Origin: Leptotrichia buccalis C-1013-b
GTDB taxonomy: Bacteria > Fusobacteriota > Fusobacteriia > Fusobacteriales > Leptotrichiaceae
Length of the DNA stretch: 64,000 nt
Direction: 5' to 3'
NCBI RefSeq assembly: GCF_000023905.1
Contig: NC_013192.1
Location: 124,001 to 188,000, forward strand
In this document: positions 1 through 64,000 of the stretch, in pieces
Layout: each line of letters begins with the position of its first letter
How positions within the stretch are numbered: position 1 is the stretch's first letter
Position numbers and translations under genes: made by a program
Notes under the pieces: generated by a model
Told to the model about the DNA's origin: nothing
What the model saw: only the letters and a program-made list of their open reading frames with translations
Database searches by the model: none

Positions 1-1
1 T

Positions 2-967
2 GCTGCTGCTCCAAACATTATAAGAAGTATGAAAAATTTTAAGAGTAAACATAATAACAATAATGATGATAAAAATGTAAAAATATTAGTGTTTGATGAA
101 GCTCAACGTGCTTGGAATAAACATGAAAATAATGAATCAGAACCTAAAATTTTACTTGAAGCTGGAAATCAAATAGCAAATAAATATGGATATGCAATAA
201 TTCTAGTTTTATTTGGAAATAAACAATACATATATAAAGGTGAAGAAGGTGGACTATCTTTGTGGCTTAAAGCAATAGAGGAGAGTGAAGATTGGAATAT
301 TCTACTTTCAGATAATCTAAACAAACAGATTGATAAAAATGAATTTACTAAAAAAGAAAGAAGAAGGGTTGATAAAAGATTATACCTATCTACTTCTATT
401 AGAGGGAATTCTAATGATTGTAGTAAGTGGGTGAATAAAATCATTTCAGATGAAAGTATTGAGGATATAAAAAAAGAATTTGAAAAAATAAATAATACAT
501 CATTTACAATCTATTTAACACGTTCTCAGGAAAAGGTTAAAAGTTACTGTGAAAAATTAGATGAGAACAAATCATTTGGAATTTTTGTATCTAATTTTAG
601 TTCAGAAAAAAATATTATTTTTAATAACCGTGATAATACTGCATATGGTAAATGGTTTTTAGGAGAAAGTAAGAATCTCTCAACATATTGTTCTGTTTTT
701 GGGTGCCAAGGATTAGAGCTAGATTATCCAATAATAAAATTTAGTGATGATTATACCAGAAAAAATGGAAAATGGATTTACGGTGGTAAGAAATATGAAA
801 ATGCAATAAATAGTAAAATATATCAAAATCCTGAGGATATAGTCGAAAATAATTACAGAGTCCTTTTAACTAGAGGAAGATATGGAATGATATTATTTAT
901 TCCAGAAAATAAAATTTTTGATGAGACATATGAATATTTTAAATCTATGGGAATAAAAGAATTATAG
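2..967 (+). CDS. DUF2075-type DNA/RNA helicase, C-terminal part (5' end outside window)
   Basis: The reading frame is open to the left edge of the window, so the N-terminus with its Walker A motif is missing. The visible part starts a little before a Walker B-like VFDEAQRAW. It continues with a conserved STSIRG block and ends with FGCQGLELDYPII and VLLTRGRYGMILFIP, which look like late superfamily-1 helicase motifs. This order fits the DUF2075 (Schlafen group-3-like) ATPase/helicase family, which is often found near defence or mobile genes. No partner is visible upstream. The first internal ATG (29) has no Shine-Dalgarno sequence and is not a convincing start. The family assignment is by motif recognition; the function is unknown. 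Confidence 0.7.
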   Translation, partial: AAAPNIIRSMKNFKSKHNNNNDDKNVKILVFDEAQRAWNKHENNESEPKILLEAGNQIANKYGYAIILVLFGNKQYIYKGEEGGLSLWLKAIEESEDWNILLSDNLNKQIDKNEFTKKERRRVDKRLYLSTSIRGNSNDCSKWVNKIISDESIEDIKKEFEKINNTSFTIYLTRSQEKVKSYCEKLDENKSFGIFVSNFSSEKNIIFNNRDNTAYGKWFLGESKNLSTYCSVFGCQGLELDYPIIKFSDDYTRKNGKWIYGGKKYENAINSKIYQNPEDIVENNYRVLLTRGRYGMILFIPENKIFDETYEYFKSMGIKEL

Positions 968-983
968 GTATAATTTTTTATTA

Positions 984-1108
984 CACTTGATTATATACTT
1001 GAACCTGTACAAAATTAAACTATTAAAAATCATATAAACTTATGGTTTGAACAAAATAGTCATAGCTTTTGAGTTCAGTTTTAAATCAGTTTTACCATAC
1101 AATACACC
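984..1108. repeat. Short dispersed repeat (copy A) inside a split target sequence
   Basis: Positions 1055-1084 contain a block (AGTCATAGCTTTTGAGTT and following) that recurs with small changes at 21608-21636 and, inverted, at 43373-43404. The flanks CACTTGATTATA (984-995) and TACAATACACC (1098-1108) occur joined together at 53929-53949. This suggests that about 102 bp were inserted here. No coding capacity is seen. Confidence 0.4.
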
Positions 1109-1142
1109 TAAAAATAAATTTAAAGATATTTATATTTTCCTA

Positions 1143-1171
1143 TTGATTTTAGAAAGAATTAGTGCTATAAT
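1143..1171 (+). promoter_or_regulatory. Promoter of cysK
   Basis: A TTGATT -35 box (1143-1148) and a perfect TATAAT -10 box (1166-1171) are separated by 17 bp. The predicted leader before cysK is about 55 nt, and no riboswitch or T-box is recognisable in it. Confidence 0.65.
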
Positions 1172-1233
1172 AATTGTAGATACAAATTAATAAAATAAAA
1201 AATAAATATATTTAAATATGGAGGTAATTTATA

Positions 1234-2151
1234 ATGATTTATGAAAATATTTTAGATTTAATTGGAAACACACCTGTGGTGAAATTAAACTTTTTAAATG
1301 AAGAAAATGTTGCTGATATTTATGTTAAGCTGGAAAAATATAATATTGGTGGGAGTGTAAAGGATAGAGCAGCTCTTGGAATGATAGAAGCGGCTGAAAA
1401 AGAAGGAAAATTACAACCAGGTGGGACAATTGTTGAACCTACTTCTGGGAATACTGGAATTGCGTTAGCTTTAATTGGAAAAGCAAAAGGATACAGAGTA
1501 GTAATTGTAATGCCTGACTCAATGAGTGTGGAAAGAAGAAGCATTTTAGCAGCTTACGGAGCAGAGTTAATTTTAACAGAAGGTGCTAAAGGAATGAAAG
1601 GTGCAATTGCAGAAGCTGAAAAATTAGCAGCTGAAAATGGATATTTCCTACCTCAACAATTTGAAAATTCTGCAAATCCTGCAAAACATTATGAAACTAC
1701 AGCAAAAGAAATTTTGGATGATTTTCCGCAAATCGACGCTTTTATTTCAGGAGTTGGAACAGCAGGAACTTTATCAGGAGTTGGAAAAAGATTGAAGGAG
1801 GAACGTCCTGGTGTTCAAGTGTTTGCTGTTGAACCTGCAACATCTGCTGTGTTATCTGGAGAACAACCTGGAAAGCATTTCCAACAGGGACTTGGTGCTG
1901 GATTTATTCCTGGGAATTATGATCCTAAACTTGTAGATGAAATTATAAAAATAACAAATGAAGAAGCTATTGAGTTTGCAACAAGAGCTTCAAAGGAAAA
2001 TGGACTGTTTATAGGAATTTCTTCTGGAACTGCAATTGCGGCAGCTTACAAAGTGGCTAAAAAATTAGGAAAAGGGAAAAAAGTTTTAGCTATTTTACCT
2101 GATGGTGGAGAAAAATATTTATCAGTTGAAGCATTTAGAAATAGTTTATAA
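1234..2151 (+). CDS. cysK: Cysteine synthase A (O-acetylserine sulfhydrylase)
   Basis: This PLP enzyme converts O-acetylserine and sulfide to cysteine in the cytoplasm. The PLP lysine is K43 in GGSVKDRA, the substrate loop TSGNTG lies at residues 70-75, and a GISSGTA phosphate-binding loop sits near the C-terminus. At 305 aa it has the normal length. The start has a good GGAGG ribosome site 8 nt upstream. It lies just before cysE, which makes its substrate, but each gene has its own promoter and a likely terminator lies between them. The CysM isoform is the only realistic alternative. Confidence 0.95.
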   Translation: MIYENILDLIGNTPVVKLNFLNEENVADIYVKLEKYNIGGSVKDRAALGMIEAAEKEGKLQPGGTIVEPTSGNTGIALALIGKAKGYRVVIVMPDSMSVERRSILAAYGAELILTEGAKGMKGAIAEAEKLAAENGYFLPQQFENSANPAKHYETTAKEILDDFPQIDAFISGVGTAGTLSGVGKRLKEERPGVQVFAVEPATSAVLSGEQPGKHFQQGLGAGFIPGNYDPKLVDEIIKITNEEAIEFATRASKENGLFIGISSGTAIAAAYKVAKKLGKGKKVLAILPDGGEKYLSVEAFRNSL

Positions 2152-2163
2152 AATTAATGTCTT

Positions 2164-2222
2164 AATAAGTAGGCAAGGATTCTTTAATTCTTAAATGTTG
2201 TAAGATGAATTGCCTATTTTCA
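2164..2222 (+). terminator. Likely cysK terminator
   Basis: An imperfect stem pairs GTAGGCAA...ATTC with GAATTGCCTATTTT and ends in a T-rich tract. It lies directly between cysK and the cysE promoter. Confidence 0.5.
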
Positions 2223-2241
2223 TACTCAAAATAAATTTATG

Positions 2242-2270
2242 TTGTTTTTAAGATGGTTTTAGTATATAAT
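2242..2270 (+). promoter_or_regulatory. Promoter of cysE
   Basis: TTGTTT (2242-2247) and TATAAT (2265-2270) are separated by 17 bp. Transcription would start about 15 nt before the coding start, which leaves a very short leader. Confidence 0.55.
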
Positions 2271-2292
2271 GTTACTATAAACAACAGGGAGT

Positions 2293-2841
2293 GTGATTCT
2301 TATTTTTAAATGGTTAAGAAGCGAGATAAATAATATTGCAGAAAAAGATCCAGCAGTAAGGTATAAAGTCGAAGTTTTCCTTTATCCATCGTTACATGCT
2401 ATTATTAATCATAAAATTGCCCATTTTTTTCAAAAACGTAAATTTTTTTTATTGGCTAGATTAATTTCTCAAATTTCCCGTTTTTTTACAGGAATAGAAA
2501 TTCATCCAGGAGCAAGGCTAGGTAATCGAATATTTTTTGATCATGGAATGGGAATTGTTGTAGGAGAAACAGCAGAGATTGGTGATAATTGCGTGATTTA
2601 CCATGGTGTGACTCTTGGAGGGGTAAGTACCTCAAAAACTAAAAGACATCCAACTTTAAAGGAAAATGTTACAGTTGGTACAGGAGCAAAGCTCTTAGGA
2701 AATATAGTAGTTGGGAAAAATGTGAAAGTCGGAGCAAATTCGGTTGTTTTACGAGATGTACCTGATAATGCAGTTGCTGTAGGGATTCCAGCAAGAATTA
2801 TTCCAAAAACAGAGGAAGACTATTATATGTGGCATATTTAA
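2293..2841 (+). CDS. cysE: Serine O-acetyltransferase
   Basis: This enzyme acetylates serine with acetyl-CoA, the committed step of cysteine synthesis. The protein has a short N-terminal helical region and then a left-handed beta-helix of hexapeptide repeats (roughly residues 70-165), including the active-site stretch [15 protein letters not shown]. The 182-aa length matches the short Gram-positive/fusobacterial form. It ends in YYMWHI; a C-terminal isoleucine is what lets CysE dock in the CysK active site. The start is unusual: GTG at 2293 directly abuts GGGAG, and no ATG is available nearby, so a rare ATT at 2296 or 2302 cannot be excluded. Confidence 0.92.
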
Positions 2842-2917
2842 TTTATAAAAATATTTTTTTGACAATTTTATATAAAAATTAAGAAAATGGTTTTAAAAAT
2901 TTAAATATCAAAAAAAT

Positions 2918-2946
2918 TTGACAATCAAAGTAAAATATGTTATATT
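2918..2946 (+). promoter_or_regulatory. Promoter of the flavodoxin gene
   Basis: A perfect TTGACA (2918-2923) is followed after 17 bp by TATATT (2941-2946). It gives a leader of about 105 nt before the flavodoxin gene. Confidence 0.75.
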
Positions 2947-2992
2947 TTTAACATAAAGTTTTTAAATAATATGATTTAGAATAAATATGATA

Positions 2993-3014
2993 TTAGGATA
3001 AGAGTTATCCTTAA
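2993..3014. promoter_or_regulatory. Palindrome in flavodoxin leader, possible operator
   Basis: TTAGGATAA, a GAG centre and TTATCCTTAA form a near-perfect dyad about 45 nt downstream of the predicted transcription start. It could be a repressor site or a small RNA hairpin. The regulator is not identified. Confidence 0.4.
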
Positions 3015-3056
3015 AATTAATAGATGATAAACTAATAATAGATACGGAGGGCTAAT

Positions 3057-3551
3057 ATGGCAAAAGTAGGAATTTTTTATGGTTCAACAACAGGAGTAAC
3101 TGAAGACATTGCTCATAAAATTGCAGAAAAGATTGATGGAGCTGAAATTTTTAATATTGACGGAAATGAAGATAAACTAGAAGATTTTGATGTATTGCTT
3201 TTGGGAACTTCTACTTGGGGATTTGGAGATTTGCAAGATGATTGGGCAGCAGTAGTGGATGATTTGGCAAGTAAGGATTTAAGTGGTAAAAAAGTAGGAT
3301 ATTTCGGAAGTGGGGATCAGGGAACATTCTCTGATACATTTATGGATGGAATCGCCATCATTGATGAAGAAATCCAAAAAACTGGTGCGACAATTATTGG
3401 GAAAACTTCAACAGAAGGATATGAATTTAACGAATCAAGAGCAGTTAAAAATAATGAATTTTTAGGACTTGCGCTAGATGAAGTTAATCAATCTGAATTG
3501 ACAGATGAAAGAATTGATGTATGGGTTGAACAAATAAAAAAAGAATTTTAA
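3057..3551 (+). CDS. Flavodoxin
   Basis: This small FMN-binding electron carrier can replace ferredoxin. The FMN-phosphate loop GSTTGVTE is at residues 9-16, followed by the isoalloxazine loops around TSTWGFGDLQDDW and FGSGDQGTFSDTF. At 164 aa it is in the long-chain class. It has an excellent ribosome site (GGAGG) and stands alone, with a strong promoter and a terminator. Flavodoxins are often induced by iron limitation; the dyad in the leader may serve such control, but this is inference. Confidence 0.93.
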   Translation: MAKVGIFYGSTTGVTEDIAHKIAEKIDGAEIFNIDGNEDKLEDFDVLLLGTSTWGFGDLQDDWAAVVDDLASKDLSGKKVGYFGSGDQGTFSDTFMDGIAIIDEEIQKTGATIIGKTSTEGYEFNESRAVKNNEFLGLALDEVNQSELTDERIDVWVEQIKKEF

Positions 3552-3700
3552 TGATAAAAAAGCTATGTCTGTGAATTAAATATTTTTTCTTAATAAAAAT
3601 TATTTTCACAAAAGACAAAATAAATATGATTTTAGCTATATTTTATATATAACTAAGATAAATCAATTTTCACAAGTTGATTTTCTCTCCAAAAATAAAG

Positions 3701-3726
3701 AAGGTGTTGTTAAGACACCTTTTTTA
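3701..3726. terminator. Bidirectional intrinsic terminator
   Basis: AAGGTGT and ACACCTT form a 7-bp stem with a 7-nt loop. It is followed by a T-run on the plus strand and preceded by an A-rich tract, so it can end both the flavodoxin transcript and the opposing birA operon. Confidence 0.8.
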
Positions 3727-3789
3727 TTTATTTATTATTGCTCATTAATTTAAGTTTTTGGAAACTCTAAAAATCTAGATATTAATTTT

Positions 3790-4494
3790 TTATATAACCT
3801 TAAATTCCAACGAAGTAAACTTTATTTCATCCTCATCTCCCTTGCCAATCAATGAAAGGTTACCTCTTCTGTCTATTCGTAAAAACTTGTATTCTTTTTC
3901 TAAGAATTTTCCATTCTGTTTTATAATAATTTTTCTATCTTTTAGATAGCTATTTTCATTTACAACATTTAGTATATTTTCCCAATTTCTATTTAGACTG
4001 TAAAATTGTTCTTCAAAATTTGATACAGTTTTTTCAATAATTTCCTGAATTGAGTGAGTTTTTCCTGTAATTTCCACAAGAGAAATAGCTTTATCACGGA
4101 ACATTCCAAAATCAGTATTGTTGATATTTATTCCTATTCCAACTATTATGTAATCTCTTACTTTTTCACATAAAATCCCACATATTTTTTTATCTTCATA
4201 GTAAATGTCATTTGGCCATTTAAAGGTCAGTTTTTCTTTGGATTCTACATACTCTTTTAATACATTGTAAACTATATAACCTGCAAAGACTGTTATTTTT
4301 TCATCTAGTTCGGTATTATCACTAACGGCAAAAGAAAAGAGTGCGGCACCCTCGTTTGAAATCCACACCCTCTCCCTTCTACCTTTTCCATCTGTCTGCT
4401 TTTTTGCGACAATAACTTCAAATTCTTCTATTCTTAAATGTCTTCTTAAATATTCATTAGTTGAATTTATTTCATCAAAAAATTTAAATTTCAA
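3790..4494 (-). CDS. birA: Biotin--[acetyl-CoA-carboxylase] ligase
   Basis: This enzyme activates biotin with ATP and attaches it to the carrier lysine of biotin enzymes such as AccB (encoded at 50.2 kb). The biotinyl-AMP loop GKGRRERVW is at residues 36-44, followed by KWPNDIYYEDKKICGIL and VGIGININ. At 234 aa it lacks the N-terminal helix-turn-helix of E. coli BirA, so it is a group-I ligase and not a repressor. It is the last gene of a minus-strand group with the fatty-acid kinase fusion (47 bp gap). Confidence 0.92.
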   Translation of the reverse strand: MKFKFFDEINSTNEYLRRHLRIEEFEVIVAKKQTDGKGRRERVWISNEGAALFSFAVSDNTELDEKITVFAGYIVYNVLKEYVESKEKLTFKWPNDIYYEDKKICGILCEKVRDYIIVGIGININNTDFGMFRDKAISLVEITGKTHSIQEIIEKTVSNFEEQFYSLNRNWENILNVVNENSYLKDRKIIIKQNGKFLEKEYKFLRIDRRGNLSLIGKGDEDEIKFTSLEFKVI

Positions 4495-4541
4495 AGGTTT
4501 ACCTCTTTCTTTTTCTGTTTAGAATTAAAATTATCAAGTTA

Positions 4542-7046
4542 TTAACTTAATCTTGGAAATATAAATATTCCGTAAACTGGACCTGCATGAGCTCCTATTA
4601 CAGCTCCAATTTCCCGATTTAATATTAATGAACTTATTTTTGGATTATTTTCCACTTCAGAGTAAATTCGGACTACATTTTCAAGTTCTGTTGGAGTTCC
4701 TCCCCATCCGCTCATGAGAACTATGCTTTGTTTTTTGCTTTCACGTTCTATATATTTTTCTATATATTTTTGAGCATTACGTTCACCTAGAACTTTTTTC
4801 TCAACTGTAACTTCTCCTTGATTTACAGTTAAAATAGGTTTCATATTAAGAGCTCCTGCTATTGTTGAACTTGCCTTTCCAATTCTTCCGCCTTTTTCAA
4901 GATATTTTAAATCAGGAATAATCATAAGTAATTTTCCTTTGTTTCTAAAGTTGTTTATCCAGTTAAGAATTTCTGTAAAACTTTCACCTCTTATTGATTT
5001 TCCAGCTGCACCTAATGCTAGGAAACCTTGTAATAATGAAGCTCCCAAACTGTCAACCAGTTCAATATCGTTTTCTCTGTTTGTCAAACTTCTTCCAACT
5101 TTAGCTGCCTGTATTGTTCCACTTAGCTTTGATGAAGGATGAATTGAAATTATTTTTTTGTATCCTTTTTCAAATAATTTGTTATAGGCATTTAAAAATT
5201 CCTGTGGTGATGGCTGTGAAGTTTTTATTTTTGCATTATTATCAAGCATTTGATGCCAAAATTCTGCTTTTGTGATTTCTACTCCATCTTTGTAAAGCTC
5301 TCCATTTATGTCAATTTTTAAAGGAACTATTTTTATTGGCAATCCTTCAATGTCTTCATTTGTTAAATCAGATACCGAATCTGTAAGAATTGCTATTTCA
5401 GGCATATTTGGATCTTTGTTTTCAATGTAGAGATAATAGTGATAATTTTCCTGATTTCCATTGATAAAAGTTGTTTTTATTTCGCTTAGTTTTTGTTCAA
5501 TATTTTTTTGAGCAGCTTCATCTTTTTCATTTCCGCTTACAACAATGGCTGTTATTGTATTTTTATTAATTAAATTTCTTAATATTTCATCCGTTATTTC
5601 TTTTAGTGATTTTTTTGCAAATTTTATTTTTCCATTTACAAGACCTATGAAATCATCTTTTTGTATTGTCAGATTTTCTACTTTTGTATCTCTCACAGCT
5701 TTTGTAATTTCTACTGAATAATTTCTCGAAGCTGATTCTTTTACTTCATCAATGTCGTTTTCCTTATTTTTCAAGAAATAGTATCCGTCAAGCATTGTTT
5801 TAGTGCTTAATACGATAACAGTTTTTTTAGCTTTTTCAGCTGCCATTTTAGCTGTTGTAATGACATTCTTGTTATTTGGCAGGATATACACAGTTTCTTT
5901 TTTTGTCTTGTCAATAGCATTTAAAATTTCCAGCACGCTTGGATTTTTGCTTTGTCCACCAAGAATCGCAACATCTGCTCCCAGTTTTAGAAATTCGTCT
6001 TTTAAATTTTCAGAATCTGCTAAAATTATGAAAGCTGCTTTAGTTTTGTCAATTTTCGGATTTACAAAGATTTTTGCTTCATCTTTTTCACTAAAAATCT
6101 GCAAATTATCATGCTGCAGTTTCATATTTTCTACTTTCATTTTTTCAAGCGGTCCATATTCCAATGCAATTTCCATCGCTTTTCCTGGATGGTTTGTATG
6201 AATATGTGTCTTAAATTTTTTAGAAGTTTGTGCAAATACTGCTGAATCTCCTAATTCAAGTACACGCTTTTTATATTCTTCTGTATCAAAATCTCCGTTT
6301 AAAATGATGTATTCTGTACAATATTGGAAACGAATGCTTTCAGGATCGTGGTCAATATTTGCTATTGTTTTGTCAAATTCATTTTCTTTTACCTGGGCTT
6401 TTTGCAGTTTGGCCAGTAAATTTAACTCAGTTGTAACTTTGTAAAATCCTTCAAAAAAGAAAAATAGACCTTTTCCACCAGCATCAACTACTCCTGCTTC
6501 CTTTAATTTTGGCAACATTTCAGGAGTTTCTTCCACAGCTTTTTCTCCAGCTTCTACAATTTCTTTTAAAAATTCTACTAGATCTTCAAATTTGCTTGCA
6601 CATTCCATAGCCTTTTCAGAAATTTTTCTGATAACTGTCAGCATTGTTCCTTCAATCGGTTCACTTACAGCACTATAGGCTGTCTCTTTAGCACTTACAA
6701 GAGCTTTTGCAACATCAATTGGCAATAATTTTGCTTTTTCTCCAATTCCCTTTAAAAATCCTGTAATTACTTGTGATAAAATTGTTCCAGAATTTCCTCT
6801 GGCTCCCATTAATACTGCCTCTTCAACTACTTCGATAAGTTCAGGCATTTTTATTTTATCATTTGTTTTTTCTTCCAGATCGTTTATCATAGAGTTTAAT
6901 GTCATTGACATATTACTTCCTGTGTCGCCGTCAGGTACTGGATAAACATTTAATTCATTTAGCAGCTCTTCGTGTTTTGTAACCCATTTTCCGCCACCAA
7001 TAAATACTAATTTTAATCTTTTGGCATCCAAATATTTTATTGCCAT
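4542..7046 (-). CDS. FakA-FakB fusion: DAK2/DhaL-domain fatty-acid kinase fused to DegV lipid-binding domain
   Basis: Residues 1 to about 200 form a DhaL/DAK2 ATP-binding kinase domain with the Mg-ATP motif PVPDGDTGSNM (D39, D41, N45) and ARGNSGTILSQ. The middle (about 230-545) matches the rest of FakA. Residues 548-834 form a complete DegV/FakB fold starting AILTDSVSDLT, with TSQPSP and HPSSKLSGT for binding the fatty-acid carboxylate. In Firmicutes the two are separate proteins: FakB presents the fatty acid and FakA phosphorylates it to acyl-phosphate for phospholipid synthesis. Here the 834-aa length equals their sum. The domain boundary comes from reading only. The start has a strong AGGAGG site. 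Confidence 0.88.
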   Translation of the reverse strand: MAIKYLDAKRLKLVFIGGGKWVTKHEELLNELNVYPVPDGDTGSNMSMTLNSMINDLEEKTNDKIKMPELIEVVEEAVLMGARGNSGTILSQVITGFLKGIGEKAKLLPIDVAKALVSAKETAYSAVSEPIEGTMLTVIRKISEKAMECASKFEDLVEFLKEIVEAGEKAVEETPEMLPKLKEAGVVDAGGKGLFFFFEGFYKVTTELNLLAKLQKAQVKENEFDKTIANIDHDPESIRFQYCTEYIILNGDFDTEEYKKRVLELGDSAVFAQTSKKFKTHIHTNHPGKAMEIALEYGPLEKMKVENMKLQHDNLQIFSEKDEAKIFVNPKIDKTKAAFIILADSENLKDEFLKLGADVAILGGQSKNPSVLEILNAIDKTKKETVYILPNNKNVITTAKMAAEKAKKTVIVLSTKTMLDGYYFLKNKENDIDEVKESASRNYSVEITKAVRDTKVENLTIQKDDFIGLVNGKIKFAKKSLKEITDEILRNLINKNTITAIVVSGNEKDEAAQKNIEQKLSEIKTTFINGNQENYHYYLYIENKDPNMPEIAILTDSVSDLTNEDIEGLPIKIVPLKIDINGELYKDGVEITKAEFWHQMLDNNAKIKTSQPSPQEFLNAYNKLFEKGYKKIISIHPSSKLSGTIQAAKVGRSLTNRENDIELVDSLGASLLQGFLALGAAGKSIRGESFTEILNWINNFRNKGKLLMIIPDLKYLEKGGRIGKASSTIAGALNMKPILTVNQGEVTVEKKVLGERNAQKYIEKYIERESKKQSIVLMSGWGGTPTELENVVRIYSEVENNPKISSLILNREIGAVIGAHAGPVYGIFIFPRLS

Positions 7047-7116
7047 TATTCCTCCTAAAAATAAGTTTTTATATTTTTTATTTTAATTTTAAATCTTTTT
7101 AGCTATTTTGAAAATA

Positions 7117-7611
7117 TTATTCAACATTTTCTAAAAATTTTTGAAATAAATTTTCCTTTTTTAAAATAGTTTCTATAAATTCTCGTACTGCTCCATCTCC
7201 ACCATTTTTGGTAGAAATAAAATCAGCAAACTCCTTTAATTCATTTGCTCCGTCCAAAGGAGTTCCACAAAATCCTGCCATTTTCATAATTTTTATATCA
7301 TTCAGGTCATCACCCATATAGGCAATTTCTTCTTTTTTTAAATTCAAATTTTTCATTATTTCTTTTAAAACAAGAGTTTTTTCAGAAATTCCCTGATACA
7401 GATATTTGATTTTTAATTTTTTGGCACGATTTTTTAAAAGTTCAGATTCAGCGCCTGTAATAATTCCAAACTCTATGCCTACTTTTTGTGAATTAACAAT
7501 GGCATAACCATCCTTTACATTAAACTTTTTTAGTTCCTCACCACTGTTTCCAAGATAAATTCCACCATCGGTAAGTGTTCCATCTACATCCAATAAAATT
7601 AATTTTATCAT
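7117..7611 (-). CDS. kdsC: 3-deoxy-D-manno-octulosonate-8-phosphate phosphatase
   Basis: This HAD-family phosphatase of the KDO branch of LPS synthesis removes phosphate from KDO-8-P. HAD motif I is LLDVDGTLTDGG (nucleophile D8, acid D10), motif II is in GIITGAESE, and motif IV is YMGDDLNDIKIMK. At 164 aa it has the usual length of this capless tetrameric family. It is the first gene of the kdsC-fak-birA group and has its own promoter. Other KDO genes are not in the window. Confidence 0.87.
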   Translation of the reverse strand: MIKLILLDVDGTLTDGGIYLGNSGEELKKFNVKDGYAIVNSQKVGIEFGIITGAESELLKNRAKKLKIKYLYQGISEKTLVLKEIMKNLNLKKEEIAYMGDDLNDIKIMKMAGFCGTPLDGANELKEFADFISTKNGGDGAVREFIETILKKENLFQKFLENVE

Positions 7612-7644
7612 TTTTTCTCCATTTTTTATTTACAACTTGGTTTT

Positions 7645-7674
7645 ATTATACCATAATATACTCTTATTATTCAA
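7645..7674 (-). promoter_or_regulatory. Promoter of kdsC-fak-birA
   Basis: On the minus strand, TTGAAT (7669-7674) and TATAAT (7645-7650) are separated by 18 bp. They lie about 35 nt upstream of the kdsC start. Confidence 0.6.
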
Positions 7675-7813
7675 ATTAATTTTGAAAAATCTGTAAGAAT
7701 GTGATATATTTTACTTAAATAAATGAAATTCAAATGCAACTCATAAGAATAATAAATTTTTATTAACTAAAATAGTACAATATAAAAATAAATAATAGAA
7801 TCGAGGTATAAAT

Positions 7814-9037
7814 ATGAAAAAAATAAATTTTATGAAAAAAGGAAATAAAAAATTTGCTTTATTTTCAATCTTGTTTTTAATTTTAAGTTGTTCAAATAAG
7901 AACGATACAAAATCTAACAGTACAGAAAATATGGCAAATGTTGAGCAAACAAAATCAATTTCTCAGGAGGAATTGCAAAAATATACTAAAAATGCGGTTC
8001 AGACACAGGATGCTTTTGTTAGTGTTCATAACAGCGTAAAAGATTCGATTGTAAATATTCGGACAAAAAAAACTGTTACAGTAAATACATATAATCCGCT
8101 GGAAGAAATGCTTTTTGGACGTTCTGGAGGGCAGGAGAAACGTGAATCTGGTTCACTTGGTTCAGGATTTGTTGTTTCAAAGGACGGATATATTGTTACA
8201 AATAATCACGTTATTGATGGCGCAGATGAAATTTATGTAAAATTCTCAAATGGACGTGAATATCGTACAAAGCTTGTGGGGACATCACCGGAAGTTGATA
8301 TAGCTGTATTAAAAATAGATTCAAATGAAACGTTCAAGCCATTGGAATTTGCAAATTCAGATCAGGTTCAAATTGGGCAATGGTCGATAGCGTTTGGAAA
8401 TCCATTAGGACTTAATGATTCGATGACTGTCGGAATTGTAAGTGCGGCTGGACGTAGTTCGCTTGGAATTGAACAAATTGAAAACTTTATTCAGACTGAT
8501 GCAGCTATTAACCAAGGAAATAGTGGTGGACCGTTAATTGATATAACTGGTAAAGTTATTGGAGTAAATACTGCAATTTATTCTCAAAGTGGTGGAAGTG
8601 TAGGAATTGGATTTGCCATTCCAGCTAATTTAGCTATGACTGTAAAAGATTCAATTATCGCAACTGGTAAATTTGAAAGACCGTATATAGGTGTGTATCT
8701 TGGAACTTTAGATTCGGATAAAGTAAAAGCTCTTAATCTAAAATCTTCAAACGGAGTATTTGTAGCGGATGTTGTTCCAAATGGTCCGGCAGCAGCTGCA
8801 GGAATAACTAAAAATGATGTCATTATAGCAGTTGATGGAAAGGAAGTTAATTCATCTGGTGCATTTGTAGGAGAAATTGCAGCTAAAAAAGTTGGACAAA
8901 ATGTAAAATTAACAGTAATTAGAAATGGAAAAACTATACAAGTAGGAGTAAATCTTGTTAAAACTCCAAATGCTCTTCAACAGCAGCAAATTATTCAGCA
9001 AAGACAGCAACAACAACAACAGGAATTTGGAAGATAG
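7814..9037 (+). CDS. HtrA/DegP-like serine protease lipoprotein
   Basis: This envelope protein-quality-control protease has an N-terminal signal with a lipobox ending ILSC (C26), so it is predicted to be a lipoprotein rather than a soluble periplasmic protein. The chymotrypsin-like domain has the triad H132 (NNHVIDG), D162 (DIAVLKI) and S237 (GNSGGP). One PDZ domain follows (about residues 285-385). The protein ends in a glutamine-rich tail of mixed CAG/CAA codons. With only one PDZ it is closer to DegS/HtrA-type than to two-PDZ DegP. A lipid anchor is less common in the family. Confidence 0.9.
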   Translation: MKKINFMKKGNKKFALFSILFLILSCSNKNDTKSNSTENMANVEQTKSISQEELQKYTKNAVQTQDAFVSVHNSVKDSIVNIRTKKTVTVNTYNPLEEMLFGRSGGQEKRESGSLGSGFVVSKDGYIVTNNHVIDGADEIYVKFSNGREYRTKLVGTSPEVDIAVLKIDSNETFKPLEFANSDQVQIGQWSIAFGNPLGLNDSMTVGIVSAAGRSSLGIEQIENFIQTDAAINQGNSGGPLIDITGKVIGVNTAIYSQSGGSVGIGFAIPANLAMTVKDSIIATGKFERPYIGVYLGTLDSDKVKALNLKSSNGVFVADVVPNGPAAAAGITKNDVIIAVDGKEVNSSGAFVGEIAAKKVGQNVKLTVIRNGKTIQVGVNLVKTPNALQQQQIIQQRQQQQQQEFGR

Positions 9038-9082
9038 TTATTTTTTTCTTCAAAAATAATTTTAGAAAGGAAAAATAAGTTT

Positions 9083-9379
9083 ATGAAAAAAATTTTTGTT
9101 GTATCTACAACTTATACAAAATCATTGGAGGAAGTTGGAAAATTTAGAAATGATCATTTTGAGTTTATTCAAAAATACATTGATGCTGGAAAATTCATTG
9201 CAGGAGGACGGCAAAATCCTCCGACTGGTGGACTTATCCTTGCATACAATGTAACAAAAGAAGAACTCGAAGAAATTCTGAAGGAAGATCCTTATTATAA
9301 GAATGATTTGATAGAAACAGTAATAACTGAATTTACACCAGCTCTTCTTAATAAGAGTTTTGAAAAATTTTCTAATTAA
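9083..9379 (+). CDS. YciI-like protein
   Basis: This 98-aa protein has the YCII-domain pattern: a conserved histidine in NDHFEFIQKYID, a GG...PPTGG loop and an acidic EDPYYK near the end. YciI proteins are small alpha-beta barrel dimers; their active-site His/Asp pair resembles muconolactone isomerase and some dechlorinases, but their substrates are unknown. It lies 45 bp after the htrA-like gene, probably cotranscribed, and is followed by a terminator. Confidence 0.8.
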   Translation: MKKIFVVSTTYTKSLEEVGKFRNDHFEFIQKYIDAGKFIAGGRQNPPTGGLILAYNVTKEELEEILKEDPYYKNDLIETVITEFTPALLNKSFEKFSN

Positions 9380-9407
9380 CAATTTTGAAGAAATTTAAAT
9401 AAATATT

Positions 9408-9463
9408 TAGAGTAAATCATTTAAAAAAAATTTAAAATTTTTAAAGGGTTTACTCTATTTTTA
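9408..9463 (+). terminator. Intrinsic terminator after yciI-like gene
   Basis: TAGAGTAAA pairs with TTTACTCTA around an AT-rich loop and is followed by a T-run (ATTTTTAT). Confidence 0.7.
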
Positions 9464-9562
9464 TAATATTTTATTAAGCAAAGTATTATTGTTTCAAATT
9501 AATATAAAATTGAATTTTGTCAGTTATTATGATATACTTAACTAAAATTTGAAAAATACTCA

Positions 9563-9582
9563 AATTCGTTTAAAATCGAATT
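9563..9582. promoter_or_regulatory. Inverted repeat upstream of acyl-ACP synthetase gene
   Basis: AATTCG (9563-9568) and CGAATT (9577-9582) form a dyad with an 8-bp centre, 99 bp before the next gene. An 18-of-20 match is seen at 63821-63840, also upstream of a gene start. It is a candidate repressor site. Confidence 0.35.
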
Positions 9583-9680
9583 GATAAAAACTAAGAGAAT
9601 ATAGAGTTTTAAGTAGAATAGTCATAATTTTTAATTTTGAAGTATAATAGAAGTATACTTAATAAAAAGGAGGCAAAATT

Positions 9681-12161
9681 ATGTTTTTAGAGAGAACAGA
9701 GCGACTGGCATTAGTTGATTTTGACAATAAGCACATTAATTATATTGATTTGATAAATAATATAAAATATTTTTCTGAATACGTAGTTGAATTGGAAAAG
9801 GAGAAGTTTGGACTGATTGTTATGGAAAATCGTCCAGAATGGATTTACAGCTTTTTTGCAGTATGGGATAAAAAATCAGCTGGAATCGCCCTTGATGCAA
9901 ACAGCAATTCAGGCGAAATTTTATACGTGCTGGAAGATTCACATCCAAACGTAATTTTCTGCTCAAATGAAACAGAAAAAACTGTTTTTGAAGCAGTTGA
10001 AAAATATAGTTCAAAAAATACTGTAAAAATAATAAATGTGGATAAAATTACAGTTGAACATGAAAAAATGAATGCTATAAAAAATATGGAGTTTGAGCTT
10101 GAAAATCCAACTGGAGATGAAACAGCGGCTATGCTTTACACTTCAGGAACAACTGGAAGTCCAAAAGGTGTAATGCTGTCTTTCAATAATTTAAATACTG
10201 AAATGGAAGGACTTTACGAAAAGGGAATATTTGATTATAGAGATCAGATCTTAGCAATATTGCCGTTTCACCATGTTCTACCATTGACAGCAACTGTACT
10301 TTTGATGTTAAAATATCAAACTTCAATTGTATTTGTAGAAAAAATTGCAAGCAAGGAAATATTTGACGCGCTTGAAAAAAATAGAGTAACTGCAATAATA
10401 GGAGTGCCAAGAGTATTCAAGCTATTTTATGATGGAATAAAGCAGCAAATTGACGCAAAATTCATTACACGATTTATTTACAAAATGATGAGCAATGTCA
10501 AATCATTAAAGATAAAAAGAAAAGTCTTTGCAAAAGTTCATAAAAAATTTGGTGGGCACCTTGACTTTATCGTTGTCGGTGGAGCAAAAATGGATCCTGA
10601 AATTTCAAGGTTTTATGAAACATTGGGATTTTATGCCCTTGAAGGTTATGGGCTTACCGAAACTGCACCGGTTATTGCTGTAAATTCAAAAAAAGAAAGA
10701 AAAATCGGAACAGTTGGAAAAAGACTGTATAATGTTGAAATAAAGACTGTAGATGAGGAACTATGGGTTAAAGGGCCAATAGTTATGAAAGGCTATTATA
10801 ACAAGCCTGAAAAAACTACGGAAGTAATTACTGAAGATGGATGGTTTAAAACAGGGGATTTAGCGGCAATTGATGAAGAAGGCTATGTTACAATTCGTGG
10901 AAGAAAAAATACAATGATTGTTCTTTCAAATGGTAAGAATATTGATCCAGAAACGCTTGAAAATAGGGTGATTGCACAAAGTAACGGATTAATCAAGGAA
11001 ATTGGTATTTTTAATTATAAAAATAAGTTAGCTGCAATAATCGTTCCAGATTTATTAGAGTTTAGAAAACGTGGGATTACAAATACAAAGGCTTATATAA
11101 AAAATGTAGTGGAAGATTACAACTTAAAGGCACATAACTACGAAAAAGTGCTTGATTATAAGTTATTTGAGGAAGAATTGCCAAAAACTAGAGTTGGAAA
11201 GACACGTAGATTTATGCTGCCAGACTTATACGAAAAAAATGAAATTGTAAAAAAGGAAAAAACACCTGAACCAACCGATGAAGCATACAAAATACTAAAG
11301 GAATATGTCAAGAAAAATAAAGGAATTGAGCCACAGCCAGAAGAAAATCTGGAACTTGAAATCGGAATGGATTCGCTTGATATTGTGGAATTTTTTGCAT
11401 TTATAGAAAACAGTTTTGGAATTCAGCTGGATGAAGAAAAGTTTGCTGGAATGCCCAATTTAAAATTATTATCTGAATATATCAACCAAAAAGCTACAAA
11501 ATTTGAAGACAACGATATTGACTGGAAACAGATTATAAGCGAAACAAAACCTATAGAGGACAATAAAAATCGTTGGGTAACAAAATTTTTAAAAATATTT
11601 CAACCAATTGTCGATTTATATTTCAGAGTAAAAAAAATTGACAGGAAAAAATTGACAGACAATCCGCAAATTTTTGTATCAAATCATCAAAGTTTTGTAG
11701 ATCCGTTAATTCTAGGATCACTATTTCCAAATAAAATTGTTTTTAATACATTATTTTTAGCAATTGACTGGTATTTTAAAAAAGGTGTAATGAAACTTCT
11801 TGTTTCAAATGGAAATGTTGTTTTAATTGATATTAACAAAAATATTAGAAAAAGTGTAGAAGAAATAGTTGGCTATTTAAAAGGTGGAAAAAGTATTGTA
11901 ATTTTCCCAGAAGGAGCAAGGACAAAAGATGGAAAAGTTGCCCAGTTTAAAAAAGTGTTTGCCATAATAGCAAAGGAACTAAACGTAGATGTCCAATGTC
12001 TTGGAATAAAAGGTGCATTTGAAGCATATTCAAGATATATGAAGTTCCCAAAATCGAAAAAAATCGAAGTAGCAGTGCTGGAAAAATTCTCGCCAGAAGG
12101 AAGTTACGATGAAATTACACAAAAAGCAGAAAAAATTATAAGAGAATATGTTGAGAATTAA
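9681..12161 (+). CDS. Acyl-ACP synthetase / carrier domain / 1-acylglycerol-phosphate acyltransferase fusion
   Basis: Three domains are visible. The first (1 to about 510) is an ANL adenylating enzyme with P-loop YTSGTTGSPKG (about 152-162), GYGLTETAP and a GDLAAIDEEG hinge region. The second (about 530-605) is a phosphopantetheine carrier with the attachment serine S565 in GMDSLDIVEF. The third (about 615-826) is a PlsC acyltransferase with SNHQSFVDP (HX4D) and FPEGAR. The likely role is to activate a free fatty acid, load it on the built-in carrier or on ACP, and transfer it to a (lyso)phospholipid. The order is opposite to E. coli Aas, where the acyltransferase comes first and there is no carrier. 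AGGAGG precedes the ATG. Confidence 0.85.
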   Translation: MFLERTERLALVDFDNKHINYIDLINNIKYFSEYVVELEKEKFGLIVMENRPEWIYSFFAVWDKKSAGIALDANSNSGEILYVLEDSHPNVIFCSNETEKTVFEAVEKYSSKNTVKIINVDKITVEHEKMNAIKNMEFELENPTGDETAAMLYTSGTTGSPKGVMLSFNNLNTEMEGLYEKGIFDYRDQILAILPFHHVLPLTATVLLMLKYQTSIVFVEKIASKEIFDALEKNRVTAIIGVPRVFKLFYDGIKQQIDAKFITRFIYKMMSNVKSLKIKRKVFAKVHKKFGGHLDFIVVGGAKMDPEISRFYETLGFYALEGYGLTETAPVIAVNSKKERKIGTVGKRLYNVEIKTVDEELWVKGPIVMKGYYNKPEKTTEVITEDGWFKTGDLAAIDEEGYVTIRGRKNTMIVLSNGKNIDPETLENRVIAQSNGLIKEIGIFNYKNKLAAIIVPDLLEFRKRGITNTKAYIKNVVEDYNLKAHNYEKVLDYKLFEEELPKTRVGKTRRFMLPDLYEKNEIVKKEKTPEPTDEAYKILKEYVKKNKGIEPQPEENLELEIGMDSLDIVEFFAFIENSFGIQLDEEKFAGMPNLKLLSEYINQKATKFEDNDIDWKQIISETKPIEDNKNRWVTKFLKIFQPIVDLYFRVKKIDRKKLTDNPQIFVSNHQSFVDPLILGSLFPNKIVFNTLFLAIDWYFKKGVMKLLVSNGNVVLIDINKNIRKSVEEIVGYLKGGKSIVIFPEGARTKDGKVAQFKKVFAIIAKELNVDVQCLGIKGAFEAYSRYMKFPKSKKIEVAVLEKFSPEGSYDEITQKAEKIIREYVEN

Positions 12162-12285
12162 TAACTAAATACTAAATCTGTTTAAATAATAGATGAAATT
12201 CATTTATGAAGAGTTATTTATTTCAATAACTCATCATACTCTGTTGCTTTAATGGGTTTAGAGAAAAAATTATAAAAAATTTATT

Positions 12286-12322
12286 ACCTACAAATCATTA
12301 TTTGATTCTTGTAGGTTTTTTG
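12286..12322 (+). terminator. Terminator after the synthetase/acyltransferase gene
   Basis: ACCTACAA pairs with TTGTAGGT and is followed by TTTTTTG. It is about 125 nt downstream of the stop codon. Confidence 0.75.
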
Positions 12323-12361
12323 TTTTCTTTCATAAATTGTATAATAAATTAAAAAAAATAC

Positions 12362-12389
12362 TTGACTTTTTTTATTTATGAGGTATAAC
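12362..12389 (+). promoter_or_regulatory. Promoter of small secreted protein gene (copy 1)
   Basis: TTGACT (12362-12367) and TATAAC (12384-12389) are separated by 16 bp. The sequence AAAAATACTTGA around the -35 box is the same as at the paralog at 21.9 kb. Confidence 0.65.
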
Positions 12390-12426
12390 CTTAATGAAAG
12401 GAAAATAAATTAAGGAGTTGATTATT

Positions 12427-12678
12427 ATGAAAAAATTGGTTGTAACAATGTTCTTGGTATTTGGAGTTTTGGGATTCTCAAGATTTATTGAAGAATGTAG
12501 AATTACTTCTAAAGGTCGTGGATATTTAAATTGTGTAAGTTTGCAAAGTGGAAAAAATTTTAATTTTACAAGAGGTTATATTAGTGGACCTGCATATGGC
12601 TCTGTTTACAGAATATATTTCCAAGGAAACGGATACAGACGGTTATACTTAGAAGGTTATGAATACCTTTATAATTAA
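12427..12678 (+). CDS. Small secreted protein, paralog of 21655-21906
   Basis: This 83-aa protein has an N-terminal signal peptide (MKKLVVTMFLVFGVLGFS) with probable cleavage soon after. The mature part has two cysteines that could form a disulfide, and ends with RIYFQGNGYRRLYLEGYEYL. It clearly resembles the product of 21655-21906: LGFSRF, EC..TSK, SG..F.FT.G and IYF.GNGYR are shared. The ATG at 12427 is chosen because AAGGAG lies 9 nt upstream; an earlier TTG at 12418 touches that site. The family is not recognised and the function is unknown. Own promoter and terminator make it monocistronic. Confidence 0.75.
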   Translation: MKKLVVTMFLVFGVLGFSRFIEECRITSKGRGYLNCVSLQSGKNFNFTRGYISGPAYGSVYRIYFQGNGYRRLYLEGYEYLYN

Positions 12679-12725
12679 TTATTTGTAGTGCAATTACATA
12701 AATTTTTTAACGAATATAAATAAAA

Positions 12726-12762
12726 AAAGCTCTAAGTTATTCTAAACCTAGAGCTTTTAAAT
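12726..12762. terminator. Bidirectional terminator
   Basis: AAAAAAGCTCTA pairs with TAGAGCTTTTAA between the convergent small secreted protein gene and lysS. Confidence 0.8.
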
Positions 12763-12797
12763 ATATTTGTAAAAGTATTTTTAAGATATCAAAATAA

Positions 12798-14282
12798 TTA
12801 TAATTCAATGTCTTCTTTTCTTAATGTTGGGAATAAAATAACATCCCTAATTGAAGCAGAATTTGTTTGTAGCATAACTAATCTGTCAATTCCTATTCCA
12901 AGCCCTCCTGCTGGTGGCATTCCGTATTCTAAGGCACGAATATAGTCTAAATCCATTCCTTGAGCTTCATCATCTCCAGCTTCTCTTAATTTCACCTGTT
13001 CTTCAAATCTTTCCTTTTGATCTCTTGGATCATTTAATTCTGAATAAGCATTGGCAAATTCTCTTCCTGAAATGAATAACTCAAATCTGTCTACCCATTC
13101 AGTTTCACCTTTTTGGTTTTTTGAAAGTGGAGAAATTTCTTTTGGATATTCAGTAATAAAAGTCGGATTTAATAAAGTTTCCTCTACTTTTTCCTCAAAT
13201 ATCAAGTTTAAAATTCCATATTTTGTATAAGTTTTGTCTTTTTCTAGTGGAATATTCATTTCTTTTGCTTTATTTATCGCATCTTCATCGCTGCTAATTG
13301 TGTCAAAATCAAATCCAGTTGTTTCTTTTACAATATCTTTCATTGTAACACGTCGCCAAGGTTTTGCCATGTTAATAGTCTTATCTTCATATTCAATTTC
13401 ATATTTTCCGTGTAGTTCAAACGTCAAACTTGAAATCAAATCTTCTGTCAAATCCATCATATCATTAAAATCAGCATAAGCCTGGTATAGTTCCATCATT
13501 GTAAATTCTGGATTGTGTTTTATTGAAATTCCTTCATTTCTAAAACTTCTGTTTATTTCAAATACTTTTTCAAATCCACCTACAAGCAGTCTTTTTAAGT
13601 ACAATTCAGGCGCTATTCTCAAAAATAGTTCCATATCAAGTGCATTATGATGTGTTACAAATGGTCTTGCTGTAGCTCCTCCAGCAACTGGGTGCATCAT
13701 TGGAGTTTCCACTTCTGTAAATCCATGTTTTTCAAGATAGCTTCTAAAAAATCTTATAATTTGGAATCTTTTTTTCATAGTTTCCATAACTTCCCTGTTC
13801 ATTACGAGATCTACGTATCTTTGTCTGTAACGAGTTTCGATGTTAGTCAGTCCGTGAAATTTTTCTGGAAGTGGACGCACATTTTTAGACAGTACTTCAA
13901 AAGAGTCAACTCTTAAAGTTAATTCTCCAGTATTAGTTCTAAAAAGTTTTCCTTCTAGCCCAATAAAATCTCCAAGTCCCATTTTTTTATAAATTTTGTA
14001 CTGCTCTTCTCCAACTTCATCTTTTTTTACATAGTATTGGATTTTTCCAGTTGGATCTTGAATTTGTCCAAATCCATTTTTCCCCATTCTTCTGAAGGCA
14101 ACGATTCTTCCTGCTGTTTTAAAGATTTTTTCACAAGTTTCATCATATTGGTTAATTTCAGCAATTTCATTTAATTTTGCATATTTTCGTCCATATGGTT
14201 CAACTCCTATTTCTTTTAGTTCTTCTACTTTTTTTAATTTTTCTTTTATAATACCATTATCATTGTGGTTTTGATTACTCAT
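12798..14282 (-). CDS. lysS: Lysyl-tRNA synthetase, class II
   Basis: This enzyme charges tRNA-Lys. It has an N-terminal OB-fold anticodon-binding domain (about 55-150) and a class II catalytic core with motif 2 ([21 protein letters not shown]) and motif 3 ([15 protein letters not shown]). The 494-aa length is standard. It stands alone on the minus strand. The upstream region holds a perfect inverted repeat (14337-14369). Confidence 0.96.
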
Positions 14283-14336
14283 TCACTTTTCCTTTCTGTT
14301 TTTTTATTATGAAATAAATATGTTTATATCTTTTTA

Positions 14337-14369
14337 TTATTTAGATTAAAAAAAATAAAATCTAAATAA
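14337..14369. promoter_or_regulatory. 11-bp perfect inverted repeat upstream of lysS
   Basis: TTATTTAGATT (14337-14347) and AATCTAAATAA (14359-14369) are separated by 11 nt, about 55 nt upstream of the lysS start. No T-run follows on either strand, so it is not a typical terminator. An operator or leader hairpin is possible. Confidence 0.45.
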
Positions 14370-14440
14370 CGGATTTCATTCCCCAAAAATCAAAATATTT
14401 TTAATTCAATTATAGTGACATTTTATAAAAAATTACTAAG

Positions 14441-14611
14441 CAAAATTTCGTTGAAAGAAAAAGAACTGTTTGAAATTTTTGAATACAATTTGAACTATAA
14501 TTCGATTAAAGAGTTGAAAATATCTTTTATTAAAAACCGAGTTTTCTTTTTCTTTTATTAAGAAAGTTTTGCGTAGAACGGGGATGTAAGGGCATGGCGT
14601 TCGATGTCCTT
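14441..14611 (+). ncRNA. Structured element, copy 1 of 3
   Basis: A long stem pairs CAAAATTTCG...AAAGAAAAAGAA (14441-14465) with TTTTCTTTTTC...AAGTTTTG (14542-14571). The loop starts with AACTGTTTGA (14464-14473) and ends in GAG. GCGTAG follows directly at 14571, and then a terminal hairpin AAGGGCAT/ATGTCCTT (14588-14611). The same order of parts occurs at 23935-24049 and 30876-30983 with different stem sequences. Here the loop is longer, about 75 nt. It faces the convergent end of the DUF1934-like gene. It could be a small RNA or a REP/MITE-like element; the strand is assigned from the shared blocks. Confidence 0.5.
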
Positions 14612-14613
14612 GA

Positions 14614-14985
14614 TTAAATATTTATAAGTTGTATTTCTAAATTTATACTGTTTATTATTTCATTACTATGTATTATATCATATTCCAGTACTATTTTTCC
14701 ATTTTCTTTTTCAAATTTTTTTGTAAAAATTTCATATTTTCCTCGAAATTTTGTTGTAATGTAGGTAAATGAGGTATTTTTATTATTTTTAAATATTTGT
14801 TTGGAATTGATTTCACCATGTCGATAGATTTCGATGGAATCGATTTTATCGATGATTTTACAATTTCCGTATTCATCTTTATAATGGTATTCTTTTTTTT
14901 CTTCCAAATTTATTATTTTTTCCAGTTCAAATAATTTTTCATAATTTTGTTTAAAGTTATCCAAACTTTTAATTTTTATTTTCAT
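14614..14985 (-). CDS. DUF1934-like small beta-barrel protein
   Basis: This protein is about 123 aa if it starts at the ATG at 14985, which has GAAGGA 6 nt upstream. An in-frame upstream ATG at 15039 would overlap the preceding gene and lacks a site. The pattern of a short helical N-terminus, then SIEIYRHGE, SFTYITTKFRGKYEI, and an ending LEYDI...INLEIQL resembles DUF1934 (YwiB-type, lipocalin-like barrel). The function is unknown. It is the last gene of the minus-strand run from mevalonate kinase downward. Confidence 0.6.
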   Translation of the reverse strand: MKIKIKSLDNFKQNYEKLFELEKIINLEEKKEYHYKDEYGNCKIIDKIDSIEIYRHGEINSKQIFKNNKNTSFTYITTKFRGKYEIFTKKFEKENGKIVLEYDIIHSNEIINSINLEIQLINI

Positions 14986-15010
14986 TTTATTCCTTCGTTT
15001 TATTTTGGAT

Positions 15011-15430
15011 TTATTCATCTTCATCATTAAAAAAGTCATCTAAAAATTCTGACAAGTCTTCATCATCTTCGTCTTCATTATCAAAAAAATCAGTACCATC
15101 ATTTAATGCATCAAAGTTACTTTCATCATATTCTCCATCTACATTTTCATTTTTATCATATTCCCCAAAATCTTCATTCCAGTACATATAATCTTTGTCA
15201 GAACCATAATATTCATCATTCCATATTTCCAGAACCTGATCTTCTTCATCTTCATCCAAGTCATATAACTCTTCTTCGATGCTGTCATAGTAAAAGACTT
15301 TTTTTTCCCCAGTTTCACTATCACAAACTAAATATTCCTTATCTCCTACCGTAACATTGGAAAGGCAAGTATAGCCTTCCACATCTCCCTCATTATTAAT
15401 TCTTTCAAATTCTTCCCCAGCAGAATACAT
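15011..15430 (-). CDS. DUF1292-like acidic protein
   Basis: Residues about 15-80 carry the DUF1292 pattern (a two-stranded core around VGDKEYLVCD, then KVFYYDSIEEELYDLDEDEE). The remainder is an extremely acidic tail of Asp/Glu with Asn and Phe, probably disordered. The length is 139 aa. DUF1292 proteins are common next to ruvX/alaS-type housekeeping genes in Firmicutes; their role is unknown. It starts 12 bp after rlmH with GGAGGG before the ATG. Confidence 0.65.
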   Translation of the reverse strand: MYSAGEEFERINNEGDVEGYTCLSNVTVGDKEYLVCDSETGEKKVFYYDSIEEELYDLDEDEEDQVLEIWNDEYYGSDKDYMYWNEDFGEYDKNENVDGEYDESNFDALNDGTDFFDNEDEDDEDLSEFLDDFFNDEDE

Positions 15431-15442
15431 AATTTCCCTCCA

Positions 15443-15913
15443 TTATTTATGATATTTTATATTATTATTAATTGAAATCCATCTGTATATTTGCTCTGTC
15501 AAAATTAATCGCATAAGCTGATGTGGAAATGTCATTGGTGAAAAGCATAGCCTAAAATCTACAATTTTTCGCAATTTGTCATTTACACCGTTTGAACCAC
15601 CTATTATGAAATTAATTTCGCTGTTTGTCATGGAAATTTTTTCTATTTTATCTGCCATTTCTTCAGAAGATAGCATTTTTCCGTTTAAGTCAAGCAAAAT
15701 ATTGTACGAATAATTTTTTTTTGAAATAGCATTTATTATTCTTTCAGTTTCTGAATTTACTGCATTTTCAATCCCCTTGTTATCATCTTCTTCAGCTAGT
15801 TCAGTAATATCGAGTTTTATGTATTTTGACAACCTTTTTGAAAACTCAGCTATTCCCTCTTTTATGTATTTATCTTTTATTTTTCCAATACACACTACAC
15901 TAATTCTTATCAT
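15443..15913 (-). CDS. rlmH: 23S rRNA (pseudouridine1915-N3)-methyltransferase
   Basis: This SPOUT-family enzyme methylates pseudouridine 1915 of 23S rRNA on the assembled ribosome using SAM. The family's knotted SAM site is visible as FIIGGSNGVND, followed by LCFSPMTFPHQLMRLILTEQIYRW at the C-terminus. Its 156 aa is the standard length. Confidence 0.95.
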   Translation of the reverse strand: MIRISVVCIGKIKDKYIKEGIAEFSKRLSKYIKLDITELAEEDDNKGIENAVNSETERIINAISKKNYSYNILLDLNGKMLSSEEMADKIEKISMTNSEINFIIGGSNGVNDKLRKIVDFRLCFSPMTFPHQLMRLILTEQIYRWISINNNIKYHK

Positions 15914-15974
15914 ATTTTTTCCTTATTGTCAAAAGTTTTTTCATTTTTTTACTAAATTTTCTCAAGTTTTACTC

Positions 15975-18050
15975 TTATTTTCTTCTTCCAAACATTTTGT
16001 CCAAATCATTCTTACTTAATTTTACAATAATTGGACGCCCATGCGGACACGTATATTTTCCAACTTCATGAATCCTTCTCACCATATTCTGCATTTCAAA
16101 CATATCAAGCTTTTGTCCAGCCTTCACAGCTCCCTTGCACGACATCGAAATAATGATATTTTCCCGCAAATCCTTTATTTCAACTTCATTTTTCAAGTCC
16201 ATAAGCAGCTGCAGAAATACATTTTCAATGCTATCCCGAAAGTCAAAGGCAGGAACAGCACGAATCACAATTTCATCTTCTGAAAATTCATCAACATCAA
16301 ATCCAAAATCTCTAAAAATTTCGATATTCTCAAAAATAATATTTTTTTCAATTCCTGTAATTCCCATTTTCAGAGGCAATAATAAATGCTGCGACTCCAA
16401 CTTCTTATTATAAAATTTATCCTTTAGCTCTTCATACAAAATTCTTTCGTGAATAATATGTTGATCATAAATTTCCAGTTCCTCATCCCTACGAACGAGA
16501 ATATATGTGTCAAAAATCTGCCCTAGAATATCATAATGAAATTGTTTTCCAACATGCTTTTCAAACGTTCCAACTTTATAATAGGATTTATTTTCAGTAT
16601 TTTCATTTATAATATCAAAATTTCTGTGTTCACCAGAATTTTTGTAATTTTTAAAATTGCTATTATGTTTCCATTTTTTTGTCTGAAATTTATCTTCAAT
16701 TTCAAAGTTTTCCACATTATTTTCCACAATTTTATTTGAATTTTTATTCATTTTATTCCAGATTTCATCAAGTTTTGAGCTATTTTCGTTTTTATTATTT
16801 ACAAAATTTTTATCACTTGAAAAAGTATTATATGTAATATTTTCGGAATTATCAGAAAACTCAGAATTTCTATCATTTTTATTAAAATTAATTGCTGAAA
16901 AATTATCTTTCTCATTTGAATTTTTAGTATTTTCTAAAATTTTTCCGTCAAAAGTTTCCAAACTTATAACTTTTTGGTTTTCCCCCTTCAAAACATCATC
17001 GGAAAACAAGTCATCCTTTTCCAGAGAGACATTCTCATTAATGTTAATATTTTTCTTTATCAGGTCAATATTAGGTTGCCAATTTTCTCTGTCATTGTAG
17101 TAAAAAAAGTCATCAATTGCTGATTTTATTTCATTATAAACGATTTTATCATTTGAGAATTTTATTATCTTTTTGGATGGATGAACGTTTACATCTATTT
17201 CCTTTGGATCAGTATTGTAAAAAATAATGGCAAATGGGTATTTTCCCTTCATTAGTTTAGTGTAATAGCCGTCTATAACAGCACGTTCAATAGTTGCTGA
17301 CTTTACATATCGGTTATTTACAAAAGTAAACATAAAATCCTTTGAACTTCGTAAAATTTCTACGTTACCTAAATATCCATATTCAAATTTTTTCAAATTT
17401 CTCAAAACTGACTTTCCAAATAATTCAAGGATTGTATTGTCAATCCCTTTTCCACTTGTCTTTATCGTACTTTTTCCATCTAATTCAAGCGAAAATGCCA
17501 CATTACTGTTTGAAAGTGCTTCCTTTAGTACAATATCCCTGATTTTACCATATTCTGTTGACATTTTTCGCAAAAATTTCCGTCTGGCAGGCGTATTGTA
17601 AAATAAATCCCTGACTTCCATTTCTGTCCCGACATTTCTCGAAACTTCCTCAAATTTTCTCACAACTCCGCCATAACAGCCAATTTTGTATCCCACAGGG
17701 CTATTTTCGGAACGTGTAGTAATCGTAAGTTTAGACACCGCCGCAATAGATGACAAAGCCTCTCCACGAAATCCATAAGTGTTTAAGTTAAAAACATCTT
17801 CCTTTTCCTTAATTTTAGAAGTAGCATGCCGCTCCACTGACAAAAGCGTATCGTCCTTATCCATCCCAATTCCATTATCACTCACCTTAACATCAGTTCC
17901 AGCTTTAAAAACCTCAATTTTTATCATCGTAGCCTTCGCATCCAGTGAGTTCTCAATCATCTCCTTAATCATCGAAGCTGGATTTTCCACAACTTCCCCA
18001 GCGGCAATAATATTTGACACTTTTTCATCTAGTATTTTTATATATCCCAC
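15975..18050 (-). CDS. mutL: DNA mismatch repair protein MutL
   Basis: This protein couples MutS mismatch recognition to strand incision. The N-terminal GHKL ATPase has MIENSLDAKA, DNGIGM and TYGFRGEAL. A long Asn/Lys/Glu-rich linker (about 330-490) follows, then the dimerisation/endonuclease domain with YDQHIIHERILYEE (DQHxxxExxxxE metal motif) and CPHGRP. MutL here therefore probably nicks DNA itself, as in bacteria without MutH. GTG start with AGGAGG upstream. MutS is not in the window. Confidence 0.95.
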   Translation of the reverse strand: MGYIKILDEKVSNIIAAGEVVENPASMIKEMIENSLDAKATMIKIEVFKAGTDVKVSDNGIGMDKDDTLLSVERHATSKIKEKEDVFNLNTYGFRGEALSSIAAVSKLTITTRSENSPVGYKIGCYGGVVRKFEEVSRNVGTEMEVRDLFYNTPARRKFLRKMSTEYGKIRDIVLKEALSNSNVAFSLELDGKSTIKTSGKGIDNTILELFGKSVLRNLKKFEYGYLGNVEILRSSKDFMFTFVNNRYVKSATIERAVIDGYYTKLMKGKYPFAIIFYNTDPKEIDVNVHPSKKIIKFSNDKIVYNEIKSAIDDFFYYNDRENWQPNIDLIKKNININENVSLEKDDLFSDDVLKGENQKVISLETFDGKILENTKNSNEKDNFSAINFNKNDRNSEFSDNSENITYNTFSSDKNFVNNKNENSSKLDEIWNKMNKNSNKIVENNVENFEIEDKFQTKKWKHNSNFKNYKNSGEHRNFDIINENTENKSYYKVGTFEKHVGKQFHYDILGQIFDTYILVRRDEELEIYDQHIIHERILYEELKDKFYNKKLESQHLLLPLKMGITGIEKNIIFENIEIFRDFGFDVDEFSEDEIVIRAVPAFDFRDSIENVFLQLLMDLKNEVEIKDLRENIIISMSCKGAVKAGQKLDMFEMQNMVRRIHEVGKYTCPHGRPIIVKLSKNDLDKMFGRRK

Positions 18051-18122
18051 AATTTATCCTCCTTTTTCTATGTTATTTTTTTATTTTTGTTGTAAAATTT
18101 TAAGTTTTTGCCTTAAAAATCC

Positions 18123-18686
18123 TTAATTTTGAGTAAATGAGTTAAAATGCAAATTAAAGAGCATCGCTTTGTTGAATTGCGGGCTGTCTTGCATTTCCCA
18201 ATTATCGTTATGTTTTACATATACAATATCAAACGTTTCTTCAAAATATCTTAGATTAGGATCATTCAATTTTTCATTTACAGATTCTTTTAAAAATTGC
18301 GTAGTCAATTTTATCATTTCATCATCTGACCTTACAGTAGGATTTGGTGATTTCAAAAGTCTTTGTCTTTCTTCTAATATTTTATTTTTAAATATTTCTA
18401 TTGCTCCTGATAAATCAGGATACTTTATAGTAATATTTACGATAATTTTATTTTTATTTTCTTCTGTTGTTTTATTAATTTTATAGGACATTTTTTTATA
18501 TCCTTCATCAATTGCTTCAAATGTTATAGCAGCCATTTTATCATGATTTGATGATTTATAACCACCGTTTCGAGTGAATTCTATTAAATTTTTTAAATCA
18601 TTTTCAATAATTTTTTTATCATTTTGACAACTTGTTATTGTAGATATTAAGATTAATCCTACAATAATTGATAATATTTTTTTCAT
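18123..18686 (-). CDS. Putative lipoprotein of unknown function
   Basis: Starting at the ATG at 18686, the protein has a lipoprotein signal with lipobox TITSC (C20) and a 187-aa total length. The mature part is polar and alpha/beta in appearance, with no family I recognise. An upstream ATG at 18713 overlaps the previous stop codon as ATGA, but would add the acidic stretch MKKEEEEIN, which is unsuitable for a signal peptide. AAGGAGG lies 14 nt before 18686, which is longer than ideal. It is translationally close to the membrane protein upstream, suggesting the two work together. Confidence 0.6.
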   Translation of the reverse strand: MKKILSIIVGLILISTITSCQNDKKIIENDLKNLIEFTRNGGYKSSNHDKMAAITFEAIDEGYKKMSYKINKTTEENKNKIIVNITIKYPDLSGAIEIFKNKILEERQRLLKSPNPTVRSDDEMIKLTTQFLKESVNEKLNDPNLRYFEETFDIVYVKHNDNWEMQDSPQFNKAMLFNLHFNSFTQN

Positions 18687-18712
18687 ATTTATTTCTTCTT
18701 CCTCCTTTTTCA

Positions 18713-19270
18713 TCAGTTTTTCTTTTTTAAGTAAAATACAGCTATCATACAGACAATTAATCCAGTAACCGCAGGCTTTAACATTGATAATGCACTCTTT
18801 CCAGTCAAAAGGTAGCTGTTAAATATTTTAAGAATTGCAGTTGCTATTAAAATTAATAAAAGTAATTTCCAGTTTTTTGTCCAAGTTGAAACTATTATAA
18901 AAACAAAAAAAATTATAACAGTAAAAAGCAGGACAATTTTATCTATTGTCCATCCACTTTTCAAATAATTTGCTTCAAAATTTAAAAATTTTACAATTTC
19001 AGGATTAGTTATATTTGGCTTTGGAAACCAGAACATACTCGTAAATAGACCAAAAATAGAGATTGAAATTCCTGAAAACAGCTTTTTGTACGCACTCCAG
19101 ATTATTGGAATAATGAATAGTGGTCTGGTGTACCAGCTTAGCATATTATGATGCCTCTGAAATACCCACATAAAAAATATGTCATTACTAAAAAATAAAT
19201 GAATTAAAATTATTGTCGTAATTCCAAATAATATGCCTATAACTATGTCAAATTTTCTTAATTTATCCAT
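18713..19270 (-). CDS. Integral membrane protein of unknown function
   Basis: This 185-aa hydrophobic protein has about five predicted membrane segments (near residues 9-28, 48-80, 110-128, 133-150 and 162-181). A HHNMLSWYTRP stretch sits between the first two. No known family is recognised. Its stop overlaps the possible first start of the lipoprotein gene. It lies between mvaD and mutL in the minus-strand run. Confidence 0.6.
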   Translation of the reverse strand: MDKLRKFDIVIGILFGITTIILIHLFFSNDIFFMWVFQRHHNMLSWYTRPLFIIPIIWSAYKKLFSGISISIFGLFTSMFWFPKPNITNPEIVKFLNFEANYLKSGWTIDKIVLLFTVIIFFVFIIVSTWTKNWKLLLLILIATAILKIFNSYLLTGKSALSMLKPAVTGLIVCMIAVFYLKKKN

Positions 19271-19386
19271 TATTCAAAATCCTTTCCAAAATATATCTTA
19301 ACTCTTTTAATACTAAACTGATAAAATTAATCAATTTCAGAAGTAATCATAATGTTTTATTTTCAATTTCAAATTAATTTTCACAA

Positions 19387-20370
19387 TTATAATTTCACAG
19401 TCTTACTCACAATAATCTTATACTTTTCTTCAAAAATTCCTGCTAATTTTTCCAAATCATCTTCCAGACAAAGCACCTTTACATTAGGCCCCGCATCCAT
19501 CGTAAAATAGCATTTTTCTCCATTATTTCTCAAATTTTTTACAAAATCCATTGCTTCGTAAGTTTTTTCATTAAAATACGAAAATGGTGGATTTGCAGTT
19601 TCAGTTGTTTTGTGCATTCTAAGAGCATTCTCTTCTGTCAAAATTCCTACTTTTTCTAAATCATTTTCAGCAAGATATTTTTTCATATTTACAAAGTCAA
19701 TTTCCGATTGTTTTACCCACTCATCAAAATATGTTGAAGTTTTGGCGCAAAGCTCCATTCCATTTCGGCTTGAAATTTCCTTTTTATTTTCATTCAGCAC
19801 AAGCACAATCATTGCCAGTTTCAAATCTGTCTTTACCTCATAAATTTCTCCAGTATCCTTATCCCAAGCCGCAACAGGTCCAAAAAAGCTTCTCGAAGAT
19901 GAACCAGAACCAAATTTTGAAATTTGTGCAAGTTCAGATTGCGTATAGTTTTTTCCAAAAAGTTCATTACATGCTTTTATTACAGCCGATAAACCGCTTG
20001 AACTGGAAGAAAGTCCCGCAGCCGTTGGCATATTATTTGTTGTAGAAATTTTTACCTTTTGACTTCTATTTCCCCTAAACAAATCCACAACCTTACTAAT
20101 TTTTTCTGTATGCACACTATCCTGCAATTCTCCATTCAAATAAAACAAATCTGTCATGTCTGAATATTTATCTTTATAATTTTCGCTTTTTATTTCTTTT
20201 TCAACTGCAATTTTAATATCGCTATCATTTATAAATTCCATCTCTGTTTCTGTAAACATATCGTTAAGAGTCAGGGAAATGCTGCTTGTAGAAGGTATCA
20301 TTTTTTCTGCATTTTTTTTTCCCCAGTATTTTACAATCGCAATATTAGCATAAGATTTGACTTTTACCAT
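19387..20370 (-). CDS. mvaD: Diphosphomevalonate decarboxylase
   Basis: This GHMP-family enzyme uses ATP to turn mevalonate diphosphate into isopentenyl diphosphate. The N-terminal signature is SYANIAIVKYWGKK and the ATP loop is PTAAGLSSSSSGLSA (around residues 110-124). A DAGPNVKVL stretch near the C-terminus is also typical. The length, 327 aa, is normal. Together with the mevalonate kinase gene 87 bp upstream it shows a mevalonate pathway. Phosphomevalonate kinase is not in the window. Confidence 0.94.
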   Translation of the reverse strand: MVKVKSYANIAIVKYWGKKNAEKMIPSTSSISLTLNDMFTETEMEFINDSDIKIAVEKEIKSENYKDKYSDMTDLFYLNGELQDSVHTEKISKVVDLFRGNRSQKVKISTTNNMPTAAGLSSSSSGLSAVIKACNELFGKNYTQSELAQISKFGSGSSSRSFFGPVAAWDKDTGEIYEVKTDLKLAMIVLVLNENKKEISSRNGMELCAKTSTYFDEWVKQSEIDFVNMKKYLAENDLEKVGILTEENALRMHKTTETANPPFSYFNEKTYEAMDFVKNLRNNGEKCYFTMDAGPNVKVLCLEDDLEKLAGIFEEKYKIIVSKTVKL

Positions 20371-20457
20371 TTTTTCTCCTTTATTTTCTTCTCTTTAAAA
20401 TTATTTGATTATCTCTCAAATTATATTTTATATTTAATTTTTTTTAACATAATTCCA

Positions 20458-21348
20458 TTAAATTTTCTCCATCCAAATATTTTCCGCTCCACATTTTATC
20501 AGTCCTTCTTTTATCTTTTCTACAATATCCAAATTTTTTGCAAGTGCAATTACACAGCCTCCTAATCCTCCACCAGAAATTTTTGCTCCACTTGCTCCAT
20601 TTTCAATTGCTGTTTTTACAAATAAGTCTGTTTTTTCAATGGTTATGTTCAAATTTCTGAGTTCTATGTTTGCCTTTGTCATAATTTTCCCTATTTTATT
20701 GACTTTTTCTTCTTTGGATTGAATATTTTCAGTTAAGATTTTAGCCATTTCATCTGTCAATTTTCCTAATTTCTTTAAAGAACTGTCAGCATTACTTCCT
20801 AAATTTTTAACATTCTGAATTGCTTCGCTTGTATTGCCATAAATTCCTGTGTCTGCAATTACAAGGTATGCATCAAGATTTAAGTCAATGTATGAAAATC
20901 CCTTGTTCTTTATAAATTTTATGGCTTTGTCGCTAAGGCAAGTTTTGGCATCCAGTCCGCTTGGTGTACTGTGGGCTACAATTTCTGCCGTGTGAACCAG
21001 TTTTTCCAGCAATTCATCTTCCAAATTTTCTCCAAAATAATCAAATACAGCACGAATTGCCACAATACTTACTGCCGCTGAAGATCCCATTCCACGTTTT
21101 GGAGGGATTTGAGAGGTAACTTTATATTTTATTTTTGCATTTTCTTTTTTTAAATATTTTAACGCAGTAAAAAGAGCAACTGAAAGAGTATCTGTCTTAT
21201 TATGGAAACAGCTGCTTTTGGCTTCTTCCACAATACATTCAATTCCAATTTTTTTTAGTGGAATAGCGATGGCAGGATAGCCGTAAACAACAGAATGTTC
21301 TCCAATTAATATTATTTTACTGTGTGATTTTCCGATACCTTTTTTCAT
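20458..21348 (-). CDS. mvk: Mevalonate kinase
   Basis: This GHMP kinase phosphorylates mevalonate. Visible motifs are GEHSVVYGYPAIAIP near the N-terminus, the ATP loop PKRGMGSSAAVSI and the C-terminal KISGGGLGGCVIAL. The start at 21348 is preferred (AAGGAAA upstream, giving 296 aa); an in-frame ATG at 21435 would add a non-conserved 29-residue extension. It is probably the first gene of the isoprenoid/mutL run. Confidence 0.92.
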   Translation of the reverse strand: MKKGIGKSHSKIILIGEHSVVYGYPAIAIPLKKIGIECIVEEAKSSCFHNKTDTLSVALFTALKYLKKENAKIKYKVTSQIPPKRGMGSSAAVSIVAIRAVFDYFGENLEDELLEKLVHTAEIVAHSTPSGLDAKTCLSDKAIKFIKNKGFSYIDLNLDAYLVIADTGIYGNTSEAIQNVKNLGSNADSSLKKLGKLTDEMAKILTENIQSKEEKVNKIGKIMTKANIELRNLNITIEKTDLFVKTAIENGASGAKISGGGLGGCVIALAKNLDIVEKIKEGLIKCGAENIWMEKI

Positions 21349-21512
21349 CGTATTTTCCTTTTTTTTACTAAAATTATACAAATTTATTATACTAGAAAAG
21401 TTATAATAATCCAATACCTTTTTATATATTTTCAAACTTTTTCAAAATCAAAAAAATTAATAAAATCTAGAATTTGAATAGAATACTATAGCTTTTTTAG
21501 TACAAATAAATA

Positions 21513-21549
21513 AAAAAACTCCAAGTTCATAAAAGACTTAGAGTTTTTA
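21513..21549. terminator. Terminator near the small secreted protein gene (copy 2)
   Basis: AAAACTCCAAGT pairs imperfectly with ACTTAGAGTTTTT, with A and T tracts on the two sides. It can end the minus-strand transcript of the small secreted protein and is laid out like the one at 12726-12762. Confidence 0.65.
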
Positions 21550-21607
21550 TTGTGTTCTCAAACCTAATAAAATTAAAGTAATGAGAACTAAACTAATTTT
21601 GACGGGT

Positions 21608-21636
21608 ACAGTCATAGCTTTTGAGTTTAATTTAAA
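21608..21636. repeat. Short dispersed repeat (copy B)
   Basis: The block CAGTCATAGCTTTTGAGTT matches copy A at 1055-1084 nearly exactly and resembles the inverse of 43373-43404. Confidence 0.4.
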
Positions 21637-21654
21637 ATTTTTATAGTTTTATTT

Positions 21655-21906
21655 TTAACCTGCAAGAAGTTTTGCACCAGTTAAACGTAATCCTCTATAT
21701 CCATTACCTTCAAAATAAATTTTGTAAGTATATCCGCTTGAAACAGAAGATAATCTACCACTTGTAAATTGGAATGTTCTTCCTGATTCGTTGCTTCTGC
21801 AAGTTACAGATCTACTTGTTTTACTTGTAACGTGGCATTCGTTAACAAATCTTGAAAATCCTAATGCTCCAAATGCTAAACATCCTACTAAAATTAATTT
21901 CTTCAT
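21655..21906 (-). CDS. Small secreted protein, paralog of 12427-12678
   Basis: This 83-aa protein has a signal peptide (MKKLILVGCLAFGALGFS), two cysteines in the mature region and a C-terminal YKIYFEGNGYRGLRLTGAKL. It is alignable over its full length with the 12.4-kb protein, including the cysteines. It has its own promoter and terminator, and a strong AAGGAG site. The family is unknown. Spacing of aromatic and Gly residues suggests a small all-beta domain; this is a guess. Confidence 0.75.
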   Translation of the reverse strand: MKKLILVGCLAFGALGFSRFVNECHVTSKTSRSVTCRSNESGRTFQFTSGRLSSVSSGYTYKIYFEGNGYRGLRLTGAKLLAG

Positions 21907-21953
21907 GCTAATCAGCTCCTTTTTAAATTTTTTATTATACTGTTATTTATTAT

Positions 21954-21982
21954 AGTATATCATATAAGTTTAAAAAATTCAA
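21954..21982 (-). promoter_or_regulatory. Promoter of small secreted protein gene (copy 2)
   Basis: On the minus strand, TTGAAT (21977-21982) and TATACT (21954-21959) are separated by 17 bp, embedded in AAATACTTGA as at the paralog's promoter. Confidence 0.65.
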
Positions 21983-22050
21983 GTATTTTTTTAATTTTTT
22001 TTGAAACAATTTTGTTTATTATGTATAATTACGATTTTTTAATTGTGGAT

Positions 22051-22083
22051 AATAAAAAAGAGCATTTATAAAGTCATGCTCTT
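22051..22083 (-). terminator. Terminator of ffh
   Basis: AAGAGCAT and ATGCTCTT form an 8-bp stem; reading the minus strand, it is followed by TTTTTTATT. Confidence 0.75.
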
Positions 22084-22197
22084 GTTATATTTAAATAATT
22101 TGTTTTACCGTAATTTATATTATTTGGAATAAATATGTATAATTTTTTTTCATAGTGTTAGTTTTTGAAGTTTTGACAGTTCTAAAGAATTTGTAAA

Positions 22198-23538
22198 TTA
22201 TCTTCTTCTGCCTCTCATAAAGCCGCCACCACCAAATCCTGGAATACCGCCGCTATTAAACATTTTCATCATTTGTTTCATTTGTTCAAATTGTTTTATC
22301 AATTTATTTACGTCGTTTACTTGAACTCCGCTTCCTTTGGCAATTCTCATTTTACGGCTTCCGTTTTTTAGAAGTTTCGGATCACGTCTTTCCTGAACTG
22401 TCATTGAAAAAATGATTGCTTCAACTTTTTTCATTTCCTTTTCAGCCATTCCCATGTCAATCATGCTAGTGTCAACTCCAGGTATCATTTTCATAATTCC
22501 AGCAATTGATCCCATTTTTCTTATCATTTTAAACTGCTTTAAAAAATCTTCAAAATCAAACTGGTTCTTTCTAAATTTTTCTTCCATTTTCTTGGCTTCT
22601 TTTTCGTCAATAGCTTCCTGTGCCTTTTCTACAAGCGAAACTACATCTCCCATTCCAAGAATACGCGAAGCAAGCCTGTCAGGATGAAATGGTGCAATAT
22701 CGTCCAGTTTTTCCCCTTCACTTATGAATTTAATTGGCTTTCCTGCAACTTCCTTTACTGAAAGAGCTGCCCCTCCACGAGTATCTCCGTCCAGTTTTGT
22801 AAGTACAACTCCAGTAATATCAAGCTGTTCGTTAAACTCTTTTGCCACATTAACCGCATCTTGCCCAGTCATTCCATCAACTACAAGCAAAATTTCATTT
22901 GGATTAAAGCAATCCTTTATATCCTGCAATTCATGCATAAGCTGTTCGTCAATGTGCAATCTTCCCGCCGTATCAATAATCACGTAAGTCGCATGCTCTG
23001 TCTTTGAAGCTTCAATTCCCTGTTTTACAATTTCCAACGGATCTATACTCTCATCAATCGTAAATACAGGAACTTTCACTTGCTCTCCCAGCACCTTCAA
23101 TTGCTTTTTTGCAGCAGGTCTATAAACATCTGCCCCAATCAAAAATGGCTTTTCCCCTTTTGATCTCAAATGCTTTGCCAATTTTCCAGAAAACGTAGTT
23201 TTTCCAGCTCCTTGAAGTCCAGAAAGCATTACAATAGTAGGATTTTTATCAGCCTTAGCAATCGAAACATTGGAACCACCAAGCACTTCCACTAGTTCGT
23301 CATTTACAATCTTAACAAATTGTTGTGTAGGATTAACTCCGCTAATAACCTGTTCTCCCAATGCCTTTTCTCGAATCTTTGCCACAAAGTTTTTAGCCAC
23401 ACTGTAATTTACATCCGCTTCAAGCAATGCCAGTCTTACTTCCCTCAAAGCATCTTTCATATTGTTCTCAGTCAATTTCCCCTGTCCACTGACTTTTTTA
23501 AATATATCTTTAAATCTATCTCCTAAATTATTAAACAT
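22198..23538 (-). CDS. ffh: Signal recognition particle protein (SRP54 homolog)
   Basis: This is the GTPase of the signal recognition particle, which binds signal sequences and 4.5S RNA and targets ribosomes to FtsY. The N domain (1 to about 90) is followed by the G domain with GLQGAGKTTFSGKLA, DTAGRLH and TKLDGD. The M domain has the conserved MIPG and GSG stretches and a methionine-rich ending with a Gly/Arg tail. The length, 446 aa, is standard. The gene stands alone; ftsY is not nearby. Confidence 0.97.
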   Translation of the reverse strand: MFNNLGDRFKDIFKKVSGQGKLTENNMKDALREVRLALLEADVNYSVAKNFVAKIREKALGEQVISGVNPTQQFVKIVNDELVEVLGGSNVSIAKADKNPTIVMLSGLQGAGKTTFSGKLAKHLRSKGEKPFLIGADVYRPAAKKQLKVLGEQVKVPVFTIDESIDPLEIVKQGIEASKTEHATYVIIDTAGRLHIDEQLMHELQDIKDCFNPNEILLVVDGMTGQDAVNVAKEFNEQLDITGVVLTKLDGDTRGGAALSVKEVAGKPIKFISEGEKLDDIAPFHPDRLASRILGMGDVVSLVEKAQEAIDEKEAKKMEEKFRKNQFDFEDFLKQFKMIRKMGSIAGIMKMIPGVDTSMIDMGMAEKEMKKVEAIIFSMTVQERRDPKLLKNGSRKMRIAKGSGVQVNDVNKLIKQFEQMKQMMKMFNSGGIPGFGGGGFMRGRRR

Positions 23539-23757
23539 TATTGATTTTTCTCCTTGTTTTTATATTTTTTAATGTATATTAATAAATCGCTTCAAAAACA
23601 AAATAATAAATAAAAATAAATCTAGAATTTGAGTAAAAAATCTAAATTTTTATGTTTTGTTTTAAAGTGACTTTACTGTGTTATTTTTTAATTGTGATGG
23701 TTATAGGATAACATATTATGGGGAAAAAGACAAGAGATTGGAAAAGGAGGTTTTAGG

Positions 23758-23883
23758 TTATTTGTTTTTTAGATTTTGATAAATTAAATCAAGACATTTA
23801 CGTTTGTGTTCAGTTTGAGGATGAACGTATAAATTTAGAGTGATGTTTATGCTTGAATGTCCTAAGAACATTTTGTTTAATAA
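23758..23883 (-). pseudogene. Tyrosine recombinase (phage-type integrase), C-terminal remnant
   Basis: On the minus strand an uninterrupted stretch of about 40 codons ends at TAA (23758-23760). It reads MFLGHSSINITLNLYVHP and then a QTEHKRKCLDL tail. This is the extreme C-terminus of a tyrosine recombinase: the LGHSS box with its catalytic histidine, and the tyrosine nucleophile in LYVHP. A stop codon lies just before it (23884-23886), and no upstream domain is visible, so the gene is lost. It marks the left edge of the accessory island. The 23539-23757 stretch holds nothing recognisable. Confidence 0.8.
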
Positions 23884-23934
23884 TTATTTTTCTTTTAACA
23901 AAATAAATTTTTAAGTTTTAATAAACCGACGAAG

Positions 23935-24049
23935 CTTTTATTTGTTCAACTACAACTGTTTGATGACTGCAAGGAGGAGTTTCGGAGTTGGGAAAATAAA
24001 AGTCGTAGTCTAGCCATAGGTACAGGATTTGCGGCAATGAAGAAGCCTG
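23935..24049 (+). ncRNA. Structured element, copy 2 of 3
   Basis: CTTTTATTTGTTCAACTACAA (23935-23955, 20-odd nt) pairs with the stretch at 23981-24002, which reads TTCGGAGTTGGGAAAATAAAAG in parts. The loop begins with AACTGTTTGA (23954-23963) and ends in GAG. TCGTAGTCTAGC follows at 24003, then a short 3' hairpin CAGG/CCTG (24023-24049) around GGCAATG. It lies between the integrase remnant and the helicase promoter. The flanks on both sides are repeated at 59285-59370 without this element, which suggests insertion or precise loss. Confidence 0.5.
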
Positions 24050-24161
24050 CGAAAATAAATAAAGAAAAAACATAATAAAAATAGTAAAAACTGTTATTAA
24101 ACAAAAGACTATTAATTTCATTTGTAAAATATGGAAAACATAATAAAAATATTTGATTTTA

Positions 24162-24170
24162 TGGTATAAT
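24162..24170 (+). promoter_or_regulatory. Extended -10 promoter of the helicase-mod operon
   Basis: TGGTATAAT (24162-24170) is a perfect -10 box with a TGn extension. No good -35 box is seen at the right spacing. The leader to the helicase start is about 100 nt. Confidence 0.5.
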
Positions 24171-24276
24171 ATTCAATGAAAAAAATTTTGGATTAAGTAT
24201 CAAACTTTGTTAAAAAATGGGGAAATAAAAAGTTAATTGAGGTTGTAAAAACTAAAATGTAGAGGATATTGAAAAA

Positions 24277-27200
24277 ATGGAAAATTCAGCGAAAAAATTT
24301 ATTGAAAAGATAAATGAAGTTTTGGCAGAAAAAGAGAATGCTGTGGTAAATATCATTAATGATAAATTAACCATATCAGTTTTTACGGCATTGGAAAAAA
24401 ATTTAAAAAATGTGAAGGAAATAAATTTTATTATAAGAGATACAAAGTTTATTCCTAAAAATGATGAAATATCAAGAGAATTTGAGATAACGCCTAATGA
24501 TATTTTGTATAATTCTTATGATATAAAGGAAAAAAATAAGTTAAAGCATTTTGCTGAGGCAAAGGCTATGTATGATTTTATAAAAAATAACGTAAATGTC
24601 AGAAAAGTAAAGCCATATCAGAAAGTAAATGGGAATATTTTAATAATTGATGATGATTTTATGATTCAGGGGACGTCATCACTTGAAATATATGAAAAAA
24701 GGGCAAATCGCTATGATTTTGATACAACAATAAAAGGAGAAGCAGAAAAATCCCAAATACTTGGCATGTCGAGAATATATGATGAAATTTGGAATAATAA
24801 TGATGTAACACAGGATTATAAACAGGAATTATTAGAAAGCCTTGAATTTGTTTATAAAAATTATAATCCTGAATTTTTGTATTACTTCACGTTAAATGAA
24901 CTTTTTGGAGATAAGCTAGACAGTGGAGTTGAGAGATTTGAAAATGATAGTGATAAATTTAAAAAGACTGAAATTTGGAATTCACTTTTTGATTTTCAGA
25001 AAGACTGTGTCGTTTCTGCTATACAAAAACTTCAGAAATATGGAGGATGTATAATTGCTGATTCAGTAGGATTGGGAAAAACATTTGAAGCACTTGCTGT
25101 GATTAAATATTTTGAAATAAGAAATGATAATGTATTAGTTCTTACACCGGCAAAACTTTATGATAACTGGCGTTCTTTTACAGGAAATTATAAAGATAGT
25201 TTTTTGAATGAAATGTTTAATTATAAAATTATGTTTCATACAGATTTATCAAGAACCAAGGGAGAATCAAAATCAGGTTATGAACTAAGCAGATTTGACT
25301 GGTCAAAATTTGATTTAGTTGTGATAGATGAGTCACATAATTTTAGAAATCGGATTGCTAAATATGATGAGAATGATGAATTAATAATGAATAGATATTT
25401 TAAACTACTTCATGATGTAATAAAAAGTGGTAAAAATACGAAAGTCCTTTTATTGTCTGCAACTCCAGTAAATAATAGTCTTGTAGATTTAAAAAATCAA
25501 ATTTCAATTATAACATCAGATCATGATGATGCATTTAGTGAACAAGGTATTTCGAGTGTGGGATATTTACTGAAAAAAGCGACACAAGTTATAAATGATT
25601 GGGAAAAAGAAGGAAGTCAGAAAAAAGATGAATTACTGGATAACTTGCCATCAGATTTTTATAAACTGCTAGAAATGATGACAATATCAAGAAGTAGAAA
25701 ACATATTACAAATTATTACGGAACAAAAAATATAGGTAAATTTCCTCAAAAGAATAAGCCAATTACATATTATCCAGAAATTGATAGTCAAAATCAGTTA
25801 TTGAATTTTAAAAATACAAATTCTATTTTAGAAGAATTAAATTTATCAGTTTACACACCAACTAAATTTATAAAAAGTGAAAAATTAAATTATTATATCA
25901 ATAAGTATAAGTTATCAGGAAATCGTGGTGGGAAAATGGATTTTGATACACAGTCGAAAGGTCTTGTATATTTGCATAGAACAAACTTGTTTAAAAGATT
26001 GGAAAGTTCAGTTTTTTCATTTTCTGAAACCTTGAAAAGATTGATTGAAAATATTGACCAGACAATAGAAAATTTAAATAAGGGACAGCAGATTGAAGAA
26101 AATCTTGATGTGGAAAATGAAGATGAAATCTATATTGAAAGAAGTAAATATGAAATAAAGGTAGAAGATTTGAGAATAAATGCCTATCTTGAGGAGTTGT
26201 ATAACGATAGAGATATTGTAAAAAGAATATATGATGAAACATTGATTTTATTGAAAGAAGATAGGGATAACAAGATTCATGAATTAGAAAAAATTGTAGG
26301 AAATAAAGTTGATAACACACCGTATAATCCAGGAAATAGAAAAATATTGATTTTTACAGCATTTGCCGATACAGCAAACTATATCTATTCTAAGTTGTTA
26401 AAAAAATTTGAGAGGAAAAATATTAGCATTGCAAGTGTTACAGGTAAAGGAGTAAAAACTTCAAATAAAAAGGTAAAAGAGGATTTTCACAGTATTTTGA
26501 GTGCATTTTCGCCAAAATCTAAACTAAAGATTGAAATTCCTCAAGATGAACAAATAGATATTATAGTTGCAACAGACTGTATTTCAGAAGGACAGAATTT
26601 GCAAGATTGTGATACGGTAATAAACTTTGATATTCAATGGAATCCTGTGTCACTTATTCAGAGATTTGGAAGAATAGATAGAATTGGAAGTAAAAATGAT
26701 AATATACAAATGATTAATTTTTTCCCAAATGCAGATTTGAATGAGTATTTAGATTTGGAGAGAAGAGTTAAAGGGAAAATGACAACATTAAATATAGCTT
26801 CTACTGGGGATGAAGATATGCTTAATCCTGAAATGAATGACTTTAATTTTAGAAAAAGACAATTAAAAAAACTGAAAGAAGAAGTAATTGATATAGAGGA
26901 TACAAATGAAAATATTTCATTGACAGACCTTAATATGAACGAATATCTGTATGAACTTTCAAATTATGTGAATAATCATAAGGAAATAAACAAAATACCA
27001 AAAGGAATTTATTCTGTAACCGAAGGTGAACAAAAGGGAGTGTTGTTCTGCTTTAAACATAGTAAAAATGATGCTAAACCTAAAAATGACAGTTCCCTTT
27101 ATCCTTATTACCTGATTTTCGTGGATAACAATAAAGAAATTTTATTTAAAAACAGTCAGGCAAGGGAAGTTATAAAACTTTTCAGACAGCTATGCTATGA

Positions 27201-27429
27201 GAAAAATGAAGTTCAGGAAAAAATTTTAAAGGAATTTTTTAAAGATACGAAAAATGCTACTGAAATGGGATTTTATTCAGAATTGCTTAATACTGCGGTA
27301 AATAGTATAAAAGGTGAAGAGGAAGAAAAGGCTGTTCAGACAGTGTTTGACTTTTCAGGATTTAATAACAATTTTAAAGATGACACAACAGATGATTTTG
27401 AGTTGATATCTTTTCTGGTGGTGGGTTAA
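24277..27429 (+). CDS. SNF2/DEAD-box-type helicase with degenerate PLD-like N-terminal domain
   Basis: This 1050-aa superfamily-2 helicase has Walker A in ADSVGLGKTFEA (about 261-272), Walker B VVIDESHNF (about 348-356), motif III LLLSATPVN, and in the second RecA domain ATDCISEGQNLQ and LIQRFGRIDRIGS. Before the helicase core a stretch NGNILIIDDDFMIQGTSSL (about 107-126) resembles a phospholipase D HKD site, but the histidine and other key residues are missing, so this part is probably inactive. It leads an operon with DUF4391 and mod. Such helicases accompany restriction systems and DISARM-like loci; its role here is inferred from context only. Confidence 0.8.
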   Translation: MENSAKKFIEKINEVLAEKENAVVNIINDKLTISVFTALEKNLKNVKEINFIIRDTKFIPKNDEISREFEITPNDILYNSYDIKEKNKLKHFAEAKAMYDFIKNNVNVRKVKPYQKVNGNILIIDDDFMIQGTSSLEIYEKRANRYDFDTTIKGEAEKSQILGMSRIYDEIWNNNDVTQDYKQELLESLEFVYKNYNPEFLYYFTLNELFGDKLDSGVERFENDSDKFKKTEIWNSLFDFQKDCVVSAIQKLQKYGGCIIADSVGLGKTFEALAVIKYFEIRNDNVLVLTPAKLYDNWRSFTGNYKDSFLNEMFNYKIMFHTDLSRTKGESKSGYELSRFDWSKFDLVVIDESHNFRNRIAKYDENDELIMNRYFKLLHDVIKSGKNTKVLLLSATPVNNSLVDLKNQISIITSDHDDAFSEQGISSVGYLLKKATQVINDWEKEGSQKKDELLDNLPSDFYKLLEMMTISRSRKHITNYYGTKNIGKFPQKNKPITYYPEIDSQNQLLNFKNTNSILEELNLSVYTPTKFIKSEKLNYYINKYKLSGNRGGKMDFDTQSKGLVYLHRTNLFKRLESSVFSFSETLKRLIENIDQTIENLNKGQQIEENLDVENEDEIYIERSKYEIKVEDLRINAYLEELYNDRDIVKRIYDETLILLKEDRDNKIHELEKIVGNKVDNTPYNPGNRKILIFTAFADTANYIYSKLLKKFERKNISIASVTGKGVKTSNKKVKEDFHSILSAFSPKSKLKIEIPQDEQIDIIVATDCISEGQNLQDCDTVINFDIQWNPVSLIQRFGRIDRIGSKNDNIQMINFFPNADLNEYLDLERRVKGKMTTLNIASTGDEDMLNPEMNDFNFRKRQLKKLKEEVIDIEDTNENISLTDLNMNEYLYELSNYVNNHKEINKIPKGIYSVTEGEQKGVLFCFKHSKNDAKPKNDSSLYPYYLIFVDNNKEILFKNSQAREVIKLFRQLCYEKNEVQEKILKEFFKDTKNATEMGFYSELLNTAVNSIKGEEEEKAVQTVFDFSGFNNNFKDDTTDDFELISFLVVG

Positions 27430-28143
27430 ATGATAAATATGCCGGAAAGATATGAAATTAATCAGGAAATAAAATTGAAAAATCTTATTCTAAAGGAATT
27501 TAAGCCTATTGAAAAAAAGAAAATAAAAGAATATATAAAATCAGTAACATTGAAATATATGATAAATGATGAGGAGATTCCAAGTGTAGAAGATGAAAAA
27601 TATAATTTTAAGGTAATTCAGTATTTTGATTTTGAAATAACTGATATAAAAAAAGCTGGATTTCTTGCCAATCTATATCAAGAATCAATTAAATCGCCAT
27701 GTATATTAAGATTTTACGATAATTCAAAAGAGTTGTATTCACTAGCTTTAAAAAGATTAAATCAAAATGATAGAAATGAAATAGTAGTTACAGATACTGT
27801 AATGACTGAAACATTTGATTTGTCAATGTCAGGTTCAGCAAAAAGGGAAGTGGAAAGAGTTTTAGACTATTCTAAAATCCTGAATCGAACTAACAAAGTT
27901 AATTTTTATTCAGAAATATTTATAAAAAATTACATTTTAAAAAATCGGAAGTATTATCAAAAGTCAGGAAATATTTTAGAAAGTTTAATATGGTATGACA
28001 GAAACAAAACGATTAATGTTTTTGAAAATTTTAAAAATCTTGTGATGTACAAGGAAAAAATAAAATCAACTATTAGAAATAGTGAGAAAGTAGAAATTAA
28101 TAAAAAAATCAGAGAGATAATTTCTGAATTGGATAAATATTAG
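27430..28143 (+). CDS. DUF4391 family protein
   Basis: This 237-aa protein starts directly after the helicase stop codon. The PERYEINQEIKLKNLI opening, the IQYFDFEITDIKKAGFLANLYQESIKSPCILRF core and the later VVTDTVMTETFDLS stretch match what I recall of DUF4391. That family is commonly encoded between an SNF2-type helicase and a type III methyltransferase. The biochemical function is unknown. It is probably a required accessory protein of the system. A second in-frame ATG at 27439 is also possible. Confidence 0.7.
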   Translation: MINMPERYEINQEIKLKNLILKEFKPIEKKKIKEYIKSVTLKYMINDEEIPSVEDEKYNFKVIQYFDFEITDIKKAGFLANLYQESIKSPCILRFYDNSKELYSLALKRLNQNDRNEIVVTDTVMTETFDLSMSGSAKREVERVLDYSKILNRTNKVNFYSEIFIKNYILKNRKYYQKSGNILESLIWYDRNKTINVFENFKNLVMYKEKIKSTIRNSEKVEINKKIREIISELDKY

Positions 28144-28158
28144 AATTTTGGAGGAAAA

Positions 28159-30120
28159 ATGGAAAATAATAAAATAAAAAAAGAGATAAATGACATAGTA
28201 AATGACAATTTAAAAGCACTGGAGCAATTATTTCCATCTGCTGTAAAGGATGGACAGCTGGATATAAAGGCATTGAAGGAAGAGCTGGGAGATTTTGAAG
28301 AAGTAACAACTGAAAAATATGAGTTAAACTGGTCAGGGAAACAAAATGCAAAAAAAATAGTACAGCAGGGAATTGGAAACAAAACATTGAAATTTGTAGC
28401 AAAAGATAGTAAAAATGCTGATACAACAGAAAATATCTATATCGAGGGAGATAATCTGGAAGTATTGAAACTGTTAAGACAGAATTATTACAACTCAATA
28501 AAAATGATATATATTGACCCGCCGTATAATACAGGAAATGATTTTGTCTACAATGATACTTTTAAAATGGATAAGGAAGAAAGTGACAAGGCAGAGGGAA
28601 TAATATCAGAAAATAACGAAAAACTGCAAAAAAATCAGAAGTCAACTAACAGATACCATGCAAACTGGCTGAATATGATGTATCCAAGATTGAAACTGGC
28701 TAGAGATTTACTTACTGATGATGGCGTTATATTTATAAGTATTGATGATAATGAGCAGGCTAACCTGAAGAGATTGTGTGATGAGATTTTTGGGGAGGAG
28801 AATTTTGTAGAAATATTTAGTTGGCAAAAAACTTCAACACCTCCTAATTTATCTAAGAAAACTAAAAAAAGTGTGGAATATATTTTATGTTATCAGAAAA
28901 ATGAATGTAAAACTTTAAAAGGACTAGTAAAAGAAAGTAAAAGTACTAATGGATTAATGAATCAATCAAATTCAATAGGAACTTTGGTATTTCCGCATGA
29001 AAGTGTTGAAACTTCAATAAAAAATGAGAAGTTAGAAAAAGGAATATATGGAACAGAGAGTTATGTTATAGAACTTTTAAGTGATGTAGAAATTAGGAAT
29101 GGAAAATTTTTGAATGATATAATATTAAAAGGGAAATTTAAATGGAGTCAAGATTATTTAGAAGAGCAAATAAAATTAGGAACAAAAATTTTTATAAAGA
29201 CAAAAGCATTGTCTCCATCATATGAAAAAGAAGAATACGATCCTGAAAAACCATGGAATATAATAGATAAAAATTTTGGCGTTGGAACAAATGAGAATGC
29301 TTCAGATGAATTAGATAATTTATTTTATAAAAATTTTTCAGATAAATTATATCCAAAACCAACAAGTTTAATTACATATTTATTAAATATGTTAGAATTA
29401 GAAAACAACATTATTCTTGATTTTTTCTCAGGCTCAGCAACAACAGCTCATGCCATTATGCAGTTAAACAGTGAAGATGATGGAAACAGAAAATATATAA
29501 TGGTTCAGTTACCTGAAACTACTGATGAAAAATCAGAAGCATTTAAGGCAGGGTATAAAAATATAGCAGATATTGGAAAAGAAAGGATCAGACGTGCTGG
29601 AGAAAAGATAAAACAGGAAATAGAAGAATATAATTCTAATTTGAAACTGGAAGAAGAGCCTAAAAAAGTTCCAGATATTGGATTTAAAGTATTTAAAGTA
29701 GATGATACAAATATAAAATGGTATGACTTGGAAAATTTCAATGAAGAAAGTCAATATTCTTTTGATGACCCTGATTCATTGGATTTTGTACTTGGAAGCA
29801 ATGATATTGATATTGTTTATGAAATAATGTTAAGACAGAATGATGTTCCGTTGTCAGAAAATCTGGAAGTGTTGACAAATATTGGAAATAGAACTTATCT
29901 GTATGCAAGTACATATCTGATTTGCCTTGAAACAGAAATAACAGAGGAAATGGTAGAAAAATTAGCTTCATTAGAGCCGTTACCAATAAAATTTGTATTC
30001 AGAGATTCAGCATTTAAGGATAATATTTCATTGAAGGATGAGACTTTTAGGAAGTTGAGAAGTTTGATTGAGAGAAATTCGGGAGAGAGTAAGGTTAGTT
30101 ATAGGGTTGAGTTTATTTAA
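28159..30120 (+). CDS. mod: Type III restriction-modification DNA methyltransferase (Mod)
   Basis: This SAM-dependent N6-adenine methyltransferase gives the Res-Mod complex its target site. The motif order is beta class: DPPYNTG (catalytic, residues 120-126) precedes the SAM-binding FFSGSATTAHA (about 420-430). The region between, about 215-400, is the target recognition domain and is more AT-rich than its flanks, as expected for a swapped module. The length is 653 aa, normal for the family. No simple-sequence repeat that would allow phase variation is visible. GGAGG precedes the ATG by 5 nt. Confidence 0.93.
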   Translation: MENNKIKKEINDIVNDNLKALEQLFPSAVKDGQLDIKALKEELGDFEEVTTEKYELNWSGKQNAKKIVQQGIGNKTLKFVAKDSKNADTTENIYIEGDNLEVLKLLRQNYYNSIKMIYIDPPYNTGNDFVYNDTFKMDKEESDKAEGIISENNEKLQKNQKSTNRYHANWLNMMYPRLKLARDLLTDDGVIFISIDDNEQANLKRLCDEIFGEENFVEIFSWQKTSTPPNLSKKTKKSVEYILCYQKNECKTLKGLVKESKSTNGLMNQSNSIGTLVFPHESVETSIKNEKLEKGIYGTESYVIELLSDVEIRNGKFLNDIILKGKFKWSQDYLEEQIKLGTKIFIKTKALSPSYEKEEYDPEKPWNIIDKNFGVGTNENASDELDNLFYKNFSDKLYPKPTSLITYLLNMLELENNIILDFFSGSATTAHAIMQLNSEDDGNRKYIMVQLPETTDEKSEAFKAGYKNIADIGKERIRRAGEKIKQEIEEYNSNLKLEEEPKKVPDIGFKVFKVDDTNIKWYDLENFNEESQYSFDDPDSLDFVLGSNDIDIVYEIMLRQNDVPLSENLEVLTNIGNRTYLYASTYLICLETEITEEMVEKLASLEPLPIKFVFRDSAFKDNISLKDETFRKLRSLIERNSGESKVSYRVEFI

Positions 30121-30153
30121 GGGAAGGAAATTAGGAAGGAAATAGATTTAAAA

Positions 30154-30861
30154 ATGGAAGAAAATTTTGAAAAAAAATTAGAAAATTTATTAAATGAGAT
30201 TCAAAAATTTTCGGATGAAGTTAGATTTGAATATGATTTAGGAACTATGAAAATATTAGTTTGTGAAACAGAAAAAGAATTTTGGGAAAAATATTATGAA
30301 TTTTATAATAAAAATGGAAATTATGCAAAATTTTTAGAATATAAAGAAAAGTTTAAAGATATAAATAATGAACTTTCTAATGAAAATAAAAATATTCAAA
30401 TTAATGAAACAATAGAAAAAATATACAACACATTTGATTACATAACATATATATTAAATATATATGAAAAACAATTAAGAGAAAATGAAATAGATTACGG
30501 ATTGAAAAAAATAAAGAAGTATAAAAATATTTTTCAAAATCAGAGAGCACAGATAGAATATTTAAAGAAAAATTATAAAAAAATATCAGATGAACAAAAA
30601 GAATACGATAGAAAAATATTAGAAATAATGGGGGTATTTTTAACAATTTTTTCTGTAATAGGATTTGGAGTTTCAAGTATTGCTAAAGAAAATACAAATA
30701 TTTCAACTGTATTTATGATTTATGGTGTTATTTTAATGACTATGAGCAGTCTATTTTATCTAATTAATTTTGATAAAAATTTTAAAGAGAAACTTTTAAA
30801 AATATCAGTTCCATTGATGATTGGAATATTATTAATAATATTTGGAAAATATATACTATAA
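30154..30861 (+). CDS. Coiled-coil membrane protein of unknown function
   Basis: This 235-aa protein has about 150 residues of charged, Lys/Glu-rich helix with coiled-coil character. At the C-terminus are three membrane segments (about 159-178, 188-207 and 216-234). It follows mod by 33 bp and is probably cotranscribed. The layout of a cytoplasmic helical sensor followed by a membrane block is seen in several defence effectors, but no named family is recognised and this role is a guess. Confidence 0.55.
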   Translation: MEENFEKKLENLLNEIQKFSDEVRFEYDLGTMKILVCETEKEFWEKYYEFYNKNGNYAKFLEYKEKFKDINNELSNENKNIQINETIEKIYNTFDYITYILNIYEKQLRENEIDYGLKKIKKYKNIFQNQRAQIEYLKKNYKKISDEQKEYDRKILEIMGVFLTIFSVIGFGVSSIAKENTNISTVFMIYGVILMTMSSLFYLINFDKNFKEKLLKISVPLMIGILLIIFGKYIL

Positions 30862-30875
30862 AGTAATCTGTCAGA

Positions 30876-30983
30876 GCATTTTTAGGTGCAGTCGAAACTG
30901 TTTGAGCATAGCGAGTTTTTCGGCTGTGCATAAAAATGTCGTAGACTAGCGTGGGTCAAGGGAGAAGGCGATGTTCTCCCTTG
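30876..30983 (+). ncRNA. Structured element, copy 3 of 3
   Basis: The sequence at 30876-30896 (GCATTTTTAGGTGCAGTCGAA core) pairs along its whole length with 30918-30940 (TTCGGCTGTGCATAAAAATG core). The loop begins with AACTGTTTGA (30896-30905) and ends GCGAG. GTCGTAGACTAGC follows, then a perfect terminator-like hairpin CAAGGGAGAA/TTCTCCCTTG (30957-30983) around GGCGATG. It begins 15 nt after the membrane-protein gene. The last hairpin lacks a T-run. This is the clearest of the three copies. Confidence 0.6.
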
Positions 30984-31051
30984 TTAAAGAATGGACAATG
31001 ACAACTAAATAAAAGAGACAAAAAATCATTACAAAGAAAGGACAGTTAAAA

Positions 31052-31453
31052 ATGATTGTAAATCTATTTATGGGATTAATTTTAATGGCTTCTACATTTC
31101 TTACAGGTGGTTTGGGTTTAGGCATAATTTATATTATGGAATACTTTAGAAAGAAAACGAAAGAGAATACAGGAAAAGAAAATGAGTTATTGTTCATTAT
31201 TTTAGGTTTAATAATTTATATGATATATCAGTTTTGGTTTTACATAATGCTTGAATCGGAAGGAATTATTTCTTTTTACTGGTCAACATTAGGTAGTTGG
31301 ATTTATTTTGAATTTTCTAAAATTGGAATGCTAGAGAATATGAAGAAAACAGGTGGAGATACAAGTTTTCTCGATAAAAATAAATATTTGCTTTATTTAA
31401 TTTTGGTAATATTTTGTATTATTAATGTTATTGTGTATGAGTGCATTAAATAA
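31052..31453 (+). CDS. Small membrane protein of unknown function
   Basis: This 133-aa protein has about four hydrophobic segments (near 4-28, 46-66, 70-88 and 112-131). The start has an AAAGGA site 10 nt upstream. It lies alone between the structured element and the antitoxin gene. No family is recognised, and it may belong to the restriction island or be unrelated. Confidence 0.5.
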   Translation: MIVNLFMGLILMASTFLTGGLGLGIIYIMEYFRKKTKENTGKENELLFIILGLIIYMIYQFWFYIMLESEGIISFYWSTLGSWIYFEFSKIGMLENMKKTGGDTSFLDKNKYLLYLILVIFCIINVIVYECIK

Positions 31454-31561
31454 AAGAAATGACTTTAATACAATGTATGTATATTGTATATTTTTTGTAA
31501 AGAAAATAATTGACAAAATGAAAGTTATGGAGTATACTTGCAATTAAGGAGAGTGATTAAT

Positions 31562-31822
31562 ATGGCACAGGCAATGATTAATTTTCGTATTGATGAAAAT
31601 ATCAAAAAAGAAATGGAAAAAATATGCCGTGAAATGGGAATGTCAATGACAACTGCATTTACGATATTTGCCACTAAAGTTACTAAAGAAAAAAGAATAC
31701 CTTTTGAAATTACTGCAGATCCGTTTTATTCTGAAAGTAATATGAGATATTTAGAAAAAGTTATTGCAGATATTGAATCAGGAAAAGCAAAATTAGTAGA
31801 ACATGATTTAATAGAAGAATAA
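31562..31822 (+). CDS. RelB/DinJ-family antitoxin, apparently without a partner toxin
   Basis: This 86-aa protein has a ribbon-helix-helix N-terminus (MINFRIDENIKKEMEKICRE) and the GMSMTTAFTIFATKVTKEKRIPFEI core typical of RelB/DinJ antitoxins. The C-terminal half is acidic and suited to wrap a toxin. The start at 31562 follows AAGGAGAG; an earlier in-frame start at 31538 lies upstream of that site. The usual RelE/YafQ toxin should follow directly, but the next 120 bp hold none. A -35/-10-like TTGACA (31510) and TATACT (31532) lie just upstream. Confidence 0.8.
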   Translation: MAQAMINFRIDENIKKEMEKICREMGMSMTTAFTIFATKVTKEKRIPFEITADPFYSESNMRYLEKVIADIESGKAKLVEHDLIEE

Positions 31823-31947
31823 AGAAAATCCTTTTATTGCTTTAATCTTTAGATTATATGTTAGAAATCCAATTGACACTCTAAAATATATATGATATTA
31901 TAAAAATGAAAATAAAAATAAGATTAAAAAAAGGGAGAGTGGTAATT

Positions 31948-32130
31948 ATGGCTACAGAAAGTATATTACTTGATGCTTTGAGAATTCCAGCAAGATATGC
32001 AGATGAAGTACTGGAAGCAATGGAAAGTAAAAAGAAAGTTAAGAAACTTGATGTTGATTTTGAAATTGTAGATGACCCAGAAGAAATTTTGAGGATAGCA
32101 AAGAATTTTGGATATAAAGAAAAAGAGTGA
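31948..32130 (+). CDS. Small protein upstream of GNAT, candidate antitoxin
   Basis: This 60-aa protein contains ALRIPARYADEVLEAMESKK and an acidic C-terminal half. The start at 31948 is chosen for its GGGAGAG site; an in-frame ATG at 31906 is further upstream. The gene overlaps the next gene by 23 bp, an arrangement typical of toxin-antitoxin pairs. I do not recognise a family. Its size, acidity and coupling make an antitoxin role plausible. Confidence 0.55.
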   Translation: MATESILLDALRIPARYADEVLEAMESKKKVKKLDVDFEIVDDPEEILRIAKNFGYKEKE

Positions 32131-32710
32131 AACTATATCATTGCAGAAATTAAGAGAAAAATTGAAAGACGATGACTTTATAAAAGAAAAAATTTTAAAG
32201 ACTTTTAGAAGTAGAGATAGAAATAGTATTGAGGATTTTCTACATAATAAAGCTATAGATTTTGAGAAAAAATCACTTTCTGCAACACATATTATTTACA
32301 ATAAAGAGGGAACGGAAATATTGGGGTATTTTACATTTGCAAATAAGAGTTTAATTATTGAAAAAGAAAATTTTCTTAGTCTTAGTAAGACACAGCAGAA
32401 AAGATTTTCACAGAGTGGAAGAAGATTGAAAGACGGAAGTTATGTTGTAAACAGTTTTTTGCTGGCACAAATAGGGAAAAATTATAATGTTTCTGATAAA
32501 AATATGATAACAGGTAATGAAATAATATCGCTAGCACATGAATTATTATTAATTGTGAAAAAAATTATAAATACAAAATATTTATGGCTGGAATGTGAAG
32601 ATAACAGTTCACTGATAAGATTTTATTCAAATTATGGGTTCAATCTGATAAAAGAATTTAGTTCAGAAAACAAATTAAGAACAATGATACTAAGATTAGA
32701 TAATTTTTAA
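32108..32710 (+). CDS. GNAT-family acetyltransferase, candidate toxin
   Basis: The 200-aa reading frame ends in a GNAT signature LWLECEDNSSLIRFYSNYGF, the acetyl-CoA-proximal beta5 region common in TacT/AtaT-type toxins. THIIYNKEGTEILGYFTFANK is the beta2-beta3 hairpin. The start is uncertain: TTG at 32108 overlaps the upstream gene and TTG at 32141 is an alternative; neither has an ideal site, and coupling to the upstream stop codon is likely. GNAT toxins acetylate the amino acid on charged tRNA. The pairing with the 60-aa upstream protein is inferred. Confidence 0.65.
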   Translation: MDIKKKSETISLQKLREKLKDDDFIKEKILKTFRSRDRNSIEDFLHNKAIDFEKKSLSATHIIYNKEGTEILGYFTFANKSLIIEKENFLSLSKTQQKRFSQSGRRLKDGSYVVNSFLLAQIGKNYNVSDKNMITGNEIISLAHELLLIVKKIINTKYLWLECEDNSSLIRFYSNYGFNLIKEFSSENKLRTMILRLDNF

Positions 32711-32726
32711 AAATAAAATTTTTAAA

Positions 32727-32766
32727 AGTCTCTTTTATCAAAAAAGATAATTGAGGCTTTTTTATT
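32727..32766 (+). terminator. Terminator after the GNAT gene
   Basis: AAGTCTCTTTTATC pairs with GATAATTGAGGCTT and is followed by TTTTTTATT. It separates the toxin-antitoxin cassette from res. Confidence 0.75.
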
Positions 32767-32790
32767 GTCAAAAAAGAAGGAGGAATGTAA

Positions 32791-35700
32791 ATGTCAAATA
32801 AAATAATATTTCAGTTTGATGATAATTTGGAATATCAGAAAAAGGCGGTAAACTCTGTTGTAGAGTTATTTAGAGGATTGCCAAAATCGTTGGATAATAT
32901 TTATGCTGAAAGAATAAGAAAAACAAGACTTATGGAAAAAGATCCTGTGAGAAATATTGATATTGTTAGAGGGAATAAACTTTTTCAGAATTTGAAAAAA
33001 GTTCAGTTGAAAAATGGACTGTTTACCAATGAAAAGGCTTACAGCAAGCACGAGCGAGATTTTACAGTCGAGATGGAAACTGGAACTGGGAAAACTTATG
33101 TTTATTTGCGTACGATATTGGAGTTGCACAAGGAGTATGGATTTAAGAAATTTATGATTGTAGTTCCATCTGTTGCGATTCGTAAAGGGGTGGAAAAATC
33201 TATTGAACAATTAAGGGAGCATTTTAAAAGGCTATACAATGTGGATTTATCAAAATACAGTTTTATTTATGACAGTAATAATTTAGGAAAAGTAAATAAT
33301 TTTGTGGAAGAGAATAATTTGAGTATCTGTGTTATGAATATTCAAGCGTTTAATAAAGATACGAATAAAATTCGTAAGGATGATGAATATGATAAAAATT
33401 TATGGAGAGATATAAAATTTGTAAGGCCGATTGTGTTAATTGATGAGCCACAGAAAATAGAAGGAACAGCAAATAAAAAATCTCAATCATTGAAGGCAAT
33501 AGATGAACTAGAGCCGTTATTTACACTTCGTTATTCGGCTACACATAAAAATCTGTATAATCAAGTTTATAAATTAGATTCTTATGAGGCGTATAAAAAA
33601 GACTTAGTAAAAAAAATTCGGGTAAAAACAATAAATAGTGTGATTTCTAAAGATTTTCCATATATTAGATATACTTATTTTACAAAAGATTACAAGGCAA
33701 GGATAGAAATGTTTTCTCAAGAGCAAGGGCAAAGTATCAGATTTAGAAGTTTTGATGTGGAAAATGGTTTTTCGTTGTATGAACTTTCTGGAGGATTGCC
33801 TCAGTATAAGGATATGTTTATTGCAGAACAGCCACATAAAGAGAAGGCATTGAAAATTGCTTCGGTTAATGGAGATATTGAACTGAAATTGGGGGAAAGT
33901 AATAAAAAATTGGAAGATAAGGAGATTATCCGTATTCAGATAAATCTTGCGATAGACAATCACTTTAAAAAGCAGTTTGAAATTTTGGAAGAAGGGAAGA
34001 GAATAAAGAGTTTGACACTGTTTTTTATTGATGAGGTTAAGAAAGTTAGGGATAGTGGGGCTTCTGATGGGAGAGGAGTCTATTTGAAAATATTTGACGA
34101 AGAATATTTAAAAATTGTGCAAAAGTATAGGGAAAAAATTGAGAAATATAAAAATTATTTTCCACATTATGAAGATGTGAATTTAGTGAGAGAAGGATAT
34201 TTTGCATTGGATAAGAAAAAAAAGGAAGTTGAGGTGGAATATAAGAAAGAAAACGAAGTGAAGGCAAAATCGCAAGAAGACATTGACAGAGGGATTGAAT
34301 TAATACTGGAGAAAAAAGATGAGCTGATTTCATTTAACGAGCCACTTGCCTTTATTTTTTCTCATTCGGCACTTAGGGAAGGATGGGATAATCCGAATGT
34401 GTTTACATTGTGTACATTGAAAAATGGAAGTAGCGATATAGCCAAAAAGCAGGAAATAGGTAGGGGACTTAGACTTCCTGTAGATGTTAATGGAAATAGA
34501 AGTTTAGATAAAAATGTAAACGAACTTACTGTAATTGCAAATGACAGCTATGAAAACTTTTCAAGAATGCTACAGGAAGATTTTAACAAAAATATAAATA
34601 AAAATGAAGTTACATCGGATCTTTTACTTATTACACTTGAAAAATCAGGAATTCCTAAAATAAAGATTACTTCGGAACTGGTGGATGAATTTAAGAAGGA
34701 ATTAATCGAAAATAAAGTGATGGATTCTAATAATGTCCTATTAAAGAAAACAGAAGAAATAGATGTTAAAAAAATTGAATTTTCAAATGAAACTTTGAAA
34801 GAACATTCTATACAAATTGCTGAAAATTTTGTAAAATATATGGTGGAAAAAGGTTCAAATCGTATCGAAATTGCAAATGGAGATAATGAACCGATTATTA
34901 ATAAAAGAAGAACATTTATTTCTGAAAAAGATTTTGAAAATCTTTTTGAAGAATTAGGGACAAATCTTAGTAAAAAAGCGATTTATAGGTGTAAAATCGA
35001 TAATGAAAAATATATAGAAAGTAGTATAAAAAAAATAAATAACTACATAAGCAATTTTGATTTGAAACAAATTGTGGAAGTAGCAGAATCTAAAGGAGAT
35101 TATGATGAGACAGGAAATTTTAATCTTGAAAAAGACAGTAGCGACAAAGAAATAGAAATATCTAAAATTGAAGTGGCTCCAAAAAGTGATTTTGAAATAG
35201 CAAATTACATAATGTATCACACAATGCTCCCAAGATTAGCAATATTAAAAATAATAAGTGGACTTGAAAAAGAAAAAAGAGAAGCATTGAATATTCAAGA
35301 TGTGCTGGAAAATGTAACTGAAATATTGCTTGAAAACTTAAATGAAATGAAAGCTGAAAAAGTTTTTGAATATGAAGTGATAGATGGATATGTGACTGAT
35401 ACAGAGAAAATCTTTGAAGTGGACAATAAAATAAACGAAGAGGATTTTGAAAATAAAAGAAGATTATTCCAAGCTAAAAAAGGTAGTAGAAGTTTAAGTG
35501 ATTATTATAAACTTGATAGTGATGGTGAAAAGGAATTTGCAGAAAAATTGGAAAACGATGAAAATGTATTGTTATTTACAAAACTCAAAAAAGGTGGCTT
35601 TGTAATAGATACTCCATACGGAAACTATTCTCCCGACTGGGCAATCATCTACAGAAATTCTTCAGAAAATAATGAAAACAATGTAGGAATCTATTTTATC

Positions 35701-35859
35701 GTTGAAACAAAGGCAGATAAAGAAGAAAAGGATTTGACAACTGTGGAAAAAAGCAAAATAAAATGTGGAAAACTGCATTTTGAAGCGATCTCGAAGGAGG
35801 TGAAATTTAACTGGGTAAATAATTACGATGATTTTAGAAGAAAATTTGAAATTAAATAA
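32791..35859 (+). CDS. res: Type III restriction enzyme, helicase/endonuclease subunit (Res)
   Basis: This 1022-aa subunit translocates on DNA and cuts between two inversely oriented target sites with Mod. Walker A is METGTGKTYVYL (about 95-106) and the DEAD-like motif is LIDEPQ (around residue 218). The late helicase motifs are SALREGWDNPNVF and QEIGRGLRLPV. The C-terminal PD-(D/E)xK nuclease is intact: D949 in YSPDWAIIY and E972/K974 in VETKAD. It lies 2.7 kb after mod with four genes between, which is unusual because mod and res are normally adjacent. Confidence 0.93.
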   Translation: MSNKIIFQFDDNLEYQKKAVNSVVELFRGLPKSLDNIYAERIRKTRLMEKDPVRNIDIVRGNKLFQNLKKVQLKNGLFTNEKAYSKHERDFTVEMETGTGKTYVYLRTILELHKEYGFKKFMIVVPSVAIRKGVEKSIEQLREHFKRLYNVDLSKYSFIYDSNNLGKVNNFVEENNLSICVMNIQAFNKDTNKIRKDDEYDKNLWRDIKFVRPIVLIDEPQKIEGTANKKSQSLKAIDELEPLFTLRYSATHKNLYNQVYKLDSYEAYKKDLVKKIRVKTINSVISKDFPYIRYTYFTKDYKARIEMFSQEQGQSIRFRSFDVENGFSLYELSGGLPQYKDMFIAEQPHKEKALKIASVNGDIELKLGESNKKLEDKEIIRIQINLAIDNHFKKQFEILEEGKRIKSLTLFFIDEVKKVRDSGASDGRGVYLKIFDEEYLKIVQKYREKIEKYKNYFPHYEDVNLVREGYFALDKKKKEVEVEYKKENEVKAKSQEDIDRGIELILEKKDELISFNEPLAFIFSHSALREGWDNPNVFTLCTLKNGSSDIAKKQEIGRGLRLPVDVNGNRSLDKNVNELTVIANDSYENFSRMLQEDFNKNINKNEVTSDLLLITLEKSGIPKIKITSELVDEFKKELIENKVMDSNNVLLKKTEEIDVKKIEFSNETLKEHSIQIAENFVKYMVEKGSNRIEIANGDNEPIINKRRTFISEKDFENLFEELGTNLSKKAIYRCKIDNEKYIESSIKKINNYISNFDLKQIVEVAESKGDYDETGNFNLEKDSSDKEIEISKIEVAPKSDFEIANYIMYHTMLPRLAILKIISGLEKEKREALNIQDVLENVTEILLENLNEMKAEKVFEYEVIDGYVTDTEKIFEVDNKINEEDFENKRRLFQAKKGSRSLSDYYKLDSDGEKEFAEKLENDENVLLFTKLKKGGFVIDTPYGNYSPDWAIIYRNSSENNENNVGIYFIVETKADKEEKDLTTVEKSKIKCGKLHFEAISKEVKFNWVNNYDDFRRKFEIK

Positions 35860-36126
35860 AAACTAATTGAAGGGAGGTGATAAAAGTGAGCGAAAATCAC
35901 ATAAAGACATAAAATTATCGATTGTAAAGATTCTAATAACAATATAGAACAGCAACTATATATTGAACTATTAGAAAATAATAAATAAAAGTAAAGTATT
36001 TTTAAAGCATTTAAGACTAAAAAAATAAATGCTAAAATATAAAAAAATTGAAGTGGTAAAATATGGCTAAAAATATAATATATATAATAAAAAAAGGTAT
36101 TTATTATGGTAAGGTGGTGTATAATT
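35860..36126. other. Gap after res; no gene found
   Basis: GGGAGGTGATAAAAGTG (35873-35889) looks like a ribosome site and start codon, but the frame stops after eight codons. A second short frame, ending IEQQLYIELLENNK before a stop near 35988, follows out of frame. This may be a frameshifted remnant of a small gene; it is too short to assign. Confidence 0.3.
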
Positions 36127-36339
36127 ATGGTAATAAATAAAAAATTGTCGGAGTTACGGCACTTAAAAGAAAAAATACTAAACATAGAGTGTAACATAAA
36201 TACTTTAAAAAACATAAAAGAAAAATTTGCATTCAATATAATAAAACAGAAAAAAGCACAGTTAAAACAATTAAAAATAGAGTTCCAGCAAGTTCAACAG
36301 GAATTGCACGAACTGTTGGACAAGGAGATGAAACTATGA
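36127..36339 (+). CDS. Small coiled-coil protein of unknown function
   Basis: This 70-aa, almost entirely helical protein has heptad-like Leu/Ile spacing (KLSELRHLKEKILNIE, then QLKQLKIEFQQVQQELHELL). The start at 36127 is chosen because AAGGTGG lies 9 nt upstream; ATG at 36106 is in frame but less well placed. No family is recognised. It lies between res and another small unknown gene at the right end of the island. Confidence 0.5.
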   Translation: MVINKKLSELRHLKEKILNIECNINTLKNIKEKFAFNIIKQKKAQLKQLKIEFQQVQQELHELLDKEMKL

Positions 36340-36405
36340 GTTAAAACATATGTTTAATAAAATTTAAACGTACAACAAACAGCATTAAGACAAGGGAGAG
36401 ATATT

Positions 36406-36786
36406 ATGGAAAATTTTAAAAAAAGATTATACGATTATGAGCTAACAGAAATACAGCAGGAAATGGAATTGGCTGGATATAGTGATAGTTTCATATTTTA
36501 CGTATGCACTCATTTTAAATCATTGTTTGAAAATGCTTATATAGAGAATACAACGGCACTAAAACAATTAAATTATTATAGTGCAGTTGGCAGTATAACA
36601 TATAATGCAGACAAGTCGCAAATGGACTTGTTGGAGCATTATAGTGATATTAATATATTTTTTAAAAACAATAGTGAATATAAAAAATATGGTTATTTAT
36701 TTTTTGAAAATGTGGAAAAATTTGAAGTGCTAATAATTGAAAAATTATTTAATGATTATGCTTTAAAGTATGATTATGAAGAATAA
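36406..36786 (+). CDS. Small cytoplasmic protein of unknown function
   Basis: This 126-aa acidic, aromatic-rich protein has a good GGGAGAG site before the ATG and a strong terminator after it, so it is very likely a real gene. The sequence (DYELTEIQQEMELAGYSDSF, then HFKSLFENAYIENTTALKQL) shows mainly helices. No signal peptide, membrane segment or known motif is seen. It is the last gene before the housekeeping region resumes with thrS. Confidence 0.55.
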   Translation: MENFKKRLYDYELTEIQQEMELAGYSDSFIFYVCTHFKSLFENAYIENTTALKQLNYYSAVGSITYNADKSQMDLLEHYSDINIFFKNNSEYKKYGYLFFENVEKFEVLIIEKLFNDYALKYDYEE

Positions 36787-36835
36787 AAAAATATTATTGA
36801 TTATAGATTACCCCGATATCTAAAAAATAATTTCC

Positions 36836-36872
36836 GAGTAAGAATAAATTTCTAAGTTCTTACTCATTTTTT
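36836..36872 (+). terminator. Terminator at right end of the island
   Basis: GAGTAAGAA pairs with TTCTTACTC (9 bp) and is followed by ATTTTTTTATT. Confidence 0.85.
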
Positions 36873-36934
36873 TATTTACTTTTAAATATAATTGTTTAGA
36901 TATGTGGATTTTAGAGATGTTTTAAATTTTTAGG

Positions 36935-36963
36935 TTGAAAAAAAGCAAGAATTATACTATAAT
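36935..36963 (+). promoter_or_regulatory. Promoter of thrS
   Basis: TTGAAA (36935-36940) and TATAAT (36958-36963) are separated by 17 bp. Confidence 0.75.
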
Positions 36964-36976
36964 AAATAATTATGCG

Positions 36977-37006
36977 ATTAGGCTAACTAGAGCCTAATTT
37001 TATTTG
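36977..37006 (+). terminator. Terminator-like hairpin in the thrS leader
   Basis: ATTAGGCT and AGCCTAAT form a perfect 8-bp stem followed by TTTTATTT. It lies about 10 nt after the predicted transcription start and 27 nt before the thrS start codon. It might act as an attenuator or translation operator. No T-box sequence is present, so the control signal is unknown. Confidence 0.45.
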
Positions 37007-37032
37007 ACAAAAGAGAGAAAGAAGGAATCGAA

Positions 37033-38943
37033 ATGATAGAAATGATTTTGCCTGATGGTAGTAAAAGACAGTTGGAAAATCCGATGACTGTTGTGGAATT
37101 TGCAAAAAGTATTGGGAGCAGTCTTGGGAAGGCAACCGTTGGGGCGATAATTGACGGTGTGCAAGTTGATCCGTCTCATATTATTGACAAATCTGGAACA
37201 ATTGAAATAATTACTAATACAAGTGAAAAAGGGATAGAAATTATAAGACACAGTGCGGCGCATATTATGGCTCAGGCTGTGCAAAGACTTTTCCCAAATA
37301 CAAAGGTTACGATAGGGCCTGTTATTGAAAATGGATTTTTTTATGACTTTGACCCAGAAAAACCGTTTACTGAGGAAGATTTAGCCAAAATTGAAGGGGA
37401 AATGGCAAAAATTGTAAAAGAAAACTATGAATTTAAAAGAAGTGAAATGACTGCCGAAGAAGCAAAAAAATTCTTTGCTGAAAAAGGTGAAACTTATAAA
37501 GTTGAAATAATTGAAGACTTGGGTGCAGATAAAGTTAGCATTTATCAGCAAGGTGAATTTATAGACTTATGCCGTGGAACACACATTCCATCCACTGGCT
37601 ACTTAAAAGCATTCAAACTAATGTCAACAGCAGGAGCTTACTGGCGTGGAGATTCAAATAATAAAATGCTTCAAAGAATTTACGGAGTAGCTTTTGCAAC
37701 AAAAAAAGAGCTGGATGACTATTTGACAATGATGGAAGAAGCTGAAAAGAGAGACCACAGAAAATTAGGAAAACAGCTTGACTTGTTCTTTGTGGACGAA
37801 CATGGACCTGGATTCCCGTTCTTTATGCCAAAAGGTGTGGAATTATTTAATAAATTGCAAGAAATCTGGAGAGTTGAACATAAAAAAAGAGGTTATCAGG
37901 AAATAAAAACTCCTATTATGCTAGATAAGGAATTGTGGGAAATTTCTGGACACTGGTTCAATTACCGTGAAAATATGTACACATCGACAATTGATGAAAA
38001 AGAATATGCAATAAAGCCTATGAACTGTCCAGGTTCAATAATTGCCTATAAGAATAATTTACATTCATACAAGGATTTACCATTGAAATATGGAGAAATG
38101 GGGCTTGTTCACAGACACGAATTTAGTGGAGCTTTACACGGGCTTATGAGAGTTAGAGCATTTACACAGGATGATGCCCACGTTTTCTGTACGAAAGAGC
38201 AAATTGAGGAACAAATTATCGAAATTATTGATTTATATGATAAATTCTATACTGTATTTGGATTTGAATACCATATTGAATTATCGACAAAACCTGATAA
38301 AGCGATAGGTTCTGACGAAATATGGGAAATGGCTGAAGCAAACTTGAAATCAGCTTTGGAACATAAAGGAATTAATTACAAGCTAAATCCTGGAGATGGA
38401 GCATTCTACGGACCAAAAATCGACTTTAAGATGAAAGACTCAATCGGAAGAATTTGGCAATGTGGAACAATCCAGTTAGACTTTAACCTTCCAGCAAGAT
38501 TTGAAATGAGCTATATCGGTGCAGATGGGGAAAAACACGAGCCAGTAATGATTCACAGGGCAATGTATGGAAGTTTGGAAAGATTTATCGGAATTTTAAT
38601 CGAACATTATGCAGGAGCATTCCCAACTTGGTTAGCACCAGTACAAGCAAGAATCTTAACAATTTCTGACGAGCAGGTGCCTTTCGCAAAAGAATTGTTT
38701 ATAAAACTTCAAGATGCAGGAATCAGAGTAGAGCTTGACACAAGAGTAGAAAAAATTGGATACAAAATCAGAGAAGCAAACGGAGTTCAGAAAATACCAG
38801 TTCAATTAATAATCGGTAAAAACGAAGTTGCAAACAACGAAGTAAATGTAAGAAGATTTGGTTCACAAGACAGTAAAAATGTATCAGTTGATGAAATTAT
38901 CGAAACTTTGAAACAGGAATCACATGTTCCATTTTCAAAATAG
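37033..38943 (+). CDS. thrS: Threonyl-tRNA synthetase
   Basis: This class II synthetase charges tRNA-Thr. It has an N-terminal TGS domain (1 to about 62), an editing/SAD domain with HSAAHIMAQAVQ and LCRGTHIPSTG, the catalytic core with KPMNCPGSI (zinc-binding Cys) and RHEFSGALHGLMRVRAF, and a C-terminal anticodon-binding domain from about 535. At 636 aa it has full bacterial length and keeps the editing domain. The gene stands alone behind its own promoter and leader hairpin. Confidence 0.97.
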   Translation: MIEMILPDGSKRQLENPMTVVEFAKSIGSSLGKATVGAIIDGVQVDPSHIIDKSGTIEIITNTSEKGIEIIRHSAAHIMAQAVQRLFPNTKVTIGPVIENGFFYDFDPEKPFTEEDLAKIEGEMAKIVKENYEFKRSEMTAEEAKKFFAEKGETYKVEIIEDLGADKVSIYQQGEFIDLCRGTHIPSTGYLKAFKLMSTAGAYWRGDSNNKMLQRIYGVAFATKKELDDYLTMMEEAEKRDHRKLGKQLDLFFVDEHGPGFPFFMPKGVELFNKLQEIWRVEHKKRGYQEIKTPIMLDKELWEISGHWFNYRENMYTSTIDEKEYAIKPMNCPGSIIAYKNNLHSYKDLPLKYGEMGLVHRHEFSGALHGLMRVRAFTQDDAHVFCTKEQIEEQIIEIIDLYDKFYTVFGFEYHIELSTKPDKAIGSDEIWEMAEANLKSALEHKGINYKLNPGDGAFYGPKIDFKMKDSIGRIWQCGTIQLDFNLPARFEMSYIGADGEKHEPVMIHRAMYGSLERFIGILIEHYAGAFPTWLAPVQARILTISDEQVPFAKELFIKLQDAGIRVELDTRVEKIGYKIREANGVQKIPVQLIIGKNEVANNEVNVRRFGSQDSKNVSVDEIIETLKQESHVPFSK

Positions 38944-39139
38944 AAAATAAAGAATAAAATTAAGTAATTTAACTGATAAATAAAAGTCTTTTTTAAAAGT
39001 TAAAAGTTATAATACTATGATAGCTTGGATAAAAAGTTTTTAGTTGAAATTTTATAAAAAATGCTAACAGAATTATTCAAGTTGTTAAAATAAAATAATT
39101 TTTGAAAAGAAAAAAGATTAAAATAATGAGGTGATTTTT

Positions 39140-39916
39140 ATGAGAAATGATTATGACGAATTAGAAACTTATAATCATAATAACGATGATTATAATGAAT
39201 ATGGCGGACACAGAGAAATGACGATGACTTATGATGATTTGGATAGACTTGTAAGTTCAAAAGTTCGTGGAAGCATGATGTGGATGCTGTTAGGGCTTGT
39301 TATAACAGGACTTTTTGGATTTTTTGTATATAATGGGCTTATGACTGGAAATCCGATTGCCATTGGAATAATAAGAATGTACTATGTTCTTGCTGTTATA
39401 GAAGTTATAGTTGTCGTTGCGTTTTCAGCATTGATTTATAAAGCAAAATCTAGTACATTAAAACTTATGTTTTTGATATACTCTGCATTAAACGGACTGA
39501 CACTTTCAGCTATTGGGATTATTTATGCTCCAAGTATTGTAATTTCAGCATTTTTAGGAACATTAGTATTATTTGCAGTTGTGGCTGTCTACGGCTATTT
39601 TACAAAAGAAAATCTTACAAAATTTACTCCAATGCTAATGATTGGGTTAATATCAATTGTTTTGGTAAGCTTAGTAAATATTTTCTTGAGAAATAGCGGG
39701 CTTGATTTGTTTGTATCAGTTTTAGGTGTAATTGTTTTCACAATTTTCATTGCAGTTGATGTAAACAGAATAAAAAGCAATATTATTGCCTATGCAGTTC
39801 AAGAAGATTCAGAAATTTTAAATAAAATTGAAATTTCAGGTGCATTGAGCTTATACCTTGACTTCGTAAACTTATTCTTATCAATTTTAAGAATATCAGG
39901 ACGAGGAAGAAATTAA
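39140..39916 (+). CDS. Bax inhibitor-1/YccA-family membrane protein
   Basis: This 258-aa protein has a charged N-terminal tail of about 45 residues followed by seven hydrophobic segments, the layout of the BI-1/YccA (UPF0005) family. Members are thought to be pH-sensitive calcium leak channels or modulators of the FtsH protease. The start at 39140 is chosen because TGAGGTG lies 6 nt upstream; the earlier in-frame GTG (39131) is part of that site. The C-terminus, YLDFVNLFLSILRI, is the conserved last helix. Confidence 0.85.
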   Translation: MRNDYDELETYNHNNDDYNEYGGHREMTMTYDDLDRLVSSKVRGSMMWMLLGLVITGLFGFFVYNGLMTGNPIAIGIIRMYYVLAVIEVIVVVAFSALIYKAKSSTLKLMFLIYSALNGLTLSAIGIIYAPSIVISAFLGTLVLFAVVAVYGYFTKENLTKFTPMLMIGLISIVLVSLVNIFLRNSGLDLFVSVLGVIVFTIFIAVDVNRIKSNIIAYAVQEDSEILNKIEISGALSLYLDFVNLFLSILRISGRGRN

Positions 39917-39947
39917 AATTTAAGAAACAGTAAAAATGGTAATGACA

Positions 39948-39991
39948 AAGGGTTATTTTTGGATAAATTGCAGTCCTTAAATAACTCTTAT
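39948..39991 (+). terminator. Probable terminator after the BI-1 gene
   Basis: AAGGGTTATTT pairs with AAATAACTCTT around an 18-nt loop, followed by a T-rich stretch. Confidence 0.5.
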
Positions 39992-40014
39992 TCTATTTAT
40001 TAAAGGGGAAAATT

Positions 40015-40614
40015 TTGAAAAATAATAAAAAAATTGACAATAAAACGGTACATGAGATAGAAAGTTTTATAAACGAAGAAATTCTAGCAAGCAGAATATG
40101 GATATTTTCAGGAATTGCAATTTCAATTTTATTATGTATGATATTAAAAAATTATATGATTTTCGAGCTAGCCAACATAATTCAGTCATTAAGAAAGTTA
40201 AAACTACCTGATGGGAAAGGAATTTTATTCATAATTTTATTTATACTCGAAATTCTTTTATCTTTTGTCCTGCCCAAAATATTAATAAATAAACAAAAAA
40301 AGAATATGAAATCCGCCTTAATAGTTCTATCATTAATAAAGGGCTTAATTCTATCTATTTTCTTCGGAAAACTTTCTTTTTTTGTTACGCAAAAAACTAT
40401 TATTGCTGGAATAATGCTTGTTTTGGCACTAATATTGCTAGTTTTCTTAATAAAAAAAGACATAAAAAATATACAAATAAAGATACTAAAAAAAGTAGAA
40501 ACTGACAGTACTGAAATTTTAGAAAAAACAAGATTTTTTTCAGTAGTTGTGTTGTATTCTGACATTGTAAAAGTAGTAATTTTATATCTTTTGCTGATGT
40601 TGATAATAAGATAA
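40015..40614 (+). CDS. Membrane protein of unknown function
   Basis: This 199-aa protein has a TTG start with AAAGGGG upstream. It has a charged N-terminus, then about five hydrophobic segments (near 27-45, 70-90, 105-125, 130-145 and 175-197). No known family is recognised. It lies 21 bp before the MazG-like gene and is probably cotranscribed with it. Confidence 0.55.
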   Translation: MKNNKKIDNKTVHEIESFINEEILASRIWIFSGIAISILLCMILKNYMIFELANIIQSLRKLKLPDGKGILFIILFILEILLSFVLPKILINKQKKNMKSALIVLSLIKGLILSIFFGKLSFFVTQKTIIAGIMLVLALILLVFLIKKDIKNIQIKILKKVETDSTEILEKTRFFSVVVLYSDIVKVVILYLLLMLIIR

Positions 40615-40635
40615 ATTTAGAAAGGAAAGATAATA

Positions 40636-41022
40636 ATGAAAAGAAAAATAGAATGTGTTGAAGAATTTCATAGAATTTATAAACTGGGAAATTCTGATAA
40701 ACCAATTGGAAAACTTGAAAATGGACTGGAAAAGTTAAGATTTGACTTGATGAAAGAGGAAAATGATGAGTATCTGGAAGCGGCTAAAAGAGGAGATGTC
40801 GTGGAAGTTGCAGATGCTCTTGGGGATATGCTTTATATTCTTTGTGGAACAATAATTGAGCATGGAATGCAAGATGTTATTGAAGATGTGTTTGAGGAAA
40901 TTCATAGAAGTAATTTGAGCAAGCTAGATGAAAATGGGAAACCAATTTATCGTGAAGATGGAAAGGTAATAAAAGGACCAAATTATTTTCCGCCAAATTT
41001 AAAACAATTTTTTGAAAAATAA
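40636..41022 (+). CDS. MazG/PRA-PH-like nucleotide pyrophosphohydrolase
   Basis: This 128-aa all-alpha protein has the metal-binding pattern EENDEYLEA...EVADALGDMLYIL (ExxE...ExxD) of the MazG/HisE superfamily. It ends with DGKVIKGPNYFPPNL, a tail often found in the single-domain HisE-like/phage-type group. Such enzymes remove pyrophosphate from nucleoside triphosphates, for example damaged ones. The exact substrate cannot be told. No his operon is nearby, which argues against HisE itself. Confidence 0.78.
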   Translation: MKRKIECVEEFHRIYKLGNSDKPIGKLENGLEKLRFDLMKEENDEYLEAAKRGDVVEVADALGDMLYILCGTIIEHGMQDVIEDVFEEIHRSNLSKLDENGKPIYREDGKVIKGPNYFPPNLKQFFEK

Positions 41023-41200
41023 GAAAAATTTGTGAAATAAAGTAAAAAATATGGATAATAACTTGTAAAAATTTAGAAAATGTGATAAAATAAAGACCGA
41101 TATGTAAAAAATAATTTTAACTGAACATATAATTTATAAAATAGTTAAGTTATACATTAAAAGAAAGAGCAGTAAAAGACTGTATCAGATTAAAAATAGA

Positions 41201-41243
41201 AAGGAGAGCTACTAAAGTTATTTAGTAGATGTGAATAATTATG
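41201..41243 (+). promoter_or_regulatory. rpmB ribosome-binding site with hairpin before the start codon
   Basis: AAGGAG (41201-41206) is 34 nt from the ATG of rpmB, too far for normal initiation. Between them, CTACTAAA and TTTAGTAG (41209-41228) form a perfect 8-bp hairpin. Folding it shortens the path to 14 nt. It may control or enable initiation. Confidence 0.5.
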
Positions 41244-41498
41244 CAAAGATGTGAAGTTTTTGGAAAAACAGTAAGCCACGGAAATAGAGTAAGTCACTCT
41301 CACAGAGCTACAAAAAGAATTTGGAGACCTAATTTACAAACAATGCTTTTAACTATTAATAATGAAGAAGTTAGAGTAAGAGTTTGTACAAAAGCAATGA
41401 AAACATTAAAAGGGAAAAATGTTGATCAAGTTAAAAAAATCTTGTTAAAAAATAAAGAAACATTAAGTCCTAAAATTTTAAAAGTATTAGCAAAGTAA
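41241..41498 (+). CDS. rpmB: 50S ribosomal protein L28
   Basis: This 85-aa protein of the large ribosomal subunit has the L28 signature CEVFGKTVSHGNRVSHSHR and then KRIWRPNLQ. A C-terminal extension, RVRVCTKAMKTLKG and on, is typical of the longer bacterial forms. The gene stands alone, with a terminator right after it and a tRNA gene 27 bp downstream. Its start is preceded by the hairpin described separately. Confidence 0.96.
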   Translation: MQRCEVFGKTVSHGNRVSHSHRATKRIWRPNLQTMLLTINNEEVRVRVCTKAMKTLKGKNVDQVKKILLKNKETLSPKILKVLAK

Positions 41499-41520
41499 GT
41501 TTTTAATAACTTACTTTTTT
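41493..41520 (+). terminator. Terminator of rpmB
   Basis: AAGTAAGTT pairs with AACTTACTT and is followed by TTTT, ending 5 nt before the tRNA-Arg gene. Confidence 0.8.
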
Positions 41521-41524
41521 GTGT

Positions 41525-41601
41525 GTACCCGTAGCTCAACTGGATAGAGCGTCTGACTTCGGATCAGAAGGCTTGGGGTTCGATTCCTCACGGGTACGCC
41601 A
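41525..41601 (+). tRNA. tRNA-Arg (anticodon TCG)
   Basis: The acceptor stem GTACCCG/CGGGTAC, the TCTGA/TCAGA anticodon stem with loop CTTCGGA, and the T arm around GGTTCGATTCC are all present. CCA is encoded (41599-41601). Anticodon TCG reads CGA and related CGN codons. It is directly behind the rpmB terminator, so it may depend on read-through. Confidence 0.96.
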
Positions 41602-41710
41602 TTTTTTTATATAAAAAAAAATCAGTACAATAACATACAAATACAATATTTTTTCATATGTTATTGACTGAAGTAAATAATTTTTTTCAAAATTAAATTT
41701 TTATATTTCC

Positions 41711-42400
41711 TTAAATAGCTTCTTTAAACATTACTGAAAATACGATAATTAATAAGATACAGCATGCTAATAATGACAATTCACCATATATTCCGACTAA
41801 AACCATGCAAAGAAGCGCACCGACTAGAAAAAATAAATCTAATCCAATATATATCCAAAAATTTTGTAAAAATGATGTTTCTTTTGTATTTATATATTTA
41901 AATAGATTTTCCATTCCGCTTCGCAGGTTTCCTGTACATATAGTAGTTGCTCCTGCCATTCCTCTAATTTTTTTGAACCCTTGGTATTGAATTGCAGCGA
42001 TAAATGACATAATTATGTTTATTGGCATATTCCATTTTCCACTTGGGACAAATGCAATAAAAAACATTATTATGACTTGATAGAATATGACAATTTGCTG
42101 CCATCGGAAAATTTTATGTTTTTCAAATTTGATTCGTATAAATTCTGAAAATAATATTCCCATTGTAAATACAAATACTGGAACAAAATAATAAAATGCT
42201 TTTCCAAAATTTCCTTTTCCCAAATTTATTGCAAGAAAAACAATATTTCCAGTCTGTGCATTAGCCAACACATTTCCACGTGTAGAAAATGTATATGTGT
42301 CCATAAATCCCCCAACCATACATAGAAGCATTGCCAATCGAAATGTTTCTGGAGGATATTCTTCTCCATTAAAGAAAATTTTTTTTATATTTCTTGCCAT
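41711..42400 (-). CDS. DUF1275 (YoaK-type) membrane protein
   Basis: This 229-aa protein has six or so membrane segments and the DUF1275 signatures GGFMDTYTFSTRGNVLANAQTGN and QGFKKIRGM/TICTGNLRS. The family's function is unknown; a transport role is suspected. The start at 42400 is chosen because GGAG lies 6 nt upstream; the ATG at 42406 touches it. It is monocistronic on the minus strand. Confidence 0.85.
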   Translation of the reverse strand: MARNIKKIFFNGEEYPPETFRLAMLLCMVGGFMDTYTFSTRGNVLANAQTGNIVFLAINLGKGNFGKAFYYFVPVFVFTMGILFSEFIRIKFEKHKIFRWQQIVIFYQVIIMFFIAFVPSGKWNMPINIIMSFIAAIQYQGFKKIRGMAGATTICTGNLRSGMENLFKYINTKETSFLQNFWIYIGLDLFFLVGALLCMVLVGIYGELSLLACCILLIIVFSVMFKEAI

Positions 42401-42604
42401 TTTCATCTCCTTTTTAAAATTTTAAACTTTTTTAAAATTCAAATCCAAAAATATACATATTTTCTCCCTTTTCATCAATTTAATTTCTAATAAAATTAAT
42501 TTTTTACCAGTTGTATATCAAGGAATCGAATTATATATAAATTTTATATACAAATATTGTATCAAACTTTTTTATATTTTTAAAGTCGTAAATAGTTATA
42601 ATTT

Positions 42605-43294
42605 TTAATTTTCCAGAATATCAAATTTATATCCAACTCCCCAAATAGTTTTAATATTCCATTTTTTATGCTCATAATTATCCATTTTTGCACGAAGCCG
42701 TTTTATATGGGTATCAACAGTACGGCTTTCGCCAAAATAGTCGAATCCCCAGATTAAATCTAGCAGATTTTCTCTCGTAAAAACTTTATTCTGATTTGTC
42801 GCTAGTGTCCACAAAATTTCGATTTCCTTTTTTGTTAAGGAAATTATTTCGTTATTTATTTTTACAGTAAAATTATTTAAGTCAATTTCAAGATTATCAA
42901 ACGAGAATATTTTTTCGCTGTCATCATTTTTTGGAGTAATCCGACGTAAAATGGCATTTATCCTTGCTATAATCTCTCCAGGTGAAAATGGCTTTACAAT
43001 GTAGTCATCTGCACCTATTTCCAGCCCCATTATTTTCTCATAATCTTCTCCACGTGCTGTAATCATTATAATTGGAACATTGGAAAATTTCCGCACTTCA
43101 CGGCATACATCAAATCCATCTTTTTTTGGCATCATAACATCCAGAAGCACAATATCAAATTTATTTTCCTCCACTTCCTTAAGAGCGTCTTCTCCATTGA
43201 AAACAGTGCTTACAATAAAATTATTTTTTTTACAGTACTCTGAAAGTATTGATACAATCTGCTTATTATCATCTGCAATTAATACTTTATACAT
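42605..43294 (-). CDS. OmpR-family response regulator
   Basis: The 229-aa protein has a receiver domain (1 to about 120) with D8/D9, phosphoacceptor D52 in LLDVMMPKKDG, the switch Thr in MITARGED and the Lys in IVKPFSPGE. The C-terminal winged-helix DNA-binding domain (about 130-225) includes RTVDTHIKRLRAKM. It is a standard two-component transcription factor. The usual histidine kinase gene is missing on both sides (DUF1275 and recG are the neighbours), so its sensor is elsewhere or it is an orphan. Confidence 0.93.
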   Translation of the reverse strand: MYKVLIADDNKQIVSILSEYCKKNNFIVSTVFNGEDALKEVEENKFDIVLLDVMMPKKDGFDVCREVRKFSNVPIIMITARGEDYEKIMGLEIGADDYIVKPFSPGEIIARINAILRRITPKNDDSEKIFSFDNLEIDLNNFTVKINNEIISLTKKEIEILWTLATNQNKVFTRENLLDLIWGFDYFGESRTVDTHIKRLRAKMDNYEHKKWNIKTIWGVGYKFDILEN

Positions 43295-43335
43295 TTTATT
43301 TCTCCTTTACGATAAAGTTAAATCCTAAAGTTATT

Positions 43336-43404
43336 AGTTCAGTCTTGAAAGAAACGGAATATATAGTAATACCGCTTAAAACTGAACTAAAAAATTATGG
43401 CTGT
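43336..43404. repeat. Hairpin repeat (copy C of the dispersed repeat)
   Basis: AGTTCAGTCTTGAAAG (43336-43351) pairs with CTTAAAACTGAACT (43375-43388) around a short loop. Its reverse strand carries GCCATAATTTTTTAGTTCAG, which matches the dispersed block at 1055 and 21608 with changes. It lies between the divergent regulator gene and recG. Confidence 0.4.
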
Positions 43405-43584
43405 TTTACCCAAACTTTAAAATTATTTTTTTTATTGGTTTGATTTTAAAGAAGTTCAAGTATATAATAAAATTTTATCATAAATTTATTGAAATATAAA
43501 TACTAATTTTTATTATATAGGAAATTTCAGTAAAGTGTGGTATTATTATAATACGAATAAAAATGTAGTATAAATAAGGCGGAA

Positions 43585-45660
43585 ATGGCTATGAAAACAT
43601 ATAACTTGCTTTATGAAAATTTAGAAAATATGAAAATAAAAGGAGTTACAAAAACAAACATTCCAAAATTTAGGAAATTGGGAGTTTTTATACTTTATGA
43701 TTTGCTTTATTTTTTCCCAAGGGCTTATGAGAATAGAAGTAATCATAAGAAAATTGCGGAAATTCTGGCGGATGAATTTGTGATTTTACAGGGGACAATT
43801 GTGAATGTGGTTAATCAGTATATAAAGGCTGGGAGAACTATGTTTCGTGCGGTTTTGAGTGATGATAGCGGAATGATTGAGCTTGTGTGGTTTAATAACA
43901 GGTTTGTGAAAAATGGGATTCATATTGGTGATGAGATTACGGTTTATGGAAAAGTAAGAAAGACTGTAAAATTTCAGCTTGTAAATCCTGAGTATAAAAA
44001 AATCAATCAAGCTAGTTTTGATATGCATGAACAAAAACAGATATTACCTATTTATCCGTCTACAGAATCACTTAGACAGCAGGTAATCAGAAAAGTTATG
44101 GAAAATGCCCTAATGGATTACGGATATTTGTTGCAGGAAAATCTACCAAAGGAATTTTTGCAGAAGGAGAAACTGCTCGGAAGAAAAGAGGCAGTCTTAA
44201 ATATTCATTTTCCAGAAAGTGAGGAAAAGCAAAGCAAAGCACGGAAAAGATTTATGCTGGAGGAAATTTTGCTTCTGGAAATGGGGATTTTGCAAAATCG
44301 TTTTAGTGTAGACAAGGCAAATAAGAATCTTTACAAACTTGAGGATAATAAAAGTCTTGTGAGCAAGTTTATAAAAAGTCTGGATTATGAGTTGACAAAG
44401 GCACAGAAGCGTGTAATAAAGGAGATTTATTCTGAATTAAAGGCTGGAAAGATTGTAAATAGGCTGATTCAGGGGGACGTTGGTTCTGGAAAGACGATTG
44501 TTTCATTTATAATGCTTCTTTATATGGTTGAAAATAATTATCAGGGCGTAATTATGGCACCTACAGAAATTCTTGCTACACAGCATTATCTGGGAATTGT
44601 AGATGAGTTTATGAATCTTGACATACGAGTGGAACTTTTGACTAGGAGTGTGAAGGGAAAGAAAAAGGAAAAATTGCTGAATGAAATAAAAGAAGGACTT
44701 GTTGACATTGTGATTGGGACACATTCTCTAATTGAGGACAATGTGATTTTCAAAAATCTTGGACTAATTGTAATTGATGAACAGCACAGGTTTGGGGTAA
44801 CACAGCGAAAACTTTTACGTGACAAGGGAAATATTGCCAATTTAATTGTTATGAGTGCCACTCCAATTCCACGTTCGCTTGCACTTACAATTTACGGAGA
44901 TTTGGACGTGTCAATTATTGACGAGTTGCCTGCTGGAAGAAGTCCGATTAAGACAAAATGGATACAAAATGAAATTGACAGACAAAAAATGTATAACTTT
45001 ATGGAAAAGAAAATGAAAGATGGACGGCAAGTGTACATAGTGTCGCCATTAATTGAGGAAAGTGAGAGCCTGAATGTAAAATCAGCACAGGAAACATACG
45101 AAGAGTACATTTCAATTTTTCCAAATAGAAAAATCGGACTTATGCACGGACGGCAAACTTACAAGGAAAAGCAGAAAGTCATGGAACAGTTTAAAAATCA
45201 CGAACTTGACATTCTAGTTTCCACAACGGTAATCGAAGTTGGAGTAAATGTTCCAAATGCTTCTATTATGGTAATCCGTGACGCCCAAAGATTCGGACTT
45301 TCTTCACTTCATCAGCTGCGAGGAAGAGTTGGTCGTGGAAAATACCAGTCCTACTGCTTTTTAGAATCTGAAACAACAAATGAAATTTCAACCAAAAGAC
45401 TGGAAGTTATGGAAGAAACAACAGATGGTTTCAAAATTGCCGAAGAAGATTTAAAGTTACGTAATTCAGGAGAAATTTTAGGAACAAGGCAAAGTGGAGT
45501 ATCTGACATGCTTTTTACGGACATTGTAAAAAATGTGAAGGAAATCAAATTTGTACGTGATTTTGTAATGGAATATTTGAAAAAGAATGATGGGAAAATA
45601 GAAAATGAATTTTTGAAAATGGATATTTATAGGAAGTTTTTTAATAATGCAGATGATTAA
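43585..45660 (+). CDS. recG: ATP-dependent DNA helicase RecG
   Basis: This helicase remodels stalled forks and branched recombination intermediates. The N-terminal wedge/OB domain is followed by helicase motifs: DVGSGKTIVSFIML (Walker A, about 297-310), IVIDEQHRFG, MSATPIPRSLALT, and ATTVIEVG-like STTVIEVGVNVPN and HQLRGRVGRG. At 691 aa it is full length. It is monocistronic, and the downstream gap carries palindromic repeats. Confidence 0.96.
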   Translation: MAMKTYNLLYENLENMKIKGVTKTNIPKFRKLGVFILYDLLYFFPRAYENRSNHKKIAEILADEFVILQGTIVNVVNQYIKAGRTMFRAVLSDDSGMIELVWFNNRFVKNGIHIGDEITVYGKVRKTVKFQLVNPEYKKINQASFDMHEQKQILPIYPSTESLRQQVIRKVMENALMDYGYLLQENLPKEFLQKEKLLGRKEAVLNIHFPESEEKQSKARKRFMLEEILLLEMGILQNRFSVDKANKNLYKLEDNKSLVSKFIKSLDYELTKAQKRVIKEIYSELKAGKIVNRLIQGDVGSGKTIVSFIMLLYMVENNYQGVIMAPTEILATQHYLGIVDEFMNLDIRVELLTRSVKGKKKEKLLNEIKEGLVDIVIGTHSLIEDNVIFKNLGLIVIDEQHRFGVTQRKLLRDKGNIANLIVMSATPIPRSLALTIYGDLDVSIIDELPAGRSPIKTKWIQNEIDRQKMYNFMEKKMKDGRQVYIVSPLIEESESLNVKSAQETYEEYISIFPNRKIGLMHGRQTYKEKQKVMEQFKNHELDILVSTTVIEVGVNVPNASIMVIRDAQRFGLSSLHQLRGRVGRGKYQSYCFLESETTNEISTKRLEVMEETTDGFKIAEEDLKLRNSGEILGTRQSGVSDMLFTDIVKNVKEIKFVRDFVMEYLKKNDGKIENEFLKMDIYRKFFNNADD

Positions 45661-45706
45661 CTTTAAATTATTAGTTTTTTTGAAATTTATATTTATTCAA
45701 AAATAG

Positions 45707-45790
45707 TAAAATAAATATTCTGAAGCAAGGGGTCTTGACCCCTTGTGGAAATAAAAAAACTTAGATTATTGCATATATCTAATAGTATTC
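45707..45790. repeat. Dispersed palindromic repeat, copy 1 (20-bp palindrome at 45726-45745)
   Basis: CAAGGGGTCTTGACCCCTTG is a palindrome with a 2-bp imperfection at its centre. The surrounding 80 bp (from TAAAATAAATATTCTGAAGCA to AAAAAACTTAG) recur at 60130-60215. A GC-rich palindrome in this AT-rich context is striking. No T-run follows, so it is not a typical terminator. Confidence 0.55.
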
Positions 45791-45886
45791 AGAAAGTAGA
45801 AAAAATAATAAATATAAAAATTTAAAAATTAGGAAATTGTAAAAGTAAAAGCATAAAGATTGAATAACAGCTGCATTTATAAATTA

Positions 45887-45906
45887 CAAGGGGTCAAGAC
45901 CCCTTG
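45887..45906. repeat. Palindrome, second copy
   Basis: CAAGGGGTCAAGACCCCTTG differs from the palindrome at 45726 only in the two central bases and lies 161 bp from it, in the same recG/EamA gap (45661-46019). Confidence 0.55.
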
Positions 45907-46019
45907 TCAGGAAATAGAGAAAACCAAGAAAATCAAACGTTAAAAAATACTGTGTTTATATAAATTTTTATACTTTTACAAATGACTAAACAAGATTTAA
46001 AATGATAAGGAGAAGTTTT

Positions 46020-46904
46020 GTGAAACAGTATTTAGCAGATTTTGGGCTGCTTTTTGTAGGGATATTTTGGGGACTTGGGTTTGTATTTGTGAAGATTGGG
46101 CTGAATACAGGAGTTGATCCGTTTTATTTGTCAGCGGTTAGATTTCTTGTGGGAGGGCTTATTCTTTACGGGATTTTCTTTAGGAAAGTTGGTAGATTTA
46201 CGAAAAAGGATATTTTGGCTGGATTAATAGTTGGAATTTTTCAATTTTTTGGATATGCTTTTCAAACTTATGGGGCAATGCTTACGACTGCCAGTAAAAA
46301 TGCTTTCTTTACATCAATTAATGTTATAATTGTGCCTTATATTTTTTGGTTTTTGCACAAAAAACGTCCTGATATTTTTGCATTTCTGGCTTCAGTTATT
46401 TGTGTAATGGGAGTTGCTGTGATAAGTTTTGACAGGAAGATGAATCTTGCAAATCTTAATTTTGGAGATATTCTGACGATCATAAGTGCAGTATTTTTTG
46501 CAGGACAGATTGCTACGAATGGGTATTTCAGCAAAAAAGTTGAGCCGTTAAAACTTGTTGTTATGCAGATGTTTGTAGCTGGAATATTATTTGTGATAAA
46601 TGTTTTTATTTTTTCAGATATAAGTAAAATTGAAAAACCTGCTGGAATGACGTTAGTTGCAATAATTTATTTAACACTCTTTTCAACAGCGATACCGACA
46701 GTATTACAGACATTCTGCCAAAAATATACAACTTCCACAAGAGCTTCAATATTAATGTCAACAGAGTCACTTTTTGCTCCACTTTTTGCATTTTTTATAT
46801 TAAGTGAGAGATTGTCACTAAGAGTGGCAGCTGGAGCTAGTTTGGTGCTTTTTGCGGTGCTTGTGTCGGAAACAAAATTGGGATTAAAAAAAATTGAGGA
46901 ATGA
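46020..46904 (+). CDS. EamA-family (DMT) transporter
   Basis: This 294-aa inner-membrane protein has ten hydrophobic segments in two EamA repeats (about 5-135 and 150-285). Family features include FWGLGFVFVKIGL near the N-terminus and STESLFAPLFAFFILSERLS in the last repeat. It probably exports or imports small metabolites; the substrate is unknown. The GTG at 46020 is chosen as start because AAGGAG lies 7 nt upstream; the in-frame ATG at 46002 precedes that site. Confidence 0.85.
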   Translation: MKQYLADFGLLFVGIFWGLGFVFVKIGLNTGVDPFYLSAVRFLVGGLILYGIFFRKVGRFTKKDILAGLIVGIFQFFGYAFQTYGAMLTTASKNAFFTSINVIIVPYIFWFLHKKRPDIFAFLASVICVMGVAVISFDRKMNLANLNFGDILTIISAVFFAGQIATNGYFSKKVEPLKLVVMQMFVAGILFVINVFIFSDISKIEKPAGMTLVAIIYLTLFSTAIPTVLQTFCQKYTTSTRASILMSTESLFAPLFAFFILSERLSLRVAAGASLVLFAVLVSETKLGLKKIEE

Positions 46905-47004
46905 TAAATAAAAAATTAATTGATGTTTTGTATTAAAATTTATCAAATAATATGATAAAATAAGACGTACAAATAATGAGTTTAAAAGGAGAGAAAAAAT
47001 AAAA

Positions 47005-47523
47005 ATGAAAATAGTTTTATACGGACACCCAACTTTGCGTCAAAAATCGGAAAAAGTTGATGTGGTTGATGATAATGTAAGGGAGACTCTGGATGAAATG
47101 GTTGCCCTTATGAGAAAGGCTAATGGCGTAGGACTTGCTGCAAATCAGGTGGATATTGCGAAAAGATTTTTTGTGCTGGAACACGATGGAGTTGTGAAAA
47201 AGGTTATAAATCCTGAGATTTTGGAATTTTCTGATGAAATTGTAGATATGGAGGAAGGATGCTTGAGCATTCCAGGAGTTTTTAAGAAAGTAAACCGTCC
47301 TGCGAAAATCAAAGTAAAATATTTGAATGAAAATGGGAAAGAAGTTGTTGAAGAACTTGAAGAAATGTGGTCCAGAGCATTTCAGCATGAATTTGATCAC
47401 ATTGAGGGAATCTTGTTTACAGATAAACTTTCGGTTATGAATAAAAGGTTAGTTGCTAAAAAATTAGATGTTTTGAAAAGAGATTTTACTAAAGGTAGAA
47501 TTTATAGGGATTTGGACGAATAA
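47005..47523 (+). CDS. def: Peptide deformylase
   Basis: This metalloprotease removes the formyl group from new proteins. All three family motifs are present: GVGLAANQ (41-48), EEGCLS with metal ligand C86, and QHEFDH with ligands H128 and H132 and catalytic E129. The length is 172 aa. It is 23 bp upstream of fmt, the usual pairing, since Fmt adds the formyl group that Def removes. Confidence 0.97.
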   Translation: MKIVLYGHPTLRQKSEKVDVVDDNVRETLDEMVALMRKANGVGLAANQVDIAKRFFVLEHDGVVKKVINPEILEFSDEIVDMEEGCLSIPGVFKKVNRPAKIKVKYLNENGKEVVEELEEMWSRAFQHEFDHIEGILFTDKLSVMNKRLVAKKLDVLKRDFTKGRIYRDLDE

Positions 47524-47546
47524 AGTCAGGAAAGTGAGAAAAATTA

Positions 47547-48497
47547 ATGAAGACAATATTTATGGGAACGCCAGAATTTGCGATACCGAGTCTGGAAGTT
47601 GTGTTTAAAAATACTGATTTACAGCTTATTTTTACAAAAGAGGACAAAATAAACGCTAGAGGAAATAAAATTATATTTTCGCCTGTAAAGCAGTTTGGAA
47701 TTGACAATGATATTGAAATTATTCAGCCAAAAAAAATGAAGGATGAAGAGGTTATAAACAAAATTAAGGAAATAAATCCTGATTTAATCGTAGTTGTAGC
47801 TTATGGAAAAATTTTGCCAAAAGAAATAATTGATATTCCAAAATATGGAATAATAAATGTGCATTCTTCACTTTTACCGAAATATCGTGGAGCTTCGCCT
47901 ATCCATTCGGCTATTTTAAACGGCGATACGGAAACAGGTGTAAGTATTATGTACATTGAGGAAGGGCTTGATTCTGGAGATGTGATTTTAAAGGAATATT
48001 GTGAAATTACTGAAGATGATACGCTTGGAACTTTGCACGATAAATTGAAGGATTTAGGAGCAGCTGGACTTACAAAGGCATTAAAATTGATTGAAAATGG
48101 AGAAGTTCAGGCGGAAAAGCAAGATGATAGCAAAGCCACTTTAGTAAAGCCGATTACAAAAGAGCAGGCAAAAATCGACTGGAATAGTACAAAGGAAGTT
48201 ATTTATAATCAGATTCGCGGATTAAATCCATTTCCAGCGGCACATACTTCCAATGAAAAAGGCGAAAACATAAAAATTTACAAAAGTGAAAAAATTGATA
48301 AAAATTACAAAGATGAAAATGAAACTGAAATAGAAAACGGTACAATTGTTGAAATTATCAATAAAAAAGGGCCTGTTGTAAAAGTTGCAAATGGCGGAAT
48401 ATTGATTTTGGAGGCGAAATTTGAAGGGAAAAAACTTCAAAAGGGAGTAGATATTATTAATGGGCGTAAAATGGTGATAGGTGAAAAATTATTGTAA
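47547..48497 (+). CDS. fmt: Methionyl-tRNA formyltransferase
   Basis: This enzyme formylates initiator Met-tRNA using 10-formyl-tetrahydrofolate. The catalytic signature HSSLLPKYRGASP begins at H106 and the N-terminal MGTPEFAIPSLE is typical. The C-terminal OB-like domain (about 205-316) holds the tRNA-binding surface. At 316 aa it is normal. The folate cofactor route is represented by folD, downstream in the same plus-strand run. Confidence 0.96.
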   Translation: MKTIFMGTPEFAIPSLEVVFKNTDLQLIFTKEDKINARGNKIIFSPVKQFGIDNDIEIIQPKKMKDEEVINKIKEINPDLIVVVAYGKILPKEIIDIPKYGIINVHSSLLPKYRGASPIHSAILNGDTETGVSIMYIEEGLDSGDVILKEYCEITEDDTLGTLHDKLKDLGAAGLTKALKLIENGEVQAEKQDDSKATLVKPITKEQAKIDWNSTKEVIYNQIRGLNPFPAAHTSNEKGENIKIYKSEKIDKNYKDENETEIENGTIVEIINKKGPVVKVANGGILILEAKFEGKKLQKGVDIINGRKMVIGEKLL

Positions 48498-48577
48498 GAA
48501 ATATTGAGTATAAATTTAATGTTAAAGCAATAATTTTTATGTGAATAGTGATTTTCTAATTTTCATAGGAGGAAATT

Positions 48578-49243
48578 ATGAAATTAAAAAAATTGGAAAT
48601 TTCTGAAAGAGTTGTTCAAAGATTGACAGAATATTTATCTATTTTAAAAGAGGCTCGAAAACGAGATGATGAAATAAATTCCATTGAGCTTGCAAAGATT
48701 ATGAATACAACTTCTGCTCAAGTACGTAAGGATTTATCCACATTTGGTGAATTTGGTGTACGTGGCAAGGGCTACGATATTGATAATTTGATAGAAATTA
48801 TTACAAAAATTCTGGGAATAGATAAAATTAATCATGTTATAATTGTAGGACATGGAAAAATGGGAGAAATGCTTTCTTCAAATGTTGAAGTTCTAGGAGA
48901 AGGTTTTAAAATTGTAGGAATTTTTGACAAAGATGAAAATAAAATTGGAAAAATTGCCGAAAATAATTTAGTTATTCAAGATGTAAGAAATGTTGAAGAG
49001 TTTGTAAAAAATATGAAAAATGAATTTAACATAAAGATAGATACAGCTATTTTGGCAGTTATAAAAGAGCAGGCACAATTTGCAGCTGAAGAGCTTGTAA
49101 AAAATGGAATTTGTGCGATACTTAATATGACGACTTATAAATTGGAATTAAATAAAAATATAAAAGTGGTAGATATGGATATTTCTGCCAAATTACAGGA
49201 ACTAAACTTTTGGCGAATAAATAGTCCGAATGAAAAGATATAA
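48578..49243 (+). CDS. rex: Redox-sensing transcriptional repressor Rex
   Basis: Rex senses the NADH/NAD+ ratio and represses fermentation and respiration genes. The winged-helix DNA-binding domain (about 1-80) includes TTSAQVRKDLSTFGEFGVRGKGYD, and the Rossmann domain has VGHGKMGEML. The C-terminal swapped helix ends the protein at 221 aa. AGGAGG precedes the ATG. No Rex operator was identified with confidence in this window. Confidence 0.95.
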   Translation: MKLKKLEISERVVQRLTEYLSILKEARKRDDEINSIELAKIMNTTSAQVRKDLSTFGEFGVRGKGYDIDNLIEIITKILGIDKINHVIIVGHGKMGEMLSSNVEVLGEGFKIVGIFDKDENKIGKIAENNLVIQDVRNVEEFVKNMKNEFNIKIDTAILAVIKEQAQFAAEELVKNGICAILNMTTYKLELNKNIKVVDMDISAKLQELNFWRINSPNEKI

Positions 49244-49250
49244 CAATGAA

Positions 49251-49288
49251 AGGAGAAACTGCTAAATTTGATTAGCAGTAAAGGTATG
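49251..49288 (+). promoter_or_regulatory. folD ribosome-binding site with hairpin before the start codon
   Basis: AGGAG (49251-49255) is 30 nt from the ATG at 49286. In between, ACTGCTAA (49258-49265) pairs perfectly with TTAGCAGT (49272-49279), loop ATTTGA. Folding this 22-nt hairpin leaves exactly 8 nt between the site and ATG, the ideal spacing. An in-frame TTG (49268) lies in the loop and is 12 nt from AGGAG, so it is the competing start. Confidence 0.55.
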
Positions 49289-50137
49289 ACTATAATTGAC
49301 GGAAAGATGCTCTCAGATAAAATTTTGAAAGAAATTGAAGAAGAGCATAGTGAATTACAGACAGGAGTTGGCAGAAAAGCTGGACTTGCGGTAATTATAG
49401 TAGGTGAAAATCCTGCTTCACAAATCTACGTAAGAAATAAAATAAGAGCATGTGAAAGAGTAGGATTTCATTCTGAAACAATTAGACTTGATGAGCATAT
49501 TACAGAAGAAAATTTACTTTTGGAAATTGAAAAATTAAACAATGATAATAATATTGACGGAATTTTGGTGCAATTGCCAATTCCAAAACATATCAATGAA
49601 TTGAAAGTTATAAATGCAATCTCGGCTGAAAAGGATGTGGACGGATTTCATACAACAAATATTGGAAAAATGATGATTGGAGATGAAACAGGATTTCTGC
49701 CTTGCACACCAGCTGGAGTAATTCAGATGTTTGAAGAATACAATATCGACTTGGAGGGGAAAGACGTTTTGGTAATTGGGCAAAGTAACATTGTAGGAAA
49801 ACCGATGACACTTTTACTTATAAATAAACGTGCAACAGTGCAGGTTTGTAATTCAAAAACAAAAAATTTACCTGAAAAGCTGCAAAAAGCTGATGTTGTA
49901 GTAGCTGCAGCTGGTTCGCCTAAATTAGTAAAAGGTTCAGATGTAAAAGAAGGCGTTGTTGTAATTGATATTGGAATAAATCGGGTAGACGGTAAAATAT
50001 GTGGAGATGTGGATTTTGAAGAAGTTTCACAAAAAGCATCATACATTACTCCAGTTCCTGGCGGTGTAGGACCAATGACAATTGCGATGTTAATAAAAAA
50101 TACATTCAAATCATATAAACAAAAAGTAGGTAAATAA
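49286..50137 (+). CDS. folD: Bifunctional methylenetetrahydrofolate dehydrogenase/cyclohydrolase
   Basis: FolD interconverts 5,10-methylene- and 10-formyl-tetrahydrofolate, feeding purine synthesis and Fmt. Signatures are IYVRNKIRACERVGF with the catalytic lysine region, GILVQLPIPKH, and the NADP-binding VIGQSNIVGKPM. PVPGGVGPMTIAML ends the domain. From the ATG at 49286 it has 283 aa. The start context with its hairpin is described separately. It follows rex by 42 bp and precedes accB. Confidence 0.95.
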   Translation: MTIIDGKMLSDKILKEIEEEHSELQTGVGRKAGLAVIIVGENPASQIYVRNKIRACERVGFHSETIRLDEHITEENLLLEIEKLNNDNNIDGILVQLPIPKHINELKVINAISAEKDVDGFHTTNIGKMMIGDETGFLPCTPAGVIQMFEEYNIDLEGKDVLVIGQSNIVGKPMTLLLINKRATVQVCNSKTKNLPEKLQKADVVVAAAGSPKLVKGSDVKEGVVVIDIGINRVDGKICGDVDFEEVSQKASYITPVPGGVGPMTIAMLIKNTFKSYKQKVGK

Positions 50138-50173
50138 AATTTAAAAATAAATAAAAAGAAAGTGAGAAAATTT

Positions 50174-50665
50174 ATGAAAGATAAAATTAAATTTATTGAA
50201 GAACTAGCTAAAAGCATGAATGAAAATAAAATTGAGGCAGTAAAATATGAAGATAATAACTTTGAAATTTCACTGACAAAAAAAAGAAAAGAAAGAAACG
50301 TTATTTTAAGTCGAGCTTTATCTCAGCCACAGCCTTTAGCACAAGCACCAGTAAGTACTGAAGAAGAAGTAAAAATTGAAGAAACAGCAGCACCAGCTGA
50401 ACCAAAAGAAGTAGCTCCTGAAGAAATTTCAGGAACAAAGATTACGTCACCAATGGTTGGAACTTTTTATGCATCACCATCACCAACAGCTGCTCCATTC
50501 GTAAAAGAAGGAGATTCTGTAAAAGAAGGTCAGACACTTTGTATTGTAGAAGCAATGAAACTTATGAATGAAGTAAAATCAACAGTTTCAGGAAAAATAA
50601 AAAAAGTATTGGTAAAAGATAAAGATAGTATAAAAAAAGGACAGGCGTTATTTATTGTTGAATAG
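50174..50665 (+). CDS. accB: Biotin carboxyl carrier protein of acetyl-CoA carboxylase
   Basis: This protein carries the carboxybiotin between the two half-reactions of acetyl-CoA carboxylase. A charged N-terminal region and an Ala/Pro/Glu-rich linker (about 55-85) precede the biotinyl domain, whose attachment lysine is K129 in EAMKLMNEV. BirA (4.2 kb) would modify it. The start at 50174 replaces the in-frame GTG at 50162, which overlaps the purine-rich site. The other acc genes are not adjacent, which is unusual because accC commonly follows. Confidence 0.93.
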
Positions 50666-50706
50666 TTTTCTGCTAAAAATATAAATTGAAAAAGAAGGGA
50701 TAAAAT

Positions 50707-51990
50707 TTGGAAGAGAAGAGGATTTTGTTAGATGTTATTCTGTTATTGGTTCTATTGTTTTTTACATCGTTTTTATCAGCTGCAGAGTCAGCTTTATCAT
50801 CACTTAAACAAATTCATTTAAAAAGTGATTCAAAAGAAAAGGAAAAAACTAGGGAAAGTGAACTTTTAAAATTTTGGCTGGAAAATCCAAATGAATTACT
50901 TACAACACTTTTATTTATAAAGACAATTTCATATTCTTCAATGATTTTCACAGGAATTTACCTAATAAAGAAACTTTATAAGGAAAACCATTATGTAGGA
51001 ATATCATTTTTTGTATTAATAATGCTGATATTATTATTTTCTGAAATGATACCAAGATTAATTGCCAGAAATAATATTTACGGGGTTTCAAAAACTTTGA
51101 TAATCCCATTAAACACTCTAAGAATTATTTTAAGACCGTTAATTCGATTATTTATCTATATTTCAAGATTAATTGTTGGTATATTTAAAATAAAAGTAAA
51201 GGATCAGATGTTTGAAATAACAGAAGATGAAATTTTGACATTTTTAAAGGCTGGAACGGAAAGCGGTGTATTTGAAGAAGGCGAAGAGGAAATGATTACT
51301 AGCATTTTTGAATTTTCTGAAACGACAGTTAAGGAAATACTGACACCACGAAGAGATGTTTTTGCATTAGAAGCAGAAAGTAAAATTGACGATGTATGGA
51401 ATGAAATTCTGGATCAAGGATTCACACGTATCCCAATTTACACCGAAACAATCGACAAAATTGTAGGAACAGTCCACATGAAAGATTTACTCCGTTACGA
51501 TAAGCAAACTGGAGAAAATCCGCCAATAAAGGACTTTATGAAAGAAGCCTACTTTGTTCCAATTACAAAGCCTTTAGTAGAACTGCTGGAAGAATTTAAA
51601 TTAAAGCAGCTTCATATGGCAATAGTTATAGACGAGTACGGAGGAACTCAGGGAATTGTAACAATTGAAGACTTACTGGAAGAAATTGTTGGAGAAATAA
51701 GGGATGAGTTTGATCAGGAAGAAGAAAATATTCAGCAAATTCGTGAAAAAATATTCGATATAAAAGGAGACACGCCTATTGAAGAAATCAATGACAAATT
51801 GGAAATAGAAATTCCATTATCTGAAGAGTACGACACTATTTCAGGATATATTCAGGATAAGTTGGGAAAAGTTGCTGATGTCTTTGATCAGGTAAAAGGC
51901 GATAATTTTGTATTAAAAGTAACTGATGTAGATAATAAGCGTGTTGAAAGAGTAAGAGCGGTTATTATTGAACAGGAAAAAGAAGAATGA
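50707..51990 (+). CDS. HlyC/CorC-family (CNNM-like) membrane protein
   Basis: The 427-aa protein has an N-terminal DUF21/CNNM membrane domain of about four segments (residues 1-150), then a pair of CBS domains (about 205-330, starting near ILTPRRDVFAL), and a C-terminal CorC/HlyC domain. The family takes part in Mg2+/Co2+ efflux or homeostasis. TTG start with AAGGGA upstream. Its stop overlaps the following reading frame. Confidence 0.9.
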   Translation: MEEKRILLDVILLLVLLFFTSFLSAAESALSSLKQIHLKSDSKEKEKTRESELLKFWLENPNELLTTLLFIKTISYSSMIFTGIYLIKKLYKENHYVGISFFVLIMLILLFSEMIPRLIARNNIYGVSKTLIIPLNTLRIILRPLIRLFIYISRLIVGIFKIKVKDQMFEITEDEILTFLKAGTESGVFEEGEEEMITSIFEFSETTVKEILTPRRDVFALEAESKIDDVWNEILDQGFTRIPIYTETIDKIVGTVHMKDLLRYDKQTGENPPIKDFMKEAYFVPITKPLVELLEEFKLKQLHMAIVIDEYGGTQGIVTIEDLLEEIVGEIRDEFDQEEENIQQIREKIFDIKGDTPIEEINDKLEIEIPLSEEYDTISGYIQDKLGKVADVFDQVKGDNFVLKVTDVDNKRVERVRAVIIEQEKEE

Positions 51991-52007
51991 GAAAGCAAGG
52001 AGAAAAA

Positions 52008-52460
52008 ATGGAAGAAGTTAGACCAAGAATACGTGTAGCAGGAATTCTTGTTGAAAATAATAAAATTTTATTAATTCAACATCATAAGAATAATAAAAAA
52101 TACTGGTTAATTCCAGGCGGTGGAAATGACTGGGGAGAAACCACAAAACAAGCTCTAATTAGAGAGTACAAAGAAGAAACAAATTTAGATATAGAAGTTG
52201 ATGAATTTTTATTTTTTTCAGAAACAATTTCACCAAATAAAGAGCGTCATGTTTTAAATCTATTTTTCAAAGTTCATCGTAATAACAAAAACGATGATAA
52301 TATCCAATTAGGAAATGAAGCAGTTCTTACAGATTTGAAATTTGTAACAAAAGATGAATTAAAATCAATTACTATTTATCCAAATATAAAAGAAAATTTA
52401 CTAAAAATAGTAAATGGAGAAAAAGTGGGAAATTATTTGGGAAGTTTATGGAATGATTAA
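52008..52460 (+). CDS. NUDIX hydrolase
   Basis: The 150-aa protein has a Nudix box GGNDWGETTKQALIREYKEE (GX5EX7REUXEE), with the usual final Gly replaced by Asn. Nudix enzymes hydrolyse nucleoside diphosphates linked to other groups; the substrate here is unknown. The start at 52008 is chosen because AAGGAG lies 5 nt upstream; the ATG at 51987 overlaps the upstream stop codon and precedes the site. Confidence 0.87.
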   Translation: MEEVRPRIRVAGILVENNKILLIQHHKNNKKYWLIPGGGNDWGETTKQALIREYKEETNLDIEVDEFLFFSETISPNKERHVLNLFFKVHRNNKNDDNIQLGNEAVLTDLKFVTKDELKSITIYPNIKENLLKIVNGEKVGNYLGSLWND

Positions 52461-52527
52461 AATTTTTATTAATTTATTTTAATCAGATACATTTAATAAC
52501 AAAAATAGAAAAGAGGAAAAATAAAAA

Positions 52528-53058
52528 ATGACAATAGAAGAAAAAAACAAAATAGAAAACTTAATTCGTTCAGTAGAGGATTTTCCAGAAAAAGGAGTAA
52601 TTTTTAGAGACATTACAACAGCATTAAAAGATAAAGAAGGACTGGAAATTATCATAAAAGATTTTACAGACAGATACAAGGATAAAGGAATAGATTACGT
52701 AGTAGGAGCTGATGCAAGAGGCTTCATTTTCGGAGCTGCAATAGCCTACAATATCGGAGCTGGATTCGTTCCTGCAAGAAAACCGGGGAAATTGCCAGCA
52801 GAAGTAGAAAGTGTAGAATATTCATTAGAATACGGTAAAAATAGTATAGAAATTCATAAGGACGCTTTCAAAAAAGGTTCAAAAATACTAATAGTAGACG
52901 ATTTATTAGCAACAGGCGGAACTGCCAAAGCAATGGTTCAGTTAGTAGAAAAATTGGAAGCAAAAGTTTATGAGCTGGCATTTATGATAGAATTAACTGA
53001 TTTAAAGGGAAGAGAGTTGCTAGAAGGCTATGATGTCTACTCACAGTTAAAATATTAA
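52528..53058 (+). CDS. apt: Adenine phosphoribosyltransferase
   Basis: This purine-salvage enzyme makes AMP from adenine and PRPP. The PRPP-binding loop is ILIVDDLLATGGTAKAM (around residues 115-131), with GADARGFIFG and ARKPGKLP earlier. Its 176 aa is standard. It is the last gene of the plus-strand run from def and is followed by a terminator. Confidence 0.96.
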   Translation: MTIEEKNKIENLIRSVEDFPEKGVIFRDITTALKDKEGLEIIIKDFTDRYKDKGIDYVVGADARGFIFGAAIAYNIGAGFVPARKPGKLPAEVESVEYSLEYGKNSIEIHKDAFKKGSKILIVDDLLATGGTAKAMVQLVEKLEAKVYELAFMIELTDLKGRELLEGYDVYSQLKY

Positions 53059-53121
53059 TTTTAAATTTTTATATATGACCTAGTTCAATATATAAGAAAG
53101 TTTAGCTATAATATAAAAAAT

Positions 53122-53171
53122 AGACCTGAGAAATTTAAAAATAAAAACTGGAAATTTCAAAGGTCTTTTTA
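53122..53171 (+). terminator. Terminator of apt
   Basis: AGACCTGAGAAATTT pairs with AAATTTCAAAGGTCT, followed by TTTTTATT. Confidence 0.85.
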
Positions 53172-53174
53172 TTT

Positions 53175-53480
53175 ATACTAAAACTCCATTTTGCTTTCAC
53201 TTTACCCTCTCTACGTTCCTCTTTCCAGATTTCTTTTCTTCTCAAAACAACGGGATATTTAAAATGTAATCCCATTTCATTATCATTATGCATTTTCTAT
53301 AATATCCGCCTTTCCTGAAATAATCACAACCTTTCCTTCATTTTTTAGGCTCTTCCAGATAAATTGCTCCCTTTAAGCCACCATCATTCTTAATCCAGTA
53401 AAATATACCAGGTAATAATGCAAAAAAGAATATAATCATCAAGATACCAAAAACGATTCTTTTTTATCCGCGATTTTCCT
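53175..53480 (-). pseudogene. Decayed TMEM43-like membrane protein gene
   Basis: Reading the minus strand, GAGGAGG precedes a start that has become ATC. Codons then read an N-terminal membrane segment (RIVFGILMIIFFFALLPGIF) up to LEEPKK and a stop. In a second frame NEGKVVIISGKADIIENA follows, then in a further frame LHFKYPVVLRRKEIWKEER. The EGK...SGKA and LRRKE(M/I)W patterns resemble TMEM43-family proteins. Lost start, at least two frame changes and a premature end show that it is not functional. Confidence 0.65.
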
Positions 53481-53715
53481 CCTCAATTTTTAAATTACAA
53501 ATCAGATTAATCAATAAGTATTTTTATTATTTCCTTTAATTAAATTATATCTTCATTTTATTATAAGTCAATTTAAGATTATAAAATTATTTTTTAAAAA
53601 TGAATAGTATATTGTCAAGTCTAACAAAACTTTTTTCTATCCAAGTAAAATGCTTGTAATAACTTTATCACATAAAATTTTGCTACTATAAATCATATCC
53701 AGAATAATTCTTTCT

Positions 53716-53875
53716 AATAGGCTATGTCTGAAAACTCAAAATCTATGTTATTTTTAATGTTTTTTTGATTTTACAAATTATACAAATTACGATAAAATCA
53801 ATGTTTATTATTTTTGATTTTAGAAAAATTTGTTAAAAATTCATTATTTTGATAGTTTTCAGACACGCCCTATTT
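53716..53875 (-). mobile_element. MITE-like element, copy 1
   Basis: The ends are inverted repeats: left AATAGG..ATGTCTGAAAACT and right AGTTTTCAGACACGCCCTATTT. The 160-bp interior is AT-rich and non-coding. Its reverse complement matches 60438-60593 over the full length with a small number of differences. No transposase is in the window; the ends may belong to an IS present elsewhere. Confidence 0.75.
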
Positions 53876-53984
53876 GATAAGATATATCAGCATATTATTT
53901 TTAGTTTTTTTTATATATTTTTTTGTTGCACTTGATTATACAATACACCACTACAAAAAAACCAAATTTTTTGAAAAAAAGTAG

Positions 53985-54013
53985 TTGACAAATAAATTTA
54001 ATTATGATAATAT
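53985..54013 (+). promoter_or_regulatory. rRNA operon promoter
   Basis: TTGACA (53985-53990) and TAATAT (54008-54013) are separated by 17 bp, about 155 nt upstream of 16S. Confidence 0.7.
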
Positions 54014-54170
54014 ATATCTTGTCGATACAAAAAGGTATCAAAGGACAATGATATAAGAATAGAAGAAGCAATAAGTGTAAAAGATAAATATTAATGTCAA
54101 GAACTCTTGTCTATAAGATAAGATTCTCGTCAAGACAAAAGGTGAAATTAAATATATGTAAAATATATTG

Positions 54171-55682
<1,512 letters not shown>

Positions 55683-55793
55683 AAGGAGTAACAAACACTG
55701 CTTCTTCTTATGTCTATGTTCATTATTAGGACAATGGGAAATGAATAGTAGGTAAAAGATTACAATAAACTAGAGTAAAAGTTATTCTGGAGA
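55683..55793 (+). other. 16S-23S spacer without tRNA; processing stem
   Basis: The spacer is only about 111 nt and holds no tRNA. The stretch ACAATGGGAAATGAATAGTA (55732-55751) and the following bases are complementary to the stretch just after 23S (58696-58730), forming the 23S processing stem for RNase III. Confidence 0.75.
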
Positions 55794-58694
<2,901 letters not shown>

Positions 58695-58757
58695 AGTTAA
58701 TCTTTTACTACTACTATTTATTTCTCATTGTCTTAACTTGACAATTTAATTTTTGAA

Positions 58758-58871
58758 GTTTGGTGATGTTAGCAGCAGGGATATACCCGGTTACATTTCG
58801 AACCCGGCAGTTAAGTCTGTTTACGCCTAAAATACTTGGATTTGTCCCGGGAAAATAGGTAGTTGCCAAAC
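58758..58871 (+). rRNA. rrf: 5S ribosomal RNA
   Basis: The terminal stem GTTTGGT/GCCAAAC encloses about 114 nt with CGAACCCGGCAGTTAAG. A run of seven T follows immediately, so the 3' end may double as a terminator, although tRNA-Asn follows closely. Confidence 0.93.
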
Positions 58872-58887
58872 TTTTTTTCTTTTGCGT

Positions 58888-58964
58888 GTCTCCGTAGCTC
58901 AGCCGGTTAGAGCATCTGACTGTTAATCAGAGGGTCGTTGGTTCGAGTCCAACCGGGGACGCCA
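58888..58964 (+). tRNA. tRNA-Asn (anticodon GTT)
   Basis: The acceptor stem GTCTCCG/CGGGGAC (one G-U pair), anticodon stem TCTGA/TCAGA with loop CTGTTAA, and T arm GTTGG/CCAAC are present. CCA is encoded (58962-58964). It is the last gene of the rRNA operon. Confidence 0.96.
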
Positions 58965-59608
58965 TTTTTTTTTGTAAAAATTTCATAAGGATTTAAAGCA
59001 AAAAGCAAAAAGGCATAAAGCATTGTATAGCATGTTAATGAATGATACTATTATAAATATCAAGATAGTAAATTATTGTGAGAAATATGGCTAGCTTAGA
59101 CAAGAAAACTTTGATAAAGAAGTATTTTTGTCTTTAAAATAAAAATTGCCTTTAATAAAAGTTGTTTTGATTCTTCATAAAGTTATTATTAATTTAAATA
59201 AAATAGAAAAACTCAGATAACATATCTTTTACTGAAAGATTAAAATCTTGAAAATTCATAATAAATATGTTTTTTGATAAAATAAATTTTTTAGTTTTAA
59301 TAAATTGACAAGGCTTTTAAAAAAGGAAAAACATAATAAAAATAGTAAAAACTGCTATTAAATAAAATAATCTAATACTAAATCTCATTAAAAAATAGAA
59401 ATCATATTACGAACAAAAAGTTTTAATGATATAATTTAAAATTTGTTAAACATTTCCTATTTAGAGGGTGGGAAATAGTATTAGATAGTTGTAAAATAAA
59501 TTTGTTTAATTTTATACATGAATTTTAAAAAGTATTTGATGTTTGTAAGGTGGTAATTTTTCTTATAAAAATAGCTAAGTAGTAAATGTATTAGGAGATG
59601 TTTGAATT
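58965..59608. other. Gap after the rRNA operon; repeat of the 23.9-24.1 kb flank
   Basis: No gene is seen. Positions 59285-59370 repeat the flanks of the structured element at 23935-24049: AATAAATTTT..AGTTTTAATAAA, then AGGCTTTT, then AACATAATAAAAATAGTAAAAAC. The element itself is absent. Similarity continues weakly into the TATAAT-like promoter area at about 59430. Confidence 0.5.
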
Positions 59609-60055
59609 ATGGGTGGAAATGGTATGGATAGGATTATCGATATTTATGAAATGATGAAAAATGTTAGAAGGATTTCGTTTCAGGCGAAGAGTTTGGAAGG
59701 GTCTTCGACAGGTTGGAATTATGCTGGCAAAGGGAATGTTGTGGTTAGAGAAGAAGGAGATAGGTTGTATTTTATTGAAGAAATTATTCTTGATAATGAT
59801 ATTTGGTATAGTGATAGAAAATTATGGGAGTTTAAGGAAAATTATATTGGATTTTATAGGTTTAGAAATGGGGATTATGAGAAGATATTTGAGTTTCTAT
59901 TTTGTGATGGGGAATTTATGATGAAGAAAGAGTATTTGTGTAGTTCTGATTTATATTATGGAGAAATGAAGATTTGGGATAATAGAATTTGTCTGCTGAT
60001 AAAAGTAAAGGGGGAAAAGAAGAATGAAGTTTTGGAATACACGTACTTAACATAG
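59609..60055 (+). CDS. DUF6314-like protein
   Basis: This 148-aa protein has the pattern GKGNVVVREEGDRLYFIEE, then LWEFKENYIGFYRFRN, and CSSDLYYGEMKIWDNRICLLI. That resembles DUF6314, a small beta-barrel family of unknown function. The start is unsure: ATG at 59609 has AGGAG 12 nt upstream, and ATG at 59624 has GGGTGG. It stands alone. Confidence 0.6.
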   Translation: MGGNGMDRIIDIYEMMKNVRRISFQAKSLEGSSTGWNYAGKGNVVVREEGDRLYFIEEIILDNDIWYSDRKLWEFKENYIGFYRFRNGDYEKIFEFLFCDGEFMMKKEYLCSSDLYYGEMKIWDNRICLLIKVKGEKKNEVLEYTYLT

Positions 60056-60129
60056 AAATGTAGTCAATTCAGGATTTTTGAAAAGTGTTGAAGTAGAGTG
60101 TGTTTAGTGTAGGCCTATTTAGAATTTAA

Positions 60130-60215
60130 TAAAATAAATATTCTGAAGCAGGGGTGTTGCCCTTTGTGGAAATGAAAAAACTTAGGTTAGAGAATATATC
60201 TAGTATACTTGATAC
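60130..60215. repeat. Dispersed palindromic repeat, copy 3 (degenerate palindrome)
   Basis: The stretch from AAAATAAATATTCTGAAGCA through GGGGTGTTGCCCTTTGTGG to AAAAAACTTAGG matches 45707-45790. The central palindrome has decayed by several changes. Confidence 0.5.
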
Positions 60216-60437
60216 TAAACTTTGTTTAAATAATTAATTTATTAAACCTGTTCGATAACTATGTTGAATTTGAAAATGTAATGAGATAAATATTACTCTG
60301 AAGGGAGCGAGACATCTTATTAGAGATAAAAAATATAAAGTTGCCGAACAAGTCTATTAAAAATATTTTTAATAAGAAATTAAAATGTAGTTTTTGCTTG
60401 TTAAACTGATTATAGGATTAAAATTTAGAATTTAGAT

Positions 60438-60593
60438 TAGAGGATGTCTGAAAACTCTTAAAATAATGAATTTTTAACAAATTTTTCTAAAATTAGAAAT
60501 AATAAATATTGATTTTATGATACTTTGTACAATTTCTAAAATCAAAAAAATATTAAAAATAATATAGATTTTAAGTTTTCAGACACAGTCTAT
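60438..60593 (+). mobile_element. MITE-like element, copy 2
   Basis: The inverted ends GATGTCTGAAAACT and AGTTTTCAGACACAGTCTA enclose an AT-rich, non-coding interior. It is the inverted counterpart of 53716-53875. Apart from this element and the palindromic repeat, 60056-60966 has no recognisable gene. Confidence 0.75.
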
Positions 60594-60966
60594 TTTTAAA
60601 TATTGAAATAAAGTAACTTGTACTAAACCCTATTTAAAAAATAGTAATAAAATTTTATAATAATTAGTTTGATAGCCTTGTAAAAAAAATCAAATCTAAT
60701 TTTTAAGTATTTGTATAGGAGATTTTTATTCAGATTTTGAAAAACTGCTTATTATTAATAAATAAAATTACAAAAGTTTTTAAGACGAATATTTAATGAT
60801 TAAATTTAATTATAGGATTTTTATAAGTACATAGATTGTAAATAGTACAATCTTGTACAAAAGGCTTTAACTCGATGAATTTTCTGATTTCTACTATTTA
60901 AATGAGAAGTAGTATTAATTCTAAAAAATAATCGCTGTCTTTTACAACAACGGTTATCTAAAAATT

Positions 60967-61518
60967 CTAACTATTTTCTTTTAGATTATATTTTTTTATA
61001 TAATCTTCCATCATTTTTAATGCTATTGGTTTCTGACACCTTTTAACAAATTCTAAAGCTGTTAATCCCCACTTGTCTTTTATTAATAATTGTAATCCTG
61101 ATTGGGAAAAAATTAATTTATATAGTGGAATCATTTCGTTTTCATCAACAAAGTAATTAAAAATATTTTTAAAAACTACAATTTTATACGGTTTGTATAA
61201 TGCTGTTATATCTGCTCCTTTTTCTAAAAAAATTTTGCATAATTCTGTTGTTCCAGTTATATCATTTCCTCCGCCTTGAAATAAAGGAAAAAATAGAGTA
61301 GTTCCTTCCTTTGTTCTACTCTTAATATCAGCGCCTTTATTTATTAAAAACATTGATATTTTATAACGTGCTTCGTCATTATTATTTCTTAAAACATCAT
61401 ATAAAATATTACTTTTCAAAACACTTTCTTTATCTTCATATCCTTTTTCAAATAATTCTAAAAAATCTTCATATGTTCCTAACATTGCTGCTGCTGATAC
61501 TGTTCTATATTCTGACAT
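60967..61518 (-). CDS. Ankyrin-repeat protein
   Basis: The 183-aa protein carries about four ankyrin-like units with typical GADI and LLIKDKWGLTALEFVKRC stretches. The opening SAAAMLGTYEDFLELFEKGYE is the first helix pair. It has no signal peptide. Ankyrin proteins of this size are often immunity or anti-toxin partners in polymorphic toxin loci, but no toxin is visible here. A good AAAGGAG site precedes the ATG. Confidence 0.8.
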   Translation of the reverse strand: MSEYRTVSAAAMLGTYEDFLELFEKGYEDKESVLKSNILYDVLRNNNDEARYKISMFLINKGADIKSRTKEGTTLFFPLFQGGGNDITGTTELCKIFLEKGADITALYKPYKIVVFKNIFNYFVDENEMIPLYKLIFSQSGLQLLIKDKWGLTALEFVKRCQKPIALKMMEDYIKKYNLKENS

Positions 61519-61607
61519 TTTTATCTCCTTTTTTAATTTTAATGCTTCATTTTTGTTTTTAAAAATATTTAAAATTTAAAGTTGTTTTTATTTTTGTTCT
61601 AGTATTC

Positions 61608-62084
61608 TTAATAATTGCCTTTCAGCACTTCTACTAGCACACATCTATTTTCTATATTCTTTTCAGGATACTTGTCTATATTTTTTAATATATTTTTCTT
61701 TTCTTTTTCTGGTACTGAAATATATTGTATTTTTGCTTCCTTATCAATTCCAAATGCTATTCCAAATAACTTTCTTTTTGTATAGAACCATTTTTTTCCA
61801 ACTATTTCATAAGCATAATCTGTAGCTTCTCGTAATGAAGCAAAAAATTCATCTTGATTAGCAATTTCTCGCATTTTTCCATTTTCATCATCTATATAAA
61901 ATTTTATTTGCCTTTCTTTAAAAATCTTATAATTTTTTTCATAGTATTCTTTTCTGTTTGCCATATAGCGATTATTTGGACAATCCGATACATTTATTCT
62001 TGCTTTTTTTAAATGATTTTTATAAAATAGACCAATAGCAACTATAAAAGTAAATAACAATAATAATTTGAAAAACTTATTCAT
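61608..62084 (-). CDS. Membrane-anchored or secreted protein of unknown function
   Basis: The 158-aa protein has one N-terminal hydrophobic segment (residues 5-22), either a signal anchor or a signal peptide, followed by a Lys/Tyr-rich soluble domain with two cysteines (C35 and one near residue 147). No family is recognised. It has a strong AAAGGAG site and lies 89 bp before the ankyrin gene in the same direction. Confidence 0.55.
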   Translation of the reverse strand: MNKFFKLLLLFTFIVAIGLFYKNHLKKARINVSDCPNNRYMANRKEYYEKNYKIFKERQIKFYIDDENGKMREIANQDEFFASLREATDYAYEIVGKKWFYTKRKLFGIAFGIDKEAKIQYISVPEKEKKNILKNIDKYPEKNIENRCVLVEVLKGNY

Positions 62085-62187
62085 AGTTGATCTCCTTTCT
62101 TTACTTTATTCGTATTTTCAAATTATATTTTCTATATTATTTATATAATCTGGTTTAGATTTTAATACAGGAAAATTTTTAGTAAAA

Positions 62188-63660
62188 TTACTCTTTTTTA
62201 GAAGTTCTTTTTATAAAAGAATTTAGATAGCGGTTATTTTTTCTGCTGTTATAAATCATTGTTCGAGAATAATTTCTTTTTTTCTTTAAGTAAGAAAATC
62301 TGTCTATTTTGTTTAATATTATGTAGCGTTTAATTAATTTTAGAATATTAAATAATTCTGTGAGTATTGGGAGCAGGAGTATTATAAAAATTAGCAAGTA
62401 GGATTTTGAAAAATAGGATACGAGGACGTTTATTATGTCGTAACCTTTTTTTAGATTTTTGTCAAAAAATAGACTGAAGATAAAATCTCTTATTAGTAAC
62501 GTTTGAATCAAGGCTATTGGAAACATTAGCAGTTTTATTGTTCTGAGGATTGAAAAAACAGATTTTTTTATTGTTAGAGTATTTTTTTCATTTAGCATTA
62601 ATTTGGATACTATTTTTTCTTTTTCTTCAAATGGAAAATTGTAGTATTCGTATTCTATCAAAATAAAAATTATTAAAAATGTAAACAAAAAATTATTTAT
62701 AATTTTTTTGATATTTAAACTAGTTCCCATCACACCAAAATCACTAATTTTTTTACTTTCATCCCGTAATTCAAAATTATTGTTTAATATTAAAGTTTCA
62801 CCAGTTTCCAGCTTAATTATTTTTCCATATACTTCTCCTTCAATAATCTTTTTATTTTTTAGTTTTATTTTTACGGTATCCCAGTTGAAATAAATTATCT
62901 TTCCTTTTAGCCATATTGTTTCATTTTTTTCATTTATAAAAGATAAATTTACATTGTTATTGTCGTCAATTACTGTATCTGTGATATTTATATTTCCCTT
63001 TTGAGAGTTTTCGTAAGTAAGAATTTTTAAATTTTTATCTACTTTCCATTTTGTTTTTCCATCTTTGTTTACAATTTCGAGAGTGCTGTTTTTTAACTCG
63101 TCTATTGAATTTATTTCTGCGTTTTTTATTAGAATGGATTTTTTATTTAATATTTCAAGTTCGTTTTTGTAAGAATTAAGGAAGTAGCCTACTCCAAAGA
63201 AAATTACAGCCATTAGAAAAATTTTTTTAATACTATAGTCGTAAAAATAAGCAGTAAAAATTTTCTTTTTAATAATAAAAGTTATAAGCATTGACAAAAA
63301 CGATAGTATTATTATAATAACAGCTGAAGCATATATAAAGTAGTTGTATCCTTTTAGATTTAACGCAAGATTTAAAAATGAAATATAAAATAGAACTATG
63401 AGCAGAAACCTTAAAACATATCTATTTACATTTATAATTTGTATCTTACCATTTTTTATATTTTGAATTTTTTCCAATTGTTTATTTATTTTAGTTTTAT
63501 TTGTTTTTTTTAATTTTAGCTTGTTATTTAGCAAGGTTGATTTATTATTTAATTCATTTAGTAATTCTGGTTCATTTTCGAGTTCTTTTTTTCTTTTTTG
63601 TATAGAATATTTCTTGAAAAATTCAATAATTATTATTTTGCTTTTAAATAGTTCTTTCAT
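62188..63660 (-). CDS. Multi-spanning membrane protein of unknown function
   Basis: The 490-aa protein starts with a coiled-coil-like basic region (about 10-75). Two or three membrane segments follow (about 85-105, 112-132 and 150-165). A soluble domain of about 150 residues with beta-strand repeats comes next (about 175-325, with LKNSTLEIVNKDGKTKW and ETIWLKGKIIYFNWDTVKIKLK). Further membrane segments lie at about 330-350, 380-400 and 430-455, and the C-terminus is basic. The middle strands look like a small-barrel domain. No known family is recognised. Confidence 0.6.
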   Translation of the reverse strand: MKELFKSKIIIIEFFKKYSIQKRKKELENEPELLNELNNKSTLLNNKLKLKKTNKTKINKQLEKIQNIKNGKIQIINVNRYVLRFLLIVLFYISFLNLALNLKGYNYFIYASAVIIIILSFLSMLITFIIKKKIFTAYFYDYSIKKIFLMAVIFFGVGYFLNSYKNELEILNKKSILIKNAEINSIDELKNSTLEIVNKDGKTKWKVDKNLKILTYENSQKGNINITDTVIDDNNNVNLSFINEKNETIWLKGKIIYFNWDTVKIKLKNKKIIEGEVYGKIIKLETGETLILNNNFELRDESKKISDFGVMGTSLNIKKIINNFLFTFLIIFILIEYEYYNFPFEEKEKIVSKLMLNEKNTLTIKKSVFSILRTIKLLMFPIALIQTLLIRDFIFSLFFDKNLKKGYDIINVLVSYFSKSYLLIFIILLLPILTELFNILKLIKRYIILNKIDRFSYLKKKRNYSRTMIYNSRKNNRYLNSFIKRTSKKE

Positions 63661-63820
63661 ATAATTTTCCTTTTTATTGTATAAATTAGTGTTGTTATTA
63701 TAGCAACTTTATCTTATTATTAGTAAATATTTTACTTTATCTCGAATTAAAAAATAGATTTATTGCTTGTTTTGTGGTATTATAGAATAAGTAGTATGAA
63801 ATTTTAAAAGAATAAAACCG

Positions 63821-63840
63821 AATTTCTTTAAAATCGAATT
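63821..63840. promoter_or_regulatory. Second copy of the inverted repeat seen at 9563
   Basis: AATTTCTTTAAAATCGAATT matches AATTCGTTTAAAATCGAATT (9563-9582) at 18 of 20 positions and lies 135 bp before the gene at 63976. The dyad is imperfect here. Confidence 0.3.
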
Positions 63841-63975
63841 AATGTAATAAGTGTTAAAACTTAACTTGAAAAGTTATAATTTATTCTACCTAAAGCAAAT
63901 ATTATTTAATTTTATCAGTTCGATATTAAAGGGATTTGGGTATGTTATAAAATTTTAGAAAAGAGGAATTAATAG

Positions 63976-64000
63976 ATGAGTGAGAAAGAAATAAAAGTAG
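63976..64000 (+). CDS. Start of a gene cut by the window edge
   Basis: ATG at 63976 follows AGAGGAATTAATAG, a plausible ribosome site. Only MSEKEIKV is visible, which is not enough to identify the product. Confidence 0.35.

Follow-up and report, generated by a model that had tools for sequence, protein, structure and literature searches.

REP sequences and REPINs, which occur with RAYT transposases, are dispersed intergenic palindromes, often arranged as inverted doublets, that fold as single strands. Telomerase RNA contains an H-type pseudoknot whose pyrimidine linker occupies the major groove and runs parallel to the 3′ strand of the stem. Bacteria have long been known to carry intrastrand triplex repeats, to which no role has been assigned. 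In the BoxC/PIT/TM-ECO repeats of Escherichia coli, a triple helix arises from one strand that folds back on itself twice (Holder 2015, PMC4666352); the TM-ECO intrastrand triplex repeats are those of Hoyne and Maher, as cited in the same paper. BoxC, a short G/C-rich motif of 262 proteobacterial genomes, is chromosomal and always intergenic, shows no strand bias, occurs in inverted pairs and is unlinked to phages or plasmids (Holder 2015, PMC4666352).

Here we describe an element found in a window of 64,000 nucleotides (the whole stretch of DNA analysed) from Leptotrichia buccalis. It is related in kind to the BoxC/PIT repeats, and adds to them a tip, a rod and a pseudoknot. One BoxC pair (L379) folds as a single palindrome and by eye has neither the CTGTTTGAGC tip nor a rod with a pseudoknotted tail after it. 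The BoxC/TM-ECO consensus (CCCTCNCCC N3-6 GGGNGAGGG N3 GGGNGAGGG) does not describe the listed tails of the element, which are A/T-rich or of AAGGG type, and the main text of Holder 2015 (PMC4666352) does not contain 'pseudoknot', 'Leptotrichia' or 'Fusobacteri'. Like REP sequences and REPINs, the element is dispersed, intergenic, arranged in inverted doublets and folded from a single strand; unlike them, it is longer, keeps its tip across phyla, ends in a predicted triple-helix tail, and does not co-occur with Y1 transposases in Fusobacteriota. A predicted H-type pseudoknot and a pyrimidine linker make the element resemble telomerase RNA, but no gene, a reverse transcriptase for instance, recurs beside the element, which exists also in a purine form and is a dispersed repeat. 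A literature search by sequence letters returned nothing relevant, and searching by words turned up a single paper of close relevance. The tail type is partly known, and the element as a whole appears to be undescribed.

Three related copies in the window

The same parts were found at three sites of the window, all on the + strand, as the first-pass annotation had described. In copy 1 the 5′ arm of the rod hairpin (14440..14463) pairs with the 3′ arm (14546..14576), which ends in CGTAG; the apical region between them (14464..14545) runs from AACTGTTTGA through an inner hairpin to CCGAGTTTT and is a long-loop version of the tip. A purine linker, L1 (ACGGGGAT, 14578..14585), mirrors the next strand at 5/6 positions and is followed by a partly decayed terminal hairpin, GTAAGGGCAT-GGCGTTCG-ATGTCCTT (14586..14611). 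The rod arms of copy 2 (23926..23953 and 23983..24010) enclose a variant tip (23954..23982) that opens with AACTGTTTGA and closes with GAGTTT, without the GC-NNN-GC core; a linker and a weak terminal hairpin follow (24015..24051). The GAC/GTC pairs of this rod stand opposite to the GTC/GAC pairs of copy 3, a compensatory change. Copy 3 consists of a rod 5′ arm (30868..30895), the tip AACTGTTTGAGC-ATA-GCGAGTTTT (30896..30919), a 3′ arm ending in GTCGTAGAC (30920..30946), the purine linker L1 GCGTGGGT (30949..30956) and the terminal hairpin CAAGGGAGAA-GGCGATG-TTCTCCCTTG (30957..30983); GTGGGT in its linker mirrors the hairpin 5′ strand GAGGGA backwards at 6/6 positions. The mirror rule was read on copies 1 and 3 by inspection, and both lie outside the set of the purine mirror test given below. 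The window contains AACTGTTTGA three times, where 0.43 occurrences would be expected, and a count of three was reached in 0/100 shuffles.

A terminal hairpin is present in each copy, although it is weak in copy 2 and carries mismatches in copy 1. CGTAG directly after the stem, first described as a shared feature, is seen in some copies but is not universal, being replaced by CGTAA in 6/8 A copies and by CTTAGAC in C copies. Likewise, the three copies are related but do not form the single family that had been proposed: the genome holds three related families. Copy 1, whose inner loop is long, is a member of family A; copy 3 is similar to family B but lacks the family B flanks; and copy 2, whose tip is a variant, is a diverged relative. 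Further genomic copies were found: a search of the genome with copy 3 gave 16 matches, itself included, and 25 copies were gathered in all. Those outside the window are scattered over the whole genome, and the triloop of family B tips is mostly ATA. No named family had been recognised at first sight, and an Rfam search of the whole window at the gathering threshold agreed, with only rRNA and tRNA found elsewhere in the window and no match on the elements. Relaxed Rfam searches of five loci gave two weak miRNA-type matches; a sub-threshold match to mir-3747 that overlaps one family B copy scored 26.9 bits against the 63 needed.

Covariation and strand specificity of the fold

Folding of single copies was strong for copy 3 (z = −3.81) and unremarkable for copies 1 and 2 (−1.89 and −1.40); the real evidence for the fold therefore comes from covariation among relatives. 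We aligned 21 of the 25 copies from this genome, omitting L006, L028, L045 and the + copy of L027. Paired cells made up 95.2% of the alignment against 68.1% in shuffles, and in 18/22 base pairs both sides had changed with pairing kept. The covariation score was 0.808, compared with 0.270 for shuffled and at most 0.211 for slid alignments; the structure tested had itself been predicted as the consensus of this alignment, which gives it an advantage in the slid control. Furthermore, rod arms scored at least 24 in 172/187 elements, against 21/187 when arms were swapped. The covariation and rod-arm tests bear out the compensatory stem changes noted at the outset and strongly support selection for a single-strand fold. 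The fold is also strand-specific: isolated mismatches read on the tip strand were more often G.T than A.C (97 vs 47) and more often G.A than C.T (117 vs 26), with one element counted per distant locus (97 used).

A near-invariant tip shared by distant phyla

A CTGTTTGAGC-NNN-GCGAGTTT tip caps long hairpins in many bacterial phyla. Its near-invariant form, CT-GTTTGA-GC(GNA)GC-G-AGTTT, spans 21 nt and is common to distant phyla. The triloop is GNA in 104/120 distinct genome-contig matches and in 163/212 over all loci, and 98 Fusobacteriota genomes yielded 144 tips against 2 matches to the backward pattern. Judged by its letters, the GCGNAGC core of the tip is d(GCGNAGC), a DNA mini-hairpin known to be ultra-stable; the Tm of the GCGAAGC DNA mini-hairpin is 78 °C (PMC4686876).

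The element is scattered and patchy across these phyla, mostly in intergenic gaps between unrelated genes, and occurs in inverted pairs and tandem arrays, reaching 75 copies in one genome. Exact tips number 0 to 16 per genome among 13 genomes of the same genus and occur in 6/395 Bacteroidota genomes. A divergent pair of the L. buccalis genome is missing from the corresponding site of two same-genus genomes that were aligned, a difference that gain or loss would produce alike and that rests on contiguous matches, site 3 not being aligned centrally. The earlier suggestion of a mobile REP-like element gains strong support from this dispersal and from presence or absence at orthologous sites.

The tail as a predicted pseudoknotted triple helix

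The tail consists of a short segment A, the linker L1 and then a second hairpin, B-loop-D. In many elements from distant phyla the loop of this terminal hairpin is complementary to the upstream segment A; pairing of at least 6 bp was found in 35% of 105 elements against 7.6% with loops swapped. The loop pseudoknot is weak in Leptotrichia, at 2-4 bp by eye. Pyrimidine-type tails were recognisable in 93/187 elements, about half being without one, and at distant loci in 54/110 against 0/110 with shuffled flanks. In 40/42 pyrimidine tails the near runs of linker and stem are equal, and asymmetric stems follow the mirror order in 28/30 cases and the direct order in 0/30. For the purine form in Leptotrichia, tested on a set without family B tails, the mirror-register match was 0.86 against 0.75 with swapped linkers (maximum 0.81 of 500), and the direct register gave at most 0.58.

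Because L1 mirrors strand B in the tails tested, it can lie along the B:D stem as a third strand, and the terminal hairpin would be half of a predicted pseudoknotted triple helix. The triads could be T.A-T and C.G-C in the pyrimidine form seen in other phyla, and G.G-C, A.A-T and T.A-T in the purine form of Leptotrichia. As in intrastrand triplex repeats of the PIT/BoxC kind, three same-strand tracts are present at the level of sequence; in terms of PIT classes, pyrimidine tails follow the class IV mirror rule, and those of Leptotrichia are of class I. Over 73 tails, the linker match was 5.55, compared with 4.30 for swapped linkers and 5.37 for the reversed linker. Linkers exceeded swapped linkers at every run length; against the reversed linker they were level for runs of at least 6 (36 vs 35) and 7 (27 vs 27) and separated at runs of at least 8 (18 vs 9) and 9 (7 vs 4). 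C-G triads showed no excess in the same tails (52 vs 52.5 in swapped controls). A tail search that returns H-type rows gave 67 distinct matches against 106 in a reversed-sequence control that was not de-duplicated; this search proves nothing by itself, since the control exceeds the distinct matches.

Gene context

Among genes beside 117 distant loci, no family recurs at more than 9, and the largest cluster, at 9/117, consists by eye of ABC-type ATPases. The copies are spread around the genome, and nothing links the element to the restriction genes, so that the idea of an RNA acting with the restriction island finds no support. The upstream gene lies on the strand of the element in 100/160 placed elements (P-value 0.002; the count excludes 82 tips that lie at locus edges and 7 whose genes are distant), which could hint at transcription. 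This excess arises mainly because convergent gaps holding the element (47) outnumber divergent ones (14). In co-directional gaps (five sets) the orientation is near even, at 53 vs 46, and a sense 3′-UTR role was rejected on this ground despite the 100/160 same-strand upstream genes.

Nature and movement of the element

We favour the reading that the element is a non-autonomous repeat dispersed over the chromosome and that the strand bearing the tip acts in folded, single-stranded form, more likely as DNA than as RNA, and give this reading a chance just short of even. It has been reported that purine-motif triplexes cannot form in RNA (Holder 2015, PMC4666352), and both the GNA triloops and the purine-motif mirror linkers point to DNA. 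We infer that some trans-acting factor, probably an enzyme, mobilises the element as a single strand. Once that strand became exposed, at a replication fork for instance, folding would be nucleated by the GNA tip; the enzyme would then read tip and tail and copy or insert the element elsewhere on the chromosome, and in some hosts the element may have been absorbed into ordinary miniature transposons with terminal inverted repeats. A more far-reaching version is put forward only tentatively, as we find it rather doubtful: a selfish chromosomal element spanning phyla, built from a single-stranded DNA rod capped by a mini-hairpin and a triplex pseudoknot, moved by an undiscovered widespread enzyme, and having switched from pyrimidine to purine with the mirror rule kept.

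The element could instead be a structured non-coding RNA, in which a rod is joined to a 3′ triple-helix pseudoknot like that of telomerase RNA, and which would work either as a regulator or as the RNA component of a retroelement mobilised in trans. It is a classic feature of RNA that a 6-nt loop is paired throughout and a U-rich linker occupies the major groove, and the tail has H-type geometry, a U-rich linker parallel to an A-rich strand and, in many rows, a six-nucleotide loop that is fully paired. The excess of G.T over A.C would be expected of RNA too, the same-strand upstream genes fit transcription, and RNA is able to form intrastrand triplexes of the pyrimidine type (PMC4666352). We nevertheless consider an RNA unlikely: Leptotrichia tails are of the purine motif reported to be impossible in RNA, the GNA triloops are not RNA-type tetraloops, orientation in co-directional gaps is near even, and Rfam gave no match at threshold. 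Distinctly unlikely is a chromosomal site used by the host, or an instability hotspot, as proposed for BoxC/PIT (Holder 2015, PMC4666352), where the folded strand would stall polymerases or bind a nucleoid, replication or repair protein and dispersal would be a by-product of recombination. The chromosomal, intergenic, inverted-pair arrangement resembles that of BoxC (Holder 2015, PMC4666352) and divergent gaps are few, but patchiness among close species, tandem arrays and up to 75 copies per genome look more selfish than essential.

Two known kinds of mobile element were also weighed. The element is short, non-autonomous and multi-copy and folds as a long hairpin, as MITEs do, and might be cargo of ordinary MITEs moved by DDE transposases. 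Family B is clearly bounded by ATACTAAACCCC terminal repeats, which occur at 50 places with at most 3 mismatches, and by eye other terminal repeats flank the element in Flammeovirga, Alkalibaculum, Microscilla and Arcicella. We regard this origin as improbable, however, because flanking inverted repeats scoring at least 12 surround only 16/161 distinct elements (2-3 in controls; near-identical family B copies were collapsed, so that few were kept) and 7/100 distant elements (control 1), because the window copies lack such ends by eye, and because the repeats vary by host; on a rerun, family B's own ends were found in 5/17 elements of its own genome. Mobilisation of a REP/REPIN or IS200/IS605-type element by a Y1 (HUH) transposase would suit the single-strand hairpins, intergenic sites and inverted doublets, and Y1 matches were found in 23/30 distant tip-bearing genomes. 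It is nonetheless highly improbable: 7/30 of those genomes had none, Y1 was present in 14/25 tip-bearing and 36/73 tip-less Fusobacteriota genomes (Fisher P-value 0.65), and the same-genus genomes G070, G071 and G078, with 16, 11 and 9 tips, had no Y1 match. The linked or co-occurring RAYT-type Y1 transposase expected for REPINs was not seen in Fusobacteriota, no neighbouring gene recurs, and conservation of a tip across phyla is unlike REP families.

In the element, the predicted triplex is embedded as a module in a fold that is larger, covaries and carries a near-fixed tip. This tip offers a defined probe for a protein that reads it, and the element could be used to ask whether DNA triple helices are under selection for a function in the cell. 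If an enzyme does move the folded strand, this would be a new kind of transposition.

Plasmid, phage and viral records

Where phage and plasmid records were searched, the element was rare or absent. Plasmid records gave no match to a Bacteroides element; with a proteobacterial element as query 14/72,556 matched, all at least 203 kb long. Among five of these that were examined, one carries xerC, dapF and clpB and another is 4.9 Mb in size, so that these two records look chromosomal. Two element queries gave no match in E. coli, and one gave none in phages. In viral contigs the tip occurs in six stretches, three of which are one shared sequence without a rod by eye; a rod is present in L211 and a tail in L209.

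Structure and copies of the element in the genome

The element consists of a long rod hairpin with a tip at its apex, followed in many copies by a tail made of a linker (L1) and a terminal hairpin. Sequence inspection found the parts listed in the first-pass annotation at all three window places, 14441-14611 (copy 1), 23935-24049 (copy 2) and 30876-30983 (copy 3), and AACTGTTTGA occurs 3 times in the window compared to 0.43 expected. Taken singly, copy 3 folded clearly better than shuffles (z -3.81); for copies 1 and 2 (z -1.89 and -1.40) some shuffles folded equally well. Further copies exist in the genome, a single contig of 2,465,610 bases of which the window is positions 124001-188000: copy 3 as query gave 16 strong matches including itself (E 1.7e-16 or better). 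There are 29 exact AACTGTTTGA sites genome-wide versus 16 for the backward control and, by inspection, 17 of the 29 are elements and 12 are other sequence. A named Leptotrichia contig (L114) also carries copy 3, and its gene context looks the same.

We found three related families in this genome. Copy 1 represents family A, in which the inner loop is long. Elements of family B (the copy 3 type) are often enclosed in a repeat bounded by ATACTAAACCCC...GGGGTTTAGTAT ends, and these ends occur at 50 places with at most 3 mismatches. Family C, with 13 distinct places listed in this genome, can be arranged head-to-head with family A. Two family B loci, L006 and L045, share an additional ~60 nt (ATTGCGTAGCAATCTTGCC...) that follows the linker and precedes the end of the terminal hairpin.

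The compensatory change claimed from the three window copies was borne out, as 18 of 22 predicted pairs vary on both sides among 21 aligned copies (of 25 gathered from this genome). Paired cells made up 95.2% of this alignment versus 68.1% in shuffles, and the covariation score was 0.808 compared to 0.270 for shuffles and at most 0.211 for a slid control, which is biased in the structure's favour because the structure was predicted from the same alignment. Of 187 distinct elements, 172 have long complementary arms on both sides of the tip, versus 21 when arms are swapped (106 versus 0 with a stricter score). Although G.T and A.C mismatches were treated alike in the scoring, isolated G.T outnumbered A.C by 160 to 84 in the 172 aligned rods. 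When each of 97 distant loci contributed a single element, G.T exceeded A.C (97 versus 47), G.A exceeded C.T (117 versus 26) and G.G exceeded C.C (31 versus 6), with A.A (35) and T.T (30) near equal. Because G.T, G.A and G.G are in excess on the tip strand, it is this strand, rather than its complement, that is kept foldable. G.T is favoured in DNA and in RNA alike, so its excess cannot separate the two.

A predicted pseudoknotted triplex tail

Many elements have a second hairpin 3' of the rod, typically GTTACTTTTn-NNCAAG-nAAAAGTAAC, whose loop has its complement a short way upstream (CTTGAT/ATCAAG, CTTGAC/GTCAAG, GTCGCC/GGCGAC, GGGCG/CGCCC). Loop pairing of at least 6 was seen in 35% of the 105 elements with a qualifying hairpin (out of 187), compared to 7.6% with loops swapped. 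Between the loop-pairing segment and the hairpin, a pyrimidine linker mirrors the hairpin's 5' strand: where linker and stem each hold two T-runs, the stem-adjacent linker run equals the linker-adjacent stem run in 40 of 42 tails, and 30 asymmetric stems showed mirror order in 28 and direct order in 0, with both runs matching in 21 versus 0. In a looser test of 73 tails the mean run was 5.55, versus 4.30 with swapped partners (largest of 200: 4.58) and 5.37 with the linker reversed; C-G triads were not in excess in this test. About half of the elements have a recognisable pyrimidine tail, as 93 of 187 combine a hairpin with a mirror linker of at least 4; among the 110 elements from distant loci, 54 do so, versus 0 of 110 with shuffled flanks. 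The tail geometry is that of a pseudoknot in which the linker occupies the major groove and runs parallel to the 3' strand, like the pseudoknot of telomerase RNA.

The Leptotrichia tail follows the same mirror rule in purine letters, with linker/stem pairs such as GGGTT/GTAAGGG, AGGGTT/GCAAGGGAAAT, GTGGGT/GCAGGGAGAT and GGGAGT/GCAGAGGTAT. Across 26 distinct pairs from families A and C (92 places, with copies 1 and 3 outside the set), the mirror register matched at 0.86 versus a swapped mean of 0.75 (maximum 0.81 of 500) and at most 0.58 in direct order; by inspection, copy 3 matched at 6/6 and copy 1 at 5/6. We infer that the folded strand is DNA rather than RNA, mainly because these tails are purine-motif and purine-motif triplexes are reported not to form in RNA (Holder et al. 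2015, PMC4666352).

In L259 and L260 (Parabacteroides) the tail hairpin is tandemly duplicated behind a single rod, and in L127, L177 and L199 a third G/C-rich hairpin (e.g. GCGCCGCCGGGCGC) was seen by eye 3' of the triplex tail. Among L284-L287, triplex-type tails stand behind rods without an exact tip in Pasteurella, Pseudoalteromonas and Aeromonas, and in Burkholderia (L287) a clear rod was not seen; the tail may thus be more widespread than the tip.

The tip across phyla

The tip, CTGTTTGAGC-NNN-GCGAGTTT, is present in 25 of the 98 Fusobacteriota genomes, with 144 matches where the backward pattern gave 2. Genome contigs yielded at least 117 stretches, 80 of these listed with titles; among the matches listed were Bacteroidota (Bacteroides, Flavobacterium, Flammeovirga), Bacillota (Clostridium, Alkalibaculum, Lachnospiraceae), Pseudomonadota (Variovorax, Methylotenera), Desulfobacterales, Campylobacterales, Nitrospirales, Gastranaerophilales and Vogelbacteria. 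Thirty genomes picked for holding a tip have 1 to 75 each (300 matches versus 1 backward). The exact tip is patchy, being present in 6 of 395 Bacteroidota genomes, positive centre included. Among the genome-contig matches listed, 104 of 120 distinct ones have GAA, GTA, GCA or GGA as their NNN; when all loci are counted, 163 of 212 do. In family B of this genome NNN is usually ATA. GC-GNA-GC is the extra-stable DNA mini-hairpin, and PMC4686876 reports that GCGAAGC melts at 78 C (Tm). At L130 the tip's complementary strand reads as a spurious ORF (TRFAQTV), which could lead to small proteins being mis-annotated.

Dispersal, possible mobility and relation to known repeats

The folded element is dispersed, and occurs in tandem arrays and inverted pairs; L259 and L260 hold divergent pairs and direct arrays spaced about 322 bp apart. 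Neighbouring genes are unrelated: among the matches listed, the most frequent gene family was seen at 9 of 117 loci. Over five sets, co-directional gaps held 53 elements in the same and 46 in the opposite orientation, convergent gaps 47 and divergent gaps 14; the upstream gene shares the element's strand in 100 of 160 (P-value 0.002). The window copies adjoin genes for a class II tRNA synthetase, DUF1934, SRP54, a helicase, DUF4391 and a DNA methylase, and two further proteins without a match. Copies 2 and 3, both on the + strand, flank restriction-modification-type genes (SNF2/ResIII helicase, DUF4391, N6_N4 methylase; 23926-30983). This placement is possibly a coincidence, and simple homologous recombination between the two copies seems unlikely since they differ in sequence.

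At site 1, two aligned same-genus genomes lack a divergent A/C pair that this genome has; contiguous matches suggest the same absence in two more genomes there and in five at a second site, the comparison covering presence and absence. Fold, dispersal and strand choice are demonstrated; the folded strand may move, and a putative trans-acting enzyme would act on the element. A Y1 (HUH) transposase was rejected as partner: it showed no co-occurrence in Fusobacteriota (14 of 25 tip-bearing versus 36 of 73 tip-less genomes, P-value 0.65), and 7 of the 30 genomes picked for holding a tip lack it. Inverted repeats flank the element in 16 of 161 distinct cases and in 7 of 100 from distant loci. The queries used turned up few copies outside chromosomes. 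Six stretches of viral contigs hold the tip, and one query had no match in phage records. In plasmid records, one query matched 14 of 72,556, all at least 203 kb, and another matched none.

The nearest known kind is the intrastrand triplex repeats (BoxC/PIT). The single BoxC pair examined folds as one palindrome and, by eye, has neither the tip nor the pseudoknotted tail. Holder et al. (PMC4666352) mention neither pseudoknots nor Fusobacteria in their main text, and the whole element appears to be undescribed in the open-licence literature. Two queries found no element in E. coli; a BoxC-type query there gave 85,040 chromosomal and 64 plasmid places. In a Variovorax replicon (L288), a BoxC-type triplex sequence was seen by eye ~100-220 bases upstream of a matched element, so both kinds coexist.

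Follow-up and report, generated by a model that had tools for sequence, protein, structure and literature searches.

The leader of folD in the oral bacterium Leptotrichia buccalis C-1013-b raises the question of how translation could start where a strong Shine–Dalgarno (SD) sequence and the start codon are separated by a perfect inverted repeat. The locus was studied in a 64,000-nt segment (the window; NC_013192.1, positions 124,001–188,000) of the 2.47 Mb chromosome, and its leader was compared with those of orthologous and unrelated genes of the genus.

The folD leader and its conservation in Leptotrichia

The gene folD (49286–50137, + strand) encodes methylenetetrahydrofolate dehydrogenase/cyclohydrolase and was attributed to the NCBIfam FolD models (e.g., NF010786, E = 5e-114). 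It follows rex (48578–49243, + strand; NF003995, E = 4e-70), the stop codon of which lies 4 nt ahead of the folD SD. This extended SD, GAAAGGAG (49248–49255, + strand), is 8 nt long and includes AGGAG at 49251–49255. A 16S rRNA model matched positions 178169–179680 of the chromosome (G000:C1), that is, 54169–55680 of the window. The 3' region of this gene reads GGATCACCTCCTTTCT (about 55667–55682) and contains the anti-SD complement CTCCTTTC (55674–55681, + strand), so that all 8 nt of GAAAGGAG are complementary to the 16S rRNA encoded in the window itself. Should the last bases be missing from the mature rRNA, six of the pairs would still form.

Between the SD and the ATG at 49286, a linear distance of 30 nt, lies a perfect hairpin of 22 nt and 8 Watson–Crick pairs (49258–49279). 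It is made up of the 5' arm ACTGCTAA (49258–49265), the loop ATTTGA (49266–49271) and the 3' arm TTAGCAGT (49272–49279), and is followed by the spacer AAAGGT (49280–49285), which reads AAAGCT in relatives. With the hairpin looped out, AA and AAAGGT leave a spacing of 8 nt, which confirms the arithmetic of the initial annotation of this locus. The hairpin was also found to be the minimum-energy structure of the 60-nt leader (−9.5 kcal/mol, RNAfold). A promoter-like element, TTGATT-17-TATAAT (49268–49296), overlaps the hairpin and the start; its −10 half falls in conserved codons and its −35 half in loop and stem sequence that is not conserved.

The gene folD was found in all 13 genomes of the genus, and the hairpin is kept in seven of them with diverged arms. 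The arms are ACTGCTAA/TTAGCAGT in the window, CCTGCTGAAT/ATTCGGCAGG, CCTGTTGAAT/ATTTGGCAGG and CCTGTTAAAT/ATTTAGCAGG in one genome each, and TACTGCTAG(A)/TTAGTGGTA in three; the seven leaders contain six distinct hairpin regions. In the alignment of the seven leaders, 98.1% of the pair cells were paired, and registers slid by 1–3 nt reduced pairing to 19–52%. Two pairs of the stem are altered on both sides (A-U/C-G and A-U/G-C), five on one side via G-U, and one is invariant. The shuffle control for covariation was modest (9/500), and the covariation comes from seven related species, a small number. The SD is unchanged in 7/7 of these leaders and the folded spacing is 7–8 nt in every one. The initial annotation had proposed looking for compensatory changes in relatives and held that a lack of conservation would speak against its reading; the relatives do keep the hairpin, with the two doubly changed pairs and many G-U wobbles.

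In the other six genomes the leader has no hairpin, and an SD lies 3–4 nt from the same ATG. This SD is GGAGAGCTATG in G006, G011 and G012 and GGAGGTYTTATG in G005, G007 and G009. The rex–folD intergenic region is longer in the GGAGAGCTATG leaders (L010, L014 and L012 in the order of genomes just given), at approximately 69–97 nt vs. 42–45 nt, and folD perhaps has a promoter of its own there. A combined rpoB and folD tree grouped the seven hairpin genomes with a support of 90/100 and placed the non-hairpin species outside, while the order of the hairpin species was unresolved in the trees of folD or rpoB alone. The simplest history given by the combined tree is a single insertion into an ordinary ribosome-binding site (RBS). 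Most likely, the hairpin entered such a site once, in the ancestor of the seven species.

Recurrence of the layout at other genes

The initial annotation took folD alone, but folD is one of a class. Leaders of folD, a CoA-disulfide-reductase-like gene (CDR), alaS and a NUDIX hydrolase gene were compared in the 13 genomes, 52 orthologous leaders in all, of which 33 have a hairpin and 19 do not. Hairpins were found in 10/13 genomes at CDR, in 8/13 at alaS and in 8/13 at the NUDIX gene. In all 33 hairpin-bearing leaders, the linear spacing is 30–41 nt but the folded spacing is 7–13 nt, and the 19 hairpin-free leaders have a spacing of 3–12 nt. The SD of the hairpin-bearing leaders is always GAAAGGAG or AGAAAGGAG. 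The key test is that a change of length inside the hairpin leaves the folded spacing nearly constant: NUDIX hairpins vary from 20 to 30 nt in length and their folded spacing stays within 8 to 12 nt. In the predicted folds of all 33 leaders, the SD has a mean unpaired probability of 0.84–0.99.

The NUDIX stem contains one doubly changed pair (shuffle control: 23/500), and the CDR hairpins are so highly conserved in sequence that the covariation shuffle control was uninformative for them. General alignment using MAFFT misaligned hairpins from different genes. The CDR and NUDIX hairpins (L197–L206 and L223–L232; leader positions 1440–1500 in gene orientation) have the stem TGTATGRT/ATCATACA in common, although the genes are unrelated, which may reflect a shared origin or co-regulation. 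This stem was considered as a dispersed element and rejected: it was found behind an SD only at CDR and NUDIX, and in the half of the genome that was sampled, the strict TGTATGRT...ATCATACA palindrome pattern matched a single site. At alaS, the gene of G012 (L220) shares only 84% identity with the main group and carries a separate hairpin of different sequence, whereas that of G006, at 97% identity to the main group, has none. Recombination or independent gain may explain this pattern.

To estimate the frequency of the layout, 1.66 Mb were surveyed, consisting of 1.26 Mb of the window's genome (about half) and 0.4 Mb of G002 (about a sixth). SDs of at least 7 nt were collected that had no start within 14 nt and an ATG with an open frame 18–47 nt away. 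Hairpins were counted at pairing scores of 7 or more if they brought the spacing to 4–14 nt; these thresholds were fixed after folD had been seen. Of the 61 strong SDs collected in this way, 13 are followed by such a hairpin. The background was 231/8181 (2.8%) before ordinary ATGs (Fisher P = 2e-8), 5/185 behind reversed-SD anchors (P = 1e-5) and 57/1184 upstream of ordinary SDs (P = 1e-5), and in 435 kb from other bacteria a hairpin was present at 1/23 such SDs. The 13 do not include folD itself, since the TTG in its loop made the filter call a near start. A first, shuffle-based expectation (0.57 vs. 10 observed) was superseded by these more conservative genomic controls.

Within the window, the leader of rpmB (50S ribosomal protein L28; 41241–41498, + strand; TIGR00009, E = 4e-18) is likely a second hairpin-bridged RBS, judging by its layout. 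Its SD, AGAAAGGAG (41198–41206, + strand), is separated from the ATG by the hairpin CTACTAAA-GTTA-TTTAGTAG (41209–41228, + strand), giving a folded spacing of 14 nt, and the whole leader (41198–41243) reads AGAAAGGAG-AG-CTACTAAAGTTATTTAGTAG-ATGTGAATAATT-ATG. Directly behind the rpmB hairpin there is an ATG with TGA as the next codon.

Alternative readings of the folD hairpin

The inverted repeat could be thought a chance feature of an AT-rich leader: the fold z-score of the lone 91-nt folD fragment is weak (−1.19), and a comparable hairpin was found in about 3% of ordinary 30–36-nt stretches before ATGs. With such a z-score a single sequence is no proof, and the proof is supplied by conservation with covarying arms in 7/13 genomes. 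Together with the repetition at three further genes, the relatives already refute chance, to which we give practically no weight. Nearly as implausible is a start of translation at the TTG in the loop (49268), which in this species is in frame and lies 12 nt after AGGAG, a tolerable distance from the SD. This codon is specific to the species: no relative has it, three carry in-frame stops (TGA and TAA, or two TAA) both at its position and beside it, and in the other three there is no start at this place. The ATG at 49286 is conserved as the start in relatives and fits the FolD N-terminus. Given that the TTG is not conserved, the ATG is taken as the folD start, and the concern of the initial annotation that the TTG might be the true start does not apply.

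A DNA operator, bound by Rex or another repressor, would make the RNA fold incidental. Operators are typically inverted repeats, rex is the neighbouring gene, and DNA palindromes likewise give paired changes. The types of pairs were therefore counted over the distinct hairpins, which gave 166 Watson–Crick, 25 G-U, 3 A-C and 1 other. DNA symmetry or neutral decay predicts similar numbers of G-U and A-C, so 25 vs. 3 favours RNA over DNA (25/28, P = 3e-5, an optimistic value since related sequences are not independent). In addition, the stem sequences vary by species and gene, the hairpin position is locked to the SD (0–5 nt behind it), and no palindrome of the Rex consensus type TTGTTAAnnnnTTAACAA was found at the hairpin even with up to 3 mismatches allowed. 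A full match to the folD palindrome was found once in the genome, which also led to the rejection of a dispersed repeat. We therefore regard an operator as improbable. Only slightly more credible, and still unlikely, is a regulatory RNA (a protein-binding, ligand-binding or temperature-sensing element or a processing site) that serves mainly for control, with bridging as a by-product. Leader hairpins are often control elements, and the stem common to CDR and NUDIX could be counted in favour of this. Against it, neither loops nor stems keep their sequence from gene to gene or, at folD, from species to species, the SD is left free, and the hairpin-bearing genes are diverse housekeeping genes. 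A search of the folD leader with Rfam covariance models (including, e.g., the THF riboswitch) gave no match at E up to 1. The switch operated by a ligand or protein that the initial annotation had allowed for thus finds no support, given the lack of sequence conservation and the empty Rfam result. An SD-sequestering RNA thermometer or attenuator was rejected since the folD SD is mostly unpaired; the AU-rich stem may melt with temperature, an effect that would be compatible with bridging. An intrinsic terminator was also rejected: on the + strand the hairpin is followed by AAAGGT and no U tract, and a weak terminator-like pattern is found on the minus strand only, its tail being the complement of the SD.

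Proposed mechanism, known systems and further candidate genes

All these characteristics allow us to assume that the folD leader is very probably a hairpin-bridged (split) RBS of the type of T4 genes 38 and 25. The proposal of the initial annotation that the hairpin places a remote SD within working range of the start, as at gene 38, was supported by every sequence-level test: the stem shows compensatory and wobble changes, the folded spacing is near constant while the linear one varies, and hairpin-free relatives have the SD beside the same ATG. According to the proposed mechanism, the 30S subunit would pair with the extended SD GAAAGGAG, and the 22-nt hairpin would fold, be looped out and stay folded in the spacer. 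The AUG, thereby placed 8 nt from the SD, could enter the P site. After the hairpin had been inserted once into an ordinary RBS in the ancestor of the seven species, its arms would have been held paired, since the SD would be 30 nt from the start if they came apart. Folding of the hairpin would be expected to raise folD translation, and by analogy with T4 genes 38 and 25 the ribosome presumably accommodates the folded hairpin. The AU-rich stem could be melted by the translating ribosome leaving rex.

The bridging mechanism is already known from phage T4. A hairpin cuts the SD–AUG spacing from 22 to 5 nt at gene 38 (PMC3014915) and, as relayed in the same source, from 27 to 11 nt at gene 25 (Nivinskas 1999; Malys and Nivinskas 2009); mutations destabilising these structures lower initiation (PMC3014915). 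To the extent that the gene 25 work is represented there, this "accommodated" or split RBS is present in close T-even phages and absent from distant ones, which is like the patchy presence in Leptotrichia, and it was proved by reporters and DMS probing, whereas the Leptotrichia case is known from sequence alone. It is also a single phage gene, whereas in Leptotrichia, a bacterial genus, the layout recurs as a class. The gene 38 leader was re-read in the T4 record and consists of an SD, a hairpin, a short spacer and the ATG. Like the folD leader, it has the hairpin immediately behind the SD, a short spacer before the AUG and a position at an intercistronic junction. It differs in its GC-rich stem with a UUCG tetraloop and in belonging to a phage late gene, while the Leptotrichia leaders have AU-richer stems, an extended SD of 8–9 nt and chromosomal housekeeping genes.

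In E. coli thrS, SD and AUG are neighbours, with no hairpin in between. The split ribosome-binding site of thrS likewise has structured RNA splitting the ribosome-binding region, and it was treated as standby-site modules with large structures (PMC3936740). Extended SD initiation in Staphylococcus aureus also involves strong, long SD–anti-SD pairing, but no hairpin between the SD and the start codon was described for it, unlike in Leptotrichia (PMC13009471). A study of 58 difficult E. coli genes looked for RBSs that are restored by folding, and none was convincing (PMC1805508). In the searchable literature, outside which most subscription papers lie, demonstrated bridging of an SD by a hairpin was found at the two T4 genes only. 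The recurrent use of this layout in a bacterial genus appears to be new in that literature, and an earlier bacterial example may exist in subscription papers.

We consider it reasonably probable that in Leptotrichia, and perhaps in the family, hairpin-bridged RBSs are a standing chromosomal feature, used in each genome by some ten genes or more, among them alaS, folD and possibly rpmB and typA. Between the extended SD and the start, hairpins would have been repeatedly gained and lost, pairing being the sole target of selection, and ribosomes in this lineage may have an unusual tolerance for a hairpin folded in the spacer. The housekeeping genes, their covariation and the natural hairpin-free orthologues provide material on how the 30S subunit accommodates a spacer hairpin, and in the leaders selection can be followed as it acts on RNA pairing as such. 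Start predictors that look for the SD in a fixed window can overlook hairpin-bridged starts or place them wrongly.

Several other genes are likely members of the class by their leader sequences. Ahead of a 674-aa open frame of the window's genome (G000:C1:2304523; L155:4523–4562, minus strand), AGAAAGGAG is followed at once by a 10-pair hairpin and AAAAGT-ATG; there was no Pfam match for this frame, and the gene before it encodes a product whose end resembles that of an ABC-transporter ATPase. Also likely members are an M13-family peptidase gene (L169), typA (L144, a weaker candidate) and proB in G005 (L269). The SD–hairpin–ATG layout is also present in G017, which belongs to another genus of the family, at rlmB (L283:11130–11177, 12-bp stem) and rlmN (L289:13497–13538, 11-bp stem), also likely members, and these two genes suggest that the hairpin habit extends beyond Leptotrichia.
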